From: Hyphomicrobium album | GTDB taxonomy: Bacteria; Pseudomonadota; Alphaproteobacteria; Rhizobiales; Hyphomicrobiaceae | Reading direction: 5' to 3' | NCBI RefSeq assembly: GCF_009708035.1 | Contig: NZ_WMBQ01000001.1 | Location: 186,001 to 250,000, forward strand | DNA: 64,000 nt | Shown here: in pieces, positions 1-64,000 of the stretch | Position numbering within the stretch: the stretch's first letter is position 1 | How the letters are laid out: each line of letters begins with the position of its first letter | Notes under the pieces: model-generated | What the model saw: only the letters and a program-made list of their open reading frames with translations | What the model was told of the DNA's origin: nothing | Database searches by the model: none | Translations under genes and position numbers: made by a program

Positions 1-27
1 TGCCGGGCTTGCTTGTTTACCACGCCT

Positions 28-45
28 AGTTCCACTAGTGCAACC
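28..45. promoter_or_regulatory. 18-bp palindromic operator-like site 1
   Basis: AGTTCCACTAGTGCAACC, one of six related palindromes centred on CACTAGTG or a close variant. It lies beyond the 3' end of the minus-strand accessory operon and may serve a gene left of the window. A possible half-site (TGCACC) follows at 53-58. Confidence 0.6.
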
Positions 46-76
46 ACTTAGCTGCACCAGTTCGCATCAAAAGTGA

Positions 77-142
77 GGGCCGCCCGTACAACTGCAGCCT
101 GGAGAACGTGAGAACCCCGGCCGCGGAGTCGTAGGGCGGCCC
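77..142 (-). terminator. GC-rich inverted repeat, possible terminator of the left operon
   Basis: GGGCCGCCC at 77-85 pairs perfectly with GGGCGGCCC at 134-142. Read on the minus strand it lies about 90 nt past the stop codons at 232 and 243 and is followed by CTCACTTTTG. The 48-nt loop is long for a simple rho-independent terminator, so it may be another structured element. Nothing else is recognisable in 1-231 apart from operator site 1. Confidence 0.35.
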
Positions 143-231
143 CCGCGCTGCCAACCAACAGGGTGCGGGAGAGCAGCTAGCTCCGAGTCTCCCCGGCCTT
201 CACTGCAGCCGCACCCCTCGGGGCGCGCAAC

Positions 232-1077
232 TTACGCCGCGACTAGCGCGGTTTCTTTCTCGGTGGGCTCAGGCGGACTGCGGCCGTGATGTGGGCGGTC
301 GCCGCCTTTCCGAGGCTCTTGCTGGCCTTCGCGAGACGCCGCTCGCGCAAGGTCGCGTAAGCCCGCGACTCCTCGCTCAGTACGTCGCCCGGCTCGCTCG
401 GCTCCTGCAGGCCCATGTTGAGTTCCCGCTGGGCGTCGATTGCCTCCTTCACGGAGAACGCCGTGCCGGGGTCCAGCTCCAGCATGATCTTGGGCGGCGA
501 CGCGTTCGTCTTCGACATCGGCTTCCGTACCGCAGACTTGCGGGCATACCTGTTCGCCATAGGCGGTTAGCTCCTTGCGGATTTTGGTTGCAACAGTGGT
601 GAGGAGGTTGAGGACGGCATGGACGTGCGGAGCGCGCTTGTCGTTGAACGTCTCCGCGCTCTCCCCCAGGATACCCTTGATGCGCATGCGGATGCGTTGC
701 GTGCTCTGGTACGTCGGACCAGGCTCCGCACAGATGGCGCCGCTCGCGGGCCACTTATAGCCCTCAGCTTCGTACAGGCCGCCCACCAGGCACAGCCGCA
801 TGGCGCAACACTCGGCGGAGTATTGGGCGAGGAACCCCTGCACCCAACGGCCGGGCGTCTCGAAGATCCGCGTGGCCCCCGCAATCGTGTCGAGGTCGTC
901 GAACAGCATCCCGCGCGTGGGCGGACCAGGTGGCTCCGGTGGCGGAGTTGGCGTCTGGAGCTTGAACGCGGAAACGTCGACCATGAGAAACTCATGCATC
1001 GCCTGCGCTAGCTTCTGCATGTCGAGGAACTCCGCCACTGGCGACTTCCCGTACGTGATCGTCTCCGTCATGTTCAT
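232..1077 (-). CDS. DUF6197-like protein with overprinted C-terminal extension
   Basis: Residues about 70-170 carry the layout of two neighbouring genes (2552-2938 and 2925-3284): a G-W-x-Q-G-like segment (GRWVQGF), a CLVGG segment, then FND-x(2)-AP-H. This matches the DUF6197 pattern, with FND in place of WND. A Pro-rich linker (TPPPEPPGPP) sits near residue 45. Function is unknown. The start overlaps the upstream stop (ATGA). After about residue 173 the frame runs through the next gene (243-560), and the translated tail is Arg/Gly-rich and unlike a folded protein. A stop has probably been lost, or a one-base indel joins two frames; the functional protein is perhaps about 175 residues. Confidence 0.6.
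   Translation of the reverse strand: MNMTETITYGKSPVAEFLDMQKLAQAMHEFLMVDVSAFKLQTPTPPPEPPGPPTRGMLFDDLDTIAGATRIFETPGRWVQGFLAQYSAECCAMRLCLVGGLYEAEGYKWPASGAICAEPGPTYQSTQRIRMRIKGILGESAETFNDKRAPHVHAVLNLLTTVATKIRKELTAYGEQVCPQVCGTEADVEDERVAAQDHAGAGPRHGVLREGGNRRPAGTQHGPAGAERAGRRTERGVAGLRDLARAASREGQQEPRKGGDRPHHGRSPPEPTEKETALVAA
243..560 (-). CDS. Hypothetical basic phage protein
   Basis: A 105-residue basic protein (Lys/Arg-rich ends, no transmembrane segment) with no family I recognise. A strong ribosome site (AAGGAG, 10 nt before the ATG) and an in-frame TAA just upstream support this start and frame over the overlapping frame of the previous gene. It is the last gene of the accessory operon visible at the left of the window. 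Confidence 0.7.
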   Translation of the reverse strand: MANRYARKSAVRKPMSKTNASPPKIMLELDPGTAFSVKEAIDAQRELNMGLQEPSEPGDVLSEESRAYATLRERRLAKASKSLGKAATAHITAAVRLSPPRKKPR

Positions 1078-1346
1078 GTGCTCTCTCCGTTTGGGGCGGC
1101 CTCAGTAGCTTTCCAGTCGCGATCCGAGCGGCTCTCCTCCTGACGGGCGAGCAGCGCCTCGATACGTGCGACGCCGCGGTCAACCGCCGCCTCGATCTGA
1201 CCGATGGGGCACCGCTCAACTACCGCGGGGTAGAGATGCTCCGGTGAGAAAGTCCAATGGTGCGTATTGCAGCGGCCGACTACGGAGCTGCCGCCTGGCG
1301 AGCGCCCGTCCGCCGCTACACAATGGAAACGGATGTCGCAGCTCAT
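1074..1346 (-). CDS. Hypothetical protein, Cys/His-rich N-terminus
   Basis: A 90-residue protein. The N-terminal half holds three Cys and several His (MSCDIRFHC, then CNTHHW), which could bind metal, and the C-terminal half is a charged helix. No family recognised. The start is chosen at the ATG that overlaps the previous stop as ATGA; it also ends in ATGA with the next gene. This 4-base coupling recurs throughout the operon and argues for translational coupling. Confidence 0.6.
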   Translation of the reverse strand: MSCDIRFHCVAADGRSPGGSSVVGRCNTHHWTFSPEHLYPAVVERCPIGQIEAAVDRGVARIEALLARQEESRSDRDWKATEAAPNGEST

Positions 1347-1474
1347 GGGAACCACCACTGCGACCACTCACGGATGTAGAACACGAGCGGCGGCCCGAGG
1401 AACCCCACGGTCGCCACGAAGGCGAGGATGGAGGCGGCGCCGAAGAAGCCTCCGAAGAGGCGAGGGAAGCTCAT
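1343..1474 (-). CDS. Small single-span membrane protein
   Basis: A 43-residue peptide starting MSFPRLFGG with one long hydrophobic segment (about residues 10-33) and an aromatic end (REWSQWWFP). The start overlaps the stop of the gene at 1471-1680 by ATGA. It could be a lysis accessory or a superinfection-type membrane peptide; the sequence does not decide. A longer upstream reading of this frame has nonsense-like composition and was not used. Confidence 0.5.
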   Translation of the reverse strand: MSFPRLFGGFFGAASILAFVATVGFLGPPLVFYIREWSQWWFP

Positions 1475-1680
1475 GGCTGCAGACTCCGCGCTTCCGACTT
1501 GAGGAACTGCAGCAAGTCGTCCGCATTGGTGAAGCCCCAGCCCTGCTGCGTGTAACCGTAATCGGGGCCGCCGTACGGGATCATCGTGTACGTGCCGTCC
1601 AGCCCGGTAAGCACGCGGAAGCCGGACTTGAGGACGTTCTCGGTGGGCTTCTCGGCGGTGGTCGTCTTCGTGCAGCTCAT
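1471..1680 (-). CDS. Hypothetical small protein
   Basis: A 69-residue protein starting MSCTKTTTAEK. It is rich in Gly, Tyr and Thr in the middle (TYTMIPYGGPDYGYTQQGWGF) and ends in a short helix. No transmembrane segment and no recognised family. ATGA overlaps with the neighbours on both sides place it in the same coupled operon. Confidence 0.6.
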   Translation of the reverse strand: MSCTKTTTAEKPTENVLKSGFRVLTGLDGTYTMIPYGGPDYGYTQQGWGFTNADDLLQFLKSEARSLQP

Positions 1681-2105
1681 GGCGTCCTCCCTTCCGCTGG
1701 AGGCGCGACGGCACGGCCCGCTTCCGTCATCGGGAGGTTGCCGTCCGTCGGTGCGTAGATGATCTCGCGGTGCGAACCGGCGCGCTCGTTCGTTTCGAGC
1801 ATCATGATCCAACGCCAGCGGAGATACCGGTCGGGACCGCCAAGGCTGTCGGCGAGGACGCGGTTCGCTTCGGCGGCGCCCTTCGCGCGCTCCACTTCAG
1901 CCTGCGCATTGAGCTTCGCGGACTCCAGGGACGCGCGGGCCTCGGTCGTTTTGATCTGCCGGTTCTGCTCGGCTCGGGCCAGCTCAGCTTGGCCGGACAT
2001 CCCCTGTTGCCAGACGGAATACTCGGGACCGTACCGCATACACCCCGCGACGCTGCCCACGAAGAGCATGAGGCACACAATGACGAACGATACGATCCAG
2101 CCCAT
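1677..2105 (-). CDS. Band 7/SPFH-like lipoprotein
   Basis: 142 residues. The hydrophobic N-terminus (MGWIVSFVIVCLMLFVGS) ends in a VAGC lipobox, so the mature protein is probably a lipid-anchored envelope protein. It is followed by a long Ala/Glu/Arg-rich coiled coil (ELARAEQNR, then EVERAKGAAEANRVLADS) typical of the C-terminal part of band 7/prohibitin-like proteins, without their N-terminal core domain. The start at 2105 has AAGGAG 6 nt upstream; an upstream ATG at 2186 would place an odd polar stretch before the signal. It might act in envelope control or as an outer-membrane spanin-like partner (inference). Confidence 0.7.
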   Translation of the reverse strand: MGWIVSFVIVCLMLFVGSVAGCMRYGPEYSVWQQGMSGQAELARAEQNRQIKTTEARASLESAKLNAQAEVERAKGAAEANRVLADSLGGPDRYLRWRWIMMLETNERAGSHREIIYAPTDGNLPMTEAGRAVAPPAEGRTP

Positions 2106-2189
2106 GCGCAACTCCTTAGGTTCAGGTTCGGGGTCCAGGTGAAAGCGGACGGTGGTCTCGGGGCGAAGGAAACGCGAGGGGACCATGCG

Positions 2190-2555
2190 TCACCCAATCG
2201 GTAAGCTGTAAGGGTCCAACTCGCTCCGCAGATCCGAGACGAGCTTGCGCGTCGCCGGTTCGCACGCCGCGTGCGCCATGAAGGCCCGCGAGATACGCGC
2301 CACGTCTTCGGCGTGCACGCTGAGCAGCTTCGCGATGAGCCCATCGTCGACCATGCAGTAGAGCCGGAGGACGGCGATGAGCAGGGCGTGCTCGAACCGG
2401 TGCGATTGCTGACCGCTGAGGATGAGCGCGCGGTCGTACATGGTGTCGCGTCCGGTGAGCCGTCCGATTTCTTCGAGGGTGTGCTCAAGGGCGAGCTGCG
2501 CGAGTTGCCGCTCGTCGAGGAGATAGCCGCGGAGCACGGCAGGGAGAGTGGTCAT
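2190..2555 (-). CDS. Hypothetical helical protein
   Basis: A 121-residue, mostly helical protein starting MTTLPAVLRGY, with no membrane segment and no family I recognise. The ATG overlaps the stop of the DUF6197-like gene at 2552-2938 (ATGA), which sets the start; the frame further upstream is out-of-frame noise. An 84-nt gap separates it from the lipoprotein gene. Confidence 0.65.
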   Translation of the reverse strand: MTTLPAVLRGYLLDERQLAQLALEHTLEEIGRLTGRDTMYDRALILSGQQSHRFEHALLIAVLRLYCMVDDGLIAKLLSVHAEDVARISRAFMAHAACEPATRKLVSDLRSELDPYSLPIG

Positions 2556-2938
2556 GTGCGGAACCAGGTCCACGGCCGGATGAGGCGCTGCCACCAAAGC
2601 GCGGCAATCTCGTCTTCGACTTCGGACTCGGCGCGGCGGATGAGCGCGAGGACCTCGCCTTGCGTGCGGTGTGGGTCGTCGTTCCAATCGACCATTCCAT
2701 CACACGCGGTATCTTCACGAATGAGCGCACGCAGTCGGTCGTCAACGCAGATGTCCGCGTCGGTGGCAAACGAGGCGCCCGCGAGACACCAGGCGTAGGC
2801 GGTAGCGTGGCGATAGTTCCCACGCTCTGCGCGGTCGCGCGTCTCCGCATAAGTCCCTTGGCACCACCCGCGAGCGATGAGCCCGCGGATCGCCCGTAGG
2901 TCGAGCAGCTCGGCGCGCAAGCTCTCAAGAGTTCGCAT
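2552..2938 (-). CDS. DUF6197-like protein (paralogue 2)
   Basis: 128 residues with the family layout: GWCQGTYAE near residue 24, WCLAGASFA near 50, then VDWNDDPHRTQGEVLALI near residues 82-99. The function of this family, common in phages and actinobacteria, is not known to me. It overlaps the next paralogue (2925-3284) by 14 nt, so the two look like a diverged tandem duplication, with a third, more distant copy at 232-1077. Confidence 0.75.
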   Translation of the reverse strand: MRTLESLRAELLDLRAIRGLIARGWCQGTYAETRDRAERGNYRHATAYAWCLAGASFATDADICVDDRLRALIREDTACDGMVDWNDDPHRTQGEVLALIRRAESEVEDEIAALWWQRLIRPWTWFRT

Positions 2939-3284
2939 GGCGGCTCTCCGTGTGTGATTTGATGTCGGCCTCCACGCGCTTCACCACGCGGCGGGTGAGC
3001 CGCAGGACCTGAGTGAGTGTCCGCTCCGGCTCATCGTTCCAATCGGCGAGCGTGAGGCGTGGGACTGCCTTGTGCCCGAACAGGAGGTTCGTGAACCGCT
3101 GGTATGTTCGCTCGGGCACGCGGGCCGCCTGCAGGGCGCCCACTAGACACCGCTCCGCCTCAACCACCTGTCCGCCCTTAACAACACGGAAGGTGGCGAA
3201 CTGGCCCTGACACCAGCCGCGCCCCAGGGATGCGAGGGCTTCGAGCAGTCGGCGCCGCTCTTCAAGCAAAGACGTGACGCGCAT
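2925..3284 (-). CDS. DUF6197-like protein (paralogue 1)
   Basis: 119 residues with GRGWCQGQFA near residue 21, a CLVGAL segment in the middle and LADWNDEPERTLTQVLRL in the C-terminal half. First gene of a tightly overlapping minus-strand operon reaching down to about 243. The start is set by GGAG just upstream of the ATG at 3284. The operon's promoter should lie in 3285-3650, which also carries two operator-like palindromes. Confidence 0.72.
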   Translation of the reverse strand: MRVTSLLEERRRLLEALASLGRGWCQGQFATFRVVKGGQVVEAERCLVGALQAARVPERTYQRFTNLLFGHKAVPRLTLADWNDEPERTLTQVLRLTRRVVKRVEADIKSHTESRHANS

Positions 3285-3300
3285 AGGAACTCCGAAAGAA

Positions 3301-3392
3301 GTTTCACACCAGGAGCACCGCCGAGCGGCCTTAAGGGGAGCGCAGGACGGGGGCAACCTGCGGGCCACGCGGCGGCGCGCCTCGTGTGAAAC
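3301..3392. repeat. 9-bp perfect inverted repeat in operon leader
   Basis: GTTTCACAC at 3301-3309 and GTGTGAAAC at 3384-3392, 74 bp apart, both flanked by A-rich GAAAG-type sequence. It could fold the leader RNA upstream of 3284 or be a paired protein-binding site. Confidence 0.4.
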
Positions 3393-3595
3393 GAAAAGAA
3401 AGTTTGGCGTGGGTTGCGGCTCGTTACGCCAACTCCCACCAGGACCCGAAACCAGTGGACCGCCGCTAGCAGCGATCTCGCCCCCTATTCAGGGAGACTA
3501 CTGAGCCCTTGACCGTCTATCCGCGTCGGTCCTTGCAGCCCGGCAACTTTTTAGGCGTGGCCAGGAATGCGCCTGAGGGAGAGTGAAACACATAA

Positions 3596-3613
3596 AGTCC
3601 CACTAGTGGAACC
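3596..3613. promoter_or_regulatory. 18-bp palindromic operator-like site 2
   Basis: AGTCCCACTAGTGGAACC, followed directly by GGTT. Paired with site 3, 53 bp away centre to centre (about five helical turns), upstream of the plus-strand gene at 3705. Confidence 0.65.
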
Positions 3614-3648
3614 GGTTGTTAGTTCGTAGTTAAGACGCCGTGTGCAAT

Positions 3649-3666
3649 GGTCACACTTGTGGAACC
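3649..3666. promoter_or_regulatory. 18-bp palindromic operator-like site 3
   Basis: GGTCACACTTGTGGAACC, with outer GGT/ACC arms conserved and CACTTGTG at the centre. It lies 39 bp before the start of the plus-strand gene at 3705, where a bound protein would block initiation. Confidence 0.65.
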
Positions 3667-3704
3667 ATATTGCAGTCGGTGTGCGTAGTGTGTAGTGAGG
3701 CGTG

Positions 3705-3995
3705 ATGATTACGGATGACCTATGCGCCGAGTTCGAAGCGCTGCTCCAGAAGGCGCACAGCTCGGAGACGTATGTCCCACCGGCTGAGCTGATGGTCTAC
3801 GCCGTCAAGTTCCTCCACATGAAGGCGGACGACATCGACCACACGCACCTATGGCCGGACGACAAGCATGCGCGTCTCGATCTGGCGAATGAGTTCCTGA
3901 AGAAGCACCTAGCGTGGAGGCTTCAGCGCCTCATCGAAGAATTGGGGAACGAGCGTCGGCACAACGCCCTCCCCATGAACCGCGACGTTGCCTAA
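3705..3995 (+). CDS. Hypothetical acidic protein
   Basis: A 96-residue, mostly helical acidic protein with several His (FLHMKADDIDHTHLWPDDKH). No family recognised. The ATG at 3705 has GAGG 4 nt upstream and is preferred over the adjacent GTG at 3702. It is one of the few plus-strand genes of the prophage and stands behind two operator-like palindromes, so it may be expressed in the lysogen or early after induction (inference). Confidence 0.6.
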   Translation: MITDDLCAEFEALLQKAHSSETYVPPAELMVYAVKFLHMKADDIDHTHLWPDDKHARLDLANEFLKKHLAWRLQRLIEELGNERRHNALPMNRDVA

Positions 3996-4090
3996 GCCTG
4001 ACTCCCGTCTAGGCAGCACGCGGACAAAAGGGCGAAGGGGTCACCGGACGACTCCTTCGCTCTCCCCATAAACCGCGGGAGGCGCCGCCA

Positions 4091-4282
4091 ATGGCTCACA
4101 CCCCCGACAACTGCCCCGGCTGCGCATCCGACCGCACCCTCCTCGGGTACGGCGGATGGCTGCTCCTCGGGGACACCGTTGCGCCGGTCCCGTGTGGCGT
4201 CTGTAACCCGGACGGCCGGTTCACGCGTAAGGCGGGTGAGGCACTCCGTGACCAAGCGCGCCCTCCCCATAAAGCGGACTAG
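4091..4282 (+). CDS. Small zinc-ribbon protein
   Basis: 63 residues with CPGC near residue 8 and CGVC near residue 35, a C-x2-C...C-x2-C zinc-binding layout. GGGAGG lies upstream of the ATG. Short proteins of this kind in phages often bind nucleic acid or host proteins; the role here is unknown. It follows the 3705 gene on the same strand after 95 nt that contain an imperfect hairpin (GCGAAGG...CCTTCGC, 4033-4061), and its stop overlaps the end of the convergent minus-strand gene. Confidence 0.6.
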   Translation: MAHTPDNCPGCASDRTLLGYGGWLLLGDTVAPVPCGVCNPDGRFTRKAGEALRDQARPPHKAD

Positions 4283-4677
4283 CGGTTAGCAAGCCGTTTG
4301 ATCGTGTCGAGCGCATCGCGCGCCATCCGATCCGGGAGTGTCATCGCGAAGCTATCGGGCGCAGGGCGGGCCATGTAGAGGGTCGCCGCCTGGAGCCGCG
4401 TTAGGGCGTCGCGTGCCTCGCCCCACGCGTCTTCATTGAAGTACAAGCGAACGTCGAGCCCCTTGCACCATTGCTGAATGGTCACGTTCTGCCGCTCCGT
4501 GCGCTCGACGGCGCGGGCCAGATTAAGGGCGCTGTCAAGTGTCCCGCGAAGGGAGAGCCCGCCAACCTCCAGCTCCTCTAGCAACTCCCGTGCGCGGCCC
4601 CATTCGAGTATCTGTGTGGTCAACGCCGCCTCGATACCTGCGATAGCGCCCGGAACAATCTTGCGTGGCTTTGGCAT
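4279..4677 (-). CDS. Hypothetical helical protein
   Basis: A 132-residue helical protein starting MPKPRKIVPGAIAG; no motif recognised. The start is set downstream of a hairpin terminator (4706-4731), since longer versions of the frame run through that hairpin and have nonsense-like composition. Last gene of the minus-strand group that begins at 6857. Confidence 0.6.
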   Translation of the reverse strand: MPKPRKIVPGAIAGIEAALTTQILEWGRARELLEELEVGGLSLRGTLDSALNLARAVERTERQNVTIQQWCKGLDVRLYFNEDAWGEARDALTRLQAATLYMARPAPDSFAMTLPDRMARDALDTIKRLANR

Positions 4678-4705
4678 GGTGTTTCCCGTAGCAGAGACAA
4701 AAAGA

Positions 4706-4731
4706 GCCCCGCAAGCGTGAACCTGCGGGGC
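4706..4731 (-). terminator. Rho-independent terminator after the clamp-like gene
   Basis: On the minus strand GCCCCGCA and TGCGGGGC form an 8-bp stem with a 10-nt loop, followed by TCTTTTTG. It sits between the clamp-like gene (ending 4752) and the gene at 4279-4677, so it should reduce read-through into the latter. Confidence 0.75.
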
Positions 4732-4751
4732 CTTGAGTGAGAGCGCGCGGC

Positions 4752-5633
4752 CTAGATGCGCATGGGCATGAGCACCACGTACGCCCCAGCATCGCCAACA
4801 CGCCACATGCCAGGACCGAAGCTGTCGTCCTCCGGCAGGCTCAGCGTCACGAGCGTGCCGCCGTACCGTTCTTCCCGCCACTTGTCGCGGTGCAGCTCGG
4901 CGAAGGCCTTCACGATGTCCGCCGCGTACCCTGCCTGATACCCAACTTCGAAGTTGCGAGCCACGGCCACGCCCGTGTCAATGGTGGTCGAGTGCGTAAT
5001 GTCGACGTGGCCCGCGCGAAGCGTTGCGAAGTGCTTGCGCTCAAGCTTGAGGGTGCCCCCGGTGCCGCCTTCGGTGTTGCCAGCGATGCGCACGGCGTAC
5101 CCACGGTCATACGCGGCAAGCACGTTGAACACTTCGCGGGCGTCTTCGGCGTGCCAGTGGAGAGACGGCAGCACGTCGCGCGGGACCACGCGTTGCCAGT
5201 CCGGGAAGGTGGCGTCGAGCGGCTTGAACGACTCGTGACCAGCGAAGAGAAGAGTGGACGGCCCTGCGTTGGACTGAGGGTGCGCGAAGTGGACGGCGTA
5301 CGTCTTGTCCCGTTGCTTGCCCTTGGTGTTGTACGTCTTCAGGATCTTGGCCACGTCGTCACGCTTGAGGAGGAACTGATAGGTGAGCCCGTCCGGCGTA
5401 CCCTTCGGGCTCAGCGGATAGTTATGCAAGCGATGCCCGTCCGTCGACACCGCCACGAGCCCTGCAGGGTTCCAGTAGATGCAAACGGTGTTGAGGTAGT
5501 ACCGCGTCTCCTCAGTGGAGATAGCCGGGCGGCAGAACTTGAGGGCCTCCACAAGGGAAGCAAGCGGCCCCGTGACTGAGGGCGCGGCGGTGGCGTTGTC
5601 CGTGATGCGTGCTTTCTTGGTGTGGATGGTCAT
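4752..5633 (-). CDS. Two-domain DnaN/beta sliding-clamp-like protein
   Basis: 293 residues. Residues about 24-70 match the start of domain II of bacterial beta clamps (VEALKF, TRYYLN, VSTDGHRL). Residues about 139-151 match the domain II/III border (DATFPDWQRVVP, compare DGRFPDYRRVLP in E. coli DnaN). The protein ends VVLMPMRI, like the DnaN C-terminus YVVMPMRL. DnaN usually has three domains and about 366 residues; domain I appears missing. If it forms a ring, two domains per subunit would suit a trimer (inference). T7-type polymerases normally use host thioredoxin for processivity, so a clamp homologue here is unexpected. It could also be a decoy for host clamp-binding proteins. A terminator follows the gene. 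Confidence 0.82.
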   Translation of the reverse strand: MTIHTKKARITDNATAAPSVTGPLASLVEALKFCRPAISTEETRYYLNTVCIYWNPAGLVAVSTDGHRLHNYPLSPKGTPDGLTYQFLLKRDDVAKILKTYNTKGKQRDKTYAVHFAHPQSNAGPSTLLFAGHESFKPLDATFPDWQRVVPRDVLPSLHWHAEDAREVFNVLAAYDRGYAVRIAGNTEGGTGGTLKLERKHFATLRAGHVDITHSTTIDTGVAVARNFEVGYQAGYAADIVKAFAELHRDKWREERYGGTLVTLSLPEDDSFGPGMWRVGDAGAYVVLMPMRI

Positions 5634-5636
5634 AGC

Positions 5637-6353
5637 TCAGCCCTCCACGGCGGTGTTGCGGAACAGGTCCGCGTGGATGCTCTGGACAACGCTGTCCATG
5701 TAGATCGCTTGGCCGGTGGTGGTGCGCGCCCAAATGGTGAGCCCGTGCCAGTCGCGGACGACGCGTTCGCCCGCCGCTTCGAGCTTGTCGGCGAACCATT
5801 CGGACACAATCCAGTGCTCATAGACTTCGCCGGAGTATTCGGACACGTCCACGCGGCACGCCTCAAGCGCCCCGATGGCGGCTTCCTGTTTGGTGTCCCA
5901 CGTGGCGCCCTCACGGCCACCAGGTCCCGTCCAGGTCCATTCGTCCGCGCCGACTTCAATGAGCGTGATGTCGTTCTCGGCACACGCCTCATCATAGTCC
6001 GGCATGGGCGTCCATAAGTCGATGCGCGCGTCCTCTTCATTGTCGTCCCAGGTGTGAACCTGAGCGTGCGACGTGGCGTCATACACAAGGGTCGAGACGC
6101 AATAGACGACTTCGCGGGCAACAAGGTCGGCGACCGTAAGGCGCGGCGCCTCAGGCTCCGGCGTGACGATGTACGCGAGCGCGCCGCAGTCATCCTCGGG
6201 GCATTCGCCCGCGGGAACCGTGCCGCCAGCCTCAAGGCGTTCTTGAGCGTCGCTGATGGCGTTTACGTCGTCTTCCGTTCCGGTCCAGCCGCAGTTGTCG
6301 CAGCGGCAGGGGCGGGCGGTCTCAGTGGTGCGTTGGATATAGAGTTGGGTCAT
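5637..6353 (-). CDS. Conserved plasmid/phage protein with N-terminal zinc ribbon
   Basis: 238 residues. The N-terminus has CRCDNCGWTG followed about 30 residues later by CPEDDCG, a zinc-ribbon layout. The C-terminus (EVYEHWIVSEWFADKL, then GLTIWARTTTGQAI) matches a conserved domain frequent in proteobacterial plasmids and prophages, whose role is not known to me. The start has GAGGAG upstream inside a 24-nt sequence shared with the gene starting at 6857. Three nt separate it from the clamp-like gene, so the two are probably cotranscribed. Confidence 0.75.
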   Translation of the reverse strand: MTQLYIQRTTETARPCRCDNCGWTGTEDDVNAISDAQERLEAGGTVPAGECPEDDCGALAYIVTPEPEAPRLTVADLVAREVVYCVSTLVYDATSHAQVHTWDDNEEDARIDLWTPMPDYDEACAENDITLIEVGADEWTWTGPGGREGATWDTKQEAAIGALEACRVDVSEYSGEVYEHWIVSEWFADKLEAAGERVVRDWHGLTIWARTTTGQAIYMDSVVQSIHADLFRNTAVEG

Positions 6354-6374
6354 TGCAGTAGCTCCTCAGTAGCT
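6351..6374 (-). repeat. Repeated translation-initiation leader, copy 1
   Basis: CATTGC-NN-TAGCTCCTCAGTAGCT (plus strand) covers the ATG and ribosome site of the gene starting at 6353. It is repeated with two mismatches at 6855-6878. Confidence 0.6.
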
Positions 6375-6430
6375 TGCTGATGTGAGAGAGGAGCGAGCCC
6401 TAGTTAGCGCTAGAGCCGCCCCCGGTGTGG

Positions 6431-6670
6431 TTAGTCGAGATTGGGAAGGGTGCGGCCTTCCACGATATGGTCAAAGATGCACGTAAGCAGGCTGGCCACC
6501 GTGCCCCACTGGACGACGTAGCGCAGACCAGCGGCGCGCTCGTGAGCGTAATCGCGCACCGCCAACACAACAGCAGACGCACCGTGGCGGCCTATGAGTT
6601 GCCGCACGGCCGTCCGTAGCTCGACATACTCAGATGCGCGGATGAGGCGTGCTTGTTCTGTGTTGCTCAT
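6431..6670 (-). CDS. Hypothetical small helical protein
   Basis: A 79-residue protein starting MSNTEQARLIR, helical, with a hydrophobic middle (ASAVVLAVRDYA) but no clear membrane span. No family recognised. The start lies 10 nt after the stop of the small gene at 6681-6857; upstream reading in this frame is not protein-like. Confidence 0.6.
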   Translation of the reverse strand: MSNTEQARLIRASEYVELRTAVRQLIGRHGASAVVLAVRDYAHERAAGLRYVVQWGTVASLLTCIFDHIVEGRTLPNLD

Positions 6671-6680
6671 GGTGTCCCCC

Positions 6681-6857
6681 TCAGTGTGCGCCGAGGGCGG
6701 CGAGAACGGCGCGACGCGTATACGTGCCGTCCGGCTCGCGGTTGACGAACGCGGGCGGGTTGCCGTCATGGCGGAACACCACGAGGCACACGCCATTGCC
6801 CACGCTGGCGGTGAAGCCGTGGCGGGCGATCATGTCGAGTGTCTGATTAAGGTCCAT
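6681..6857 (-). CDS. Hypothetical 58-residue protein
   Basis: A short frame from ATG at 6857 to TGA at 6681-6683, starting MDLNQTLDMIARHGF and ending AVLAALGAH. The middle (VGNGVCLVVFRHDGNPPAFVN) reads like a small beta-rich domain. GAGGAG precedes the ATG within the repeated leader (6855-6878). It is the first gene of the minus-strand group that follows operator site 4. No family recognised. Confidence 0.6.
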   Translation of the reverse strand: MDLNQTLDMIARHGFTASVGNGVCLVVFRHDGNPPAFVNREPDGTYTRRAVLAALGAH

Positions 6858-6878
6858 TGCTATAGCTCCTCAGTAGCT
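6855..6878 (-). repeat. Repeated translation-initiation leader, copy 2
   Basis: Same 24-nt ATG plus ribosome-site block as 6351-6374 (22 of 24 identical), here before the 58-residue gene. Identical initiation regions 504 bp apart suggest duplication or shared translational control. Confidence 0.6.
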
Positions 6879-6938
6879 GTTTGCATCAGTGTCACCGAAC
6901 GTTAGCGCGCCCGGTACACACCCAATGTAAGCCTGAAT

Positions 6939-6956
6939 GGTTACACAAGTGCAACC
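6939..6956. promoter_or_regulatory. 18-bp palindromic operator-like site 4
   Basis: GGTTACACAAGTGCAACC, upstream of the minus-strand group starting at 6857. On that strand a TTGCAC hexamer that could serve as a -35 box lies inside the palindrome, so binding would repress the group (inference). Confidence 0.65.
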
Positions 6957-6973
6957 ACCTAAACGAGGTCCGT

Positions 6974-7162
6974 TGGATTACGCCAACGTGTGTTGCGCAA
7001 GTGGGACACACTGAGCAAAACAAATAGATGGCTGAGACAGACACACGCTGTCACGCGTGGCGGGTGCGCCCTGCAACACGGCCGCCTGGTGCAGCCCAAC
7101 GGAGTAGCAATCCGCTGGTAAGCCAATGATTGCGGGCGTTCGGCACCGCTTGGCGTAATCCA
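6974..7162. repeat. Perfect 13-bp inverted repeat in long intergenic region
   Basis: TGGATTACGCCAA at 6974-6986 and TTGGCGTAATCCA at 7150-7162. It sits in the 546-bp gene-free stretch 6858-7403, between operator sites 4 and 5. The stretch also holds a related TGGCGTAAAACG at 7164-7175 and a GC palindrome (GGTTCGCGCGCGCGAGCC, 7271-7288). No convincing gene was found in it. It could be a control region, a replication origin or a pair of recombination/integration arm sites. Confidence 0.55.
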
Positions 7163-7352
7163 CTGGCGTAAAACGTCGGAAAGCCCGTGCGCCTCCCCAT
7201 AGCGTCCCGCAAATCGACGGCAACGGGTTATCCGCAAGGGGCAACGCGGCCGGGCGAACGGGCACGGGGGGTTCGCGCGCGCGAGCCTCCTTATTAAAGG
7301 CCCTCAGACTTCTGACCCCAAATTACTCGGGCAATTAGTGACGGACTAATAC

Positions 7353-7370
7353 AGTTCCACTAGTGTGACC
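7353..7370. promoter_or_regulatory. 18-bp palindromic operator-like site 5
   Basis: AGTTCCACTAGTGTGACC, 33 bp before the plus-strand start at 7404, directly after an A/T-rich TAATAC. The position suits autoregulation of the regulator gene at 7573. Confidence 0.65.
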
Positions 7371-7403
7371 GTGCACATCCTGATTCCGGTAAGGACAGCC
7401 CCG

Positions 7404-7709
7404 ATGCGTTTCCACCGAAGCTTTTCCTTGTTCAAGCGCGAGGTCATCCTCTGGCGTGAGCCGTCCCACGAAAGTCTATGGTATATCAACCGCGACGACG
7501 ACGACGTGAACTTCTCCGTGGGCCGCATTCGGGGTATCGTCACGCCGATTCTGCCAGAACACCCGGTTAGTGATGAGCGACCTAAAGAAGACTCTGGCCC
7601 TGACGAAGGCCCGGGACATCCAGGAGCTGTTCCGCGAGATAGATCCTCTGATCCCCTCGCAGCGAATACAATTGATTTTGGAAGTCATGCTGCGCGAAGG
7701 AGAATTTAG
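7404..7709 (+). CDS. Hypothetical protein upstream of the winged-helix regulator
   Basis: 101 residues starting MRFHRSFSLFKREVILW. The first 55 residues look protein-like (SLWYINRDDDDVNFSVGRI); the rest overlaps the regulator gene at 7573 and is Asp/Pro/Gly-rich. AAGGA lies 8 nt upstream of the ATG. It may be a short leader gene whose long tail is incidental. No family recognised. Confidence 0.45.
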   Translation: MRFHRSFSLFKREVILWREPSHESLWYINRDDDDVNFSVGRIRGIVTPILPEHPVSDERPKEDSGPDEGPGHPGAVPRDRSSDPLAANTIDFGSHAARRRI

Positions 7710-7956
7710 CCCGACCTCAGCGGCACGCCGTGTGGGCATCGCCAAGTCGTCGGCGCATCGGCACGTGATGATGTGCACAACGATCGGACTTCCCCACATT
7801 CAAACAGCGGGGTACGGCCTGATAGCGATGCGGGAGGAGCCCCAGACGGGCGTAGGCGGCAGGAAGCTGAAGACGTTCGTCTGGAGACTCTACCTCACCG
7901 ACCGCGGGCGACGCTTGATGGCGGATATTGTGCGTATCATGTCGCGTGCGAATTAG
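7573..7956 (+). CDS. Winged-helix transcriptional regulator (MarR-like)
   Basis: 127 residues. A helix-turn-helix at about residues 48-70 (SPTSAARRVGIAKSSAHRHV) is followed by a wing with a Gly/Arg-rich turn (GVGGRKLK) and a final LTDRGRRLM helix, as in MarR-type wHTH proteins. ATG at 7573 is preferred over the adjacent GTG at 7570. It lies on the plus strand against the phage's main direction, behind operator-like site 5, and converges on the minus-strand gene at 7953 (4-nt end overlap). It is a candidate lysogeny or early-gene regulator; the palindrome may be its own site (inference). Confidence 0.68.
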   Translation: MSDLKKTLALTKARDIQELFREIDPLIPSQRIQLILEVMLREGEFSPTSAARRVGIAKSSAHRHVMMCTTIGLPHIQTAGYGLIAMREEPQTGVGGRKLKTFVWRLYLTDRGRRLMADIVRIMSRAN

Positions 7957-8348
7957 GCCCTAGCCATCACCCCAGCTCTCCCACAGCGGTAGCGGATGAC
8001 GTACCAACCGGGGTGCTCTTCCTTCCACTTCACTAGCTCGATCTGAGCACGCATGGCGCACGCGTACACCGTGAGGCCCGGCTCCATGAACACCACGGGT
8101 GGATGCTCAAGGCACACGCGCGGGTCCGGCCGGTAGCACGCCTTGATGTGCAGCTCGATCGGACGCACAAGCGGCTCTCCCTTAGCGGGTGACGCCTCAC
8201 GGGCAAACGCGAGGATGACCATGCCGACGATGAGCGCCCACGCGAGGACGGCGAGTAGCACCCGCCGCCAACTCGGGAGGCCACTCTTGGGGACGCCGGG
8301 GCGCTGCTCGTAGTTCTCCCAATGTCGTTCGTTGGCGTGACGCTTCAT
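7953..8348 (-). CDS. Single-pass membrane protein, periplasmic Cys-containing domain
   Basis: 131 residues. Cytoplasmic N-terminus, one membrane span at about residues 28-49 (VLLAVLAWALIVGMVILAFA), then an exported domain with four Cys (ACYRPDPRVCLEHP, VYACAMR, RYRCGR), suggesting disulphides. The ATG at 8348 has GAGAGGA upstream; the earlier ATG at 8387 overlaps the preceding gene and lacks one. Its place after the spanin-like gene suggests a role in lysis or envelope modification, unproven. Confidence 0.65.
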   Translation of the reverse strand: MKRHANERHWENYEQRPGVPKSGLPSWRRVLLAVLAWALIVGMVILAFAREASPAKGEPLVRPIELHIKACYRPDPRVCLEHPPVVFMEPGLTVYACAMRAQIELVKWKEEHPGWYVIRYRCGRAGVMARA

Positions 8349-8373
8349 TACTGTCCTCTCTCCCATCAGGGAA

Positions 8374-8652
8374 TCAGCCGGGGTCAATGCCGTGCTTCAC
8401 CAGGAGGGCGCGCAGGTGGGCGACCTCTGTCTCCAGCTCAAGCACACGGGCGCCGCGCTGCAGGACGGTGACTTCGAGTTCATGGATGAGTGCGCGGAGC
8501 CGTTCGATCTCGGCGGTGAGCGCTATGTTCTGCTGGAAGAGGGCTTCTCGGATGCGCTGCTCGCGGAGGCCAGCGTCACGTATGACACCGTAGACTGCGG
8601 CGAGCGTTGCGCCTGCGAAGCCGATGAAGACCCCGATCGTTCCTGCGTCCAC
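8374..8652 (-). CDS. Spanin-like protein (membrane anchor plus coiled coil)
   Basis: 92 residues: an N-terminal hydrophobic span (TIGVFIGFAGATLAAVYGVI, about residues 5-24) followed by a continuous Leu/Glu/Arg heptad region to the end (EIERLRALIHELEVTVLQRG, LELETEVAHLRALL). This is the shape of an inner-membrane (Rz-type) spanin, and it lies in the late region beyond the large terminase. No nested outer-membrane lipoprotein partner was seen. A membrane-anchored virion-associated coil is an alternative. Its ATG overlaps the stop of the preceding gene. Confidence 0.55.
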   Translation of the reverse strand: MDAGTIGVFIGFAGATLAAVYGVIRDAGLREQRIREALFQQNIALTAEIERLRALIHELEVTVLQRGARVLELETEVAHLRALLVKHGIDPG

Positions 8653-9293
8653 TAGGCTTCCGTGGCCGTGATCTTGAGTACGGTGTCATTCGGCGTGTTG
8701 CTCGCACCAGCGAGCGTCTCGCGGACGGTGACCTCGTACTCGCCTGCGGCGGTCGCTACGGCACCAGCGACGATGTTCGTTCCGGTCAGCTTGAAGCGGT
8801 TGCCCGCCGTGCCGGTGAGGCTGAGTGACGATCCGGTCGTCTTACCCTGCAGAGCGCCGACAACGGTGTCCTCGGCTGAAGCTTCCTCGATTTCGTTCGC
8901 GTCGAGCGACAGCGGGACCAGCGTGACGCCAGCACGTTCGACCAGCGCCGCGGCAACGGAGAACTCTCCCACCGCAATGACGGATAGGCCCGCACCGGTC
9001 GTGACTTTCCACGCGCCGTTGATGGACTTCCATCCGAGCGGGATGAAGAAGGGGGCGAGACTGTCGAGGCTAGCGGTGCCCCCTGCGAACACCGTTGTGG
9101 AGGCGGCGTTGTCGAGGACGGCGATCGCTCCCGCGTCGACCGTTGTTGGGACGACGAGGAGGCCTGCGATGTAGTCGCCCACCGCGCCTGCGGCACCTAG
9201 TATGGCCGCGGTCTGGGAGGCGGCAACAGCTACGCGTTGGCCGGTCTGACCAACGTGGCGGCGAAGCGGTACGTCGGGATTGGGGAATGCCAT
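8652..9293 (-). CDS. Putative virion decoration/fibre protein with cadherin-like domain
   Basis: 213 residues starting MAFPNPDVPLRRHVG. The first 110 residues are Ala/Gly/Val-rich beta sequence. The second half (SAEDTVVGALQGKT ... NRFKLTGTNIVAG ... EYEVTVRETLAGA) follows the repeat pattern of cadherin/Ig-like adhesion domains. Good ribosome site (AGGAAAGG). It is preceded by a 160-bp gap with direct repeats that may be a phage promoter, consistent with a strongly expressed structural protein. A capsid decoration or tail accessory role is likely. Confidence 0.6.
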   Translation of the reverse strand: MAFPNPDVPLRRHVGQTGQRVAVAASQTAAILGAAGAVGDYIAGLLVVPTTVDAGAIAVLDNAASTTVFAGGTASLDSLAPFFIPLGWKSINGAWKVTTGAGLSVIAVGEFSVAAALVERAGVTLVPLSLDANEIEEASAEDTVVGALQGKTTGSSLSLTGTAGNRFKLTGTNIVAGAVATAAGEYEVTVRETLAGASNTPNDTVLKITATEA

Positions 9294-9334
9294 GAGAACC
9301 TTTCCTGCGAGTGAGGTAAGTTGAAATGACTTCT

Positions 9335-9428
9335 ACTTGAGACAACACCTAAGGGTGACGCCGGAGTAGGGAGTGCGTGCGTAATACGACTACGCACCTC
9401 CCCCACTTGAGGAGGACACCTAAGGGCG
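9335..9428 (-). promoter_or_regulatory. Tandem direct repeats, candidate phage late promoter region
   Basis: Two related elements 70 bp apart on the plus strand, at 9335-9357 and 9405-9428, share ACTTGAG...ACACCTAAGGG(T/C)G; on the minus (coding) strand they read C(A/G)CCCTTAGGTGT...CTCAAGT. A shorter match (CACCTTTGGGTG) lies before the capsid gene at 28831-28842. Between the two repeats is a 7-bp stem hairpin, GTGCGTA/TACGCAC (9377-9397). They are candidates for recognition sites of the phage RNA polymerase. Confidence 0.4.
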
Positions 9429-9453
9429 GACCCTAGAGTCTCCCTTAAGAGTC

Positions 9454-9732
9454 TCACCTTCGCTTGGTGGGCTTTCTCTTCGCTCGGGGCGTCCCTTTGG
9501 AGGGGCGGGTGGCGGTCCTCTTCCGGCCACGCCGTAAGGCGGCTTTGCGGAGGAACCCGATGCCGTCCCGCGTCTTGCGGTAGAGGGGCTCGCCCTCAAC
9601 GTCGAGGATGCCGGTGAACTCGTATTCGTCCTCGTTCTCGTAGACCTGCAGATCGGGGACGTTGGCGTACTCCGTGTAGTCGTCGACCGGGACGAGGGCG
9701 CCCCTGCGCTTGATGCGCCGTATCTTCTTCAC
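9454..9732 (-). CDS. Hypothetical basic protein
   Basis: 92 residues. Basic start (MKKIRRIKRRG), an acidic beta-rich middle (YENEDEYEFTGILDVEGEP) and an extremely basic tail of Arg, Lys, Thr and Pro (TKRR at the end), suggesting nucleic-acid binding. The ATG overlaps the large terminase stop, so it is translated after it. No family recognised; it could be a packaging or DNA-condensing accessory. Confidence 0.6.
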   Translation of the reverse strand: MKKIRRIKRRGALVPVDDYTEYANVPDLQVYENEDEYEFTGILDVEGEPLYRKTRDGIGFLRKAALRRGRKRTATRPSKGTPRAKRKPTKRR

Positions 9733-11513
9733 ACCATGTCCATTCGCTTGTTGCCGCCTCGGGCTCGGACCACTTGGCGGGCTTGCTCCAGGTTGAGGCC
9801 TATCGCGAAGCCATCGGTCGAGATGTCCGCGTGGAACGCGAGTTCGTACGCGTCGAGGGCGAGCTGTTCCTGCCGGTCCTTGATGCGCTGGTCGGCGTCC
9901 ATGCCGATCTTGTCAGTCCAGTACTTGACGGCGCCCGCGAGTGCGTCGAGCCGGTCGTCCTGCGCGAGCGAGCCCTTCTCCTTCGTGAGGCGCGAGAGCT
10001 GATAGAAGAGCTGGTATCGGAGCGCCTTGTCGGGCGGCAGATGCTTGGTCGAGGCGCGGTCGTTCTTAATGACTGACGGGTCGACGATGAGACGATGCGA
10101 GTTGAGCACCGGCTCTAGCGTGCTGATGATCCGCAGCTCCTTGGTCCGCGAGACCTTCACCTCCTCGATCGTGACGGGGTAGTGCTTCGCCATGACCGGC
10201 CGGAGGAGTGCGGTGAACATGCCGTCACCGAAGTTGTCCTCGATCTGCACCAGGTTGATCGCATGGTCCTTGGCCAGCTTGGCGAGTCCCTCAAGCGTCT
10301 CCGGTTCGTAGCCGCCTTGGAAGCCTCCGGCGCCCGGCAGGTACAAGTACCCGTTGAGCATCTTGATAACGGCCCAAGCGGTTTCGTCTTTGCCGCGGCC
10401 CGATGGGTCGATGTAGAGGAGCGAGCCCGTGTACGGGAGCCACTCGCCGAACTGCGTAGCCGCGCGATAGTACCGGTCGCCGGAGAGGCCCACGCATTCG
10501 AGGTCCTGTACGACGTACTCGGGGTTGCCACTCCAGACGATCTTTTCGGGCGCCACGTCGGGGTTGCACGCGAACACCACCAGGTCGCTGAGCTTGAGGG
10601 GATAGCGGTCCTGGTCGCTGAGGCGTGTGTCGAGCATGAACTGCAGCGCGAAGCCGGAACGGCCGTACGACAACTCACGCTCAAGGAGGTCCTCGTGGTC
10701 GAACCTCACGGCGTCCGTGGGCTTACCGCCGAGGTCTGGATTCTTCTCCAGCGCGAGCGCGACGATCGGCGCGAGCGTGTCGCCGTACGTCTTCGCTACG
10801 TCCTCGGCTTTGGGGTAACGGGCGGGCCACACGCGGATCTCGTAACCGCGCGCGGGCATCTTGTTATAGAGCGACTCTTCAGTCTGCGGAGTGCCGAGGT
10901 AGTCGATTGAACCACCCGGCTTGAGGATGGCGTCGAACTCCTTCACGCGCTCCGCGAGCTTGTCGCGCATCTGCTGCGTTTCGGAGTTGTTCGGGACTTC
11001 CACGTCGTCCGGGATGATGCGGTTCGCGCGCGAGCCGGTGAGCTGACCGAAGACGCCAACGGACTTCACGCTCGGGGAGTGATCCGGCATGGCCGGTCCC
11101 ACGTCGAACGCGATCATGGACTGGCGTTGATCGGGCCTCGGACGGAGGTGCGCGAGGAGCGGCATTTCGGAGATGAGCCGCAGGGTGAAGGTGGAGAACT
11201 GGTCGGCGCGATCCTTCGAGGCGGACACCACGAGGATCTTCTCTTGGGGGTCACGAAGCAGGAGCCAGCAGACGAACGCGGACGTGATCCACGACTTACC
11301 AACGCCGCGGTACGCCTCAATGATCTTTCGCCGGGGGCCGTGCTGGAGGTACTTTGCGATGTCGTATTGGAGGGGCGTGGGCTCGGGTAATTCGAGGAAC
11401 CTCCAGACGTGAAACAGGAAGTACCGGAAGTCCTCGAAGATCCGCCAATCGTCTTTCTCGAAAGCCTCGCGCCACCACTTGCCACGGTATTTAGCCGCGC
11501 TGGGGTGAGCCAT
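9729..11513 (-). CDS. terL: Terminase large subunit (T7 gp19-like)
   Basis: 594 residues, like T7 gp19 (586). It is the ATP-driven packaging motor and nuclease that works with TerS at the portal. Walker A near residue 68 (YRGVGKSW), an ILVVSASKDRADQFS segment, Walker B-like IIPDDVEVPNNSET, and a nuclease segment with LLYIDPSGRGKDETAWAVI. AAGGA lies upstream of the ATG. Two plus-strand genes and an operator-like site separate it from the small terminase, which is unusual for T7-like order. Confidence 0.95.
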   Translation of the reverse strand: MAHPSAAKYRGKWWREAFEKDDWRIFEDFRYFLFHVWRFLELPEPTPLQYDIAKYLQHGPRRKIIEAYRGVGKSWITSAFVCWLLLRDPQEKILVVSASKDRADQFSTFTLRLISEMPLLAHLRPRPDQRQSMIAFDVGPAMPDHSPSVKSVGVFGQLTGSRANRIIPDDVEVPNNSETQQMRDKLAERVKEFDAILKPGGSIDYLGTPQTEESLYNKMPARGYEIRVWPARYPKAEDVAKTYGDTLAPIVALALEKNPDLGGKPTDAVRFDHEDLLERELSYGRSGFALQFMLDTRLSDQDRYPLKLSDLVVFACNPDVAPEKIVWSGNPEYVVQDLECVGLSGDRYYRAATQFGEWLPYTGSLLYIDPSGRGKDETAWAVIKMLNGYLYLPGAGGFQGGYEPETLEGLAKLAKDHAINLVQIEDNFGDGMFTALLRPVMAKHYPVTIEEVKVSRTKELRIISTLEPVLNSHRLIVDPSVIKNDRASTKHLPPDKALRYQLFYQLSRLTKEKGSLAQDDRLDALAGAVKYWTDKIGMDADQRIKDRQEQLALDAYELAFHADISTDGFAIGLNLEQARQVVRARGGNKRMDMV

Positions 11514-11569
11514 GCGTTCCTTGCTTGTTAATCAGGGTGCGAATAGCGGGCCGTACAGCGCCGCAGAAC

Positions 11570-11587
11570 CGTTGCACTAGTGGAACC
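11570..11587. promoter_or_regulatory. 18-bp palindromic operator-like site 6
   Basis: CGTTGCACTAGTGGAACC, between the divergent large terminase and the XRE-like gene at 11649, 61 bp before the latter's start. A flanking GAACC at 11566-11570 extends the similarity. Confidence 0.65.
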
Positions 11588-11648
11588 GGTGGGGTACACC
11601 GTTGGGGTCGAAACGCCCGGCAGCGGGCCTTCTATGGAGCGCTAAACG

Positions 11649-11978
11649 ATGAGAGCGGATACGGCATTCTTGGCAGGCGGTTCTCGGCAGAAACGTAACG
11701 GCCGCAAGAAGTTTGTGCGGAGGATGGAGCACCGGCCGGAGAAGGACCGACAAGTGTTCGCGCTATTGCGCGCCATCAAAAAGTTAAGTGCAGGTGACGT
11801 TATGCGCGCCGCGGACAAGGCGGGCTTCTTCATTTCGGACCAGACGGTGCGGAACTTGCGCCGCGGCAAGGGCGGTACAAAATATCCACAGCGGTATTCA
11901 ATGGACGCGATGGCGTCGGCGGTTGGCTTGACTTTCGCCCTTGTGCCTCCAGACTGCGGCGATATTTTCAAGCCGTAA
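11649..11978 (+). CDS. XRE-like helix-turn-helix protein, candidate repressor
   Basis: 109 residues. A basic N-terminus is followed by a helix-turn-helix at about residues 48-75 (SAGDVMRAADKAGFFISDQT, then VRNLRRGKGG) and the segment YPQRYSMDAMASAVGLTFALVP, typical of small XRE-type phage regulators (a 'ryPt...a.A.gl...lvP' tail). GGAG precedes the ATG. It is transcribed against the late genes from behind palindrome site 6, so it is a good candidate for the lysogeny repressor that recognises the six palindromes; the alternative is the winged-helix protein at 7573. Confidence 0.7.
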   Translation: MRADTAFLAGGSRQKRNGRKKFVRRMEHRPEKDRQVFALLRAIKKLSAGDVMRAADKAGFFISDQTVRNLRRGKGGTKYPQRYSMDAMASAVGLTFALVPPDCGDIFKP

Positions 11979-11985
11979 GGCGCCC

Positions 11986-12198
11986 ATGAACACCGAAGGC
12001 TTCCTCCTGATAATCACCCTGCTTCTCCCAACGGGTAACCGTGAGGAGCCGATGAGAGTTTACGGGTCTCAGGAGGAATGCCTTGTCGCTGGTGCCCAAA
12101 TGGTTTCGTTCGCGCTCGGCAAGCAAGAGGCGCGCAAGGATAAGGGCTCGGCGTGGTTCCGGTGTCAGCCGGTGGCGGGTGGATTCTCTAAGCCTTAG
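11986..12198 (+). CDS. Hypothetical small protein, possibly exported
   Basis: 70 residues starting MNTEGFLLIITLLLPTGN, with a short hydrophobic start and then a charged domain with two Cys (EECLVAGA, FRCQPV). The layout (hydrophobic start, 'S-EEC-AG', Trp-x-Cys end) recalls small exported phage proteins of unknown role. It follows the XRE-like gene by 8 nt on the same strand, so the two probably form a lysogeny operon. Its 3' end overlaps the convergent gene at 12188 by 11 nt. Confidence 0.55.
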   Translation: MNTEGFLLIITLLLPTGNREEPMRVYGSQEECLVAGAQMVSFALGKQEARKDKGSAWFRCQPVAGGFSKP

Positions 12199-12493
12199 GT
12201 TTCGCTTTCTTAGGGCTCGGGCGCTTTAGCGTAGTCATGCGCGTAATCCAGCCCCGCGGGATCGTAATGCGGCTGTTGATGTCTCCGTCCACGAGGCCGC
12301 GGGTGGAGAAGAGGACGAGGTGGTCCTTGGTCTGTTTGAGAAGGAAGCCCACCGTTTCAACGTATGGGGGCTTAAGCGTTCGGTACGCTATGCGGTAGTC
12401 CGTCCATCCCTCATCAGTACAGGCGTCCCGCCAAATGACGCTTACGATGCGCGCCTTTGACGGGGGCCTGTGCTGCTTCCCTTTCTTCCTCAG
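12188..12493 (-). CDS. Hypothetical protein with apparent CTG start, coupled to terS
   Basis: An open frame of about 101 codons with no ATG, GTG or TTG near its 5' end. Its product is clearly protein-like (KARIVSVIWRDACTDEGWTD, then VGFLLKQTKDHLVLFSTRGL, ending in a basic PKKAKPKA tail) and resembles small beta-rich phage proteins that end in an 'IPRGWITRM' segment. The frame opens after a TGA just inside terS; the best candidate is CTG at 12493, which overlaps the terS stop as CTGA with AGAGG upstream. Ribosomal frameshifting from terS is the alternative. Function unknown. Confidence 0.6.
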   Translation of the reverse strand: MRKKGKQHRPPSKARIVSVIWRDACTDEGWTDYRIAYRTLKPPYVETVGFLLKQTKDHLVLFSTRGLVDGDINSRITIPRGWITRMTTLKRPSPKKAKPKA

Positions 12494-12726
12494 TTTGGCA
12501 ACCTCTGCGGAAGCGATGGATCGTCGTCTTCAAGATTGGGCAACTCGCCGATCAACTCCTTCACCTTCTCGGGAGGATTGTCCCGGTTGATGTCGAAGTT
12601 GCAGTCCTTCAGGAGCTGCCGTGCTGCTTGGAAATCTGCGGCAGAGGCTGTGCCGGATCGGATGCGCTCAAGCACCTGGTCAATCAAACCGTCGAACAGG
12701 TGCCCGAGCTTCTCATCGCGGTTCAT
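12490..12726 (-). CDS. terS: Terminase small subunit (T7 gp18-like)
   Basis: 78 residues (T7 gp18 has 89), starting MNRDEKLGHLFDGLIDQVLE. It carries the typical 'SAADFQAARQLLKDCNFDI' segment and an acidic/Pro tail. It should recognise concatemer DNA and load TerL. The start is the ATG overlapping the endolysin stop; a longer upstream version of the frame lies inside the endolysin gene and is not protein-like. It is followed, not by terL, but by the CTG-start gene and then the plus-strand genes. Confidence 0.85.
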   Translation of the reverse strand: MNRDEKLGHLFDGLIDQVLERIRSGTASAADFQAARQLLKDCNFDINRDNPPEKVKELIGELPNLEDDDPSLPQRLPN

Positions 12727-14039
12727 CAGATTTTGAGCTGGACCGGCGCGGTGGTGAGCGGGCGCGAGGCTTTCACGCGGCCCCAGATCGCCATGACAGT
12801 ACCGACCAAGCCGCCGATCGCGGAGGCCACGGTGGTCACGTCCGTGCCGAACTGCGAAATGAGCTCGGGCGTGATGTCGATACCAGCGGCGCGGGCGAGG
12901 ACCGGAAGAACGGTCGACGCGGCCGTGATGAGGATGCCCCAAATGGTGACGCTCTTGCCCCACCAAACAGGCGCGGGCTCGGGGGTCGGCGAGGGCGCGG
13001 TGCCAACGGTGTCAGTCAATGGCTTCTCCTTCGGTTGTGCTTCGGGGGAAAGGGCGGAGTTGGCAACGGAGAGGGCGAGGTCGAGTGTGCGCTTGTTGCG
13101 CGCGAGCCATCCCTTGCCGAACCGCCAGAAGGTTGCGATGCCGCGGTAGTGCTGCTCACGGGCTTCGCTGTACTTGCGGAGCGCTTCACGCACGTCCGCG
13201 ACGCGGGCCAAGGCGAGAGTGTCAGGCCCCATTTCGCCGTCGACTTCGGAGCCTATTGCGCGCTGCAGGAACTCGGCCGCGCGACGAACTCCTTGGTTCA
13301 CAGAGGAGTCAAAATGCATGACCGCGAGGGCGGGCGGGAGCTGGTCGGCCCACGAGGCAAACCAGTACCGGGTGACGTAGATAGCCCGAACCTCCTCCTC
13401 GCTGAGGCCAGCCTGCAGCTCGGCCTTGAGAGCCCCGTAGTTGCTCTCCAGGTTGACCTCACGCCACGCCGCGAGGGTGCCTATGGTGACGCCGCGGAAG
13501 GTCGGCCCGCCGTTGTCGTACGGGTCGTCCGTGTAGCCGCCCTCCACTTCCGGGCTCACCACGTACTTGTACGCGATGTCGAACACGTCAGAGAGGCGCG
13601 CCTGCTCCGCGTCGCCGGGCCAACGGTACGCCCGCACGTCCGCCTTCGAATACTCCGCGTAACAAACGCTATCGCTCTGATTGCCACCCTGGCAGAGGAT
13701 CGTCTTCTCGCGGATCTCGACGACGTTCGTGACGTGCCCGAGGTCGGGGTTGTCGCCTCGGTCGAAGACGGCAGCGCAGCCGATGCGGGGCTCGCTAAGC
13801 TTGAGGCCCCAATCGAGGTACGACTTCGCCATCAGGGAACGCGTGGAGCGGAGCCCAACGCGCTCGTAACAGGCGCCCTCGTAGGCGGCGCACCAGGCGA
13901 TTTCGTCACGGGCCGAATCGAACGCGCGGACCATCACGAAGAAGTTGAGGATGTTACCGTTGTGACCGCTGGCGTGCTCACGCGTACCGTAGTGCGCATG
14001 ACCAGCCAACAGCCAAAGCGGCCATTGCGCTTTGTCCAT
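12726..14039 (-). CDS. Modular endolysin: CHAP-like + GH108 muramidase + C-terminal membrane domain
   Basis: 437 residues in three parts. Residues about 15-145 match the TIGR02594/CHAP-like cysteine peptidase pattern, with WCAAY (Cys50), GHV (His102) and GGNQS. Residues about 158-320 match glycosyl hydrolase 108 muramidases, with EGGY (Glu166 catalytic), GGPTFRGVT and a peptidoglycan-binding segment (DGEMGPDTLA). After a Thr/Pro linker, residues about 364-425 hold two hydrophobic spans in the pattern of small holin-like phage membrane domains (TIWGILITA...VMAIWGRVKA). It would cut both peptide and glycan bonds and be tethered to the inner membrane. No separate holin was found, so the tail may fill that role (inference). 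Confidence 0.85.
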   Translation of the reverse strand: MDKAQWPLWLLAGHAHYGTREHASGHNGNILNFFVMVRAFDSARDEIAWCAAYEGACYERVGLRSTRSLMAKSYLDWGLKLSEPRIGCAAVFDRGDNPDLGHVTNVVEIREKTILCQGGNQSDSVCYAEYSKADVRAYRWPGDAEQARLSDVFDIAYKYVVSPEVEGGYTDDPYDNGGPTFRGVTIGTLAAWREVNLESNYGALKAELQAGLSEEEVRAIYVTRYWFASWADQLPPALAVMHFDSSVNQGVRRAAEFLQRAIGSEVDGEMGPDTLALARVADVREALRKYSEAREQHYRGIATFWRFGKGWLARNKRTLDLALSVANSALSPEAQPKEKPLTDTVGTAPSPTPEPAPVWWGKSVTIWGILITAASTVLPVLARAAGIDITPELISQFGTDVTTVASAIGGLVGTVMAIWGRVKASRPLTTAPVQLKI

Positions 14040-14040
14040 C

Positions 14041-14550
14041 CTAGAGTAGCTCCTCGAAATCGACTTCACAGATGACGCACTCGAAGCCGCCGCCGAGGTT
14101 GTGAGAGATGCGCACCCAATGGTAGCGGTAGGCCGACGACACATCGACGCCAGCCGAAATGCCCTTGTCGTGCACGATGGAGGTTCCGGTGTTGACGGCG
14201 GTCGACGTATGGAGCAGGGAACCCTCCGAGCCGGTGGAGGGCGCCGAGTTCGATCCCCGCAACTCCATCGTAATGGTGCCGCCGTTGTTGACGGTCCACT
14301 CGGTGTTGTTCGGGCTTGTGACCTTGAAGCGGCTCAGTGTCTTGAAGACGCCGCTACCCCAGTCCTTGCCGACAAAGCCGGACGTGGCGCTGATGCCTGC
14401 ACTTTGCAGCGCGGCTTGGTTTGCGTTTCCGTTGAACGCCGCCGCAGTGCCCCCGCGGGTCGTCATGTTACCGATGACGCTGCCGGTGCCGCTGCCGATC
14501 GCCGTGGATACCAAGGTTCGCGGGCAGAACACGGGGAATGGAAACGTCAT
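14041..14550 (-). CDS. Tail-end/receptor-binding accessory protein
   Basis: 169 residues starting MTFPFPVFCPRTLV. The Gly/Ser/Thr-rich N-terminus is followed by a beta-sandwich-like region (TLSRFKVTSPN, SAYRYHWVRISHNLGG) reminiscent of discoidin/galactose-binding-like folds. The ATG overlaps the stop of the tail fibre gene, so it is probably a fibre tip, adhesin or fibre chaperone. No catalytic motif seen. Confidence 0.6.
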   Translation of the reverse strand: MTFPFPVFCPRTLVSTAIGSGTGSVIGNMTTRGGTAAAFNGNANQAALQSAGISATSGFVGKDWGSGVFKTLSRFKVTSPNNTEWTVNNGGTITMELRGSNSAPSTGSEGSLLHTSTAVNTGTSIVHDKGISAGVDVSSAYRYHWVRISHNLGGGFECVICEVDFEELL

Positions 14551-16793
14551 TGCATGGCCTGCTTGTGAAGATGCGAGCCAGCGTTGCCGACCGTGATAAA
14601 GAGCCTGAACTTGTGCCCGTTGGTGGTCGTCAGGCCGTCGCCAGATACCTTCGTGAACCCCGAGGTCGTCACCGCCCCCGCCGAACCGTTGTTGGTCATG
14701 TCGATGACGATTGACCCGGCAGCAGAGGGCGGAGCCAACGTGTGCGCGCCGCCGTTGGTGTAGTGCTGCAGGTTGCTGTTGGTCATGACCGGGGTGAGTG
14801 TGCCGGTCGTCACTGGGCTGCCGCTGTTCATGGCGAACGACGTGCCAGCGAGGCCGCCCGTTAGCGTCTGCCCACCCGCCAGCGCGACAAGTCCTCCGAT
14901 CGCCGTGGCGATCTCAGCGAGCGTATCGAAGGACGCCGAAACACCCGCACGCAAGGCCGCTATTACGGTATCGACGTATGTCTTCGTAGCCTTTTGGGTA
15001 GCGACCAAAGCATCGCTGTCGCCAGCTAGCGTACCGTCCGCCGAGACGCTTACGCCGGAGTCCTCCAGCAGCGCGCCCGTGGTGTCGGTGAACGCTGCAA
15101 GGCGGTGCGCCGCTGAGGTGCCCGGCCCCACAACGTCGCCGTTGCCAGCACCTGCGGCTCCGCGTATGTCGACTCCGTTGGCAATCAGAGCCTCAAGGCC
15201 GGAGGCACCGACGTACAGGTTCACCGCGGGCTTGGTCCCTTGGCCGCCCTGCCAGTCGACGATTTTCTTGACGCGCCGCGCGCCGTCATTCTCGATCGCC
15301 TCAACCGCCGACCATCCCTTCTCGCCCTGCGGTCCGGGCTCGGTGCTCACGGGACCGACACCACCGGCAAGTCCAATCTGGACGCTAAGGGGCACCCCTG
15401 CGGGGAACGCACCGCCGACACTCAGGACGGTTACGGGGACTTTCAGGTAACCGGTGGCGTCGACCACCGCACCCGTCACGCCAGCGACCACCGCGTTACT
15501 CGGGGCGCCGCCGTGCATAATGGTGAGGACCGCGCGGGTAGTGGCCGTGATGCCGTTGATGAGGTTCCAGACGGACGTGAGCGTCGCGGCGTTCGCCCCC
15601 GTCTTCGAGACATACAGGAACGTTGCGCTCGCTGGGGTCGCGTGGTTGAGCCTCAGCTCGCCAGTGCCGGGGTCGGCGTCCGATGTGCCGGTGTCCCATG
15701 AGTAGGGGAGGCCGAACGGCGTATGCGCGTTGCCCGCTTCGCCGGGGTTGACGAGGATGACGAACGGGAACGCGACGTTGGCGGGCCTACTTTCGTTGCC
15801 ACCCTCGTTGTTGATGGTGATGTCAGCATTCGCGCCAACCGTGTTGCGGAGTATGCTGCCATAGGCGATCGTGGCATGCGCACCAGCACCGACGGAGGCC
15901 GAACTAGAGTCATAAGGGTTATATTGGTGCGAGTGTGGGTTTTGCGTGATGCCGTGGGCGTGCTGCTTGTTCTCACTGGCCTGCCGCGAACCGATGACGT
16001 TACCCGCTCCTGGTGTGCCGTCATGCGCGAGACGTGAGGCCGCGTCGGGATCGTGCGTGCTCGTGTCATCCCACGGTCGGACGAATAGACCCGCGCCGCC
16101 TGGGATATTGAAGTGCGTCGATGTGGAGCCGTACGGGTAACCTTCGGCGGCGTACTTCGCGTTCAACTCAGGGGCGGCCGTCTTGAGTACCGCCTGAGGG
16201 TCCCGCTTAATGCGCATCCAACCGGGCGACGTGTACGCCAGTGATTGGAACTTGATGTCGCCGACCTGGTGCATCCTGCCCACGCCGAGCATCGCCGATA
16301 GTGCTTGCGTTGCGGTGTCGGCGGCGGTGACCGCGGTGGAGGATGCGGCCGTGGTGACAGCGCGGTCCTCGGTCGTCTGCTCAGCGTTGTCGGTGGCGAT
16401 CACCGCCTGTGCGGTGGCGACGTTGGCCTTCTCACTCGCGAGGGCCGCAGACCCTGCCGCCCCGGCAGTGCTCGTAGCTGCCGCTAGGTCGATACCCTCT
16501 TGCATCACGTAGAGGTTCTGCAGTGTCTGCAGATTTAGGTTCTCTTCGGTGATGTTCGCGGTGTTCGACCAGTCGACCAGCGGTACGTCATTGGGCGTTT
16601 CACGGCTGATCTTGATTTGCGTGCCGTTCGCCGGGGCGGGAGAGATAGAGAGCGTCGAGCTGGTGAGGAAGGTGAAGTCGACCTCCACCTCGTCGACGTA
16701 CACGTGGACGTGCTCACGTGCGATGTACGGCTTCGGGAATGACCACGGACCGGTCGTCCCGTTACCCGTGTAGGTAACAGACGCTAGCGCCAC
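14547..16793 (-). CDS. Tail fibre protein (T7 gp17-like N-terminus, tail-collar domain)
   Basis: 748 residues from a GTG start (AGGAG 7 nt upstream); no suitable ATG. Residues 1-110 match the T7 gp17 N-terminal domain that anchors the fibre to the tail (VTYTGNGTTGPWSFPKPYI, REHVHVYVDEVEVDF). An Ala-rich coiled coil comes next (about residues 115-180). A tail-collar-like domain follows (MHQVGDIKFQSL, QHAHGITQNPHSHQY, ESRPANVAFPFVILV), then collagen-like and Gly-rich beta regions to the C-terminus. It binds the host surface receptor. Confidence 0.9.
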   Translation of the reverse strand: MALASVTYTGNGTTGPWSFPKPYIAREHVHVYVDEVEVDFTFLTSSTLSISPAPANGTQIKISRETPNDVPLVDWSNTANITEENLNLQTLQNLYVMQEGIDLAAATSTAGAAGSAALASEKANVATAQAVIATDNAEQTTEDRAVTTAASSTAVTAADTATQALSAMLGVGRMHQVGDIKFQSLAYTSPGWMRIKRDPQAVLKTAAPELNAKYAAEGYPYGSTSTHFNIPGGAGLFVRPWDDTSTHDPDAASRLAHDGTPGAGNVIGSRQASENKQHAHGITQNPHSHQYNPYDSSSASVGAGAHATIAYGSILRNTVGANADITINNEGGNESRPANVAFPFVILVNPGEAGNAHTPFGLPYSWDTGTSDADPGTGELRLNHATPASATFLYVSKTGANAATLTSVWNLINGITATTRAVLTIMHGGAPSNAVVAGVTGAVVDATGYLKVPVTVLSVGGAFPAGVPLSVQIGLAGGVGPVSTEPGPQGEKGWSAVEAIENDGARRVKKIVDWQGGQGTKPAVNLYVGASGLEALIANGVDIRGAAGAGNGDVVGPGTSAAHRLAAFTDTTGALLEDSGVSVSADGTLAGDSDALVATQKATKTYVDTVIAALRAGVSASFDTLAEIATAIGGLVALAGGQTLTGGLAGTSFAMNSGSPVTTGTLTPVMTNSNLQHYTNGGAHTLAPPSAAGSIVIDMTNNGSAGAVTTSGFTKVSGDGLTTTNGHKFRLFITVGNAGSHLHKQAMQ

Positions 16794-16813
16794 TGAAGGG
16801 CTCCTAGTTTTTG

Positions 16814-19800
16814 TTAGCGGGATTTTTCGGGGAGTTGCGAGCCAATGAGCCCGAGGCCGTACGACACCGGCAGCGTGTTCTTGAACGGCAGGACGTTGTA
16901 GAAACGCTTGAAGTCCTGCTCGCTGTACTCGATGTCGCTGCGCACAGCGGCTCGCGCCGTGTCGAAGGGGATGCGTGCGGCGGAGTTGAGGAAGTCCCAC
17001 GTGGGGTTCTGCAGGAGGCCCGAAGGTCCTAGCCCCGACGTGCGCATCCCGAAGGGCGTGTCGTATCCGAAGTCGTACGCGAGGTTGTCGACAACGGTAG
17101 GCACTAGAGCGGACCAGCCCGCGCGCCCGAAGGCCGCTGCACCGATGCGCTCGACAGAGAGGCGCTCCTTACGGAACTTCTTGGGGTCCCGCTGAGCGAG
17201 GCTCTGCGCGTGCGTCTGGAGCATGTACGCGAGGCCTGCCGTCACGGAGGTCCCGAGGAACGCCGTGGTCGTCGTGGCGTCCCGCAGGTGGATACCGTGG
17301 AGGAGCTGCTTCGAGTGGGCCGCGAGGACGAACACACGGAACTGCGTCACGAGTTGCCAGAAGGGGCGGCTCATGAAGGCGGCGAGGTTGCCGGGGTCGT
17401 TCTCTTGGATGATGTGACGCCCAACGCGGTACATGACCTGTTCGAACGTCTCGCGGATCTCGGGGTCCCACTTGTCGAGGTTGAGCTGAGTGAGCTTCTT
17501 CGACGAGAGGGCGCCCCTCACCGTGACGGCGTGCTTGCGTAGCTCCGCGCTTATGCGGTCGGACGTGGGCTTGTCGAGGCCGTACGCCGCGAGGCGCCGC
17601 TCCGTCCAAGCGCCCTTGGCCCACGAAATATCCGAGAACTTCTGTGCGACCGCGCGCATCGTCCAGCGGTGGAGCACGGTGTTGACCATGTTCGCACCAC
17701 TCAACTCGCCGATCGCCATTTTCCCGGCTTCCATGAGGCCGCTCATCTTCGCGAGCGTGGCGTCCTCATAGGGGTCGAGATAGTTGCCGAAGTCCTCGTA
17801 GCGGAACTCCGTGGAGCCCCGGAGCCGGTCGGTGCCCAAGCCCACGGCCGCCTCAAGCTCACGCGCGAGGTCATCGCCAAGCTCGCCCGTCTCGATGTTG
17901 CGCCAAAGCGCGCGGAAGGCGGGCATCCCGGTCAAGGCCGCACGAATGCCGACCGTCCCGAGGATGTTCCCCGTCTCCGCCACCTGTGCGAAGCCTAGCT
18001 GTCCCATGAGGCGCGTGAAGTTCACGTCCCTGAGGAAGCGGCCCCACTGACCGGCCGTCGAGGAGCGCTCGCGGAACAACTGCTTACCGAAGTCCCCAAT
18101 GGGCGAGCCGGTGAGCATCGTGCCGACGTACGACAAGTTCTTGAGGTCGCGGTTGAGGTCCTTCTCGCCATACCCCGCGACTTCATCCGCAGACGCCTTG
18201 ATGTGCTCAAGCCGCCGCTCGAAGGCCGCCACGGAGTTGTACCCCGCGCGTGCCATTGAGATTGCGCCGGAGAGGTTGCGCGAGTACTGACCGAAGAGGC
18301 GCTCCATGTTGTTCTCAAGGAAATCGTCGAAGCGCACCGTCTGCGCCACGCCGTTCTTGTCGACCACTTGAGCGCTGAAGGCCTCGTCGAAGAGCGCCCT
18401 CTGCTTCGCTCGCGCATAGCCGCCCTGGTCCGCCAGCTTCAGAGAGGCGAGGATCTTGTCCACGTCCTCCTCCGCCACGTCCGCCGTATCGTCGAGCGCA
18501 CGGATGAGCTGCTCGCGGAGCCCTTCGAGGTCGTCGCCGGAGAGTGCCCGTGAGAGGTCGCTAGACGCGTCCGCCTGGTGCTCCCGGAGGCGCTTCCAAA
18601 AGAGCTTGCCGAACTTCTCGCTGAGGGCGATCTCATCGACGACTTGCGCCGGGTCGAGCTGGACCTTGCCCGCCTCAACATCCTTCGCCGCTTGGAACAC
18701 CGGCCGCCGCGCCAACCACGCTTGCGCGAGGAAGCGCTCCATCTTCTCATCGCCGAACTGAGCACGGGCCTTCGCGATCTGGCGGCCAAGCCAAATGCGG
18801 GGCGCGTACTGCCGGTTGAACTTGATGTCCTCGAAGCCCTTCACCGGGGGCATCAGAACGCCGTCCTTCATGCCGGGGTCTTTGGCGTGCGCGAGGATGT
18901 CCTCGTACTGGTCCTGTATCTTCGTTGCTGCTGCGCGGGCGTGCTCGGAGACCTCTGCAGTCGGGTCCCGCGTGACGCGGGTGAGCTGCTGCATGAAGTC
19001 CTCGTACGCCTCCGCTCGCTGCTTCAGCGCGAAGCGTCCGATGCCCAGCTCAGCGCGGTACTTCTCCCAAGCCGGGCGCACGGCCCTATAGAAGCCGTTC
19101 ATCTGCTTGCGGTGGAACCAGCTCTGATACTCGGTCGCCGAGAGGGTGTTGCGCTCGTGGCCAACACGCCCCACCGCGTCCTCCGCGAGGCCGTCCATTG
19201 TCTTCGCCGCGAGGGGATGCGCTGAGTTGAGCGTCGAGCCGGTGGCGTCGAAGCGTGCACCCCCAAGGGCGGACTTGGCGGCCGGGTTTGCGCGCGCCTC
19301 CGCGAGGGCCTCTGAGGCGTTCTGATTGAGGGGACGCTGCAGGCCGGGATTGACGGCCGCGCCCGCGCCCTTGTCACCGATGAACGCGTCCGGCGTCTTC
19401 TCCAGGTCCGCGCGCATCCGGTGCCCCGCCGCGGCGAGCGCTTCGTGCTCTGACCGGCTGAGGCCGCCGCGCCCGGCGTTGAAGAGGCCGCCGAGGATGA
19501 GACCGCCAGCCATCGCATAGGCCACGTCGCGACCGTCCGCTCCAGGCTTGTTCGCGTAGAGGAGACCAACTGCCGCGCCGCCGGAGACCACGCCACTCGT
19601 TGCGCCCCTCACTATACGCGCGTACCGGGCGCCCTTGGCGGCGAGGACGTACGGAGCCATTGCGCCCTCAGTGGCCAGCATGGCGGCGATTGCCACGGGG
19701 TCGAGGGTGGCGGCGATGAGGCGTGCCGCGAAGCCGCCCGCACCTGTTGCCGCGAGGCGCTGCTCGATCTGGTAAGCCTCGTCCGCCTTCTTCACGAAGT

Positions 19801-21277
19801 CGCGGGCGTGGGCCTCGGAGACCGTGGTCTGGATGCCGTCCCAATAGTCGAGCGGCAGGTGACGCATGTTCTCCTTGATCCAGTCGTCCGAGGCGGACCA
19901 CTGCGGGTCATGCGTGAACGGAGTCGGCTTGCCACCCGCGAGGAGCCCCCACTCGGCACGCACTGAGTCGTATGCTGTCTGTGCGATGCCCGGAGCTGCA
20001 GCCGCCGCCTCGCGCTCTTGAGTCGCAATCTCCGCGGTGGTGTACGGAGCGGCCGGGATGCTGTCCTGTGCGGTGATGGTCGACGGGCCGGTGGGCGGAA
20101 GCTCGATGCCCGGAGGCTGCACCACGTCGGCGACCTTGGTGGGGTCGACGCCCGCGGCATGCTTCGGGTTCTCTGCTGCAGCGATCGCCGCGCCGGTTGG
20201 GCCTTGGCCGCGCCGGAAGTAGCTCTTCATCACCCCCGCGGCCCAATGGTTCGCCGGGAAGTTCGCGGCTTCGCCTTCACCACCCCACTTGAGGAAGTTC
20301 TTGCCCTTGCCGTCGCGGAACCAAGCGGCGCCGCTTTGGCGGGTGTCGACGTGGAGCATATCCGGGGAGTTGGCGTAGAAGCCGAAGGACGTGAAGCCGT
20401 TCTTCATGGCGAGGAGGAGCAGACGCTCGCGCGCATCCGGGGCCATACCCGTCATGTCGATGTCGAAGGCGTCTCCGTGGACGTGCCGCGATCCGCTCGC
20501 TCCGCCCACTCGCCGGTTGTGCGTCTCCGAGCGGTGCGCCGACGTAAGCGCGAAGGGCTCGCCGAACTCCTCGCGCGTGCGGTCCAGCGCAAGGGCCGCC
20601 TGCATGTTGAGGTCGAGCGGTGCCCCGTCCTTCGAGCGGAAGTGTTCCGGCTTGAAGTGGTGGAGCGGCCACTCGGCGCCTTCACGGAGGCGGGCCTTCG
20701 CGCCGTAGTCATTGAGGATCGGCTCCGTGGTGCCTGCCGTCTCGGGCGCCGTGGTGACAGCGTACGGGTCGAGCATCGGCGACACTTCGGACATTCGCGC
20801 CGCGGTCTTGTTCTTGAACCACGTCTTGAGCTGGCCAACCGTTTGGATGCCGTTCTTCCCCACCCAAGGGTTCGCGCGCCAAACCTTCTCGGGCCGCACC
20901 GCGCCGATCGGCGTGTCGTCAGTGGCCGCGAGGATCTGCGACGAGCCGCGGAGGCCGAACACGTGGGCTAGGTACAACTCGCCCGGCTCCGGGGACCGCC
21001 CCAGGTTCGCGCTGAGGCCGTCGTAGTTCCGCTTGATGCGGTCGACGCCAAGCACGACTTGCGTCTCCGGGTCGTACGTCTCGGGGGCACCAGGCCGGAT
21101 GCCGTAGTCCTTCCAGTTGTCGTCAATGAACTGGAAGATGCCAAAGGCGGAGCTGGTGGAGGCACGGGAGAGGGGATTGAAGTTGCTCTCCTGCTTGGCC
21201 GTGGCGAGTGCGAAGTACGGGTCGAGCCCGCGCCGCTCCGCCTCCTCGGCGATGCGGTTCGTGATGGCGTTGGTCAT
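16814..21277 (-). CDS. Internal virion ejection protein (gp16-like) with SLT and M15 peptidase domains
   Basis: 1487 residues (T7 gp16 has 1318). Residues about 8-110 form a lytic transglycosylase domain (KQESNFNP, Glu30 catalytic; AFGIFQF). Residues about 205-315 form an M15-type peptidoglycan peptidase with SAHRSETHN, HVHGDAFDID (His265, Asp272) and MLHVD (His309) as zinc ligands. A hydrophobic Ala/Gly-rich stretch lies near residues 540-610; the rest is long and helical. The protein is packed inside the head and ejected to bore through the cell wall. T7 gp16 has only the transglycosylase. Confidence 0.9.
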   Translation of the reverse strand: MTNAITNRIAEEAERRGLDPYFALATAKQESNFNPLSRASTSSAFGIFQFIDDNWKDYGIRPGAPETYDPETQVVLGVDRIKRNYDGLSANLGRSPEPGELYLAHVFGLRGSSQILAATDDTPIGAVRPEKVWRANPWVGKNGIQTVGQLKTWFKNKTAARMSEVSPMLDPYAVTTAPETAGTTEPILNDYGAKARLREGAEWPLHHFKPEHFRSKDGAPLDLNMQAALALDRTREEFGEPFALTSAHRSETHNRRVGGASGSRHVHGDAFDIDMTGMAPDARERLLLLAMKNGFTSFGFYANSPDMLHVDTRQSGAAWFRDGKGKNFLKWGGEGEAANFPANHWAAGVMKSYFRRGQGPTGAAIAAAENPKHAAGVDPTKVADVVQPPGIELPPTGPSTITAQDSIPAAPYTTAEIATQEREAAAAAPGIAQTAYDSVRAEWGLLAGGKPTPFTHDPQWSASDDWIKENMRHLPLDYWDGIQTTVSEAHARDFVKKADEAYQIEQRLAATGAGGFAARLIAATLDPVAIAAMLATEGAMAPYVLAAKGARYARIVRGATSGVVSGGAAVGLLYANKPGADGRDVAYAMAGGLILGGLFNAGRGGLSRSEHEALAAAGHRMRADLEKTPDAFIGDKGAGAAVNPGLQRPLNQNASEALAEARANPAAKSALGGARFDATGSTLNSAHPLAAKTMDGLAEDAVGRVGHERNTLSATEYQSWFHRKQMNGFYRAVRPAWEKYRAELGIGRFALKQRAEAYEDFMQQLTRVTRDPTAEVSEHARAAATKIQDQYEDILAHAKDPGMKDGVLMPPVKGFEDIKFNRQYAPRIWLGRQIAKARAQFGDEKMERFLAQAWLARRPVFQAAKDVEAGKVQLDPAQVVDEIALSEKFGKLFWKRLREHQADASSDLSRALSGDDLEGLREQLIRALDDTADVAEEDVDKILASLKLADQGGYARAKQRALFDEAFSAQVVDKNGVAQTVRFDDFLENNMERLFGQYSRNLSGAISMARAGYNSVAAFERRLEHIKASADEVAGYGEKDLNRDLKNLSYVGTMLTGSPIGDFGKQLFRERSSTAGQWGRFLRDVNFTRLMGQLGFAQVAETGNILGTVGIRAALTGMPAFRALWRNIETGELGDDLARELEAAVGLGTDRLRGSTEFRYEDFGNYLDPYEDATLAKMSGLMEAGKMAIGELSGANMVNTVLHRWTMRAVAQKFSDISWAKGAWTERRLAAYGLDKPTSDRISAELRKHAVTVRGALSSKKLTQLNLDKWDPEIRETFEQVMYRVGRHIIQENDPGNLAAFMSRPFWQLVTQFRVFVLAAHSKQLLHGIHLRDATTTTAFLGTSVTAGLAYMLQTHAQSLAQRDPKKFRKERLSVERIGAAAFGRAGWSALVPTVVDNLAYDFGYDTPFGMRTSGLGPSGLLQNPTWDFLNSAARIPFDTARAAVRSDIEYSEQDFKRFYNVLPFKNTLPVSYGLGLIGSQLPEKSR

Positions 21278-21288
21278 GCGTCACCGGG

Positions 21289-23628
21289 TTACTCGGCCGC
21301 GTCATCCTCGAAGAGGTCGGTATCCTCGAAGCCGAACGCGCGCCGGATGAGGTTGTGAGGCGCCATGCTCTTCGGCGGTCTCCGCAACTCCTTCAGCTTC
21401 TCCTCAATGTTCCCCTCCTGCACATCCTTCTCGAACTGGAGGAGGTCGCGGATGGAGAACTGCGGGCTCAGCCCCGAGTTGCTCTCAATCGGGAAGCCCG
21501 TCACGGCGTCGATTACCGCCCACGTCCCCACGCCGTTCGTCATGGGGCGGATGCTAAGGGTCGACGGGTCGTGCTGGTCGCTCGCGTACCTCTGCAGGTA
21601 ATCGAGGACGGTCTCTTCGAACTTCCGCGGCTGCAGCTTCACGGCCGCCATGTTCGCGTCCCAGCTCTCAATGTTGCGATCGGACGTGCGGAGCATGTAG
21701 CCGTTGATATTCGTGTACTGCTTGCGGACTGCCTCACCGGCCGCCTGAAGCGCCGCTTCCGGGTTGACGTTGCCGCGAACCAAAACACGCCCAAGCCGCC
21801 GTATGTCAGTGAGCATCTCTCCGTAGTTCTCGATGCCCTGCGCCCACGGCCAAATGGAACCGGCCTTTGCTAGCTCTGTCTCCACCTTGTCGTATGCAGG
21901 CTGGAATTGAACCTCGTCTTGCACGCCCTTCGTTGCGAGCGCCGCGGTGTGCAGCGCCTGCCGCTCGTCCTGCCGGAGCAGCGTGCGGGCCGTGCGATAC
22001 GTCTGATAGAAGTCCTTCGCGCCCTGTGAGTTGAGGTGCCGCTCCAGGAGGCCGGGCGACTTCGCTTCGAGCTTCTCGTACAGCTCCACCGCCTGCAGCA
22101 GGTGGGGGGGAGCGGTGTTAGCAGCGGCGAGGGTGTCCGGCGCAGCGGAGCTGTAACCAGCATTGAGCACGTCGGCCCACTGCGGGTGCTTCACCGGGTT
22201 GCGCTTGAAGTAGTCCAACTCGCGGTCGAACTTCATTCCCGGAATGTCGGCGTTCTTGTTCTCGGGCTTCGCGGTCTCGGCCTGCGCCCACGCATCCAAC
22301 TCGGCGAGCTTGTTCTCCACGCCGCGGTCGATGAGTTCCTGCCGCCCGTACGTCGCCGTCGAGCCGTCCGCTTTCGTGTACGTGGTGCGCTCGGGGATCG
22401 TGAGCAGCGTGCCCGCCTTCCCCGCGCCGTCGAGCATGTGGTTGACGCTCTGCTCGCTCGCTTGGGCGACCGCCTCAAGCTGCAGCTTCTCGGCGACCTT
22501 CGCGTTCTTCTCCCGCGCGGTCTGCAGCGCGTTGCGGTTCTGAATGAGGATGCCCTCGCGCTCCGCCTGAGAGAACACGTGAGAGTTCGCTTCGGTGAAG
22601 CCGATGAAGCGCTTCTCGTCGAGCGTGCCCGTCGAGGCCGCCTCCGTGAAGTCGACCTTGAGGGTGACGTTCAACTTCCGTTGGAGTTCCCCCGCCGTCT
22701 TCTGCGCCTGCTCGATCGTCTTCGACGCGATGTCTGCGTACTTGGCCGAGCCGCCGAGCGGTGGGGCACCGTCGCGTGCGCCGAGGAATATCTCCTTGAC
22801 CAGCTCGACGCCGAGCGCCGGGTTGCCGGGGATGCCCTGGACCGCGATTGAGTTCGCCGCCACGGCCATTGCCTCATCGGTCTCGCCGGGCGTGAGCATG
22901 TGGATGCGACGCGTCTTGTCGAAGGCGTCCCGCATGTTGGCGTGGATCTTCGCCGGGTCGCGCTCGCCGCTGGACACGGAGCCAACGGCGGTGCCGTAGA
23001 GGTCCTTGTATGCGGCGTCGAGGTTCGCCTCCTTGGTGCGCTTCTCGGAGTATGCAGTCTGCTCGGCGATAAGCTGCTTGCGGAAGGCGTCCATCTGCTT
23101 GCGATAGCCGTAGAGCGCCGCCTCGGTTTTCGGAACACGCCGCTCTCCCTCACGCGCGACGCCAGCGAACCACGCGTCAACGTCGCCCGTATCTCGATCG
23201 AAGGCATTGCTCCCGCTCACAGAGGAGTCAGGCGTGACCGTGCTTTCGCCGAGATAACGCTTGCGAAGGTCCTCGAAGTCCTGCCGCGCAATGTCCTCGC
23301 CGTGACCCATGTCGAGCGCCATACGGTTGACGCCCTCCGGGATGTCACCAGAGTTGATGCGTGCGGTCAGCTCGGCGGTCTCGGTCTTGAGCCGAAGCCC
23401 AAGCGCCTCGCTCTCACCGGCCTCTTCATTGGCGGCGCGATACGACTCGCCGAGACGAGCCATTGCAGGGGACACATTGCGGAGGCTATCGGCGAGGCGG
23501 AGGAGGGCGGTCGGCTGTGCCGCGTCGGGGGCGAGGAGGGGTGCCTCAGGGCGGACGAACGTGTTGACCGCCTGCGCTGAAGCGCGGAGCCGCTGAGGCT
23601 CGGATTGGGCGGGACGCTTGATTGCCAT
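21289..23628 (-). CDS. Internal virion protein (gp15-like)
   Basis: 779 residues (T7 gp15 has 747), rich in Ala, Glu, Lys and Arg and almost wholly helical, without membrane spans. With gp14 and gp16 it builds the internal core and the ejection channel. Identification rests on position between the gp14-like and gp16-like genes, length and composition. The start ATG at 23628 overlaps the end of the gp14-like gene. Confidence 0.82.
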   Translation of the reverse strand: MAIKRPAQSEPQRLRASAQAVNTFVRPEAPLLAPDAAQPTALLRLADSLRNVSPAMARLGESYRAANEEAGESEALGLRLKTETAELTARINSGDIPEGVNRMALDMGHGEDIARQDFEDLRKRYLGESTVTPDSSVSGSNAFDRDTGDVDAWFAGVAREGERRVPKTEAALYGYRKQMDAFRKQLIAEQTAYSEKRTKEANLDAAYKDLYGTAVGSVSSGERDPAKIHANMRDAFDKTRRIHMLTPGETDEAMAVAANSIAVQGIPGNPALGVELVKEIFLGARDGAPPLGGSAKYADIASKTIEQAQKTAGELQRKLNVTLKVDFTEAASTGTLDEKRFIGFTEANSHVFSQAEREGILIQNRNALQTAREKNAKVAEKLQLEAVAQASEQSVNHMLDGAGKAGTLLTIPERTTYTKADGSTATYGRQELIDRGVENKLAELDAWAQAETAKPENKNADIPGMKFDRELDYFKRNPVKHPQWADVLNAGYSSAAPDTLAAANTAPPHLLQAVELYEKLEAKSPGLLERHLNSQGAKDFYQTYRTARTLLRQDERQALHTAALATKGVQDEVQFQPAYDKVETELAKAGSIWPWAQGIENYGEMLTDIRRLGRVLVRGNVNPEAALQAAGEAVRKQYTNINGYMLRTSDRNIESWDANMAAVKLQPRKFEETVLDYLQRYASDQHDPSTLSIRPMTNGVGTWAVIDAVTGFPIESNSGLSPQFSIRDLLQFEKDVQEGNIEEKLKELRRPPKSMAPHNLIRRAFGFEDTDLFEDDAAE

Positions 23629-24212
23629 TAGGAGGCAGTCCTCTTCGCTTTGGCGTTGTAGTAATTCCCATAGGCGTTGATGCCCGCGGTGCCGATGTCG
23701 ACCGCCAGCCCCAGCGGACTAGGGCGTGACACGGGCTGTTGGATGTACGGTCGCGCCGATGCGATGGCGTCGAGCGCTTGCGCCCTATGGCCGGTCAGCT
23801 CCTGTTCCGTCTGCTGGTCGTCGAACGTGCGTTGCGTCTCTAGGTTGGACAACGCGAGGCCGCCCGCGCGCGCCACATCGGTGAGGATATTGTCGAGGCC
23901 GATTCCGCCGGTCGAGGCGCTCGCCAACACGCGGCCTTGCACCTGCCGCCGCTCCCGGTCGACGCGGGCGGTCTCATCCGCTCGGACGGTCGACTCCTGT
24001 CGCTGCTTGATGCGGAGCTGTGCGGCGTTCTCCACGAAGGCGTTGCGGGCTGACTCTGCGTTGGCGAAGCGGAAACGCTCCGTCTCTTGGAAGCGCTGGT
24101 TCTCAACTTGCTCTTGCTGCCTCGCTTGGCTGCTTTGCGCCTGGTAGTCGACCGCGGCGCCTATGGCGGAGGCGGCGAACGTGGCGATTGCGATTGATGC
24201 TGGATCACACAT
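23628..24212 (-). CDS. Internal virion protein (gp14-like)
   Basis: 194 residues (T7 gp14 has 196). It starts MCDPASIAIATFAASAIGA with a hydrophobic, membrane-active N-terminus, followed by a Gln/Arg/Glu-rich coiled coil (QSSQARQQEQVENQRFQETE) and a Gly-rich, Leu-containing middle (ASTGGIGLDNIL). This matches the gp14 family, which is ejected first into the outer membrane. The start is set by this N-terminus; the upstream reading belongs to the overlapping GNAT-like gene. Confidence 0.85.
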   Translation of the reverse strand: MCDPASIAIATFAASAIGAAVDYQAQSSQARQQEQVENQRFQETERFRFANAESARNAFVENAAQLRIKQRQESTVRADETARVDRERRQVQGRVLASASTGGIGLDNILTDVARAGGLALSNLETQRTFDDQQTEQELTGHRAQALDAIASARPYIQQPVSRPSPLGLAVDIGTAGINAYGNYYNAKAKRTAS

Positions 24213-24697
24213 GGACGCGTCCTTACGAACTCGTAGAAGAGGTGGCCGTTGGCGGTGTGCTCGGAGAGGAGCGTGAAGCCGAGCGCCCGGAGCCACACGA
24301 GGTGCCCCAGGTTCCCGGCCCATATGACGTTCGTGAGGAGGGGCCACACCGCGTTGGCCCACTCCACCCATTGGCGGGCGACCTTGTGAAAGCGCACGCG
24401 ATGGCGCCGCACGCGATCGGTCGTTAGCGCCCACACAACGCCGACCATCGGATCGTCTGTCGCGACCACCCCAAACATACCCATCGGGGCGCCGCCGTCC
24501 GTGTGGTCGAGCATCGTGAGGCACTGACCAGGGAGCTGCAGCGCGGCCCACAAGGCGGCCTTTGGAGACTTCCCTCCGGCGTCCAGCTCCGCACGGTCGG
24601 CGGTCGATAGGTTGGCCGCCACTATGTCAACGTCGCGCGGCAGCGCGTGCCGCCACCAAACGTCAAAGCCGTCGACTTGGGCTAGTGTAGTCCCCAT
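24161..24697 (-). CDS. GNAT-like acetyltransferase, gp13 position
   Basis: 178 residues from ATG 24697, overlapping the end of the tail tube B gene by 35 nt and the gp14-like gene by 52 nt. The pattern (an 'ALWAALQLPGQCLTMLD' core strand, VVWALTTDRVRRHRVRFHK, then NLGHLVWLRALGFTLL) is that of GNAT-fold proteins found at the gp13 position of many podoviruses. T7 gp13 is needed for virion assembly; whether this one is catalytic is unclear. The start is uncertain because of the overlap. Confidence 0.7.
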   Translation of the reverse strand: MGTTLAQVDGFDVWWRHALPRDVDIVAANLSTADRAELDAGGKSPKAALWAALQLPGQCLTMLDHTDGGAPMGMFGVVATDDPMVGVVWALTTDRVRRHRVRFHKVARQWVEWANAVWPLLTNVIWAGNLGHLVWLRALGFTLLSEHTANGHLFYEFVRTRPCVIQHQSQSPRSPPPP

Positions 24698-27122
24698 CCC
24701 ATTCGACGGAGAGGACGTGCATGGGAAGGTGTGAGTCGCTTTCAATGGCTACCTCAACCTCATCGTTCTTCGCCATGATGGGGACGCGAAACTGACCCGC
24801 ACCAATTGGCGGACTTCCTATCGTCGCTTCCGGCGTGCCGATGGACCGCGGCGTAATCTGGTGCCGGAACGCCTCCCGTCCGCGCGGAGTGACGACAACC
24901 TCGAAGTACCCGGTGCGGTCATAGTGGAAGATCCAGAACTTCATCTGGAGCCGCCCGGTGCCGACAACCTCACGGCCGCCCCCTGCGCTCGCCTTGCGGA
25001 GGAACTGCGGGGAGAACACGTAGCGGGTCCGGTACTTCTCGCCGAGATAGAACTTCGCGTCCGACCAGTCGCCGAACACCTTGATCTCGTCCTCGTCGAT
25101 TTCGACCGTCGTGGCCGTACCGCCCGGTGTCTTCGTGTGGTCGTCCGGGAAGCGAGCGACGACGACGAAGTTCTCAGAGAGGATGAAGGGGGCCGTGATG
25201 GTCGTGACGTTCGCGAGCGAGTCGTAATCGACGTCGCACGCCGCCTCCGTGATCTTGCGATCCAGGGCGAAGGCGTACGCCGAGTTCGGGTCGGTACGCT
25301 TGGGCGCCATTGAGAAGCGCTCCAGGTATACGCCGTCCACATGAGTCGCCACGAGATAGCACTCGTCGACAGTGAACTCCGCGTCGAGGATGCGCGCATC
25401 GGCGTCGTCGCCGTAGTAGTCAAAGCGGCTCCACGAGGAGAGCAACTTCTCGCGGCCCTGCCAGAAGTAGCGGTAAACGTAGAGCGACCGCGGGGTCTCA
25501 TCGGTGAGCAGCGCGAGAGTGTTCTCGTTGACCGCGACCGTCTGCTTGCTCAGCCCGGCCGGGATGTAGGTAGGCACGTGGGCGGTAATCTCCTGGTCAT
25601 CGCCCAAGCTACTGCCCGTCTCATCGTCGACAACATACTCTTGTATGCCTGTAGCGCCTTCGCGGCGGAGGGGCATGAACATGGTCTTACCGGCCCCGAT
25701 GGGTCGCCCGCCGATCGCCCCCTCTAGCTCCGTAAGTGGAACAATCTCGCTCGTCTCGTTTGAGAGCACGTCGCCGTACTCCAACTCGAACTGCGTCTTA
25801 GACGAGAAGAAGAAGAGGCGCTTCTTGAAGGGGACCGCGTAGACCAGGACCGCCACCTTTGTGTGGCTCGCGGCCTTGTCGATTGGGTCGCCGTCAGTCA
25901 GCACCGTCGCGCTAGGCTGGAAGAAGCTGAAGATTTCGCCCGCGGCGGATAGTGAGGCGTTGCTAGCCGCGAGGAGCCCGAGGCGGTTACGGATGTTGAA
26001 CACGTCATTGATGGTTCGCCCAACGAAGGACGGGGTGGGGGCCGTATCCTCATCGCCCGCACCTCGGCTCACCCAATCGACTTGCCGGAACGTGAACGTG
26101 CCGTCCTCCTCACGAACCAGGACGTGCGGCATGGTCTCAGGGTCGAGCGCCACCGGAATGCCCGGCTTCACCGACTCCACCCATGCGCCCAGCCCAATCG
26201 TGAGCGAGGGGTTGTCCGACTTGAATGTCACGAAATAGTTGTCGGCGGCCGTACCAGCGTCCCCGACGATCTCAACTTGGAAGCCATCCGGGGCTGCCGT
26301 GGGGAGGAAGCTGAGGGCCTTCGCTGTTTCCTTCGCGACGGAGATTTGCGTGTTGCCTCGGGAATCGAACGCCTCAATGGAGAACGCCGCGAGGTTGACG
26401 CGCTTGATCCAGATGACGGACTTCGCCACGGCGAAGGAGTAGTTCGCGTGGTTCGGGTGGTTCGCCTGCAGGTCAGCCTTGAGGCACTCCGCGATGAACT
26501 CCGAGGAGATAGCCACGGGGGAGCCCGAGCTGCCATCACCACCGGTCGGGCTAATGTGATTGGCCGCAGCGTACCCGTACGGCAGCGTTGCGCACGTAGC
26601 GGTATAACCGTCGAGCGTGACCTTGTAGTCCGTCGAGTAGTTGGCGACCGCCACGAAGACGAGCGCCTCGATACCGCGGGCATCGCTGACCGCGCCCTCC
26701 ATCGCCACCTCAATCTCCTTGTTGACCACGAACGTATGGTCGATGAGCGTTGTGAGGCTGAGGGCGCGCTTCGAGACGGAGCACTGGAGGTAATCGGTGC
26801 CGTCCGGCGTGTTGACCGTCTTCTCGTCCCCGGTGAAGTCGAAGACGCGAATGGTCTCGCCGTAGATCAGGACCTTGTACCGTTCGGTGTCGTCGCGGTC
26901 GATCGTGTGGACTGCGGCCTCCGCCGCGACCTCCGGCGTAAGATCCTCGTCGAAGGGTGTTAGACGCGCGACGTGCGCTGTTGGTGGGCGTCGGCCGAGG
27001 CCCTCCAGGATGGAGGACGTTGCGCTAATCTGCTCCTCGCACTGCGACGCGAGGCGGAGCTTGGCGGCTTGCTGCGATACCCCGCCGACAAGATTGGGGA
27101 TGCTGTCGCTAACGTACGTCAA
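24663..27122 (-). CDS. Tail tubular protein B (gp12-like)
   Basis: 819 residues (T7 gp12 has 794). It forms the nozzle of the short tail. It starts MTYVSDSIPNLVGGVSQQ, the hallmark N-terminus of gp12-like proteins ('NLVGGVSQQ'), followed by beta-propeller-like sequence ending SVEWDGDYTSPSRRL, which matches the usual 'WEG-Y..R.RR' terminus. It overlaps the gp11-like gene by 4 nt. Confidence 0.93.
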   Translation of the reverse strand: MTYVSDSIPNLVGGVSQQAAKLRLASQCEEQISATSSILEGLGRRPPTAHVARLTPFDEDLTPEVAAEAAVHTIDRDDTERYKVLIYGETIRVFDFTGDEKTVNTPDGTDYLQCSVSKRALSLTTLIDHTFVVNKEIEVAMEGAVSDARGIEALVFVAVANYSTDYKVTLDGYTATCATLPYGYAAANHISPTGGDGSSGSPVAISSEFIAECLKADLQANHPNHANYSFAVAKSVIWIKRVNLAAFSIEAFDSRGNTQISVAKETAKALSFLPTAAPDGFQVEIVGDAGTAADNYFVTFKSDNPSLTIGLGAWVESVKPGIPVALDPETMPHVLVREEDGTFTFRQVDWVSRGAGDEDTAPTPSFVGRTINDVFNIRNRLGLLAASNASLSAAGEIFSFFQPSATVLTDGDPIDKAASHTKVAVLVYAVPFKKRLFFFSSKTQFELEYGDVLSNETSEIVPLTELEGAIGGRPIGAGKTMFMPLRREGATGIQEYVVDDETGSSLGDDQEITAHVPTYIPAGLSKQTVAVNENTLALLTDETPRSLYVYRYFWQGREKLLSSWSRFDYYGDDADARILDAEFTVDECYLVATHVDGVYLERFSMAPKRTDPNSAYAFALDRKITEAACDVDYDSLANVTTITAPFILSENFVVVARFPDDHTKTPGGTATTVEIDEDEIKVFGDWSDAKFYLGEKYRTRYVFSPQFLRKASAGGGREVVGTGRLQMKFWIFHYDRTGYFEVVVTPRGREAFRHQITPRSIGTPEATIGSPPIGAGQFRVPIMAKNDEVEVAIESDSHLPMHVLSVEWDGDYTSPSRRL

Positions 27123-27694
27123 GAGCCTCTCCGCAGAGTATGGGCCGGGCGATACGTGCCGCTCCCGTCAAGGAGGCTCCCGTACCCTTCCGAGCGAATG
27201 AAGTCGGCGCGCGCGCGCAGCTCGTCCTCTTCGCTGTACTTGGCCTCCGCGGCGGACTGCAGGGCGCTTTGGAAATCACGGGCGGCGCGTATCCCGATGT
27301 AGTTGCGGGCCGGTTCCGGTAGCTCTTCAAACATGAGGACGAACGTGATGGTCGCCTGCACGTCCTGCTCGAAGGTGTACCGGTGGTTCGTCTTGTCGTA
27401 GAGCCGGAGGCCGCGCTGCACGATGGCTAGCGTGGTGGGGTACGTTACGGCGACATTGAGCGTGTTCGTCGGGAGCGGGATCTCGTTGTCGCTATTCCGT
27501 GCGAGCGGGTAGTAGTCCTCGGTGTTGAAGTCCCACCGCTCACTTTGGACAGCCTTCGAAATCTGGTGCAGCTTCTTGCGCGCCGTGAGCACGTCAGGCG
27601 CGAGCGGTCCTTCAAGGGTGTTCACCGGAGACGAGCCGATCGTGCTGAGCATGACATTCACGGCGTCAAGTTCGGTGGTCAGGCTCTCATCCAT
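27119..27694 (-). CDS. Tail tubular protein A (gp11-like)
   Basis: 191 residues (T7 gp11 has 196). It starts MDESLTTELDAVNVMLSTIG, the typical start of the gp11/gatekeeper family ('ELDAVN.ML..IG'), and contains FEELPEPARNYIGIRAARDFQ, also family-typical. It forms the adaptor ring between portal and nozzle. The gene starts just after the capsid terminator hairpin. Confidence 0.93.
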   Translation of the reverse strand: MDESLTTELDAVNVMLSTIGSSPVNTLEGPLAPDVLTARKKLHQISKAVQSERWDFNTEDYYPLARNSDNEIPLPTNTLNVAVTYPTTLAIVQRGLRLYDKTNHRYTFEQDVQATITFVLMFEELPEPARNYIGIRAARDFQSALQSAAEAKYSEEDELRARADFIRSEGYGSLLDGSGTYRPAHTLRRGS

Positions 27695-27712
27695 GCGATT
27701 GTCCCAAACGAC

Positions 27713-27742
27713 AAAAGGCCGCGCCCGTGATTGAGCGCGGCC
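27713..27742 (-). terminator. Hairpin terminator after the capsid gene (T-phi-like)
   Basis: On the minus strand GGCCGCGC and GCGCGGCC form a perfect 8-bp stem with a 10-nt loop, followed directly by TTTTG. It lies 22 nt past the capsid stop and before the gp11-like gene, the same place as T-phi in T7, where partial read-through lowers expression of the tail genes. Confidence 0.85.
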
Positions 27743-27764
27743 CCTGGTGGTAGTGCGGTAGTGC

Positions 27765-28742
27765 TTACGGCAAGGCGAGTTCCACGGCGCTCTCCGGACG
27801 GAGGATACCGTGACCCATCGCGTACTTGCCGAGCAGCAACGTGCCCTGATACATGGCGTTGAAGTCGCCCTGCGGAGCCGTGGCCTGCGTCGACACTTCC
27901 TTCAGCTTGACCGTACCGGCAGCCGAGCGGTGCCAGCAGATGCCAGCCGTCTTCGTGAAGTCGCCGGTGTAGTCGTTCTGCTCGCCGTTCGTGCCCGAAG
28001 ACACGTTGGTCGTCGGCAGGTAGTTGGACTTGACGATCGCGGTGTCTCCGATGAAGGGCACCTTGCCCTGCATGTAGAGACCGTGGCCGCCGAGCTGCGT
28101 GTTCTGGACCTTCTCGTCCTGCACGATGAGGTAATACTGCGCAGGCTTGAGACCGCAGTACCGCTCGCTCGGCGGGATGTCCTTCTCATCAAACACCTGG
28201 TTGGCGTTGAAGATCATGGACACGAGACGCGAGGAGACAGTCTTCGCGTCCGCATGCGTCAGAGCCGAGCCGCCGACAGCGCCGGAGATGGTCGCTGAAG
28301 CACGGGCCGCCTTGACGAGCACGCGAGCCACGTTGACATCGTAGCGGTTCGCGAGGGCCTCGCCGATCTGCTTGGAGTAAATCTGGCGAACGTCGAAGTG
28401 GTTCATCGCGTCTTCGAGGTCGTCGATGAACACGTCCGAGACCAAGAGGTGGTCGACGTTGATGAGACGCCGGTTCTGCTTGATCTTGTTGCTGCCGACG
28501 ATCGGCACGCCCGGTTGGTGATAGGCGGCGGTCGCCTTCCACGTGGCCGGGAAGAACGCACCCTTGCCGGAGCTGATGGTGCGGACGTAATGCAGGTTAC
28601 CGAAGACGTGCGTCTCGGCGAAGGCCGTGAGGACCTCGCCCGCAAAAATCTCCTGGAACTCTGCGAAGGCTTCGGGGTCGTACCAGTTCGTGGGGTCAAC
28701 GGCGTTGACTACGCCCTGGCGTGAGATAGTGGCATTCACCAT
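27765..28742 (-). CDS. Major capsid protein (gp10-like)
   Basis: 325 residues (T7 gp10A has 345). Segments such as LHYVRTISSGKGAFFP, INVDHLLVSDVFIDDLEDAM and NHFDVRQIYSKQIGEALA match the T7 capsid family (HK97 fold). A hairpin terminator follows it and a 121-bp leader with possible promoter elements precedes it. No obvious frameshift extension was seen. Confidence 0.94.
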   Translation of the reverse strand: MVNATISRQGVVNAVDPTNWYDPEAFAEFQEIFAGEVLTAFAETHVFGNLHYVRTISSGKGAFFPATWKATAAYHQPGVPIVGSNKIKQNRRLINVDHLLVSDVFIDDLEDAMNHFDVRQIYSKQIGEALANRYDVNVARVLVKAARASATISGAVGGSALTHADAKTVSSRLVSMIFNANQVFDEKDIPPSERYCGLKPAQYYLIVQDEKVQNTQLGGHGLYMQGKVPFIGDTAIVKSNYLPTTNVSSGTNGEQNDYTGDFTKTAGICWHRSAAGTVKLKEVSTQATAPQGDFNAMYQGTLLLGKYAMGHGILRPESAVELALP

Positions 28743-28863
28743 CCGTTTCGTTTCTCCTAGTGAGGAGGCGAACCGACGGATGCCCTAAGCGCGGTCCCCC
28801 GCGGGGGTGCGTAGGCCGTGCGTGTAGTGTCACCTTTGGGTGTGCGGGTGAAGGACCCGCGGC
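28743..28863 (-). promoter_or_regulatory. Capsid gene leader with possible phage promoter
   Basis: A 121-bp gap before the capsid gene, where T7 has its strongest promoter. It contains CACCTTTGGGTG (28831-28842), similar to the core of the repeats at 9335-9428, a 12-bp palindrome CCCCCGCGGGGG (28796-28807) and a small hairpin CGGGT/ACCCG (28846-28860). The ribosome site on the minus strand is AGGAG. Confidence 0.4.
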
Positions 28864-29709
28864 CTATGCGCGCCGAACGTGGCCGAACCGGTTGGACCGG
28901 ACCACCTTCAGCTCAACATCCCTGGTGTAGTCGGCATCGCGGCCGTAGCGCACATCGCGCATAGCCGCCTGCATGTCCGCGGCGGTTGCGAACGTGTCGC
29001 CGCCCGTGTCCGCATCCTTGCCGCCCGCTACCGTCTGCTGACCTGTGGCCTTGCCGAGGTTGCGCGCCGGGAGCTTCCCGTTGGCGGCCTCGAAGCGCGA
29101 CTTGAGGGACTGCGCAGCAAGGCGCATCGTAGCCGGATCGTTGGACGTGATGGCCTTGTCGAAGTCGGCGACCTCATCCTTCGTGTACGCGGAGGCGGCC
29201 CAAGCGGTCATCTGGTCGTACAACTCCTGGCCGCCCGCCACGTCGAAGGCGTACGTCTTCTTGTTCGCCTCTTGCTCGGCGAGCGCCACCTCCGCGACCT
29301 TCGCATTCTCGTCGGCGACGCCCTTGATGTACGCCTGCACAACCGACTTCGGGTAGCCCTTCGCGGCGAGCTTCTCGAAGGTGGCATCCGGGAGGGTGCC
29401 GTTCTTCTGGAAATACTCGTTGGCCGCGTGGGCGTTGACACCCGCGTCCTTCATGACGCCCGCGATCGCCTCGCCGTACGTCTCGCCAGCCCACGCGAGC
29501 TGCTCGTCGGAGGCTGCCGTGTCGATCGCCTTTGCGAGGTCATCGCCCTCCTCACCGGCCGCGGGCTTTACCTCAGCGGGTGCCACCTCGCCGGAGGGGT
29601 TCGGCTGTTGGTGCGTCGCGGCCTCGTCCCCCACTTCCTCCTGCGGGTTAGTGCCTGCAGCGGTAGCCGCCTCACGTGCCGCGGCGGCGTCGTCTCGATC
29701 CTGGTTCAT
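28864..29709 (-). CDS. Capsid assembly scaffold (gp9-like)
   Basis: 281 residues (T7 gp9 has 307), acidic and Ala/Glu-rich in the first 70 residues, then helical. It contains the family-typical sequence AWAGETYGEAIAGVMKDAGV and MTAWAASAYTKDEVADFDKAI and ends with a basic helix (DVELKVVRSNRFG) as scaffolds do. It organises capsid assembly and then leaves the prohead. It lies between the portal and the capsid as in T7. Confidence 0.88.
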   Translation of the reverse strand: MNQDRDDAAAAREAATAAGTNPQEEVGDEAATHQQPNPSGEVAPAEVKPAAGEEGDDLAKAIDTAASDEQLAWAGETYGEAIAGVMKDAGVNAHAANEYFQKNGTLPDATFEKLAAKGYPKSVVQAYIKGVADENAKVAEVALAEQEANKKTYAFDVAGGQELYDQMTAWAASAYTKDEVADFDKAITSNDPATMRLAAQSLKSRFEAANGKLPARNLGKATGQQTVAGGKDADTGGDTFATAADMQAAMRDVRYGRDADYTRDVELKVVRSNRFGHVRRA

Positions 29710-29745
29710 AGTACCTCTTCGTGCTGAGGCCGCGCGCGGCGGCGG

Positions 29746-29940
29746 TTAGTTGTGAGTGGTCGTAATGCCCGTCTTCGGGTCAGTGACAGAACCCTTCTTG
29801 ATGATGGGGTTCTGCGGGTCGAACTCTTGGGTGTCGGACCCGTCGACTCGTACCTCGGGGAGGTTGGCGATCTCGGGGTCAGTGTAGTGCGCCGGGGGAT
29901 TGCCGAGCGCGGCGGGCTTCTCGGGGTTCTGCTTGCTCAT
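29746..29940 (-). CDS. Hypothetical small protein between portal and scaffold
   Basis: A 64-residue polar, probably disordered protein starting MSKQNPEKPAALGNPP, rich in Pro, Asp and Thr. The ATG overlaps the portal stop by 4 nt. No known domain; it is probably a head-assembly accessory, by position only. Confidence 0.6.
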   Translation of the reverse strand: MSKQNPEKPAALGNPPAHYTDPEIANLPEVRVDGSDTQEFDPQNPIIKKGSVTDPKTGITTTHN

Positions 29941-31499
29941 TGTGGTGGTGCTCCTTTGGTGACTGCGTTGCCGACTAGCTTGAGCGCCTCGGGGCCGAGC
30001 TGAGACGCCATTGCCATTTGCTGTTGCCGCTGCTGCTCGGCCGCGACCTCCTCCTCCGATCGAATGAGATTGTTCGGGTCAATCTGGTCAGCCGTGGCGA
30101 GGCGCTTGAGCTGCTCGCTCGGGTTGACGTACAGCTTGTAGTCCTCCTCGCCGACCGTCTCGACTGCGGCTTTCGAGAAATCGAGGAGCTTCCGCTTGTC
30201 GCTCTGACGCCCGAGAGCGTCGTAGCCGGTGAGGATCGTCGGGCGAACGATGTCGCGTGGCATCTGCGGCATTTCCCGGTTCATCTCCATGAGGTGGAGT
30301 CGAGCGTTGACGAACGGCCGCTGGAACTCCTTGCTGAAGATCGTGTAGACACCGCCGAGCGCGTCATCCAATTGCTTCGCCATGAATTGGATTTCTTCCG
30401 CCGTCACGCGCTCACCGGGTCGTTGAATGCCGGTGTTCACGAGGAATGCGCGTTCAAGGCCACGCTCTATCCGCTCGATGAGCGTCATGCCCGTCGAGAA
30501 GTCGCGCGCCTTGTCGAGCTGGAATGTCGTGACATCAGCCGCGTTGCCGACCACCACCGCTCCGTTCGGCGCCTGGTCAACGTCTCGCACGCGGGTGATG
30601 CCGTTGGGGTTGACCATCGTGAGCACGCGCGCGGCGGCGGCCGTACCCTCCGTGATTGCCTTGTAGAGGTTCTCCAGCGCTTGCAGCGCGCCGTAGTGCT
30701 CCTCCGCGTATGACCGGCCATAGGCCTCGGAGTCCGCCGCGAAGAACCGCATGGGTATCCACGGGCAGCGGTCGACGGGGTACGCGCCCTCACTGCCGTC
30801 CACGCGCCTCCCGCACAACTCCTGATACAAATGCATCTGTTCGTTGCGGCGCTGGATGTGCGTGTAGACGCGAAGCGACTTCTTCCCGTAGCTGTCCTTG
30901 TGACGGCCGATGATGCCGCGCTCGGAGACATACTTGAGGAGGTCCTTGGGGAGCGTCTCGGGGGCGAGCGGATCTTCGACGACGATTTCCAAGAGGTTAT
31001 CGCTTCCGTCGCGGACCACCACGAAGCGCTCAAGCGGGATTACGCGGGAGCCGTCGTCGTACAGGTTGATGAGGGCGTTGCCGCCAATGGTGCAGCGCTT
31101 GAAGCCGTCGAAGACTACCGCGCGATCGGCGCACGCCTCGATCTTGTCGACCGCGTTCCGCTCCTGCGCAGCAAGCGCCTGGTCGAGGTCCGCCTTGGCC
31201 TTCTCCTGTTGAGCCTGCCGGAGGGCCTCGTCGTTCGCTTTGAAGCGGAACATGGCCGCCTCGGGCGGCATCGTTGTGATGAGGAGCTTCGCTGAGAGAT
31301 TGTTGACACAGAGCGAGCCGGTGCCTTGCCACGTCTTACGCAACTTGCCTGCAGGTACGCGACCGCCACCGTCCCCTGCCGACATATAGCGAGGGATCGT
31401 TAGGGCGGCGCACTCATCGTTGCGTGTGACGTATGGCTGGCGATCGGCCTTCAGCTCCGCGTACCGCTTCTCAGCGGGACCGGCTGTGTAGGAGGCCAT
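29937..31499 (-). CDS. Portal (head-tail connector, gp8-like)
   Basis: 520 residues (T7 gp8 has 536). Features of the podovirus portal family: a start with ELKADRQPYVTRNDECAALT, then WQGTGSLCVNNLSAKLLITT and PGERVTAEEIQFMAKQLDDA. It forms the dodecameric ring through which DNA is packaged and ejected. It sits upstream of the scaffold as in T7. Confidence 0.94.
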   Translation of the reverse strand: MASYTAGPAEKRYAELKADRQPYVTRNDECAALTIPRYMSAGDGGGRVPAGKLRKTWQGTGSLCVNNLSAKLLITTMPPEAAMFRFKANDEALRQAQQEKAKADLDQALAAQERNAVDKIEACADRAVVFDGFKRCTIGGNALINLYDDGSRVIPLERFVVVRDGSDNLLEIVVEDPLAPETLPKDLLKYVSERGIIGRHKDSYGKKSLRVYTHIQRRNEQMHLYQELCGRRVDGSEGAYPVDRCPWIPMRFFAADSEAYGRSYAEEHYGALQALENLYKAITEGTAAAARVLTMVNPNGITRVRDVDQAPNGAVVVGNAADVTTFQLDKARDFSTGMTLIERIERGLERAFLVNTGIQRPGERVTAEEIQFMAKQLDDALGGVYTIFSKEFQRPFVNARLHLMEMNREMPQMPRDIVRPTILTGYDALGRQSDKRKLLDFSKAAVETVGEEDYKLYVNPSEQLKRLATADQIDPNNLIRSEEEVAAEQQRQQQMAMASQLGPEALKLVGNAVTKGAPPQ

Positions 31500-31501
31500 G
31501 C

Positions 31502-31744
31502 CTATCCTTGGGGAATGGTGAGGTTGGACGCGCTCGACGGGAGGTTAAGGTCGATGCGCAGCGCATTGAGGCCGGAGCGATCGGTGCGGCGGCGGTTGCG
31601 CGTGTTGGCGCCCTGTTGGGCGGACTCGTCTTGCGTGTAGAGGCGCTCCGCGACGGGTTGCGGAGGCGGAGGAGTGGGGGGAGGAGGGGGAAGGGCGGAG
31701 GTTGGGGCCGGTGCTTGCTGCTTCGGCCGAGACGGAGGGCACAT
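31502..31744 (-). CDS. Proline-rich small protein next to the portal
   Basis: 80 residues. A poly-proline N-terminal half (LPPPPPTPPPPQP) is followed by a conserved-looking end (RNRRRTDRSGLNALRIDL). Small Pro-rich proteins of this layout are regularly found just upstream of podovirus portal genes. The start at 31744 overlaps the previous stop (TAATG). The role is unknown. Confidence 0.65.
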   Translation of the reverse strand: MCPPSRPKQQAPAPTSALPPPPPTPPPPQPVAERLYTQDESAQQGANTRNRRRTDRSGLNALRIDLNLPSSASNLTIPQG

Positions 31745-31950
31745 TAGAGGTCTCCCGGATTGACTAAGAACTCGTCGGGTTGGTGCGCCTTCAGGTGGTC
31801 GACGACTTTGCGAGCACCCGCGGCGATCCAGATTTGTTCGGGCGTGTCGCCCTCGCGCGCGCACTGGTTGGGGAACATCGCGTCGAGGTACGTAAGCAGC
31901 GCCTCCGGCACGGGAGGGCAGGGCGGAGGCATCTTCGCGGTCCACGCCAT
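31744..31950 (-). CDS. Conserved small phage protein near the portal
   Basis: 68 residues starting MAWTAKMPPPCPPVPEALL, with the pattern 'LP.AL..YL...FP..C......IW..AGA.KVV.HL', seen in small podovirus proteins that precede the portal. The TAATG overlap with the next gene and the overlap of its start with the kinase-like gene's stop show tight coupling. Function unknown. Confidence 0.65.
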   Translation of the reverse strand: MAWTAKMPPPCPPVPEALLTYLDAMFPNQCAREGDTPEQIWIAAGARKVVDHLKAHQPDEFLVNPGDL

Positions 31951-32546
31951 CAGCGCCCCCCGAGAAGAGGACGTACGACTTCTGTGATGACCTTGAAGAG
32001 CGCGCCCTTGTCGCCGCCGTTCAGGATCTCCGCCGCGAAGGGGAAGCCTTCGAGGTTGCCCTCGGACTGAAGGCCGGACGCCTCGTTGCCCGGCATGACG
32101 ATCTTGACGAACTGACCGCCCAGCTCGCGGAGCATGTCCGCCTCGTTCTGGAAACGCACGTCGTCGAAGACGACACCCTGCATGCCCTTCGCCCTCATCT
32201 GGTTCACGCGGGCGCGGGCCGCTTCCACCCAAACGTCTTCATGCACCGCCGTCCGCCCCCAGGTCGTCCCGAGGGTGTCCAGTAGGTGGCGCATGGTGGG
32301 CGTGCCGGGGATCTCGCGGATGGGGAGGTTCTTGTTCTCGAAGTATTGGTTCGCCCACGAGTACGCGGCGGTGGAGGCGAGCCCTAACGGCGCGAAGTTG
32401 AGGACGAACTTCAGAAGCATGAGCTTCATCGGATTGGAGAAGCTTGCCTGGACGAGGTTGAACTCGTTCTGCAGGTACTTTGCCGAGGTGGTCTTACCGC
32501 TCGCCGGGGCCGGGCTGTAGAGACCGATTACGTTGAAGGGGTCCAA
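31950..32546 (-). CDS. Deoxynucleoside monophosphate kinase-like P-loop protein
   Basis: 198 residues with a P-loop near the start (APASGKTT) and GVVFDDVRFQNEADML later, as in the phage dNMP kinase family (T4 gp1-like) that converts dNMPs from degraded host DNA to dNDPs. No ATG is available; TTG at 32546 with GAGGAAG 7 nt upstream fits best and overlaps the exonuclease end by 19 nt. Its place right after the exonuclease suits nucleotide salvage. Confidence 0.78.
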   Translation of the reverse strand: MDPFNVIGLYSPAPASGKTTSAKYLQNEFNLVQASFSNPMKLMLLKFVLNFAPLGLASTAAYSWANQYFENKNLPIREIPGTPTMRHLLDTLGTTWGRTAVHEDVWVEAARARVNQMRAKGMQGVVFDDVRFQNEADMLRELGGQFVKIVMPGNEASGLQSEGNLEGFPFAAEILNGGDKGALFKVITEVVRPLLGGR

Positions 32547-33268
32547 AGGATGGGCTTCCTCGTTGCGTGGTTGAACCAATCGTACGTGAGGATTTTCGCG
32601 AGCCGCGCCTGCGTGAGCGCGTCGCGTTCGGTGAGGCCCGCGCTGAGGTACGCGTCCCGGACGGTCTCCCACTTGGGCGCCGCTTCGACCATCTTGCGGG
32701 CACGCGCGATGCCGTACCCTGGACAGCCCGGGTAATTGTCGGTGGGGTCGCCCGCGATGCTCTGCGCAAGGTGGAGCTTCTCGCCTTCCTCACGTGTCAC
32801 CGCGAAGACGCCGCCGTGGGGTTGGCTCGGGCGGTAGTGGAAGCCGGGTATCTGCAGGAGGTCCTTGTCCTCCGTGACGATGATCCGCTCCGCACGGTCG
32901 CCGGGTTTCGTGCCCGCGATGCCGAGGAGGTCGTCCGCTTCGATGCCGTCGCAGACGAGGCACGCGTAGTTCGCCGCGATGTGCTCCCGGACGGCGGGCA
33001 TGCAGAGGGGCTTACGCTGCTTGGTGCGGTTCGCCTTGTAGCCGGGCCACAACTCTTTGCGGAAGTTGCGCTTGCCGGTGAGCGCAACGACGACGTTCTT
33101 CGCCCCGAGCATCTTCATCAGCTTGGCGATGTTGTCGTCCAACATTGCGCAGGCTTCATTGGCGTCCGCGTGTAGCGTCCAGATGCCGTCGTCCCAATCA
33201 ATCGCTTTCTCGGCGCCGTACGCCCAGCGATAGACGAGGATGTCCCCGTCGATGAGGAGGGTGGTCAA
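32528..33268 (-). CDS. 5'-3' exonuclease (T7 gp6-like, PIN/FEN family)
   Basis: 246 residues. It starts MTTLLIDGDILVYRWAYG (the first acidic metal site, DGD) and contains FRKELWPGYKANRTKQRKP, VCDGIEADDLLGI and IIVTEDKDLLQIPG, the acidic and basic motifs of 5'-nucleases, then a helix-hairpin-helix-like PGCPGYGIARARKM. Removes RNA primers and degrades host DNA. It follows the DNA polymerase after two small genes. Confidence 0.92.
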   Translation of the reverse strand: MTTLLIDGDILVYRWAYGAEKAIDWDDGIWTLHADANEACAMLDDNIAKLMKMLGAKNVVVALTGKRNFRKELWPGYKANRTKQRKPLCMPAVREHIAANYACLVCDGIEADDLLGIAGTKPGDRAERIIVTEDKDLLQIPGFHYRPSQPHGGVFAVTREEGEKLHLAQSIAGDPTDNYPGCPGYGIARARKMVEAAPKWETVRDAYLSAGLTERDALTQARLAKILTYDWFNHATRKPILWTPST

Positions 33269-33277
33269 TGCGTCTCC

Positions 33278-33502
33278 CTATCCGCCGCGCATCAGTCGGT
33301 GCGCAGCGCTTTTGGTGATGGATGGATACTGGTCTTCTCGCAGCGCGTAGCTGGACCCGGCTTCGAGGTCCTTGCGCGTGATGAGGCGCTTGTGGGGGTG
33401 GCGAATGTCTCGCCAGCGCTTGAGCATGAACACCGCGAGCGAGTCGTAATACTCGTCGCTGAGTAGGCTCTCATCGCAGTGGTAGTAGAGATACGAAGCC
33501 AT
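33278..33502 (-). CDS. Small protein resembling the ligase Ia region
   Basis: 74 residues from ATG 33502; the open frame extends further upstream (NFDDYAKRCIATAPDCIVAW) without a standard start, so the true 5' end is uncertain. The pattern LYYHCDESLLSDEYYDSLAV resembles the 'YY...P.ISD.EYD.L' helix pair (domain Ia) of NAD-dependent DNA ligases, but no adenylation domain follows. It is either a domain-Ia relic or an unrelated helical protein. It lies 9 nt before the exonuclease gene. Confidence 0.5.
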   Translation of the reverse strand: MASYLYYHCDESLLSDEYYDSLAVFMLKRWRDIRHPHKRLITRKDLEAGSSYALREDQYPSITKSAAHRLMRGG

Positions 33503-33576
33503 GAGCCACCACGCGACGATGCAGTCAGGGGCGGTGGCTATGCAGCGTTTGGCGTAGTCGTCGAAGTTCCGTGGTC

Positions 33577-33849
33577 CTAGAAGAGCGCACGGTTCGATAG
33601 GAGGAGGTCGAGCGGCATGTCCTCCACTGCCGGGAGGGACGCGTCCGGGAAGATGAGCGTCACCCCCAGCGGTGTGATCCGCCACACGCGCCCCCACTCG
33701 CCGTCACTCGCGCGCACGGTGAGGTATCCCCTGCAGGCGGCCTCGGCGATCTCATCGGCGTACGCACGGGCGAAGTCCGATTTGGTCGAATACGGAGCCG
33801 CCCACGCGTTGCAGAGGACCTCAGTGAGTCTCGGCCCAATTTCGTCCAA
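33577..33849 (-). CDS. Hypothetical winged-helix-like protein
   Basis: 90 residues starting MDEIGPRLTEVLCNAW. The alternation of helices and the segment GYLTVRASDGEWGRVWRITPLG resembles the third helix and wing of a winged-helix domain. It overlaps the DNA polymerase end by 29 nt. No family assigned. Confidence 0.58.
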   Translation of the reverse strand: MDEIGPRLTEVLCNAWAAPYSTKSDFARAYADEIAEAACRGYLTVRASDGEWGRVWRITPLGVTLIFPDASLPAVEDMPLDLLLSNRALF

Positions 33850-35842
33850 TCTTGTATTCTCCCTTCATCGGGCAAGGGAACTTGAAGTACTCGCCCGCAC
33901 GCTTGATCGCGGCGGCTACCATCGGGCCGATCGTCTCCGCCAGATGTTCGCGGCAGAGCACCTGCAGCTCGTCGTGCGCGTGGATCACAAGGGCGTAGTC
34001 GACGCCGAACACGAGACCGGCCGCGGTCGCGTCCTCATAGAAGAAGACGGTCGCCTGCTTGACGATGCATGCCTCGGCGTTCGTCAGCCGGTAGTTGAGA
34101 GCGGAGTTCGCGCCGCGGAGTGGGACGATGCGGCCGTCCAGCCCCACTAGCGTACCGGTCGCCCTGAAGAACTCCTCGCACTCGCTGTTCGCGAGGTTGA
34201 ACGCAGGGATACGGGTGAGGAACTTCTGCCGAAGCTTCTCGGCGTCATCCGCCGTGCCGCCCGTGCTGAGCGATAGGGTCGGCCCGCGCGCACCGAATAG
34301 CAGCGCGTAAAGGAAGGTCTTGACCTTATCGCGCGAGGCGATGCCGGTGACCTTCTGGTGGAACGTGTGAGGGTCGCCCTGAAGGACCACCTTCATGTAC
34401 GCGCCGCCGTCGAACTTGCGCATGAACCCGGCGAGGCACCGGAGCTGAATGCCCGCGGCGTCGCAGCCGACCATTACCCAACCGTCCGGCGCATAGAAGA
34501 GCGAGCGGCATTCCTCGCCGTACTCCGCAGTGACCCGCGGGACCGCCGTGATGTTCGGCTTCTGGTGCGAACACCGGCCGTGCGGCGTGCCGTTCGTGAT
34601 GACGCGGCCGTGGATGCGCCCGTCCGGCTTGACCAGGTTGAGCCACGCGTTGGTTCCCTCGGCGAGCTGCCCGAGGCGCTTCTGCAGGAGGAGGTACTCC
34701 GTGATGGGCTTCGCCTCGGGGTACGGGAGGCGGCCCAAGATCACGTCGTCAATCTTCGCGCGGCCGGAGGGTGTCCACTCCAGGGGCTTCCACCCGCGGA
34801 GCTTCGTGAGGCGGTTCTCAATGTGCGTCCGCGAGCCGGGGTTGAAGACAACCTGGTGCTCCTTGCGGAACGGCACGTCCTTCTCGTAGCCGAGCTTCGA
34901 GTTGTTGACCTTGGGCGTGAACCACTCGAACACGGACCACGGTGGGAAGGTGCGCTGCAGCTCGTCCTCAAGCTCCGCCTTGCGCGTGATGAGCTTCGCC
35001 TTGAGGGCCTCCGCCTTGGGGACGTCGAACGGGACGCCGTGGAGTTCCTGCTTGAGGAGGACCTCGGCGAATTTGTGCTCCAGCGTGAGCGAGCGGTTGC
35101 TGTACTTCTGGTCGCGTATCTCCTGCAGGAGCGCGGCGTTCACCTCCACGTCACGCTTGCAGTACGCGTGCATGTCGGCGTTCCACGCGGCCCACTCGAA
35201 GAGCTTGTCGAATGACCCGTCCGGCTTCCACTGGACGAGGGGTTCCCACGATGGGTGCTTCTCGCGGATCGCCGTGAGGATGAGCGCCGGGTCCTTCAGC
35301 GCCTTCAGCTCCTTCGAGAAGTCCTTGACGCTCTGCGAGTAGTCGCCCTTGAGGAGCTTCTTGCGATACCCCCACGCCTCAAGCCCGTGCTTGCCCAAGT
35401 GCTTCCGCGGGAAGTTGCCCTTGGTCGCAACGAGCTTGCGGTCCTTGCCGGTGCCCTCGAAGACGCCGAAGCGCTCGAAGTCACTGACGAGGATCTCGGG
35501 CCAGATGAGGCGGGAGGCTATGAGCGTGTCGAAGATCGGCTTGCCGCCGAAGTATGAGAACCCGCGGAGCGCGCCGGGGTATAGGAGCTGCACTGCTGGG
35601 ATGTCGTAGTGCAGAATATTGTGTCCGACGAGAAGCTCTGCCCCGTCGAGCATTTCCACCGCGTGGCCAATGTTGCCGGTGTGTGGGCTGAGCGTTTGAA
35701 AGTAGTCGTGGAACTCGTAGAACTCCTCGGTATCGAGGTCCTTGATCCATATGCAATGGATGCGTTCGAGGGTGTCGAGGAGGCCGTTGGTCTCTATGTC
35801 AAATAGAAGCCGCTTCCCCTTCGGTTTCGTCCTTGAAGTCAT
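33821..35842 (-). CDS. DNA polymerase (T7 gp5-like, family A)
   Basis: 673 residues (T7 gp5 has 704). The N-terminal 3'-5' exonuclease domain begins LLFDIETNG (catalytic Asp/Glu near residues 15-17). The polymerase domain has motif A as GCDAAGIQLRCLAGF, a motif B-like KVKTFLYALLFGARG and motif C HAHDELQ. T7 polymerase gains processivity from host thioredoxin; whether this one does, or uses the clamp-like protein at 4752, is open. Its start overlaps the helicase end by 44 nt. Confidence 0.95.
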   Translation of the reverse strand: MTSRTKPKGKRLLFDIETNGLLDTLERIHCIWIKDLDTEEFYEFHDYFQTLSPHTGNIGHAVEMLDGAELLVGHNILHYDIPAVQLLYPGALRGFSYFGGKPIFDTLIASRLIWPEILVSDFERFGVFEGTGKDRKLVATKGNFPRKHLGKHGLEAWGYRKKLLKGDYSQSVKDFSKELKALKDPALILTAIREKHPSWEPLVQWKPDGSFDKLFEWAAWNADMHAYCKRDVEVNAALLQEIRDQKYSNRSLTLEHKFAEVLLKQELHGVPFDVPKAEALKAKLITRKAELEDELQRTFPPWSVFEWFTPKVNNSKLGYEKDVPFRKEHQVVFNPGSRTHIENRLTKLRGWKPLEWTPSGRAKIDDVILGRLPYPEAKPITEYLLLQKRLGQLAEGTNAWLNLVKPDGRIHGRVITNGTPHGRCSHQKPNITAVPRVTAEYGEECRSLFYAPDGWVMVGCDAAGIQLRCLAGFMRKFDGGAYMKVVLQGDPHTFHQKVTGIASRDKVKTFLYALLFGARGPTLSLSTGGTADDAEKLRQKFLTRIPAFNLANSECEEFFRATGTLVGLDGRIVPLRGANSALNYRLTNAEACIVKQATVFFYEDATAAGLVFGVDYALVIHAHDELQVLCREHLAETIGPMVAAAIKRAGEYFKFPCPMKGEYKIGRNWAETH

Positions 35843-37439
35843 GCTCTCCTAGCACGCGCAAGCGGCCGGAGTGGTCCTCGTAGAACAATGAGTCCGCGAG
35901 TCCCGTCCTTCCGCCGTGGCGATTTTTGAGGACACGCAAGCGGCCCACCTTGGCCTTCTGTGCGTCCATGAGGTTGCGCTCGTAGCCGAGGATGACGGCG
36001 GACACCTGAGAGATTGAGCCCGCGCCCTTGATGGCTTTCATGGTGACGGCGATGCCGTGCTCGAAGCCTTTATTGCCTTCCGGCAACGAGAGCTGCGCCA
36101 CCACGAAGATGCCCACGCCGAAGCGGACGGCGATGCTCTTGAGTTTCGCCATGAGGCCGTCAACGAAGCGGCGCTCGTCGGCCCCCGCGTAGTTCGCCAC
36201 GATGTCGTGGAGGTGATCTATGACGATCCACTGGCACCCGCAGGCCTGCACCAGGTACAGGACCTTGCTGAGCAGCTCGTCCGGCCCGAGGTCGACCGTG
36301 AAGTAGAACCACCGGCCGGAGCCGATCGTCTTCTTGAAGGCCTTGTCGAAGCCCTTCTCTTTGCCGTGCTGCAGGCGCGGGTCGAGGCGCTGCTCTAGTT
36401 CGAGCTGCATGATCCCGAGCGCGGCTTCCTTGTGCTGCTGCTCCGTGTGGAGCACGCCGACCGTCTCACCGTGCGCGAGCAAGTGGTGCACCAGGTTGTA
36501 GACCAGGGGCGTCTTGCCTGCGTTCGTGCCTGCGGCGATCGTTGTGAGGGAGCCGGGCCAGAACCCGCCCGTCATCTCCTCCACCTGCGGCCACGGGAAC
36601 GGAACGAGCGCCTTCTCGGGGGCCTTCTTCAGCTCCTCCAGAATGTCGGCGCCGTTGATGACACCCTCGGGCGCGTACGGCTTCGCGTTGAAGAGCGCGT
36701 CGATAAGCTCCTTCGACCGCTTGGCCTGGAGCATGTCGCTGGCGTCCTTGAGGGGGAGCGCCGCGATCCGCACCTTGCCGGGCGTGAGCATCTGCGCAAC
36801 TTCGAGCGCCGCCTCCTTACCGGGGCCGTCCATGTCGAAGCAGAGCACTACGAACGGAAACTGCTCCACCCATTCGATTTGGCTGGCGATGTCCTTCCCG
36901 GCCGATGCGGCGCCGTTGATGAGTGACACCACCGGGTACTTGAGGCCCTGCGCTTGCGCCACGGACATACAGTCCGGCTCGCCCTCCGTGATCGTGAGGA
37001 ACACGTTGCTGTCGGGGCGTGGGGTCCATAGATGCTGCCCCCACAAGCCGAGCCGCTTTGGATTGCCCACCCATGCGAAGTCTTTCTCGGGCGTGCGGAT
37101 CTTCTGCGCAACGATCTCACCCGTGCCGTCCCGGTACGGTGCCACCTGCAGCATGCCGTGCTTGGTGTGCTCCTTCAGGAAGTACCCGAACTTCTTGAGC
37201 GTCTCCTCGCGGAGCCCGCGCGCGGCGATGTCGGCGTACACCCCGAACGGGATGAGGCCCGCGGCCGTCTTCGGTTTGGAGGGGGCGGAGCCTTCGGGGA
37301 ACTTGGCGCCGCATTGGGCGAAGCAGAATGTGTGGCCGTCGCTGTAAACGGTAAGGCCGTCTGAGGAGCCGCAGTCGGGGCACGGTTGCTTGCGCCGGAG
37401 CGCTTCGCTTTCACTCACTATGTGTGTCCAAGAGTTCAA
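35799..37439 (-). CDS. Primase-helicase (T7 gp4-like)
   Basis: 546 residues (T7 gp4 has 566). N-terminal zinc-binding module (CPDCGSSDG, then CFAQCG), a TOPRIM region with LTITEGEPDC and LCFDMDGPGKEAAL, and a C-terminal RecA-like helicase with Walker A GTNAGKT, WIVIDHLHD as Walker B and an NRHGGRTG finger. Unwinds DNA and makes primers at the fork. Confidence 0.95.
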   Translation of the reverse strand: MNSWTHIVSESEALRRKQPCPDCGSSDGLTVYSDGHTFCFAQCGAKFPEGSAPSKPKTAAGLIPFGVYADIAARGLREETLKKFGYFLKEHTKHGMLQVAPYRDGTGEIVAQKIRTPEKDFAWVGNPKRLGLWGQHLWTPRPDSNVFLTITEGEPDCMSVAQAQGLKYPVVSLINGAASAGKDIASQIEWVEQFPFVVLCFDMDGPGKEAALEVAQMLTPGKVRIAALPLKDASDMLQAKRSKELIDALFNAKPYAPEGVINGADILEELKKAPEKALVPFPWPQVEEMTGGFWPGSLTTIAAGTNAGKTPLVYNLVHHLLAHGETVGVLHTEQQHKEAALGIMQLELEQRLDPRLQHGKEKGFDKAFKKTIGSGRWFYFTVDLGPDELLSKVLYLVQACGCQWIVIDHLHDIVANYAGADERRFVDGLMAKLKSIAVRFGVGIFVVAQLSLPEGNKGFEHGIAVTMKAIKGAGSISQVSAVILGYERNLMDAQKAKVGRLRVLKNRHGGRTGLADSLFYEDHSGRLRVLGEHDFKDETEGEAASI

Positions 37440-37629
37440 CCTGTTCCGTCAGATTGACCGCGCGGCACGGCAGGAGGATACCGCCGAGCCGGAAGTCACA
37501 GACGTGTTCGCCGTTGCGCAGGTACTCAGCGCGGCGTGCGTGGCTGTTGCACCACCACGTTTCGCCGGAGGTATCCCGTTCGTAGCGCACCGGGCGGGTC
37601 ACTGCGGTGCTCGCGCATCCAACGGGCAC
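37411..37629 (-). CDS. Hypothetical Cys/His-containing small protein
   Basis: 72 residues with CNSHARRAEYL, HVCDF and LPCR, so one possible zinc site. Starts MPVGCASTAVTRPV. It overlaps both the upstream gene and the primase-helicase start (29 nt), so it belongs to the replication operon. No family recognised. Confidence 0.6.
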   Translation of the reverse strand: MPVGCASTAVTRPVRYERDTSGETWWCNSHARRAEYLRNGEHVCDFRLGGILLPCRAVNLTEQVELLDTHSE

Positions 37630-38021
37630 ACTGCACGCAGCTCCACCAGGTCGTCCACACGGATATGCGGATCGAAGACGGTGACGCCCTTGTAGGTGAA
37701 CCGCTCCAGCGCTTCGTGCTCGACGGCCGCGAGGACCGCCTTAAGCGCCGTCTTGACGAGTTCCGTCTCCGTCATGTGCAGAGAGAGGAACCACTTCCGG
37801 CCGGACCAGGGGGCGGGCTTGCCGGTGGCATTGCAGACGGCGTTGGGGTCCTGCACCTGCAGGTAGGGGCGGCCATCGTCGTACCGCAGGGCGATCACCC
37901 AAGGCGGAAACGCGACGGCCGCCAGCACCGTGCGCATCATTGACCACGGCCCCGCCGCCACTTTGTCGTCTAGGGCCTTCAATGTGAGAGCAGCCCAGCC
38001 GGGCATTGGTGTGGTGGTCAT
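37599..38021 (-). CDS. Hypothetical replication-region protein
   Basis: 140 residues starting MTTTPMPGWAALTLKALDD, with a mixed alpha/beta pattern and a Trp-rich segment (PAPWSGRKWFLSLHMTE). No recognised family; proteins with this 'Tr.P.WA..TL.ALD' start are common in phage replication regions. The start overlaps the endonuclease I stop by 4 nt. Confidence 0.62.
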   Translation of the reverse strand: MTTTPMPGWAALTLKALDDKVAAGPWSMMRTVLAAVAFPPWVIALRYDDGRPYLQVQDPNAVCNATGKPAPWSGRKWFLSLHMTETELVKTALKAVLAAVEHEALERFTYKGVTVFDPHIRVDDLVELRAVCPLDARAPQ

Positions 38022-38467
38022 CTGACGAACGCCTCGATCGCTTTGACCCGCTTCGCCTTCGGCCTCTCCTTCAGCCAATCGAGCGGCACCGCCCCGACTG
38101 CCCACGCGAAGCCGAACTTGTCGCACCACTGAGCGAGGTTGAGCTTCTTCAAGCCCTGCACACGCGCGGTGAGCTTGTTGATGACAAGCCGGAGGTCGAG
38201 GTCGGGGTGCTGCTCTCGGACGAGGAGAAGCGTCTTGCGCGAGTCCATGAGGAGGAAGCCCTTGACCTCAATTGCTATGCCGTTCGGCAGCACGAAGTCG
38301 GGCGTGTAGTGGTGGTTCGTTGCGGGGTGCGTGTAGGGAAGCCGGTGCTTTTCGTAGATGACGGGCACACCGGCCGTCTTGAGGGCCTCGGCGACGCGGT
38401 GCTCCGCGGTGGAGCGGTATCCGTCCCGAGGGATGGCGCGTACGCGGCCCCGCCGCGCGCGGGCCAC
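38018..38467 (-). CDS. Endonuclease I / Holliday-junction resolvase (T7 gp3-like)
   Basis: 149 residues (T7 gp3 has 149). The catalytic core is visible: Glu in the first helix (STAEHRVAEAL), Y-T-PDF (HHYTPDFVLPNG) and IEVKG, the E...D...ExK nuclease signature. Resolves branched DNA and degrades host DNA. It lies directly after the SSB gene with no gap, as in T7. Confidence 0.93.
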   Translation of the reverse strand: MARARRGRVRAIPRDGYRSTAEHRVAEALKTAGVPVIYEKHRLPYTHPATNHHYTPDFVLPNGIAIEVKGFLLMDSRKTLLLVREQHPDLDLRLVINKLTARVQGLKKLNLAQWCDKFGFAWAVGAVPLDWLKERPKAKRVKAIEAFVR

Positions 38468-39157
38468 TTAGAAGGGAATCTCGTCGTCGAGGGGCTCCTC
38501 GTCACCGACATCCGGCCCGTTGTCCTTGGGCTCGTACTCGAAGCCGTCCTCTTGGCCAAACCCGAAGCCGCCAGCCGAACGTCCGCCACCGCTCACCAGC
38601 TCGATAACCTGGACGGCCGCCAGTCGGAAGGAGAGGCCAGCCAAACCGGAGCCGGGGATAAAGTACGGCTGCGCGAAGAACGACACCTTGCCGAGCGTGC
38701 CGCCCCAAATGGAGAGGTCCGAACCGTTGATACGCTGCCCCTTGGCATCGAATACGGGAATGACGCGCTGGATAACCCGGTCCTTGCCGGACTTGTCCTT
38801 GACGGTAAGCTTCGCCTTGGTGCCGAACGTGAACACGACGTTACCGGTCGGCTCGCCGTCCTCCACCTCGCTCGTGAAGAAGTCCTGCGGGTTGAAGAGG
38901 ACCTTCATCTTCTTCTTCAGCTTCTCCGCCTCAGCGGCCATCTCGTCGTACTCCTCCTTCGCGGAGGCGATAGCCGCCTTGTGCTCGGGGGCGAACTGCT
39001 TGATGAGCGGCGCGGCACTCTTCTCGTCGAGAACGAGCTGGACGTGGAACTTGCCGTCCTTGTCGTACTTGGTATCGGGGACGATGAGGTGGGGGAACTT
39101 GAAGCGCCCCTTCGGTGTCGTGACGAGCGGTCGCTTCGCTTTCTTCGCTTCAGCCAT
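38468..39157 (-). CDS. Single-stranded DNA-binding protein (T7 gp2.5-like)
   Basis: 229 residues (T7 gp2.5 has 232). It starts MAEAKKAKRPLVTTPKGRFK, has an OB-fold-like beta region and a long acidic tail ending DDEIPF, with the C-terminal aromatic residue that contacts polymerase and helicase. The position just upstream of endonuclease I matches T7. Confidence 0.92.
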   Translation of the reverse strand: MAEAKKAKRPLVTTPKGRFKFPHLIVPDTKYDKDGKFHVQLVLDEKSAAPLIKQFAPEHKAAIASAKEEYDEMAAEAEKLKKKMKVLFNPQDFFTSEVEDGEPTGNVVFTFGTKAKLTVKDKSGKDRVIQRVIPVFDAKGQRINGSDLSIWGGTLGKVSFFAQPYFIPGSGLAGLSFRLAAVQVIELVSGGGRSAGGFGFGQEDGFEYEPKDNGPDVGDEEPLDDEIPF

Positions 39158-39425
39158 GCTTGAGTTCCTCGTTGACGTACATTTGCACCGCCCGAAGGTC
39201 AGTGCGCTCCTTGACGGACGCCGCGATGATCCGCTGCGCCACGTCCAATGCGTTGCCGGGGTGGACTCCGAGCTTCTGTGCGAGCATCGCGAAGACGCAC
39301 GCCGCCGCCGCGATCTGGACTTCCTTGCGGTCGTCCTGCATCGCGTTGACGAGCTTCATCGCCGAGTGGGCGACTAAGGTTGAGCTGACGGAGTGGAGCC
39401 GGTCGCTATCGACCAGCAGAGTCAT
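39150..39425 (-). CDS. Hypothetical helical protein
   Basis: A 91-residue, helical, Ala-rich protein starting MTLLVDSDRLHSVSS, with no transmembrane span or recognised motif. It overlaps its neighbours by 4 and 8 nt in the early operon just after RNA polymerase, so it may be an early host-takeover gene (inference from position). Confidence 0.6.
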   Translation of the reverse strand: MTLLVDSDRLHSVSSTLVAHSAMKLVNAMQDDRKEVQIAAAACVFAMLAQKLGVHPGNALDVAQRIIAASVKERTDLRAVQMYVNEELKHG

Positions 39426-39724
39426 TCGGCGGGCAATGCCTCAGCCGGTGGCGGCGTCGACTTGTATTCGACGGACGTGACCGTGTGCGGCCACACCTGC
39501 GCAACGTCGAGGGTTTCGTCGCGGAAGTCGTTGTAATCGCCGCCTGGGTCGGCGCGATAGGCCACCAACCAGAACGTGCCATCAGCGCGGCGTTTGAACA
39601 CTGCTTCGTGCTCACTTCCATGCCGCCAAGAGCCCGTCACGCGGTCGTGTACCAAGTCGATGTCGTCGCCGTCATCGTCTTCGCGCCAAACAGCACGAAG
39701 CTTCTCAAACGTTGGTTTGTCCAT
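39422..39724 (-). CDS. Hypothetical acidic protein
   Basis: A 100-residue acidic protein starting MDKPTFEKLRAVWREDDD, with a beta-rich middle (RRADGTFWLVAYRADPGGDY) and a Pro/Glu tail. First gene after RNA polymerase. Acidic early proteins of T7-like phages often mimic DNA or bind host RNA polymerase; this is only a possibility here. Confidence 0.6.
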   Translation of the reverse strand: MDKPTFEKLRAVWREDDDGDDIDLVHDRVTGSWRHGSEHEAVFKRRADGTFWLVAYRADPGGDYNDFRDETLDVAQVWPHTVTSVEYKSTPPPAEALPAE

Positions 39725-39730
39725 TGCTCC

Positions 39731-42232
39731 TCACGAGAAGAAGAACTGTGATTTCCGGACGGTGTTGAGGTCCAGCGTCCCAAACTCAAGCTTTGACAAC
39801 GCGGGTAGGCGCTTGGCGAGCTTGGGCGGGAGCTGCGCGAGCAGTGCGTCGCGGAACTCGGTGAGTACGTCGTGCCCCTCATAGAGGTCCACGAACGCCT
39901 CGCGTATGATTGCCGCGAACTTGTTGGCATAAGCGGCATGGCAGCCGAACGAGTCATGCACCGCCGCGAGGTGGCTGATGCCGTTGGCGACCGCGTAGTC
40001 CACCGTCAGAAATAGGTGGGCCGCATCGAGGGCATGTACGAAGTTCGGGGCGATGCTCATACGCATATCCCGCCCGTCCTTCCGCTCCGTCTCCTCCCGG
40101 AAGGTCAGCCTGATTGCGGTGTCGCCCAGGGCGGTGCGGACTTGGGTCTTTCGGGTCGCCGAGTAATGTTGATAGACCGGAAAGCCGGAAGGCGTACGCC
40201 AGTGCAGATACCCCGGCGCCTGCGACATGACGGAGGCGCAGTCTTGGAGCCAACGCATGACCTTCTTGGCCCCCTCAACCTCCTTACCGATCGCCTCGTT
40301 TATTCGTTTGGCGCCGAAGTTTGCGAGTGGGAATAGATCGTCGCGTGGTAGCTCCACTATCTCTAACTTGCGCCTCTCACGCAGCCAATCCTCAGTCTGT
40401 CGGCAGTGGGCGTTGCGCGTCGAGCCGTAAGGCGTAGTCATCACCTGCGCTTTGGTCGTCGTTCGGTCCGGCTTAAGGCTTAGCCAAATGCGGGCGGCGT
40501 TAGCCACGGATACTGGTGCGCCGTCAGCGCTTTGGTAGGCGAGCGTTTCGGTGTCGGCTAATTCGGCTCGGAGCAACGCAATGAAGCGATCACACACACG
40601 CTGATAAATGTCCTGCTTCTGATCGCCGCCCACCAGGTTGACGCTAGCGCCGCCAACCTCATCGCGCACCATCGCGGAGAAATGCTGAATGCCGCTGCAG
40701 GAGGCGTCCATAGCCACGGCGAGGCGGGAGGCGAATGTGTTGCCCGTCCGCAGGTACTCAGCCCATTCGAAGCAGAAGGCTAGGAATTGGAACGGCGCAT
40801 CCGCGCGCGTCCATGATGTGTGTTCGAGGGGCTCCGCCGCTATCGCGAGGATCTCCTCATTCATCGCCTCGATATAGGCAATCCGCTCCTCAAGCGGCGC
40901 CTTGTCGTAGCCGTATGAGTTGGCGCCGTGGATCGCGAGCCAACCGGCCGCCACGTCGTCGCCAAGCGGGACGGCTTCCCCAAAGTGCAAAAGGCCCTTG
41001 GCTAGGTCGGTGCCCTGCGGGCTTAGCCCTGATGGGAGAGTGTACGCACGCCCGCGGAAGTCGAGCTGGTGCGGAAAATAAATCGTGGGCTCATCGACGA
41101 ACTGCTCGGCGATCCAAAGGGTGCGGGCCACAAGAATACGCTTCGCCACGGCTCGGGAGTTGTAATCCCACACGGGCGCGGTGGCGCGGCGCCACTTTCT
41201 TCGCGCATCGTCGTTCGTGTCGATGTCGTACGGCCGAGGTGGCAGCGGCAAGTCTTCGCGGGACGGCAAGCCCTCGATCTGCAAGCCCGCGTCCCATGCC
41301 GCACGCGCAACCTCAAGAACCCGTTGGTTCACCGCCCAAGGGGTCGCCTGCAGCACGTTCAACCCGCCGAGGACCAGCGGTATACTCGGCAGCGCACGTT
41401 CGACGAGCTTACGGTGCTCGCTAAAGTGCGTCTTCATGAAGAAGTGGTCGCCGACGATTCCGGGGTAATGGTAACCACCGCGTCCGCCCTGGTTCCACGG
41501 CTTGGGCGGTAAGTAGCTCGGCAGATAGCGCGGACAAAGAACCTCGCAGCGGGCCGTTTGCTCGGCGATCCAGCGCTTCAGCTTCGGGGTCACCCTGACG
41601 ACGCGCTGTGTCTTTTGCTTCTTACCGATGCCCGAGCTTTTGACGCGCAACTCAATGTAACCGGTCCCGGCAATAAGCTCGATCAGCTTCATGCCCGCAC
41701 GCACCCGCTCGGTGATCGTGAAGTCAGGCCAGTCGACGCCTAGCCGGTTAGCCCGGAAGATTCCGACCGTGCGCTTGCGCCGATGCGTCGAGGCCTTCTT
41801 GACCTCCTCCTTGACGCGATGAAAGCGCAGCGGCGAGACGGCCCGGAAGCACTGAAAGCGAACCTCATCCTCTAGCCGCTTCCCAATCTCGGTAGCGAGG
41901 GCGGCTACAGGGCGATGAACCAAGATGCCGTCGACCACCACACGGAGGCCAACTAGGGCCGCCACACGCGGGTCGACGCGGGAGAGTAAAGGGGCCGACC
42001 CCGCAAGGGCTCCGCGCCCGGATTGGTTGACTTCCGCCAGGAACGACGTGATGCCGTTCGCAACACGATCAAGGGCGGCCTTGATGAGCACCAGGCCATG
42101 CCGCGTTGTCCCCTCACGTTCGCGCTCCCGCGCCCGCTTCACGATGCGGCGGTACTGCAGGATGCCGAGCCCCCGCATTTCCGTCTCAAGGGCTTTCTCG
42201 CGAACCTCTGGAGGCAAGTTCTTGTTAATCAT
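39731..42232 (-). CDS. Single-subunit phage RNA polymerase (T7 gp1-like)
   Basis: 833 residues (T7 has 883). Motif A is AMDASCSGIQHFSAM (catalytic Asp), the region before it has PHQLDFRGRAYTLPSG, motif B is TTTKAQVMTTPYGS (Lys and Tyr of the O helix) and motif C is HDSFG. The C-terminus ends in aromatic residues (QFFFS), like the FAFA foot of T7. It drives middle and late phage transcription from its own promoters. It is the first gene of the phage's right end, so it must itself be read by host RNA polymerase from 42233-42500. Confidence 0.97.
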   Translation of the reverse strand: MINKNLPPEVREKALETEMRGLGILQYRRIVKRAREREREGTTRHGLVLIKAALDRVANGITSFLAEVNQSGRGALAGSAPLLSRVDPRVAALVGLRVVVDGILVHRPVAALATEIGKRLEDEVRFQCFRAVSPLRFHRVKEEVKKASTHRRKRTVGIFRANRLGVDWPDFTITERVRAGMKLIELIAGTGYIELRVKSSGIGKKQKTQRVVRVTPKLKRWIAEQTARCEVLCPRYLPSYLPPKPWNQGGRGGYHYPGIVGDHFFMKTHFSEHRKLVERALPSIPLVLGGLNVLQATPWAVNQRVLEVARAAWDAGLQIEGLPSREDLPLPPRPYDIDTNDDARRKWRRATAPVWDYNSRAVAKRILVARTLWIAEQFVDEPTIYFPHQLDFRGRAYTLPSGLSPQGTDLAKGLLHFGEAVPLGDDVAAGWLAIHGANSYGYDKAPLEERIAYIEAMNEEILAIAAEPLEHTSWTRADAPFQFLAFCFEWAEYLRTGNTFASRLAVAMDASCSGIQHFSAMVRDEVGGASVNLVGGDQKQDIYQRVCDRFIALLRAELADTETLAYQSADGAPVSVANAARIWLSLKPDRTTTKAQVMTTPYGSTRNAHCRQTEDWLRERRKLEIVELPRDDLFPLANFGAKRINEAIGKEVEGAKKVMRWLQDCASVMSQAPGYLHWRTPSGFPVYQHYSATRKTQVRTALGDTAIRLTFREETERKDGRDMRMSIAPNFVHALDAAHLFLTVDYAVANGISHLAAVHDSFGCHAAYANKFAAIIREAFVDLYEGHDVLTEFRDALLAQLPPKLAKRLPALSKLEFGTLDLNTVRKSQFFFS

Positions 42233-42502
42233 TCGCCCGTCCCTCTGCTGACACTGTTCTCGGGACTGCTCAGCAAGACGCGGCGGGGCGCAGCTCTACT
42301 GCACGCCCGGAAGGTTTTCCCCCGACGCTACTGGCGGCCACTTGCTGCTGTTAAGAAGAGCGCGACACTGCGGGGTAGCGTAAAACGGCGATTACGCTAC
42401 GCTGCAAAGCTACCTCACACGGCGTATGCGCTGGTTAATGCACTACGCCCTTGCGCCACATGATTTTTCGGCCGTTGTCGCGGCGTAATTCTTGGTGTGG
42501 CT
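42233..42502. promoter_or_regulatory. Right-end control region upstream of phage RNA polymerase
   Basis: 270 bp without a gene between the RNA polymerase start and the attachment-site scar. The host-type promoter for the early genes and any integrase or excisionase arm sites should lie here. The visible structure is the 9-bp inverted repeat at 42375-42400. No palindrome of the 18-bp operator family was seen, and no clear -35/-10 pair. Confidence 0.45.
42375..42400. repeat. Perfect 9-bp inverted repeat near the attachment site
   Basis: GTAGCGTAA (42375-42383) and TTACGCTAC (42392-42400), 8-nt spacer, about 100 bp from the tRNA scar. GCGTAA/TTACGC is also the core of the 13-bp repeats at 6974 and 7150. 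Possible site for a recombination-directionality or regulatory protein. Confidence 0.45.
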
Positions 42503-42557
42503 GACTGTAAATCCGTTGGCTTCGCCTACGCTGGTTCGAATCCAGCCCCCTCCACCA
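42503..42557 (+). tRNA. tRNA-Tyr 3' fragment = prophage attachment-site scar
   Basis: A partial, non-functional tRNA. It has the anticodon loop CTGTAAA (anticodon GTA), a class II variable arm GGC-TTC-GCC, a perfect T arm GCTGG-TTCGAAT-CCAGC (42530-42546), acceptor strand CCCCTCC, discriminator A and encoded CCA (42555-42557). The upstream DNA does not form the anticodon 5' strand, D arm or acceptor 5' strand. This is what integration into a tRNA 3' end leaves at the distal end; the intact tRNA-Tyr should lie at the other end, left of the window. Confidence 0.88.
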
Positions 42558-42750
42558 GACCCTCGCGGCGCCACCGCCGCTCCATCGTCCACAGGTTTTC
42601 CGCGTCCTGACGATTGGCAGTTATGCGCGCCGGGTATTCCCGGTGTGGCGCAAAAGCTATTTCGCCACCGAGTTGCCACCGGGCGATGAGCATATCGCGC
42701 ATCCGAGCTGCTAGAAATCCGCGCTGGGGACATCCGCGCGAGGGGGCTTC

Positions 42751-44169
42751 ATGTCGAACCTGCCGAAGGTGGTCACGATCATCGCGCTTGGCGTCGTCGG
42801 CGCCATGTCGGCCGGCTATTACGCGCTGACGGGCACGAAGGGCTCCGACGGCACGATCGTGCTCGCGACGGGCGGCCAGAGCCACTACCAGGAACTCGGC
42901 GCGGCATACGAGAAAACGCTGGAGCCGTATGGCGTCGACGTCCAGATGCGTCCCGCCGTCGAAGGGTTCAAGACGCTCAAAGGGCTCGTCGCCGAGCCGC
43001 CCGAGTTCGACGCCGCCTTCATCAAGGGCGGCCTCGTCGGCAGCATGCAGGGGCGGCTGGCGCGCTCGAAGGCGCAGGATTGGCAGTCGAAGGAGCTCGG
43101 CAAGCTGCGCTCGGTCGGCCGCCTGTTCTATGAGCCGATCTGGGTGTTCGTGCGCTCCGACTTCTCCGGCCAGAGCTTGCGCGACCTGAAGGCTAGGCCG
43201 GTGCTTACCGGGACGAGCGAGAGCGGCACGCGCCGCATCGCCTCGCAGCTGCTGCGCGCCAACGCCATCGAGGTCGGGAAAGACAATCCTTTGATGATTG
43301 CCGAGGACCTGGCGCCCGATGGCGGCCAGCTGCTCGCGGGCAAGGCCGACGCCGCCTTCATCATCCAGCCGGCCGATGCCGAGCTGGTGCAGAAGCTCCT
43401 CCACGTGCAAGGCATCCGGCTGCTCAACTTCGCGCTCGAGGCCGACGCCTACGCCAACCGCTTCCCGGCGCTGACCAAGGTGATGCTCAATCGCGGCGCG
43501 GTAGAGTTCGAGCCGCTGGCACCACCCGACGACATCACGCTCTTGGCGACGAGCACCACGCTCGTCGTGCGCTCGAGCCTCGATCCGTCGCTGATCAACC
43601 TCTTGTCGTTCGCGGTCCTCAACAACCCGCGCTCCGGCTTCGACAAGCAGGGCGACCCGGTGCTGTTCCACCGACCGGGGACGTTCCCGCACATTTCCGA
43701 TCCCGAGTACCGGGTGCCGGAGGAGACGCGCCTCGTCTACAAGACGGGCGAGCTGCCGGTGGCGCTGCGCTCCATCGCGCCGGCGGTGAAGGAGGCGGGT
43801 TTCCCGTTCTCCGTCACGGCGTTCGTCGCCGACCACGGCGCCCAGACGGTGCTGCTGCTCATTCCCTCGCTCGTCATCCTCATACCGATCATGCGGTCGC
43901 TGCCGGGGCTCTACTCGTGGTTCGTCCGCCGCCGGCTGCTCTATTGGTACCGGCAGCTCAAGGCGCTGGAGAAGGAGCTCGATGCGCCGGCATCGGCGGG
44001 CGAGCTGGCGCGCTATCAGGCGGAGGTCGAGCGCATCGATTCCGGCGTGCGGCGCATCCGCTATCCGCTCAACTTCTCCGACCAGTTCTATCACCTGCGC
44101 GTGCACATCGACCTGGTGCGCCAGCGGTTGTTTCAGAAGCCGCAGGTCGTGCGCATGGCAGCCGAATAG
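42751..44169 (+). CDS. TAXI-family TRAP-type solute-binding protein, membrane anchored
   Basis: 472 residues. An N-terminal signal/anchor (KVVTIIALGVVGAMSAGYYAL) is followed by a TAXI-type receptor domain (TIVLATGGQSHYQELGAAYEK, GTSESGTRRIASQLL). Unlike a free periplasmic receptor it then has a second membrane span at about residues 370-390 (TVLLLIPSLVILIPIM) and a cytoplasmic helical tail of about 80 residues. No TRAP permease gene is near, so it may be a sensor or orphan receptor. GAGGGGG precedes the ATG. First host gene after the prophage; 42558-42750 shows nothing recognisable. Confidence 0.85.
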   Translation: MSNLPKVVTIIALGVVGAMSAGYYALTGTKGSDGTIVLATGGQSHYQELGAAYEKTLEPYGVDVQMRPAVEGFKTLKGLVAEPPEFDAAFIKGGLVGSMQGRLARSKAQDWQSKELGKLRSVGRLFYEPIWVFVRSDFSGQSLRDLKARPVLTGTSESGTRRIASQLLRANAIEVGKDNPLMIAEDLAPDGGQLLAGKADAAFIIQPADAELVQKLLHVQGIRLLNFALEADAYANRFPALTKVMLNRGAVEFEPLAPPDDITLLATSTTLVVRSSLDPSLINLLSFAVLNNPRSGFDKQGDPVLFHRPGTFPHISDPEYRVPEETRLVYKTGELPVALRSIAPAVKEAGFPFSVTAFVADHGAQTVLLLIPSLVILIPIMRSLPGLYSWFVRRRLLYWYRQLKALEKELDAPASAGELARYQAEVERIDSGVRRIRYPLNFSDQFYHLRVHIDLVRQRLFQKPQVVRMAAE

Positions 44170-44172
44170 CGC

Positions 44173-47100
44173 TTACGAGGCAGCCGCACCGCCGCCCGAG
44201 TTTGGCGGCGCCTCGGAGAACTCGGGGTCGCGCTCGCCGAACTTGCCGAACTGTAGGGCGAGCGTCGGCAACACCAAGAGGTTGAGGGTCATCGAGGTGG
44301 CCAGTCCGCCGACGATGACGAGCGCCATCGGCCCCTCGATCTCGCGCCCCGGCTCGTTCATGCCGATGGCCAGCGGCAACAGGCCGAGCGCCGTCACGAT
44401 CGACGTCATGAGGATGGGGGCGAGGCGGTCGGCAGCGCCGGCGATCGCCGTCTGCGGACCCCAGGGGCGGCCCTCGACGCCGACCAAGTGCTCGTAATGC
44501 GAGATCATCATGATCGAGTTGCGCAGCGTGATGCCGAACAGGGTCACGAAGCCGACCATCGAGCCGAGCGTCAGTATACCGCCGGTGGCGAACACGGCGA
44601 GCACGCCGCCGACCATAGCAAACGGCATATTGGCGAGGACGAGGAGCACGTTGCGGGCGCTGCCCGTGACCACCATGAGCAGAATGAGGATGCCGAGGCC
44701 GGCGATCAGCGAGTTCATGATCAGATCGCGCTGCGCCTTGGCCTGCGCCTGTGCCGAGCCGGCGAACTCCAGATGCACGCCGGCCGGCAGCTTGAGCTTC
44801 TCGTTCAGCCTTTGCTCGGCCTCGTCGACGAATGACGTCACGTCGCGGCCGATGACGTTGGCGGTGACGGCTTGCAGGCGCTGGCCGCCGAGGTGGTCCA
44901 CCTGGTAGCGCCCGGCGATCTGGAAAACGTCGGCGACCTGCTTCAGCAACACGAAATTGCCCGCGCGCGTACGCAGCGGCAGGTTGCCGACATTGGTGAC
45001 GTTTTCGCGCGTCTCTTTGTCGAGGATGGCGATGACGTTGTAGACGCGGCTGCCCTCGTAAGTCTGGCCGACGATGTCGCCCTGATACGCGGTGCGCAGC
45101 ACGTTCAGCACCTCGACCGCGTCAAGGCCCCAGCGTTCGAGGTCGGCCTTGCGCGGGCGGATGGTCAGCTGCGGGAGGCCGGGGGGCGATTGCAGCTGGA
45201 CTTCGGTTGCGCCTTCGATTCCGTTGAGCTCCTGCGCCACTTCTTGCGCGGTGGCATCGAGCTCGTTGAGGTCGTTGCCGTAGATGTTGACGATGACCGA
45301 GGCGGTGTAGCCGGAGAGGGATTCCTCGACGCGCTCGGTCAGGAACGGCTTCAGGGCAAAGTTGGCGCCGGGGAAGCCCGCCAGCACCTTGCGCATTTCG
45401 ATCTGCGCCTCCTCGGACTGGGCGCCCGAAAGCCCGCGCTGCAGGTCGACTTCGAACTCGCTGTAGTTTGAGCCCCAGGTGTCGTCGGCCTGCTCGGCGC
45501 GGCCGATGCGCTGGGAGACGACGCGCACGAACGGCAGCTTCAGAAGCGCGCTGGTGACGAGCTTGCCGAGGCGCTGGGATTCTTCGATCGAGGTGCCGGG
45601 CACTGCCGCCATGTGCAGCGTGAAGTGGCCTTCCTTGAGCTCCGGCAGGAAGCCGGCGCCGAAGAACGGCACGGCCGAGCAGCCGATGACGGTAAACAGC
45701 ACGGCGGCGGCGATGGTGGCGCGCGGGTGGGCGACGATGCCGTGCAAGGCGCGCTCATAGTGCCGGCGAAGCCAGCGCGTCACCGGCGGATCGTGCACGG
45801 CGTCGGCCTCGGCCGGCGTGTTCTTAGGGAACAGCAGCATGCACAGCGCCGGGGTGACGATCATCGCCACGGCAAGCGAGGCGAGGATGGCCAGCACGTA
45901 GGCGAGCCCGAGCGGCGCGAAGAAGCGGCCCGCCAGTCCGGGAAGCATGACAACCGGCAGGAACACGAGGATGACGGCAAAGGTCGCGTAGACGACCGAG
46001 CCGCGCACCTCGAGTGAGGCGTTGACGATCACCTGGCCGATCGGCAGCGGGTGCGCCAGGCGGCGGTTCTCGCGCAGGCGGCGGGAGATGTTCTCCACAT
46101 CGATGACCGCGTCGTCGACGACCTCGCCGATGGCGATGGCAAGACCGCCGAGCGTCATGGCGTTGAGAGTGGCGCCGAGCGCATTCAGAACCACGACGGC
46201 GGCGAGCAGCGAAAGAGGGATGGCGACGGATGAGATCGTCGCCGTGCGCAGGTCGTAGAGAAACAGGAACAGCACGACGACGACCAGAATGCCGCCCAGG
46301 AGCAGCGACTGCTGCACGTTGTTGGTCGAGATGGCGATGAAGTCCGCCGGCCGGAACAGGTCCGTGCGCATCTCGATGCCCTCGCGCTCGATGGAGGGGC
46401 GCAGGTTCTCGAGCACCTTCTCGATGCCTTCGGTGACGTCGACGGTGTTGGCGCCGAGCTGGCCGGAGACGAGCAGCACAACGCCGGGCTCGCCCATGAT
46501 GGTGGCGCCGCCGATGGGCGGCTCGGGCGCGTTGACGACGTTGGCCACGTCCCGCAGCAGCACGCTCGCGCCGTTGACACTGGCGACGACGGTGCGCCCG
46601 ATCTCCTCCGGGTCGATGGACTGGCCGTCGGCCTGGAGGACGATGCGCTGGTTGGCGGTCTCGATGAAGCCCGACCCGGTGATCGCCGTCGCCTTGCGTG
46701 CAGCGGTGAGGACGTCATCGATCGACAGGCTGAAGCGCAACAGGTCGTCGGGACGGATCTGGACCTGGAGCGAGCGGATGTCGCTGCCGAACACGGCGAC
46801 CTTGGAGACACCCGGCACCGCGAGCAGCCGCTGACGCAGCGTCCAGTCGGCGAGCGATCGCAGGTCCATGAGCGAGCGCTTGGCGGAGGTCAGGCCGAGG
46901 ACGAGCACGGTGCTGGAAGAGGAGGTCAGCGGCGTGATTGTCGGTGGCGGCGTGTTCTGCGGCAGCTCCTGTGCCGCCTCGGCGAGCCGTTCGGAGACGA
47001 CCTGGCGGTTGCGGAAGATGTCGCTGTTTGCCTGGAAGATGATGGTGATGACCGAAAGGCCCTGGATCGACACCGAGCGCAGCGATTCAACACCCGGTAC

Positions 47101-47364
47101 GCCATTGACCGCGTTCTCGATCGGCTGGGTGACGAGCACCTCGACCTGCTCGGCGGTGAGGCCGGGCGCCTCCGCCTGGATGCCCACTTGCGGTGGCGCG
47201 AACTCGGGGAAAACGTCGTATTTTGCCTGCATCAACGAAACGGCGCCGTAGCCGAGCAGCAGGAACGCCAGCGCGACGACGGTGCCACGGAAGCGGACGG
47301 CGAAACGAATGACCGAGGCCTGAAAGCCGCGATGGGAATCTGGCACGGGGTCGGGCGTCGCCAT
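44173..47364 (-). CDS. RND efflux pump, heavy-metal (CzcA/CusA) type
   Basis: 1063 residues with the twelve-span RND layout: an N-terminal span after residue 28, large periplasmic loops, and a TM4 carrying GEVVDDAVIDVENISRRL, the charged signature of heavy-metal efflux members. The inner-membrane, proton-driven pump works with the membrane-fusion protein encoded upstream (47364-48440; the genes overlap by 1 nt). No outer-membrane factor lies nearby. The substrate is inferred to be a divalent or monovalent metal, not proven. Confidence 0.9.
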   Translation of the reverse strand: MATPDPVPDSHRGFQASVIRFAVRFRGTVVALAFLLLGYGAVSLMQAKYDVFPEFAPPQVGIQAEAPGLTAEQVEVLVTQPIENAVNGVPGVESLRSVSIQGLSVITIIFQANSDIFRNRQVVSERLAEAAQELPQNTPPPTITPLTSSSSTVLVLGLTSAKRSLMDLRSLADWTLRQRLLAVPGVSKVAVFGSDIRSLQVQIRPDDLLRFSLSIDDVLTAARKATAITGSGFIETANQRIVLQADGQSIDPEEIGRTVVASVNGASVLLRDVANVVNAPEPPIGGATIMGEPGVVLLVSGQLGANTVDVTEGIEKVLENLRPSIEREGIEMRTDLFRPADFIAISTNNVQQSLLLGGILVVVVLFLFLYDLRTATISSVAIPLSLLAAVVVLNALGATLNAMTLGGLAIAIGEVVDDAVIDVENISRRLRENRRLAHPLPIGQVIVNASLEVRGSVVYATFAVILVFLPVVMLPGLAGRFFAPLGLAYVLAILASLAVAMIVTPALCMLLFPKNTPAEADAVHDPPVTRWLRRHYERALHGIVAHPRATIAAAVLFTVIGCSAVPFFGAGFLPELKEGHFTLHMAAVPGTSIEESQRLGKLVTSALLKLPFVRVVSQRIGRAEQADDTWGSNYSEFEVDLQRGLSGAQSEEAQIEMRKVLAGFPGANFALKPFLTERVEESLSGYTASVIVNIYGNDLNELDATAQEVAQELNGIEGATEVQLQSPPGLPQLTIRPRKADLERWGLDAVEVLNVLRTAYQGDIVGQTYEGSRVYNVIAILDKETRENVTNVGNLPLRTRAGNFVLLKQVADVFQIAGRYQVDHLGGQRLQAVTANVIGRDVTSFVDEAEQRLNEKLKLPAGVHLEFAGSAQAQAKAQRDLIMNSLIAGLGILILLMVVTGSARNVLLVLANMPFAMVGGVLAVFATGGILTLGSMVGFVTLFGITLRNSIMMISHYEHLVGVEGRPWGPQTAIAGAADRLAPILMTSIVTALGLLPLAIGMNEPGREIEGPMALVIVGGLATSMTLNLLVLPTLALQFGKFGERDPEFSEAPPNSGGGAAAS

Positions 47365-48440
47365 CAGTCGTCGTCGCCTTCGACCTGAATCTGTGCGCGG
47401 AACTCCTCAGACAGCAGGAGCTGCGAGGCGGCCACGACGATCTCCTCGCGCGGCGCGAACATCGATGCCGGCACGATGTAGCCTGCACCTTTCTCCGCCG
47501 GCATCTCGGTGGGGATCGCGTGGCGGCTGAAGGTGGTGTCGGAGAGCCGCCGATACACCCAGGCGCGACCCGCCCACCAGACGATCGCCGCGTTGGGGAC
47601 GATCGCGCCCTCGACGGGCGGACCGTTGGCGAGGAAGACGCGCACGTTCATGCCGGGGAGCACCCCGGAATTGGACGTGGCGGCATAGAAATAGGTGACG
47701 CCCTGGATGCGCGGATCGGCGCGCGTCGCCGGCGAGATATAGCGCACCTGGGTGCGTCGGGCGCTGTCGCCGATCTCGACGGAAGCTTCGCCCGGGACGT
47801 CCGCCAAATTGACGCCGGGGGGGAGCGTGACCTGCAGCAGGAACTCGGTGCGCTCGATGAGGCGGGTGATGAGACCGCCGTCGGCGACCATCGAGTTGCC
47901 GATGACCGGGCCCCATTCCTGCAGCGCGGTGGCCCGCAGCGTGCGTACCTGCGATTCCGCCGCCTCTACAGCCGCCCGGTCGGCGATCAGCGCCGCCTCC
48001 GTCGTCTGCACCTGCACGAGGTTGCCGATGTTCTTGGCGTAGAGCGCCTGGGCGCGCGTGAATGCCGGCTGCGACGCGGCGACCCGCGCCCGTGCGGTGT
48101 TGAGCTGCGATACGGCGGTGACGTAGTTGGTGTTGAGCGTGGTGAGGGTCGTCAGGTCGAGGACGGTGCCGTAGGCGCGCACCTGGTCCTGGTATTTGCC
48201 ATGCGGCAACGTCGCAAGCTTCAGCCCGACCGCTTCCTGTGCTTGGGCATCGAGCGTGATGACGGGCTCGCCGCGCTCCGGCATCGTTACGCGGAGCGGC
48301 GGCTTGATCGGCGCCTCGCGTTCGGCCTCATGCGCCGCTTCTTGGCGCCCCTCGACGAAGCCAATGACCGTCACGGCTGCGATGCCGGCCAGCAACGCAA
48401 CGACGCCGAGACCGATAAGCCCCGTTCGCAACCTCTTCAT
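47364..48440 (-). CDS. RND membrane-fusion (periplasmic adaptor) protein
   Basis: 358 residues. An N-terminal membrane anchor (GLIGLGVVALLAGIAAVTVIG) is followed by a hairpin of helices (VSQLNTARARVAASQPAFTR, NIGNLVQVQTTEAALIADRA) and beta-barrel segments of the HlyD/CzcB type. It links the RND pump to an outer-membrane channel. First gene of the two-gene efflux operon; an acidic tail (EGDDD) ends it. Confidence 0.88.
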   Translation of the reverse strand: MKRLRTGLIGLGVVALLAGIAAVTVIGFVEGRQEAAHEAEREAPIKPPLRVTMPERGEPVITLDAQAQEAVGLKLATLPHGKYQDQVRAYGTVLDLTTLTTLNTNYVTAVSQLNTARARVAASQPAFTRAQALYAKNIGNLVQVQTTEAALIADRAAVEAAESQVRTLRATALQEWGPVIGNSMVADGGLITRLIERTEFLLQVTLPPGVNLADVPGEASVEIGDSARRTQVRYISPATRADPRIQGVTYFYAATSNSGVLPGMNVRVFLANGPPVEGAIVPNAAIVWWAGRAWVYRRLSDTTFSRHAIPTEMPAEKGAGYIVPASMFAPREEIVVAASQLLLSEEFRAQIQVEGDDD

Positions 48441-48617
48441 GCCACGCTCAATTTTTGGCCCGTGTCGGGCTCGTATCGTTGTTGGGCGACCGCAACTAAG
48501 TAACGGCCCGATTGGAATGGCAAGGGCTTATGCCCTCGGGGCGGCGCCTTCCGACCCGGTGTGTTGCGCCTTGGTTTATGGGGGGCAGGCTGACGGCCGC
48601 CTGACGCAGGCCCGCTG

Positions 48618-50360
48618 TCACGTTGCCGGCGCCGCGGGGACGGTGAAACCGCCCTCGGCCACCATGCGGGCGAAGAGGCCCTTGCCGCGGGCCAACGTCT
48701 CGAAGCGGCCGCGCTCGACGATGCGGCCGGCATCGAAGACGAGGATCTCGTCCGCATCGGCGACCGTGGACAGCCGATGCGCGATGATGAAGGTCGTGCG
48801 TCCCTCGCGCAGCCGGTCGAGGGCGCGCTTGATCCGCGCCTCGGTGGTGGCGTCGAGCGCACTCGTCGCCTCGTCGAGGACGAGGATCGGCGCGTCCTTC
48901 AGGATGGCGCGGGCGATGGCGATGCGCTGGCGCTCGCCGCCCGACAGGGCCGCGCCCCGCTCGCCGACCAAGAAGTCGTAGCCGCCCGGCTTGCGGGCGA
49001 TGAAGTCGTGCGCTTCGGCGAGCCGTGCGGCCTCCTCTACCTCGGCGAGCGTGGCGCCGGGCCGGCCGACGGCGATGTTGTCGCCGAGCGAGCGGTTGAA
49101 TAGCCCGGCGTCCTGGAACACCACGGCGATCTGCCGACGCAGCGAGGCGAGCGTCACGTCGGCGATGTCGTGCCCGTCGACGAAGATGCGGCCCGCGTCG
49201 GGCACGCGCAGACGCTGCAGCAGCGACAACGTCGTCGTCTTGCCGGACCCGGTCGGGCCGACCAGCGCGATCGTCTGCCCGGGCCTGGCGTGGAAGGACA
49301 AATCGACCACGCCCTGCTCCGTGCCGGGAAAGCGGAACGTCACCTTTTCGTAGCGCACGTCGCCGGTGAGCGGCGGCAGGGCGTGCGCCTCCGGCTTCTC
49401 GTCGCTGCCGTCGGCAGCATCGAGCAGCGCGAAGTAGCCCTGCAGGGCCGGCGAGCGCCGGTGTATCGCCACGACGAAGCCGGTCACCTGGTCGAGCTTG
49501 CTGATCAGGAGACCTGCGAAGCCGACGAAGGCGACGATCTCGCCGACCGACAGCTCGCCGCGCCCTGCGAGCAGCGCGCCGGTGGCCAACACCGCGACCA
49601 TCGTAACGGTGGCGGCCGAGCGTTGCAGGATGGTGAGCACGCCCCACCAGGTGAGCACCGGGTATTGGGCCGCCAGGAGATCGCTCATCACCGTGCGCAT
49701 CGCGTCGGCCTCGGCCTTGAGGCGGGTGAAGCTCTGCACCACGGTGACGTTGGAGATGACGTCGCCCACGCGGCCGTAGACGTTGGAATTGTAGCGCTCG
49801 ACGTTGGCCTGCCCGGCGCGGGTGCGGCGCATGACGATGGCGTTCATCACCACGTAGGCCAACGCCAGCAGCCCGAGAATGGCGGCCATGCGCGCGTCCA
49901 TGCGGATAGCCGTCGGCACCAGCAGCACGATGCCGACGACCGCGGTAAGCTGCTCGCGCAGCGCCCCCAGCCACAGCCAGAACAGGCCGTCGGTGCCCTG
50001 CAGGATGGTGCGGACGACGGCTGCGGACCCGCGCTCGGCGTGGTAGCCGGCGGGCAGCGTCATCGCCCGCTCGAATGCCTCCGCCATGGCGGCGAGGTGA
50101 CGGCGATGGGCAAGGCGGTCGGCGAATACGGCGACGGCAGCCCCGGCCATGATGCCGAACAGCCCCAAGAGCGCCCAGAGGGCTATGTACGGGAAGGCGG
50201 CGCCCCCGCCCGAAAGGGTATCGACCACCCGGCCGAAAAGGATCGGCTCGGCCAATTGCACGACGCCGATGGCCACGGAGGCGAGAGCGAGGATCACGGC
50301 CAGGCCGCGCTCGGCCGCGAGCATGCCAAGCGCCCGTGCATAAAGACGAAAAAGGTCCAT
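48618..50360 (-). CDS. ndvA: Cyclic beta-1,2-glucan ABC exporter (NdvA-like)
   Basis: 580 residues, a half-size exporter: six-span transmembrane domain then ATPase domain. It starts MDLFRLYARALGMLAAERGL and continues EPILFGRVVDTLSGGG, as in NdvA/ChvA. ATPase motifs: Walker A GPTGSGKTTT, signature LSGGERQRIAIAR, Walker B ILVLDEATSALD. It exports periplasmic cyclic glucans used in osmoadaptation and surface interaction by rhizobia and relatives. The start at 50360 follows the family; an ATG 30 nt upstream is less likely. Confidence 0.9.
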   Translation of the reverse strand: MDLFRLYARALGMLAAERGLAVILALASVAIGVVQLAEPILFGRVVDTLSGGGAAFPYIALWALLGLFGIMAGAAVAVFADRLAHRRHLAAMAEAFERAMTLPAGYHAERGSAAVVRTILQGTDGLFWLWLGALREQLTAVVGIVLLVPTAIRMDARMAAILGLLALAYVVMNAIVMRRTRAGQANVERYNSNVYGRVGDVISNVTVVQSFTRLKAEADAMRTVMSDLLAAQYPVLTWWGVLTILQRSAATVTMVAVLATGALLAGRGELSVGEIVAFVGFAGLLISKLDQVTGFVVAIHRRSPALQGYFALLDAADGSDEKPEAHALPPLTGDVRYEKVTFRFPGTEQGVVDLSFHARPGQTIALVGPTGSGKTTTLSLLQRLRVPDAGRIFVDGHDIADVTLASLRRQIAVVFQDAGLFNRSLGDNIAVGRPGATLAEVEEAARLAEAHDFIARKPGGYDFLVGERGAALSGGERQRIAIARAILKDAPILVLDEATSALDATTEARIKRALDRLREGRTTFIIAHRLSTVADADEILVFDAGRIVERGRFETLARGKGLFARMVAEGGFTVPAAPAT

Positions 50361-50491
50361 CGCCCCGCCGTATTGACCAGCCCGGATCAACCTAACAGGG
50401 GCGGCCGGCCGGCGGAATAATGCTGCTCACAAGCATTTTTCCAAACCGATGGAACAGATGGCCGCGCCGCCCGTTGGTGGTGACGGACGAG

Positions 50492-50513
50492 CAGGCGCTG
50501 CAGCGCCTGTTTT
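50492..50513 (+). terminator. Perfect palindrome plus T tract in the kinase leader (possible attenuator)
   Basis: CAGGCGCTGCAGCGCCTG (50492-50509), a perfect 18-bp palindrome, is followed by TTTT and lies 26 nt before the kinase start. It can form a 7-bp stem with a TGCA loop. This would stop transcripts entering the kinase gene unless relieved. Alternatively it is an operator. If the earlier ATG at 50449 were used, it would lie within coding sequence. Confidence 0.5.
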
Positions 50514-50535
50514 GTCATGCTCTGGGAGGGGCCTG

Positions 50536-53500
50536 ATGGAAGACGAGCTGGTCGAAGCCGCGCGCGATGAGGCGTATCCGGATGCGGCCGTCCTGCAGAA
50601 AACCAACGGTAAGGTTGAGAGCACAGAGCTCCGCGAGCTGTTGGGTATCCTCGGTGCGATGCGCTCCGGCGATTTTTCCGTCCGTCTGCCAACCGATTGG
50701 GATGGCCTCTGGGGCAAGGTTGCCGACACTTTCAATGACATTGTCTCCACCAACGAGCGGATGGCGACGCAACTCGACCGCGTCGGGCAGGTCGTCGGCC
50801 GTGAGGGCAAGACCAAGCAGCGCGTCCGCATAGGGTCAGCCTCCGGCGCCTGGGGCGGCATGGAGACGTCGATCAACCAGCTGATCGACGACCTCCTGTG
50901 GCCGACGACCGAGGTCACCCGCACCATCCGCGCGGTCGCCCAGGGCGACCTGTTGCAAACCATGCGTCTCGATGTGGACGGGCGCCCGCTGGAGGGCGAG
51001 TTCCTCCGCTCGGCGACCATCGTCAACACGATGATCAAGCAGCTCTCGGTGTTCACCTCGGAGGTGACCCGCGTGGCGCGCGAGGTCGGCACCGACGGCA
51101 AGCTCGGCGGCCAGGCGCAGGTGTCGGAAGTGACCGGCGTGTGGAAAGACCTCACCGAGAGCGTCAACTCGATGGCGTCGAACCTGACCGCCCAGGTGCG
51201 CAACATCGCCGAGGTGACGATCGCGGTCGCCATGGGCGACTTGTCGAAGAAGATCACCGTCGACGTGCGCGGGGAGATTCTGCAGCTGAAGGAAGCCATC
51301 AATACGATGGTGGATCAGCTCCGCTCGTTCGCCGCCGAGGTGACGCGCGTGGCGCGTGAGGTCGGTACGGAAGGGCGCCTCGGTGGCCAGGCCGTGGTGC
51401 CGGGTGTCGCCGGCACCTGGAAAGACTTGACCGACAACGTCAACCTGCTCGCCGCCAACTTGACCACTCAGGTGCGCAACATCGCCGAGGTGACGACGGC
51501 CGTCGCCCGCGGCGACCTTTCGCGCAAGATCACCGTGGACGTGAAGGGCGAGATCCTCGAGCTGAAGAACACCATCAACACCATGGTCGATCAGCTCAAC
51601 GGCTTTGCCGGCGAGGTGACGCGCGTCGCGCGCGAGGTGGGCACGGAGGGCAAGCTCGGCGGCCAGGCGCAGGTGCCGGGCGTCGCCGGCACGTGGAAGG
51701 ACTTGACCGACAACGTCAACTCGATGGCGTCGAACCTGACGGCGCAGGTGCGCAACATCGCCGAGGTGTCGACCGCCATCGCCGGCGGCGACCTGTCGAA
51801 GAAGATCACGGTCAACGTCTCGGGCGAGATCCTGCAGCTCAAAGAGACCATCAACACGATGGTCGATCAGCTCAACGCCTTCGCCGGCGAGGTGACGCGC
51901 GTCGCGCGCGAGGTCGGCACCGAAGGCCGCCTCGGCGGCCAGGCCGAGGTGCGCGGCGTCGCCGGCACGTGGAAGGATCTGACGGACTCGGTCAACTCGA
52001 TGGCGTCGAACCTCACGACGCAGGTGCGCAACATCGCCGAGGTGTCGACGGCCATCGCCAATGGCGACTTGTCGAAGAAGATCGCCGTGGACGTGCGTGG
52101 CGAGGTGCTCGAGCTCAAGGAGACCATCAACACGATGGTCGATCAGCTCAACGCCTTTGCCGGCGAGGTGACGCGCGTCGCCCGCGAGGTCGGAACGGAA
52201 GGTAAGCTCGGCGGTCAGGCCGTGGTGCGCGGCGTCGCCGGCACGTGGAAGGACTTGACCGACTCGGTCAACTCGATGGCCTCGAACCTCACCGGCCAGG
52301 TGCGCAACATCGCCGAGGTGGCGACCGCCGTCGCCCAGGGCGACTTGTCGAAGAAAGTGTCGGTCAACGTCTCGGGCGAGATCCTGCAGCTCAAAGAGAC
52401 CATCAACACGATGGTCGATCAGCTCAACGCCTTCGCTGCTGAGGTGACGCGCGTCGCGCGCGAGGTCGGCACCGAAGGCAAGCTTGGCGGCCAGGCGCAG
52501 GTGCCGGGCGTTGCCGGCACGTGGAAGGATTTGACGGACTCGGTCAACTCGATGGCCGGCAACCTTACCGACCAGGTGCGCAACATCGCCGAGGTGGCAA
52601 CAGCCATCGCCACCGGCGACCTTTCGCGCAAGATCACCGTCGACGTGCGCGGCGAGATCCTGCAGCTGAAGGAAACGCTGAACACCATGGTTGACCAGCT
52701 CAACCGCTTCGCCGGTGAGGTGACGCGTGTCGCGCGCGAGGTCGGCACCGAAGGGCGTCTCGGCGGCCAGGCGAACGTGCCGGGTGTCGCGGGCACCTGG
52801 AAAGACTTGACCGACAACGTCAACCTGCTCGCCGGCAACCTCACGACCCAGGTGCGCAACATCGCCGACGTGACGACGGCCGTCGCCCGCGGCGACTTGT
52901 CGAAGCGCATTACCGTCGACGTGAAGGGCGAAATTCTCGAGCTGAAGGCGACCATCAATACGATGGTCGATCAGCTCAATGGCTTTGCCGGCGAGGTGAC
53001 GCGCGTTGCGCGCGAGGTCGGCACCGAAGGCAAACTCGGCGGCCAGGCTCAGGTGCCGGGCGCTGCCGGCACGTGGAAGGACTTGACCGACAACGTCAAC
53101 CTGATGGCGTCGAACCTCACCGACCAGGTGCGCAACATCGCCGAGGTGGCGACCGCCATCGCCGGCGGCGACCTGTCGAAGAAGATCACCGTTGACGTGC
53201 GCGGCGAGATCCTGCTGCTCAAAGAAACGCTGAATACGATGGTCGAGCAGCTCCGCTCCTTCGCCGCCGAGGTGACGCGCGTCGCCCGCGAAGTCGGCAC
53301 GGAAGGCCGTCTCGCCGGTCAGGCGGTGGTGCCGGGCGTCGCCGGCACGTGGAAGGACTTGACGGACTCGGTCAACTCGATGGCCGGCAACCTCACCGCC
53401 CAGGTGCGCAACATCGCCGAGGTGACGACCGCCGTCGCGCGTGGCGACCTTTCGCGCAAGATCACCGTCGACGTGAAGGGTGAGATCCTCGAGCTGAAGA

Positions 53501-56500
53501 ACACCATCAACACGATGGTCGATCAGCTCAACGGCTTCGCCTCGGAGGTGACGCGCGTCGCCCGCGAGGTGGGCACGGAGGGCAAGCTCGGCGGACAGGC
53601 GCAGGTGCCAGGCGTCGCCGGAACGTGGAAAGACCTGACCGACACCGTGAACGTCATGGCCGCCAACCTCACCGAACAGGTGCGCGGCATCGTGAAAGTC
53701 GTGACCGCGGTCGCCGAGGGCGACCTGAAGCAGAAGCTGACGGTGAAATCGAAGGGCGAGGTTGCGGCCCTTGCCGAGACGATCAACGACATGACCGACA
53801 CGCTCGCCATCTTCGCCGATCAGGTGACGACGGTGGCGCGCGAGGTCGGCGTCGAAGGGCGTCTCGGTGGTCAGGCGAACGTGCCTGGCGCCGCCGGCAC
53901 GTGGAAGGATTTGACGGGCAACGTGAACCTGCTCGCCGACAACCTCACCAACCAGGTGCGCGCCATCGCTGAGGTGACGACCGCCGTGACCAAGGGCGAC
54001 CTCACCCGCTCCATTCAGGTGGACGCCCGCGGCGAGGTGGCCGAGCTAAAAGACTACATCAACACCATGATCGACAACCTCCGCCTGACGACGGAGCGCA
54101 ACACCGATCAGGACTGGCTGAAGACCAACCTCGCGCGCTTTACCGGCATGTTGCAAGGCCAGCGCGATCTGACGACGGTCGGCACGATGCTTCTGTCGGA
54201 GCTGGTGCCGCTGGTGCGGGGCCACCAAGGCGTCATCTATCAGATGGTTGCCGACGACGCGCCGGGCCTCAGGCTGCTGGGCAAGTACGCGGATCACCCC
54301 GAGCGCGGCTATCCGCGCGAGATCGATTTGGGCGACGGCTTCATCGGCCAGTGCGCGGTCGAGAAGCGCCGCATCCTCATCACCGATATTCCCGAGAACG
54401 CCGTGCGCGTCGGGCCGTCGTTCGTCGAGGCGCTGCCGCGCAGCGTCGTGGTGCTGCCCGTCACCTTCGAGGATCAGCTCAAGGCGGTGATCGCCGTCGC
54501 CTCGCTGCGCGAATTCGACCAGGCGCAATTGAGCTTCCTCGACCAGCTCACGGCCAGCATCGGCATCGTCTTGAACTCGATCGAGGCGACGATGCAGACC
54601 GAAGGCCTGCTGAAGCAGAGCCAGGAGCTCGCCGGAGAGCTACAGGCGCAGCAGAGGGAGCTGCAGAAGACCAACGAGCAGCTGGAGCAGAAGGCGCAGC
54701 AGCTCGCCGAGCGCAACGTCGAGGTGGAAGCGAAGAACCAGGAAATCGAGCACGCGCGGCGAGCTCTCGAGGAGAAGGCGACCGAGTTGGCGCTGACTTC
54801 GAAATACAAGTCGGAATTCCTCGCCAACATGAGCCACGAGCTGCGTACGCCGCTCAACTCGATCCTCATCCTCGGCCAGCAGCTCAGCGAGAACGCCGAC
54901 GGCAACCTCAGCGACAAGCAGGTCGAGTTCTCGCGCACCATCCACGGCGCCGGCAGCGACCTGTTGAACCTCATCAGCGACATCCTCGACCTGTCGAAGA
55001 TCGAGTCCGGCACCGTTTCGGTCGACGCCGAGGAGCTGTACCTGACGAACCTGCTCGACACGGTGGCGCGGCCGTTCCGTCACGAGGCGGAGGGCCGTCA
55101 CCTCTCCTTCGATCTGGAACTCGATCCGAGCCTCGGCCGCAGCATCATCACCGACTCCAAGCGCCTGCAGCAGGTGCTGAAGAACCTGCTATCCAACGCT
55201 TTCAAGTTCACCGAGCACGGCGGCGTGCGGCTGACCACCTCGGCGGCTGCAGCCGGCTGGAACCCGGACCACCCGGTGCTCAGCAAGTCGTCGAGCGTCA
55301 TCGCCTTCGAGGTGTCGGACACCGGCATCGGCATTCTGCCCGAAAAGCAGAAGATCATCTTCGAGGCGTTCCAGCAGGCCGACGCTTCGACGAGCCGCAA
55401 GTACGGAGGCACCGGCCTCGGCCTCGCCATCAGCCGCGAGCTGGCGACGCTTTTGGGCGGCGAGATCCAGCTGCGCTCGACCCCCGGCATGGGCTCGACC
55501 TTCACGCTGTTTCTGCCGCAGAGCTACATCGGACCGTCGGTGACCCTGGTCGAGGATACGGGCGCGAGGGCGAGGTTGATCGCCGACGCGCAGCAGCTGC
55601 GACCGCCCGAGCGGACCGTCGAATCGATCGCCGACGATCGCGACAACCTGGCTCCTGGGGAGTCGGTGCTGCTCGTCGTCGAGGACGATCCGCACTACGC
55701 GCGCATTCTCATGGATCTGGCGCACGACAACGGCTTCAAGGTGCTGGTCGCGCAACGCGGCGCCGAGGCGCTGGCGCTAGCCACCGAGTTCAACCCCAAC
55801 GCTGTCTCCCTCGACGTGTTCCTGCCCGACATGATGGGCTGGAGCGTGCTCAGTCAGCTGAAGCAGAACCCGCTGACGCGCCACATCCCGGTGCAAATGA
55901 TCACCCTCGACGAAGATCGTCAGCACGCCCTGGCACAGGGCGCGTTCTCGTTCCTGACGAAGCCGACGACGGTCGATGGCCTGCGCGAAGCGCTCAACCG
56001 CATCAAGGATTTCGCCGTCCCGCGGCGCAAGCAGCTCCTGGTGGTGGAGGACAACGAGGCCGAACGGCTCGGCATCCGCGAGCTTCTGAACCACGACGAC
56101 ATCGATATCGCTACCGCCTCGAAGGGTTCAGAGGCGCTTGATTTCCTGCGCACAAACGAGTGCGATTGCGTGGTGCTGGACCTCAAGTTGCCGGACATGT
56201 CGGGCTTCCAGGTTCTGGAGGAGCTCGGCAAGGACGAGGCGCTTTCTGCGATCCCGGTTGTCGTCTTTACCGGTCGCGAGCTTTCGGCGGAGGAAGACGC
56301 TCGGCTGCGCTCGATGGCGCGCAGCGTCGTCGTCAAAGGCGTTGAATCGCCCGAGCGTCTGCTGGACGAGACGGCGCTGTTCCTGCACCGCATCGTCGGC
56401 GAGCTGCCTGCCGAAAAGCAGCGCATGCTCGAGCGGCTGCACGAGTCGGATGACGATCTGGTCGGCCAGACGGTGCTGCTCGTCGACGACGACGCGCGCA

Positions 56501-56832
56501 ATATCTTCGCCTTGAGCAGTGTGCTCGAGCGCCGCGGCATGAATGTCTTGACCGCCACCACCGGCAACGAGGCGATCGACAGCCTCGAGGCGACGCCGGA
56601 CGTCGCCATTGTCCTCATGGACATCATGATGCCGGAAATGGACGGCTACCAGACGATGCAAGCCATCCGTACACAGGCCAAATGGCGGCGACTGCCGATC
56701 ATCGCGCTGACCGCCAAGGCGATGAAAGGCGACAGGGAGAAATGTCTGGTGGCGGGAGCGTCCGACTATCTGGCCAAACCGGTGAACACCGAACAACTGC
56801 TCGCGGCTTTACGTATGTGGCTGCATCGCTAG
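50536..56832 (+). CDS. Giant soluble poly-HAMP hybrid histidine kinase
   Basis: 2098 residues with no transmembrane span. Residues about 20-175 hold diverged HAMP-like units; residues 176-1187 are 11 tandem 92-residue HAMP units (each with [26 protein letters not shown] and ITVDV blocks). A GAF domain follows (about 1210-1370), then a coiled coil, HisKA with SHELRTP (His1434), HATPase ([17 protein letters not shown]), and three receiver domains with Asp1760, Asp1882 and Asp2029. The layout parallels fungal group III (Nik1/Os-1) osmosensing kinases. GGGAGGGG precedes the ATG. It probably transfers phosphate to the downstream proteins, with which it forms an operon. Confidence 0.92.
51061..54096 (+). 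repeat. Eleven tandem 276-bp repeats within the poly-HAMP kinase
   Basis: Eleven head-to-tail units of exactly 276 bp (92 codons), for example starting at 51061, 51337, 51613 and 53821. Units 2-9 are very similar at DNA level; units 1, 10 and 11 are more diverged. No length variation between units was seen. Such DNA is prone to unit gain or loss by recombination and to collapse in assembly. Confidence 0.9.
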
Positions 56833-56842
56833 GGGGAGGGCG

Positions 56843-58285
56843 ATGACCGCTCGCCAACCAGTCAACATTCTGCTCGTCGACGACCAGCCAGCCAAGCTGC
56901 TGAGCTATGAGGTCATTCTCGGCGAGCTGGGGGAGAACCTGATCAAGGCCAACTCGGCTGGCGAGGCGCTCGGCGCCTTGCTCAAGACCGATGTGGCCGT
57001 CGTGCTCGTCGACGTGTGCATGCCCGACCTCGACGGGTTCCAGCTCGCCGAGATGATCCGCGGCCATCCCCGTTACGAGAAGACCGCGATCATCTTCATC
57101 TCGGCCATCCAGGTGACCGACCTCGATCGTATCCGCGGCTACAAGTCGGGTGCGGTCGATTACGTTCCGGTGCCAGTCATCCCCGAGATCCTGCGCGCCA
57201 AGGTGCGCATCTTCGCCGAGCTCTACCGCAAGAATCGCCAGCTCGAGGAATTTGCGGCTGATCTGGAGCGCCGCGTGGCGGAGCGCACGGCCGAGCTCGA
57301 GCAATCGACGGACCGGTTGCGCGAGAGCGAGGAGCGGTTGCGCCAGGCGTTGAGCGCGGCGCGCATGGGGACTTGGCGCCGGGATCTCGCCACGCAGATG
57401 AGCCAGCGCGACGCCAGTTTCAACGCCATCATGGGACTGCCGGCGGTCGATTCCACCGCGACGGTGGAGGAGCGGCTGGAGGAGATCCACCCCGACGACA
57501 GGCAAGGCGTCATGGAAGCGTGGACGACCGCGGTGACCGGGCGAGGCGACTACGAGGCCGAATTCCGCGTCAAGCGCCGCGACGGGGTGACCCGATGGGT
57601 GCGTGACCAGGGGCGCTTCGTCGCCGGCGACAACGGCCAGTCCGATTGTCTCGCGGGTCTCACACTCGACATCACCGAGCGCAAGAAAGCCGAGGAGGCG
57701 CAGGGCCTGCTCATCCAGGAGCTCAATCACCGCGTCAAGAACATGCTGACGACGGTGCAGGCGATCGCCCTGCAGAGCCTCAACGGCGCCCAGACCGCCG
57801 ACAAGGACCGCTTCCTGTCGCGCATCCAGGCGCTCGCCACCTGCCACAACCTGCTGACGCGCAGCAGCTGGGAGGGTGCGCACCTGCGCGACATCCTCGA
57901 GAGCACGTTCGCGCCGCATCGCAGTCAGCAGGCCGCGCAGCGCATCTCGCTGTCGGGCGTCGACACGCTGTTGACATCGCGCGACGCGCTGTCGGTGACG
58001 CTGGCACTGCACGAGCTCGTCACCAACGCGGTCAAGCACGGTGCTTTCGCCAACAACGAAGGGCGCATCGAGCTTACCTGGCAGGTCGACCCGGATCCTT
58101 CGGCGCGGCTGCACCTGTCGTGGAGCGAGGCCGGCGGTCCGCCGGTCAGCCCGCCCAGTCACAAGGGGTTCGGCTCGCGGCTGCTGACCTCCCTCGCGGC
58201 GCAGTCGGGAGCCGCCTACTCCTGCGAATATCAGCCTGCCGGATTCAAATGCCGTCTGGCATTACCACTCGAGGCAAGAGCATGA
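56843..58285 (+). CDS. Hybrid REC-PAS-HWE sensor kinase
   Basis: 480 residues. An N-terminal receiver domain (LLVDDQPAK; phospho-acceptor Asp57 in VLVDVCMPDLDG; a KSGAVDYVP-type end) is joined by a coiled coil (about 135-165) to a PAS domain (about 165-283, with ITERKKAEE) and an HWE-type kinase domain with ELNHRVKNML (His296) and LHELVTNAVKHGAF. It starts 10 nt after the poly-HAMP kinase. The receiver could take phosphate from that kinase, and the HWE domain could pass it to the next gene's product, as in alphaproteobacterial stress cascades (inference). Confidence 0.9.
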   Translation: MTARQPVNILLVDDQPAKLLSYEVILGELGENLIKANSAGEALGALLKTDVAVVLVDVCMPDLDGFQLAEMIRGHPRYEKTAIIFISAIQVTDLDRIRGYKSGAVDYVPVPVIPEILRAKVRIFAELYRKNRQLEEFAADLERRVAERTAELEQSTDRLRESEERLRQALSAARMGTWRRDLATQMSQRDASFNAIMGLPAVDSTATVEERLEEIHPDDRQGVMEAWTTAVTGRGDYEAEFRVKRRDGVTRWVRDQGRFVAGDNGQSDCLAGLTLDITERKKAEEAQGLLIQELNHRVKNMLTTVQAIALQSLNGAQTADKDRFLSRIQALATCHNLLTRSSWEGAHLRDILESTFAPHRSQQAAQRISLSGVDTLLTSRDALSVTLALHELVTNAVKHGAFANNEGRIELTWQVDPDPSARLHLSWSEAGGPPVSPPSHKGFGSRLLTSLAAQSGAAYSCEYQPAGFKCRLALPLEARA

Positions 58286-58653
58286 CGGAAGCTTTGACGG
58301 GCAAACGGGTTCTGGTGCTCGAGGACGAGCCTCTGATCGCCATGGTTCTGGTCGACATACTCGAAGAGGCGGGCTGTACCGTCGTCGGCCCGGCGCACGA
58401 TGCCGACCAGGCGGCGAAGCTGATTGCCGAGAACGCCATCGACGTCGCCGTGCTCGACGTCAACCTCGGTTCGGGGCGCACGTCGGCGACGATCGCCGAT
58501 TCCTTGAAGAGTGTCGGGACCCCGTTCGTCTTCGCCACTGGCTACGGCGAGCAGGGCTTGCGCATCGCCGATCGCGGGCACCTGCGCGTCGACAAGCCGT
58601 ACTGCGGGCCAACCATCATTGCGACCGTTGTCGCGGCGCTCAAGGCTGCCTAG
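58282..58653 (+). CDS. Single-domain response regulator
   Basis: 123 residues, one receiver domain: acidic pair in VLVLEDEPLIAMVL, Asp59 in VAVLDVNLG, Thr/Lys positions in PFVFATGYGE and VDKPYC. No output domain. The ATG overlaps the stop of the HWE kinase gene, so it is a likely partner of that kinase. It resembles FixJ-type single REC proteins paired with HWE kinases. Confidence 0.88.
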   Translation: MTEALTGKRVLVLEDEPLIAMVLVDILEEAGCTVVGPAHDADQAAKLIAENAIDVAVLDVNLGSGRTSATIADSLKSVGTPFVFATGYGEQGLRIADRGHLRVDKPYCGPTIIATVVAALKAA

Positions 58654-58659
58654 GGCCGC

Positions 58660-60399
58660 TCAGCTGCGCGTGTACTCGTCGACCGTCTTGTGCGTCTCGG
58701 GCACGAGGAACAGGCCGATGACCACCGTCGCGCCGGCGACGATGACCGGGTACCACAGCCCCGAATAGATATTTCCGGTCGCTGCGACGATGGCGAACGA
58801 GGTGGCGGGCAGCAGTCCGCCGAACCAGCCGTTGCCGATGTGATAGGGCAGCGACATGCCGGAATAGCGGATACGCGTGGGAAACAGCTCGACGAGCGCC
58901 GCCGCGATCGGCCCGTAGGTCATTGCCGCGAACATGATGAGCAGCACGAGGATGCCGATGATCGTCAGCTTCTGCGCGCTCCAGATGTCGAACACCTTGG
59001 CGACGTTGGCGAGACCGGCCGAGGGGTCGATGGGGATCTTCACTGTCTCCGCGTGACCGGGATTTGGATAGCCCTCGGCGGCAAGCGCGGTCGCGACCTT
59101 CACCGCGAAGTCTGCATCGCTAGCGGCGATGGGCTGGACCTTGCCGATGCGGACGCTGGCGACGGTGCCGGCGGCAGCTTCCTCGTTACGGTAGTGCACG
59201 GCGCGCTGAGCGAGCGCCGCCTTGGCGATGTCGCACGAAGAGCTGTAGGCGACCTTGCCGGTGGGGTTGAATTGGAAGGCGCAGTCGGCGGGATCGGCGG
59301 CGACGGTGACCTCGACGTTGCTCTGGGCGCGGTAGAGTGCCGGGTTGGCCGTACGCGTCAGATGCTCGAACAGCGGGAAGTAGGTGAGGACCGCGAGGAG
59401 GCAGCCGCCGAGGATCAAGGGCTTGCGACCTATGCGGTCCGATAGGCTCGCGAACGCGACGACGAAGCCGACGCCGGCGATCAGCGCCCAGGCGACCAGC
59501 ACGTTGGTGGTGAACTGGTCGACCTGCAGAATATTCTGGATGAAGAACAGCGCGTAGAAGTGCGCCGTGTACCAGACCACCGCCTGTCCGGCGACGAGCC
59601 CGAACAGGGCAATTAGCCCGATCTTGATGTTACGCCACTCGCCGAACGCTTCGCGCAGCGGCTGCGCCGAGGCGGCGCCTTCCGCCTTCATCCGCTGGAA
59701 CGCGGGGCTCTCCTGCATCTGCAAGCGCACGTAGAGAGAGATGAGCAGAAGGACTGCGGAGAGTAGGAACGGGATGCGCCAGCCCCATGCCTTGAAGGCG
59801 CTGAGCGTCGTCCCGTCGGGCTGCTCGACGGGCGGGAAGCCGGCGTCGAGCGCGATCTGCGTGAACATGATGACGACCAGCGAGAGAAGCAGGGCGAGCG
59901 TCGGCGTGGTGTTGACCCAGCTGGTGAAGAACCCACGCTGGTTGTGCGGCGCGTGCTCGGCGACGTAGACGGCGGCGCCTCCGTATTCACCACCCGTAGC
60001 GAGGCCCTGCAGCATGCGCAGGACGATCAGCGCGATGGGCGCCGCGACGCCGATCGTGTGATAGGTGGGTAGCAGTCCGACGAGGAACGTCGCCGCGCCC
60101 ATGAGCACGACGGTGACGACGAACGTGTACTTCCGGCCGACGATGTCGCCGAGACGGCCGAAGATGATGGCGCCGAACGGACGGACGATGAAACCCGCGG
60201 CGAAGGTGAGCAGCGCGAAGATGCTCTGCTGCGTCACGCTGTAGGCGGCGAAGAACTGCGCACCGATGATCGAGGCGAGGGCGCCGTAGAGATAGAAGTC
60301 GTACCACTCGAAGACGGTGCCGGCGGACGAGGCGATGATGACCTTGCGTTCCTCACGTGTCAGGGCGCGTCGGCGCCCTGGTATGGCTTCGCTCGTCAT
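58660..60399 (-). CDS. MHS-family MFS transporter with large inserted loop
   Basis: 579 residues with 12 predicted spans. GTVFEWYDFYLYGAL at TM1 and GRLGDIVGRKYTF at loop 2-3 are typical of the metabolite:H+ symporter family (proline/betaine, citrate or ketoglutarate types). Between about residues 345 and 480 a polar domain with two Cys (DPADCAFQF, SSCDIAK) is inserted, probably periplasmic. The substrate cannot be told. The ATG at 60399 is preferred to one 18 nt upstream. It converges on the response-regulator gene. Confidence 0.85.
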   Translation of the reverse strand: MTSEAIPGRRRALTREERKVIIASSAGTVFEWYDFYLYGALASIIGAQFFAAYSVTQQSIFALLTFAAGFIVRPFGAIIFGRLGDIVGRKYTFVVTVVLMGAATFLVGLLPTYHTIGVAAPIALIVLRMLQGLATGGEYGGAAVYVAEHAPHNQRGFFTSWVNTTPTLALLLSLVVIMFTQIALDAGFPPVEQPDGTTLSAFKAWGWRIPFLLSAVLLLISLYVRLQMQESPAFQRMKAEGAASAQPLREAFGEWRNIKIGLIALFGLVAGQAVVWYTAHFYALFFIQNILQVDQFTTNVLVAWALIAGVGFVVAFASLSDRIGRKPLILGGCLLAVLTYFPLFEHLTRTANPALYRAQSNVEVTVAADPADCAFQFNPTGKVAYSSSCDIAKAALAQRAVHYRNEEAAAGTVASVRIGKVQPIAASDADFAVKVATALAAEGYPNPGHAETVKIPIDPSAGLANVAKVFDIWSAQKLTIIGILVLLIMFAAMTYGPIAAALVELFPTRIRYSGMSLPYHIGNGWFGGLLPATSFAIVAATGNIYSGLWYPVIVAGATVVIGLFLVPETHKTVDEYTRS

Positions 60400-60454
60400 G
60401 TCGCCGTCCGCCCCCATCGGTTAGTCAGCACAGTGCTGCCCCCAGCTCAAATAC

Positions 60455-60466
60455 CTGCAATTGCAG
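60455..60466. promoter_or_regulatory. 12-bp palindrome upstream of the MFS transporter
   Basis: CTGCAATTGCAG, a perfect palindrome 56 bp upstream of the transporter start, in the 285-bp gap before the next plus-strand gene. It may be an operator. Nothing else in 60400-60684 stands out except GC-rich repeats near 60555-60595. Confidence 0.35.
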
Positions 60467-60684
60467 TGAATAAGCAAATCGCGCCGCATGCTGTTGAGGG
60501 GCTGGCGACGACCGCGATCCTGTAGCGAAACTTAGCAGTTCTTCTTCGTTAGGGCCCCGCGAAGGCGACTGTATGACTCGGGCGGCACGGGGGCCGATCA
60601 GAAGAATCCAACCGCGTTCCCGGTGCTTTCGAAGCCCGGCGGCGATGCCGCGCGGTGGGGGTCAATTCTGGAAGGAGAAGACGA

Positions 60685-60915
60685 ATGCGACGGACGGGAA
60701 TTCTGGCGCTAGGCGCCACTCTGTTGGCGCTCTTGCTCGTGCCGCAGGCGAACGCGGGGATTAGCGTCGGCGCCGCTCAGCGCGCCACGGCGAGCGACGT
60801 GCACCAGGCCACCTTCGACAGGCTGTTCGAGCGCGACAGGAAGCACAAGAAGGTGAAGCTCTACAAGCATCACAAGAGGCACAAAAAGCTCAAGCACAAG
60901 AAGCACCACCACTGA
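60685..60915 (+). CDS. Small secreted Lys/His-rich protein
   Basis: 76 residues: a signal peptide (RRTGILALGATLLALLLVPQANA, cut near residue 24), a short linker, then a C-terminal 30 residues made almost only of Lys and His with a few Leu (KHKKVKLYKHHKRHKKLKHK-type), ending in HHH. AGGAG precedes the ATG. It could bind metal ions, anionic cell-wall or nucleic-acid polymers; no family recognised. It stands alone between two minus-strand genes. Confidence 0.75.
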   Translation: MRRTGILALGATLLALLLVPQANAGISVGAAQRATASDVHQATFDRLFERDRKHKKVKLYKHHKRHKKLKHKKHHH

Positions 60916-60946
60916 GAAGTGGCGACCCGCACTTGACGACCGCCGA

Positions 60947-60972
60947 GGGTGGCTGCTTCTTCGCAGCCGCCC
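60947..60972. terminator. Hairpin between convergent genes
   Basis: GGGTGGCTGC and GCAGCCGCCC pair over 10 bp (one G-T) around a 6-nt loop, between the Lys/His-rich gene and the end of eutC. A T tract is lacking, but the place and stem strength suit a bidirectional terminator. Confidence 0.55.
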
Positions 60973-61751
60973 TAGCGGCCGAGGGCCGGGCGAGACGCCG
61001 CCGTTCCATCGTCGAGCTGGTAGACGCTCTCGTCCTTCAAGGCGACGCCCGTAAGTCCACGCCGCAACGCCTCGCGCAATAGCCAGTGGATCTTGAACGC
61101 CGCGGCCTTGGCGCCGAGGCCCCCGGCGCGAATGTTCGAGACGCAGTTGCGCTCTCCATCCTTGCGGCCGACGCGCGGGGCGAACGTAAGGTAAGCACCG
61201 AGACTGTCGGGCGAGGAGAGTCCGGGTCGCTCGCCGATCAGAACGAGGACAGCGCGCGCGCCGAGGACCTCGCCGGCATCGTCGCCGAGCGCAACGCGTC
61301 CCTGGCTTGCGAGCACGACCGGACCCATGGTCCAGCGGCTCTTGCGCACGAGCGGCAGCAGTTCGGCGATGACCTCGACGGCGTTGGCCGCAACCCCAGT
61401 CGAGGATAGCCCGTCCGCGACGACGATGAGCAGGCCGGGGTTGGTGTGCTCAGCCGCGGCGAGGCGCTGGCGCGAGGCGGGGCTGAGGCGGCGCCCCAGA
61501 TCCGGGCGCCGCAAGTATGTATCGCGGTCGCCGGCGGCGCTGTCGACGCGTTGACTGTATAGGCCATGCTTTATGAGCGCCGCCTCGATCGGTGCCCAGT
61601 CGATGGGCGTCGTGACGGCATCACGCGCCTGCGCGTGCGCCATGGCGAAGCTCAACACTTCCTTGATGGGGAGGGCGGCACCGGCGCGGCCGAGGCCGAT
61701 GCGCGCGTCGGTGAAGCGCCGCAGCGCCGACCAAGGTGCGTCGTTCGTCAT
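60972..61751 (-). CDS. eutC: Ethanolamine ammonia-lyase small subunit
   Basis: 259 residues. It follows eutB with a 4-nt overlap and carries EutC-typical sequence (TPARIGLGRAG-like RFTDARIGLGRAGAALP near the start, LLIVVADGLSSTGVA, VVLASQGRVALGDDAGE, ISNIRAGG-like NCVSNIRAGGLG). With EutB it forms the B12-dependent enzyme that splits ethanolamine into acetaldehyde and ammonia. No microcompartment genes are seen around it. Confidence 0.95.
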   Translation of the reverse strand: MTNDAPWSALRRFTDARIGLGRAGAALPIKEVLSFAMAHAQARDAVTTPIDWAPIEAALIKHGLYSQRVDSAAGDRDTYLRRPDLGRRLSPASRQRLAAAEHTNPGLLIVVADGLSSTGVAANAVEVIAELLPLVRKSRWTMGPVVLASQGRVALGDDAGEVLGARAVLVLIGERPGLSSPDSLGAYLTFAPRVGRKDGERNCVSNIRAGGLGAKAAAFKIHWLLREALRRGLTGVALKDESVYQLDDGTAASRPALGR

Positions 61752-63130
61752 GCGGCGAGCCCCCGGACATGCTCGAGCAATGCTTGCGCCGGCTCGGCGA
61801 GCAGCTTGCCTTCATGGTCGGCGAGGCCGACGCGGGCGAGCCATGCCTCGAACTCCGGCGCGCGGCGCAGCCCGAGCGCCTCGCGTACGTAGAGCGCGTC
61901 GTGGAACGAGGTCGATTGATAGTTGAGCATGATGTCGTCGGCGCCGGGCACGCCCATCACGAACGTGACGCCGGCGGCGCCAAGCAGCATCAGCAGCACG
62001 TCCATGTCGTCCTGGTCGGCCTCGGCGTGGTTCGTGTAGCAGACGTCGCAGCCCATCGGCAGCCCCATGAGCTTGCCGCAGAAGTGATCCTCGAGCCCGG
62101 CGCGGATGATCTCCTTGCCGTTGTAGAGGTACTCAGGTCCGATGAAGCCGACGACCGAGTTGACGAGCAGCGGCTTGAAGGTGCGCGCCACCGCGTAGGC
62201 GCGGGCTTCGAGCGTCTGCTGATCGACGCCGTGATGCGCTTCCGCCGAGAGCGCCGACCCCTGGCCGGTCTCGAAATACATGACGTTGTCGCCGACCGTG
62301 CCGCGCTTGAGAGACAGCGCGGCCTCGCGGCCTTCCTGCAGCATGGCGAGCGTCACGCCGAACGAGGCATTGACCGCCTCGGTGCCGCCGATCGACTGGA
62401 AGACGAGATCGACCGGTGCACCGCGCGCGATCGCCTCGATGGACGTGGTGACGTGTGTCAGGACGCAGCTTTGCGTCGGGATGTCGAAGCGGCGGATGAT
62501 GTCGTCGAGCATGGCAATGAGATCGAGGATCGTCGCCACGTTGTCGCTCGCGGGATTGATGCCGATTACCGCATCGCCGCAGCCGAGCATCAGCCCGTCG
62601 ACGATCGAGGCGGCGATGCCGCGCTTGTCGTCGGTCGGATGGTTGGGCTGCAGGCGCACGGCCATGCGCCCCCTAAGGCCGAGCGTGTCGCGAAAGCGGC
62701 TGACGACCTCGACCTTGCGCGCCGCGAGGATCAGGTCCTGGTTGCGCATGATCTTCGATGTCGCCGCGGCCATCTCCGGCGTGATCCCCAGGGCGATTCG
62801 GGCAAGCGCTTCGGTCGTGGCCGCCTCGGACAGGAGCCAGTCGCGGAAGGCGCCGACCGTCATGTGGGAGACAGACGCAAAGGCGCCGGCATCGTGCCCG
62901 TCGATGATGAGGCGGCTGACGTCGTCGCTCTCGTAGGGGATGACCAACTCGCTGAGGAAGCACTTCAGCGGTACGTCGGCCAGCGCCATCTTGGCGGCCA
63001 CGTTCTCCTCGCCGCTCGTGGCCGCGACCCCGGCGAGCACGTCGCCCGAGCGTGGCGGGGTCGCCTTCGCCAGCAGCTCCTTCAAGTCGGCGAACCGGTA
63101 GTTCGCCTGCCGCCACGCCGCGCTGTACAA
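61748..63130 (-). CDS. eutB: Ethanolamine ammonia-lyase large subunit
   Basis: 460 residues, the usual EutB length. Typical segments: YRFADLKELLAKATPPRSGD at the N-terminus, GIAASIVDGLMLGCGDAVIG, GFIGPEYLYNG and MGLPMGCDVCYTNHAEADQD. The TIM-barrel subunit binds adenosylcobalamin and ethanolamine. It is first in the eutBC operon; a LuxR-type regulator gene lies just upstream on the same strand. No eutA reactivase or transporter is visible in the window. Confidence 0.96.
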   Translation of the reverse strand: MYSAAWRQANYRFADLKELLAKATPPRSGDVLAGVAATSGEENVAAKMALADVPLKCFLSELVIPYESDDVSRLIIDGHDAGAFASVSHMTVGAFRDWLLSEAATTEALARIALGITPEMAAATSKIMRNQDLILAARKVEVVSRFRDTLGLRGRMAVRLQPNHPTDDKRGIAASIVDGLMLGCGDAVIGINPASDNVATILDLIAMLDDIIRRFDIPTQSCVLTHVTTSIEAIARGAPVDLVFQSIGGTEAVNASFGVTLAMLQEGREAALSLKRGTVGDNVMYFETGQGSALSAEAHHGVDQQTLEARAYAVARTFKPLLVNSVVGFIGPEYLYNGKEIIRAGLEDHFCGKLMGLPMGCDVCYTNHAEADQDDMDVLLMLLGAAGVTFVMGVPGADDIMLNYQSTSFHDALYVREALGLRRAPEFEAWLARVGLADHEGKLLAEPAQALLEHVRGLAA

Positions 63131-63204
63131 AGTGCGCCTCCGTCAGCGAATGCCGGCGTCAGCATAACACAATTCGGCTGTGGGGGTGTGCGCGCGGGCA
63201 GCGC

Positions 63205-63885
63205 CTAGATAAGCAGCATGGCCGCGAAGCCGCTGGCGACCTCGAGCTCGACGAAGAGAAAGGCGAGCGGGGCGCTGACGATCTTCTGCTCGACGGCAAT
63301 GCGGATGAGTTGCATCGGCGTGCGCGCGCTGAACTTGCCGCGCAGCGTCGAGCACGTCGTTGCGACGGTCTTGTAGGAGACGTTGATGAGGGCAGCGATC
63401 TCCGACATGCTCTTGCCCTTGGCGAGAAGGCGCAGGACCTCGCGCTCGCGGGACGACAGCACCACCGACTCTCCGGCGTTGCGCAGAAAAGCAATCTTCT
63501 GCGCCATGTCCAGAGGCAATGAGTGGCCGCCCGCGTAGACATCGCGGATTGCGGTGATGAAGCCTTGCGGGTCGTCGCTCTTGCTGAAGTACCCCTTGGC
63601 GCCACCCTCGATAGCCTGGGCGGCAAACATCGGATCGTCGTTCATGCTGAACATGAGGACCCGCGCCCGCGGGTCGCGGACCAGCAACCGGCGCGCTAGC
63701 TCGAAGCCGGAAATGTCGGGGAGGTTGATGTCGATGACCGCCACATCCGGCCGATGCGCCGCATACGCCTCCTGCGCGGAGGCCGCGTCGCGGGCCTCGA
63801 GCATGTGCATGTCGGTGGTCTCGGCCAGCAACGCGCGGCAGCCGGCCAGCACGATGGGGTGATCGTCGACGATAAGTACCTTCAT
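63205..63885 (-). CDS. LuxR/NarL-family response regulator
   Basis: 226 residues. Receiver domain at about 1-120 (VLIVDDHPIV; phospho-acceptor Asp52 in VIDINLPDISG; a Lys in KGYFSKSDDP). C-terminal LuxR helix-turn-helix at about 145-205 (LSSREREVLRLLAKGKSMSE, then IAALINVSYKTV). A hydrophobic tail (APLAFLFVELEVASGFAAML) is unusual. It precedes eutBC on the same strand with a 74-nt gap, so it may control ethanolamine use; the partner kinase is not seen. The remaining 63886-64000 shows no gene. Confidence 0.85.
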   Translation of the reverse strand: MKVLIVDDHPIVLAGCRALLAETTDMHMLEARDAASAQEAYAAHRPDVAVIDINLPDISGFELARRLLVRDPRARVLMFSMNDDPMFAAQAIEGGAKGYFSKSDDPQGFITAIRDVYAGGHSLPLDMAQKIAFLRNAGESVVLSSREREVLRLLAKGKSMSEIAALINVSYKTVATTCSTLRGKFSARTPMQLIRIAVEQKIVSAPLAFLFVELEVASGFAAMLLI

Positions 63886-64000
63886 GAGTCCCGCTTCGGC
63901 TTCGTCCTGCCGCTGATATAATGTAACAGATAGCAATGGGAACTTGGCCACGTCAAATTCGGGAAATGCCCGGCGCCGTCAGCTCACCCTCGGCGGGACG

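Follow-up and report, generated by a model that had tools for sequence, protein, structure and literature searches.

The window analysed here, a 64,000-nucleotide stretch of the Hyphomicrobium album genome, contains part of a 45.7-kb T7-like prophage integrated in a tRNA-Tyr gene. The anatomy of the prophage was established from selected genes: a single-subunit T7-type RNA polymerase is present together with a T7-type DNA polymerase, primase-helicase, portal, capsid and terminase. The prophage runs past the left edge of the window: ahead of window position 1 lie the integrase gene, at 1.1-2.4 kb, and attL, at about 3.1 kb. Six palindromic sites occupy the left 14.7 kb of the prophage (Table 1), and none was found before (to attR) or behind the RNA polymerase gene. 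The gene of P0002, the MarR-like protein proposed below as the repressor, is located ~9 kb from the integrase gene on the opposite strand, and the slot upstream of the integrase is held by the membrane-like winged helix-turn-helix protein P0001. The prophage is rewired: the proposed repressor gene lies apart from the integrase and the polymerase is without a site. Promoters of the phage's own polymerase were sought in the prophage as a repeated intergenic motif and none were found.

Table 1. Palindromic sites, weaker matches and selected genes of the prophage (window positions unless L005 is given).
Feature	Position	Strand	Remarks
Site 1, AGTTCCACTAGTGCAACC	28..45		precedes the leftward gene pair P0001-integrase (start at window position -58) by ~85 nt
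Site 2, AGTCCCACTAGTGGAACC	3596..3613		flanked on one side by leftward early genes; overlap with the -10 of a leftward promoter prediction
Site 3, GGTCACACTTGTGGAACC	3649..3666		spaced 53 bp from site 2; rightward ORF 3705-3995 has its ATG 38 nt downstream
Leftward early genes past site 4	small ORF from about 6857 (by eye), 6431-6796, 5637-6353, clamp-like 4752-5633	-	
Weak match, GTTTGCATCAGTGTCACC	6879..6896		PWM 9.7; may be an auxiliary site, 60 bp from site 4
Site 4, GGTTACACAAGTGCAACC	6939..6956		upstream of leftward early genes
Weak seventh site, TGTTGCGCAAGTGGGACA	6991..7008		PWM 11.2, best non-site within the window; 52 bp from site 4
Site 5, AGTTCCACTAGTGTGACC	7353..7370		in the leader of a rightward ORF (ATG 7404) and of P0002
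P0002, proposed repressor (MarR-like, winged-helix)	7573..7956	+	PHROG 9665, E 3.4e-6
Terminase large subunit (T7 gp19 type)	9729..11513	-	
Site 6, CGTTGCACTAGTGGAACC	11570..11587		separates the leftward terminase gene from rightward P0003
P0003, 109-aa protein, rival candidate regulator	11649..11978	+	HTH-like by eye; no Pfam, PHROG, NCBIfam or PDB match
T7-type single-subunit RNA polymerase	39731..42232	-	
attR	42503..42557	+	55-bp copy of the tRNA-Tyr gene 3' part; identical to attL at L005:16796-16850
Tyrosine integrase	L005:17531-18799	-	lies behind P0001

The six 18-bp palindromes reported in the initial annotation were all recovered at their positions, each with one or two mismatches to GGTTNCACTAGTGNAACC. 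In shuffles of the window, matches with no more than three mismatches averaged 0.06 versus the six observed (largest of 100 shuffles, 1), and in shuffles of the prophage (n=300) those with no more than two mismatches averaged 0.007. Within the 3,908,169-base genome, seven places matched with three mismatches or fewer, namely the six sites and a single three-mismatch place at C1:993437. This genome scan bore out the absence of the palindromes from host DNA: they are specific to the prophage and do not occur at similar density in the host. With a position matrix the six sites scored 24.4-27.4, the next best match in the window and four further stretches scoring 13.1. When the motif was chosen freely, the six-site set emerged as the top palindrome family of the prophage, with a score of 31 including the weak seventh member at 6991 (maximum in 200 shuffles, 18). 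Claims are based on the intergenic version of the palindrome search; GC-rich coding noise swamped the non-intergenic version, which together with the matrix scans contributed only extra members to the site lists. Both arms of the sites are conserved, five complementary position pairs being invariant in 6/6 sites.

The sites had further been described as all intergenic and as missing from the late region, which holds in part. No convincing gene was seen over site 1, but the GTG start listed for ORF 7365-7709 falls within site 5; likewise, no site lies between 11.6 kb and attR, but site 6 precedes the terminase gene, 56 nt ahead of its start. A crude ORF caller labelled site 1 as coding in two runs. 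The likelier start of ORF 7365-7709 is the ATG at 7404. Promoter prediction at the prophage sites was weak: four of the 12 site-strands reached the 95th percentile, two of these representing one promoter, the promoter predicted in the P0002 leader remained below this percentile, and a TTGACA-spacer arrangement occurred at 0/12 site-strands.

P0002 was the sole match (E 2.4e-9) among 557 ORFs to an HMM made from the MarR regulators of 13 other phages or prophages, and its comparison with the phage MarR profile by hhalign gave an E of 1.2e-9. A PDB profile search with P0002 also returned MarR proteins. Its AlphaFold2 model shows a MarR fold (pLDDT 91.3) with the order H-H-H-H-E-E-H; the model obtained from P0002 alone (pLDDT 47) was set aside. 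The nearest structures to the model in BFVD were phage MarR proteins, and the top PDB rows found by Foldseek belonged to the MarR family, yet with an E of 1e-3 and a TM of about 0.5. As modelled, P0002 has a MarR-family winged helix with helical dimerisation ends, and the dimer itself is predicted. Its identity to the 13 other MarR proteins is only 14-30%; no relatives were found in viral contigs, in genome contigs or, by tblastn, in phage records, and in 103 family genomes only P0002 itself was found. PHROG 9665 matched 90 of 385 class genomes, although this model also matches 7/14 control genomes, and among 15 genome regions examined after the scan a terminase match was present in G413 only.

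MarR proteins bind palindromic operators of 16-20 bp, and the window sites fit these in size and symmetry. P0002 is the candidate reader of the sites because it is the only ORF matching the MarR family proposed for lysogeny control in temperate T7-like phages, and the location of site 5 in the leader of the P0002 operon counts for P0002 as the repressor. The initial annotation had named the proteins encoded at 7573 and 11649 as possible binders; the former is the probable repressor, whereas the latter, P0003, showed no relationship to the MarR family.

Comparable site sets were found in several related T7-like phages that carry integrase and MarR genes. Dispersed intergenic 18-bp palindromes occur in MarR-bearing LUZ100, RHEph01, G060, G413 and Pasto, each set above all 100 shuffles. 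The core TNCAC-NN-GTGNA is common to the site consensus of the window prophage, LUZ100, RHEph01, HTVC200P and HTVC119P, with single-letter variants at some sites. In LUZ100 the palindrome (CTATCCACCAGCGCATAA for P1/P2) fills the -35/-10 spacer of the host promoters P1 and P2, which were identified by mapping of transcription start sites, and in G413 a palindrome occupies a promoter spacer in the same way. Sites at or just before the terminase start were found in the window prophage, LUZ100, RHEph01, G413 and G060. To the eye, the Pasto repeats are similar to the T7 promoter core, and Pasto was counted as ambiguous. In P-SSP7, CRP-227, G1039, G874, YIMV22061 and three pelagiphages, all of which have MarR, the free search revealed no dispersed family that exceeded shuffles. 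CRP-227 showed a local tandem repeat only. The lytic phage SP6, without a MarR match, has seven dispersed palindromes; thus, dispersed palindromes do not prove lysogeny control. Around the terminase genes of viral contigs, families above shuffles, mostly local repeats, were no rarer without MarR in view (13/31 loci) than with it (5/19 loci). The core pattern occurred in 69 stretches of viral contigs with one palindrome each and in none with two, which was read as chance.

Of 19 T7-like genomes or loci with MarR, 16 have a palindrome starting 0-3 nt behind the RNA polymerase stop codon (background 21%, p 8e-9), versus 1 of 12 without a MarR match in the stretches examined. The 0-3 nt window was chosen after inspection of 22 of 28 sequences; of the six sequences new to it, the three with MarR (L101, L110 and L155) were all positive and L130, L123 and L142 were all negative. 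Three added genomes (G604, G027 and G024; 60, 60 and 40 kb examined) had neither a MarR match nor a palindrome. tblastn detected no MarR in T7, SP6, phiKMV, gh-1, ProddE, G933, L130, L123 and L142, the L and G stretches being partial, so that a MarR gene could lie outside them. Four loci (L085, L137, L150 and L158) were excluded from the count since their polymerase match failed the end rule, and the polymerase of G629 is cut by a contig end. HTVC200P and HTVC119P are near-identical behind the stop codon, and the Pasto palindrome, counted at offset 3, does not belong to its main family, the start of which is 14 nt past the stop. In the shuffle comparison of seed families, in which the observed count is inflated by one as the seed counts itself, the families of HTVC200P, CRP-227 and G613 were not beyond shuffles (reached in 8, 7 and 6 of 100), whereas that of HTVC019P was reached in 2/100 and that of HTVC119P in 1/100. 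The members of the YIMV family at this position are heterogeneous.

It is unlikely that the sites are operators of another prophage regulator, namely P0003, encoded beside site 6, or P0001, whose gene is preceded by site 1. Both genes are flanked by a site, and P0001, membrane-like with a C-terminal winged helix and a sub-threshold MarR_2 match at residues 321-365, is encoded just ahead of the integrase, where the MarR gene usually stands. However, the phage MarR profile is matched by neither P0001 (probability 4.7) nor P0003 (0.1), and the operator core is shared with MarR-bearing phages. Moreover, in the same-genus genome G033, which encodes a P0001 of 67% identity, the surrounding 20 kb contain no such palindrome (best PWM 11.7 versus at least 24.4). 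P0003 had no tblastn match at E 0.01 in the comparison sequences and no relatives in viral contigs, and its one weak relative (34%, G036) is also without such a palindrome in the 20 kb examined (best PWM 9.9).

The palindromes could also be phage-polymerase promoters or promoter-linked repeats like those of the T7 promoter family or SP6, which we consider very unlikely. The palindrome search does pick up quasi-palindromic T7 promoters, three of the seven SP6 palindromes (6092, 6263 and 14254) lie by eye just upstream of SP6-promoter-like sequences, and the likeness of the Pasto repeats to the T7 promoter core points the same way. The prophage sites, however, are symmetric with both arms conserved, in contrast to asymmetric promoter repeats, and they are confined to the early region and one position before the terminase, none standing at middle or other late genes that the phage polymerase must read. 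In LUZ100, the mapped phage promoters (7/8 with ATTACCACACAG) are unlike the palindromes. Least credible is an action in RNA, as a terminator or RNase III site, or in recombination or replication (Int/Xis arm sites, origin). On the minus strand, site 2 does read as a weak hairpin of terminator type. However, of the nine pair positions, four lack pairing in at least two of the six sites, without compensatory changes and with five positions invariant, which identifies the motif as DNA letters and not an RNA hairpin, and the sites lie away from att, where the flanking repeats have a different sequence, TAGCGTA. The RNA-hairpin, phage-promoter and Int-arm readings were thus tested and set aside.

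The reading of the sites as distributed repressor operators is well supported, the binding itself being predicted, and the six palindromes probably serve as operators for P0002, a MarR-type repressor encoded by the prophage itself. We infer that P0002 binds to them and represses by binding. A P0002 dimer would occupy each 18-bp site, and bound P0002 would repress the early promoters driven by the host polymerase, its own operon and the divergent region of the terminase and P0003, so that early genes, and hence lytic growth, would be kept off in the lysogen. Integration would add a second lock: it leaves the phage RNA polymerase gene beside attR, and the early promoters, which would stand ahead of this gene on the circular phage genome, are some 30-45 kb away.

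The site set resembles the stoperators of the cluster A mycobacteriophages L5 and Bxb1 in that many repressor sites are scattered over one phage genome and the repressor's own gene is among the targets. Stoperators, however, also stop elongation, whereas the prophage sites are, as far as seen, near gene starts; and stoperators are asymmetric 13-bp sites mostly in one orientation (PMC6550527), so that the likeness drawn in the initial annotation does not extend to the 18-bp palindromes found here. Phages of the LUZ100, Pasto and HTVC019P type share with the window prophage a T7-type RNA polymerase, an integrase, a tRNA attachment site, a MarR-like regulator, palindromes near early promoters and the terminase and, in LUZ100 and RHEph01, the operator core. 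There are differences: the MarR gene of LUZ100 is directly upstream of and co-oriented with the integrase gene, a placement that no definition makes universal, and the hypothesis in the literature places MarR sites on both flanks of a promoter upstream of the RNA polymerase, where the window prophage has no site. Lytic Autographiviridae also have a recurring near-palindromic intergenic motif at conserved slots (T7 promoters, SP6 palindromes), but the T7 repeats are asymmetric promoters and those of SP6 have another sequence, with no MarR found. The initial annotation had argued that T7-like phages are normally strictly lytic and that the circuit would be a new one for lysogeny; this is unsupported because MarR-type control of temperate T7-like phages has already been proposed in print for LUZ100 and Pasto. 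For LUZ100, no stable lysogens were obtained, and MarR sites were put forward as a hypothesis only.

Temperate T7-like phages might share an old MarR immunity with operators across the genome, derived from an ancestral 18-bp palindrome at fixed slots, of which the window prophage would be a rewired offshoot and P-SSP7 a decayed end; we put this forward tentatively, at slightly less than an even chance. If so, the ancestral core would be TNCAC-NN-GTGNA, and the slots would be the early-promoter spacers, the position just behind the RNA polymerase stop codon and the terminase start, the letters of the sites changing with the repressor while the slots stay. The window prophage would then have lost the polymerase slot, moved its repressor away from the integrase and come to rely on integration to part the polymerase from the early promoters, and the cyanophage P-SSP7, which kept MarR and integrase and in which no operator family was found, would be the decayed end of the line. 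The concrete operator sequences, two of them inside mapped LUZ100 promoters, open the lysogeny switch to EMSA and reporter tests. The sites may also provide a sequence sign that distinguishes temperate-capable from truly lytic relatives of T7, which is relevant to the choice of phages for therapy.

The six 18-bp palindromes that the initial annotation had reported in this T7-like prophage were found where they had been placed, each with 1–2 mismatches to GGTTNCACTAGTGNAACC. Shuffled windows contained a mean of 0.06 matches and none of 100 shuffles reached six. Absence of the motif from host DNA was likewise borne out, the complete host genome containing one further place within three mismatches. 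When a position matrix was run over the window plus four other stretches, the six sites scored 24.4–27.4 and everything else at most 13.1. When no motif was preset, the six sites and a weak seventh (6991-7008) formed the top palindrome family of the prophage intergenic DNA (score 31 vs. a maximum of 18 in 200 shuffles), and the set was also the strongest repeated intergenic motif at the word lengths tried. Sites 2 and 3 are spaced by 53 bp, and site 4 has weak companion matches at distances of 52 and 60 bp. Positions 2, 3, 6, 7, and 8 and their partners are invariant in all six sites, while pairs 1/18, 4/15, 5/14, and 9/10 are often non-complementary. These pairs break without compensation while the invariant positions stay fixed, a pattern characteristic of a DNA palindrome read by a protein; the reading as RNA hairpin was discarded for want of compensatory changes.

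The window starts inside the prophage; integrase, P0001 (a protein encoded beside the integrase), and attL lie upstream, in the region L005:16766-18799 of the preceding stretch. The att repeat delimits a prophage of ~45.7 kb (host contig positions 182,896-228,557). Around the circle, the terminase is followed by early genes, integrase, att, RNA polymerase, replication, and structure. All six sites fall within the left 14.7 kb, five between terminase and integrase and site 6 just upstream of the terminase.

Features of the prophage (window coordinates unless L005, the stretch before the window, is named)
Feature	Position	Remarks
Sites 1–6	28, 3596, 3649, 6939, 7353, 11570	start positions
P0002	7573-7956 (+)	MarR-like regulator
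P0003	11649-11978 (+)	small protein beside site 6
Tyrosine integrase	L005, upstream of window	profile matches
P0001, 380 aa	L005:18700-19842	by eye, the N-terminus looks membrane-like and the middle coiled; winged helix at the C-terminus, sub-threshold MarR_2 match
tRNA-Tyr gene	L005, upstream of window	attL site
attR	42503-42557	repeat of last 55 bp of tRNA-Tyr gene; 55 bp common to attL and attR
T7-type RNA polymerase	right end of prophage	
Primase-helicase, DNA polymerase, SSB, portal, capsid, terminase	in prophage	scan of selected genes

Eight TAGCGTA repeats occur in the prophage; two lie beside each att site (window -3030 and -2998, in L005; 42376 and 42393) and look like integrase arm-type sites. 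Repeats of the CCTAAGGG type at 9340-9460, beside the terminase, resemble the repeats adjoining T7-like terminal repeats, and the packaged phage ends may lie there. ARAGORN called a tRNA-Leu(taa) at 37709-37780 (+), amid minus-strand genes, which is likely a false positive, although a tRNA-Leu is annotated in the phages LUZ100, Pasto, Lo5R7ANS, and YIMV22061. Though the phage polymerase is encoded, no repeated motif that could be a promoter for it was found at 11.6–42.2 kb.

Three proteins were compared with a profile of phage MarR regulators (LUZ100, RHEph01, CRP-227, Pasto, Lo5R7ANS, three pelagiphages, P-SSP7, and YIMV22061). P0003 did not match (E 0.48) and P0001 barely did (E 0.0086, probability 4.7). 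P0001 matches occur in 18 of 103 family genomes, this one included; in the same-genus genome G033, which gave no match to P0002 or to a T7-type polymerase, the 20 kb examined around a 67%-identical relative lack this palindrome. P0002 matched the profile at E 1.2e-9 (probability 96) and PHROG 9665 'transcriptional regulator' at E 3.4e-6, and was the sole match of an HMM built from 13 regulators, itself left out, among 557 prophage and window ORFs with a minimum length of 40 aa. Its AlphaFold2 model (16 aligned sequences, pLDDT 91.3) has a MarR-like order of elements; the best viral structure matches were phage MarR proteins (E 6.6e-9), and the top PDB matches were of the MarR family but modest (E 1e-3, TM ~0.5). 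In two genome regions (L197 with L198, L203 with L204) a MarR of the same family lies ~0.6 kb before a homologue of the prophage clamp-like protein; no T7-like terminase or polymerase match was found there.

Intergenic DNA of related phages was searched by the same method against 100 shuffles per phage. Among MarR-bearing genomes, the families of LUZ100, RHEph01, Pasto, and the bacterial genomes G060 (of the same family as the host) and G413 exceeded all shuffles; that of Lo5R7ANS was matched or beaten in 1/100. CRP-227 exceeded them, but by a local tandem repeat, and YIMV22061, HTVC019P, HTVC200P, HTVC119P, P-SSP7, G1039, and G874 had no family beyond shuffles. Without MarR, T7 (through its own promoters), SP6, and ProddE and gh-1 (three members each, those of gh-1 including the terminal repeat) went beyond shuffles, as did G933 beyond 10 shuffles (three members within 200 bp), and phiKMV did not. 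Since MarR-less phages such as SP6 also exceed shuffles, a palindrome family by itself is not diagnostic. Of 86 fetched terminase loci, which reach no more than ~10 kb to either side, the 50 with a length of 9 kb or more were surveyed: 5/19 with MarR in view went beyond 20 shuffles vs. 13/31 without, mostly by local repeats. A clear case of a dispersed set is the MarR- and integrase-bearing stretch L080, in which GGTGCAGTCAACTGCACC-like sites occur four times. The T7-like viral contig L123 carries eight clustered GTGTCAAATANNTGAC-like palindromes (3759-3824 and 7172-7310). Lytic SP6 (L265) has seven near-perfect TGTCTAACATGTTGGACA palindromes (492, 6092, 6263, 8546, 9382, 14254, and 30568), three just upstream of SP6-promoter-like sequences.

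The sites of this prophage, LUZ100, RHEph01, HTVC200P, and HTVC119P have the consensus TNCAC-NN-GTGNA, from which some sites depart by one letter (for example, several LUZ100 sites read GCG instead of GTG, and sites 2 and 3 here have C in place of T at position 4). The HTVC119P palindrome at 4207 (GTATTCACTAGTGTAACT), between integrase and polymerase, agrees with our consensus in 13 of 16 specified letters. The 18-bp frame is kept, with different letters, in G060 (TCAC-N4-GTGA), G413 (GTTCC-N6-GGAAC), Lo5R7ANS, and L080. Scanned across 17 other phages with a 14-bit minimum, our full-length matrix found 0–3 places per phage, and broad mutual recognition was limited to LUZ100 and RHEph01 (7 and 6 sites); by this sequence comparison, full-length matrices are phage-specific.

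Positions recur. An 18-bp palindrome with no more than four of its nine pairs broken starts 0–3 nt behind the RNA-polymerase stop in 16 of 19 MarR-bearing genomes or loci (background 21%, binomial p 8e-9); under a limit of three broken pairs the count is 9/19 (background 5.4%, p 2e-7). Both p-values err on the optimistic side, since the 19 include two near-identical pelagiphages and the 0–3 nt window was fixed once 22 of the sequences had been inspected with 0–30 nt. In genomes or loci whose examined DNA gave no MarR, the two counts were 1/12 (SP6) and 0/12. Six new loci agreed: 3/3 with MarR were positive and 3/3 without were negative. The MarR-bearing exceptions are P-SSP7, G1039, and this prophage, in which the next ATG follows the polymerase stop codon within 10 nt. 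Integration parts the polymerase gene from the early region, and such separation would make a polymerase-proximal operator dispensable. Palindromes also lie at the terminase start: one overlaps it in LUZ100 and one directly precedes it in RHEph01 and in G413, while the upstream distance is 35 nt in G060 and 56 nt here; Pasto has no site there. Within promoters, a palindrome sits between TTGACA and TAAGAT of the LUZ100 host promoters P1 and P2 (annotated in the record; derived from mapped starts in its paper), between TTGACT and TATCTT in G413, and, LUZ100-like, between TTGACA and TAAGCT in G1039. A strict spacer count gave 4/126 site-strands in eight genomes or loci vs. 18/6,400 random intergenic position-strands, P1 and P2 being near-duplicates and the G1039 arrangement not passing; this prophage contributed 0/12.

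A P0002 dimer most likely binds the sites and, by analogy with LUZ100, would most likely repress promoters read by the host polymerase in the early region, at its own operon, and at the terminase/P0003 junction. Sigma-70-like minus-strand promoters near sites 1, 2/3, and 4 score no lower than the 95th percentile for windows drawn at random from the prophage (4/12 site-strands, two being one promoter); the eight remaining site-strands, that of the P0002 leader among them, fall below it, and scanning with a simple consensus turned up a single promoter, away from the sites.

PMC10134795 describes T7-related prophages as widespread, cites the proposal that a MarR-like regulator adjoining the integrase controls lysogeny, and attributes to Boeckman et al. 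(2022) the hypothesis of sites flanking the polymerase promoter; 'palindrom', 'inverted repeat', and 'operator' are absent from its main text. According to passages of PMC8776855, T7-like cyanophages integrate without stable lysogeny and have no homologue of known lysogeny repressors. Our search of the freely accessible literature found no report of a distributed operator or palindrome set in temperate Autographiviridae. The reported sites are real and their predicted reading as repressor operators is probably right, while the proposed 'new lysogeny circuit' reduces to a rewired variant of a MarR-type control that is, as far as seen, still a proposal. The wider pattern, in which MarR-bearing T7-like phages carry palindromic operators at the same conserved places, seems more valuable than the single prophage.
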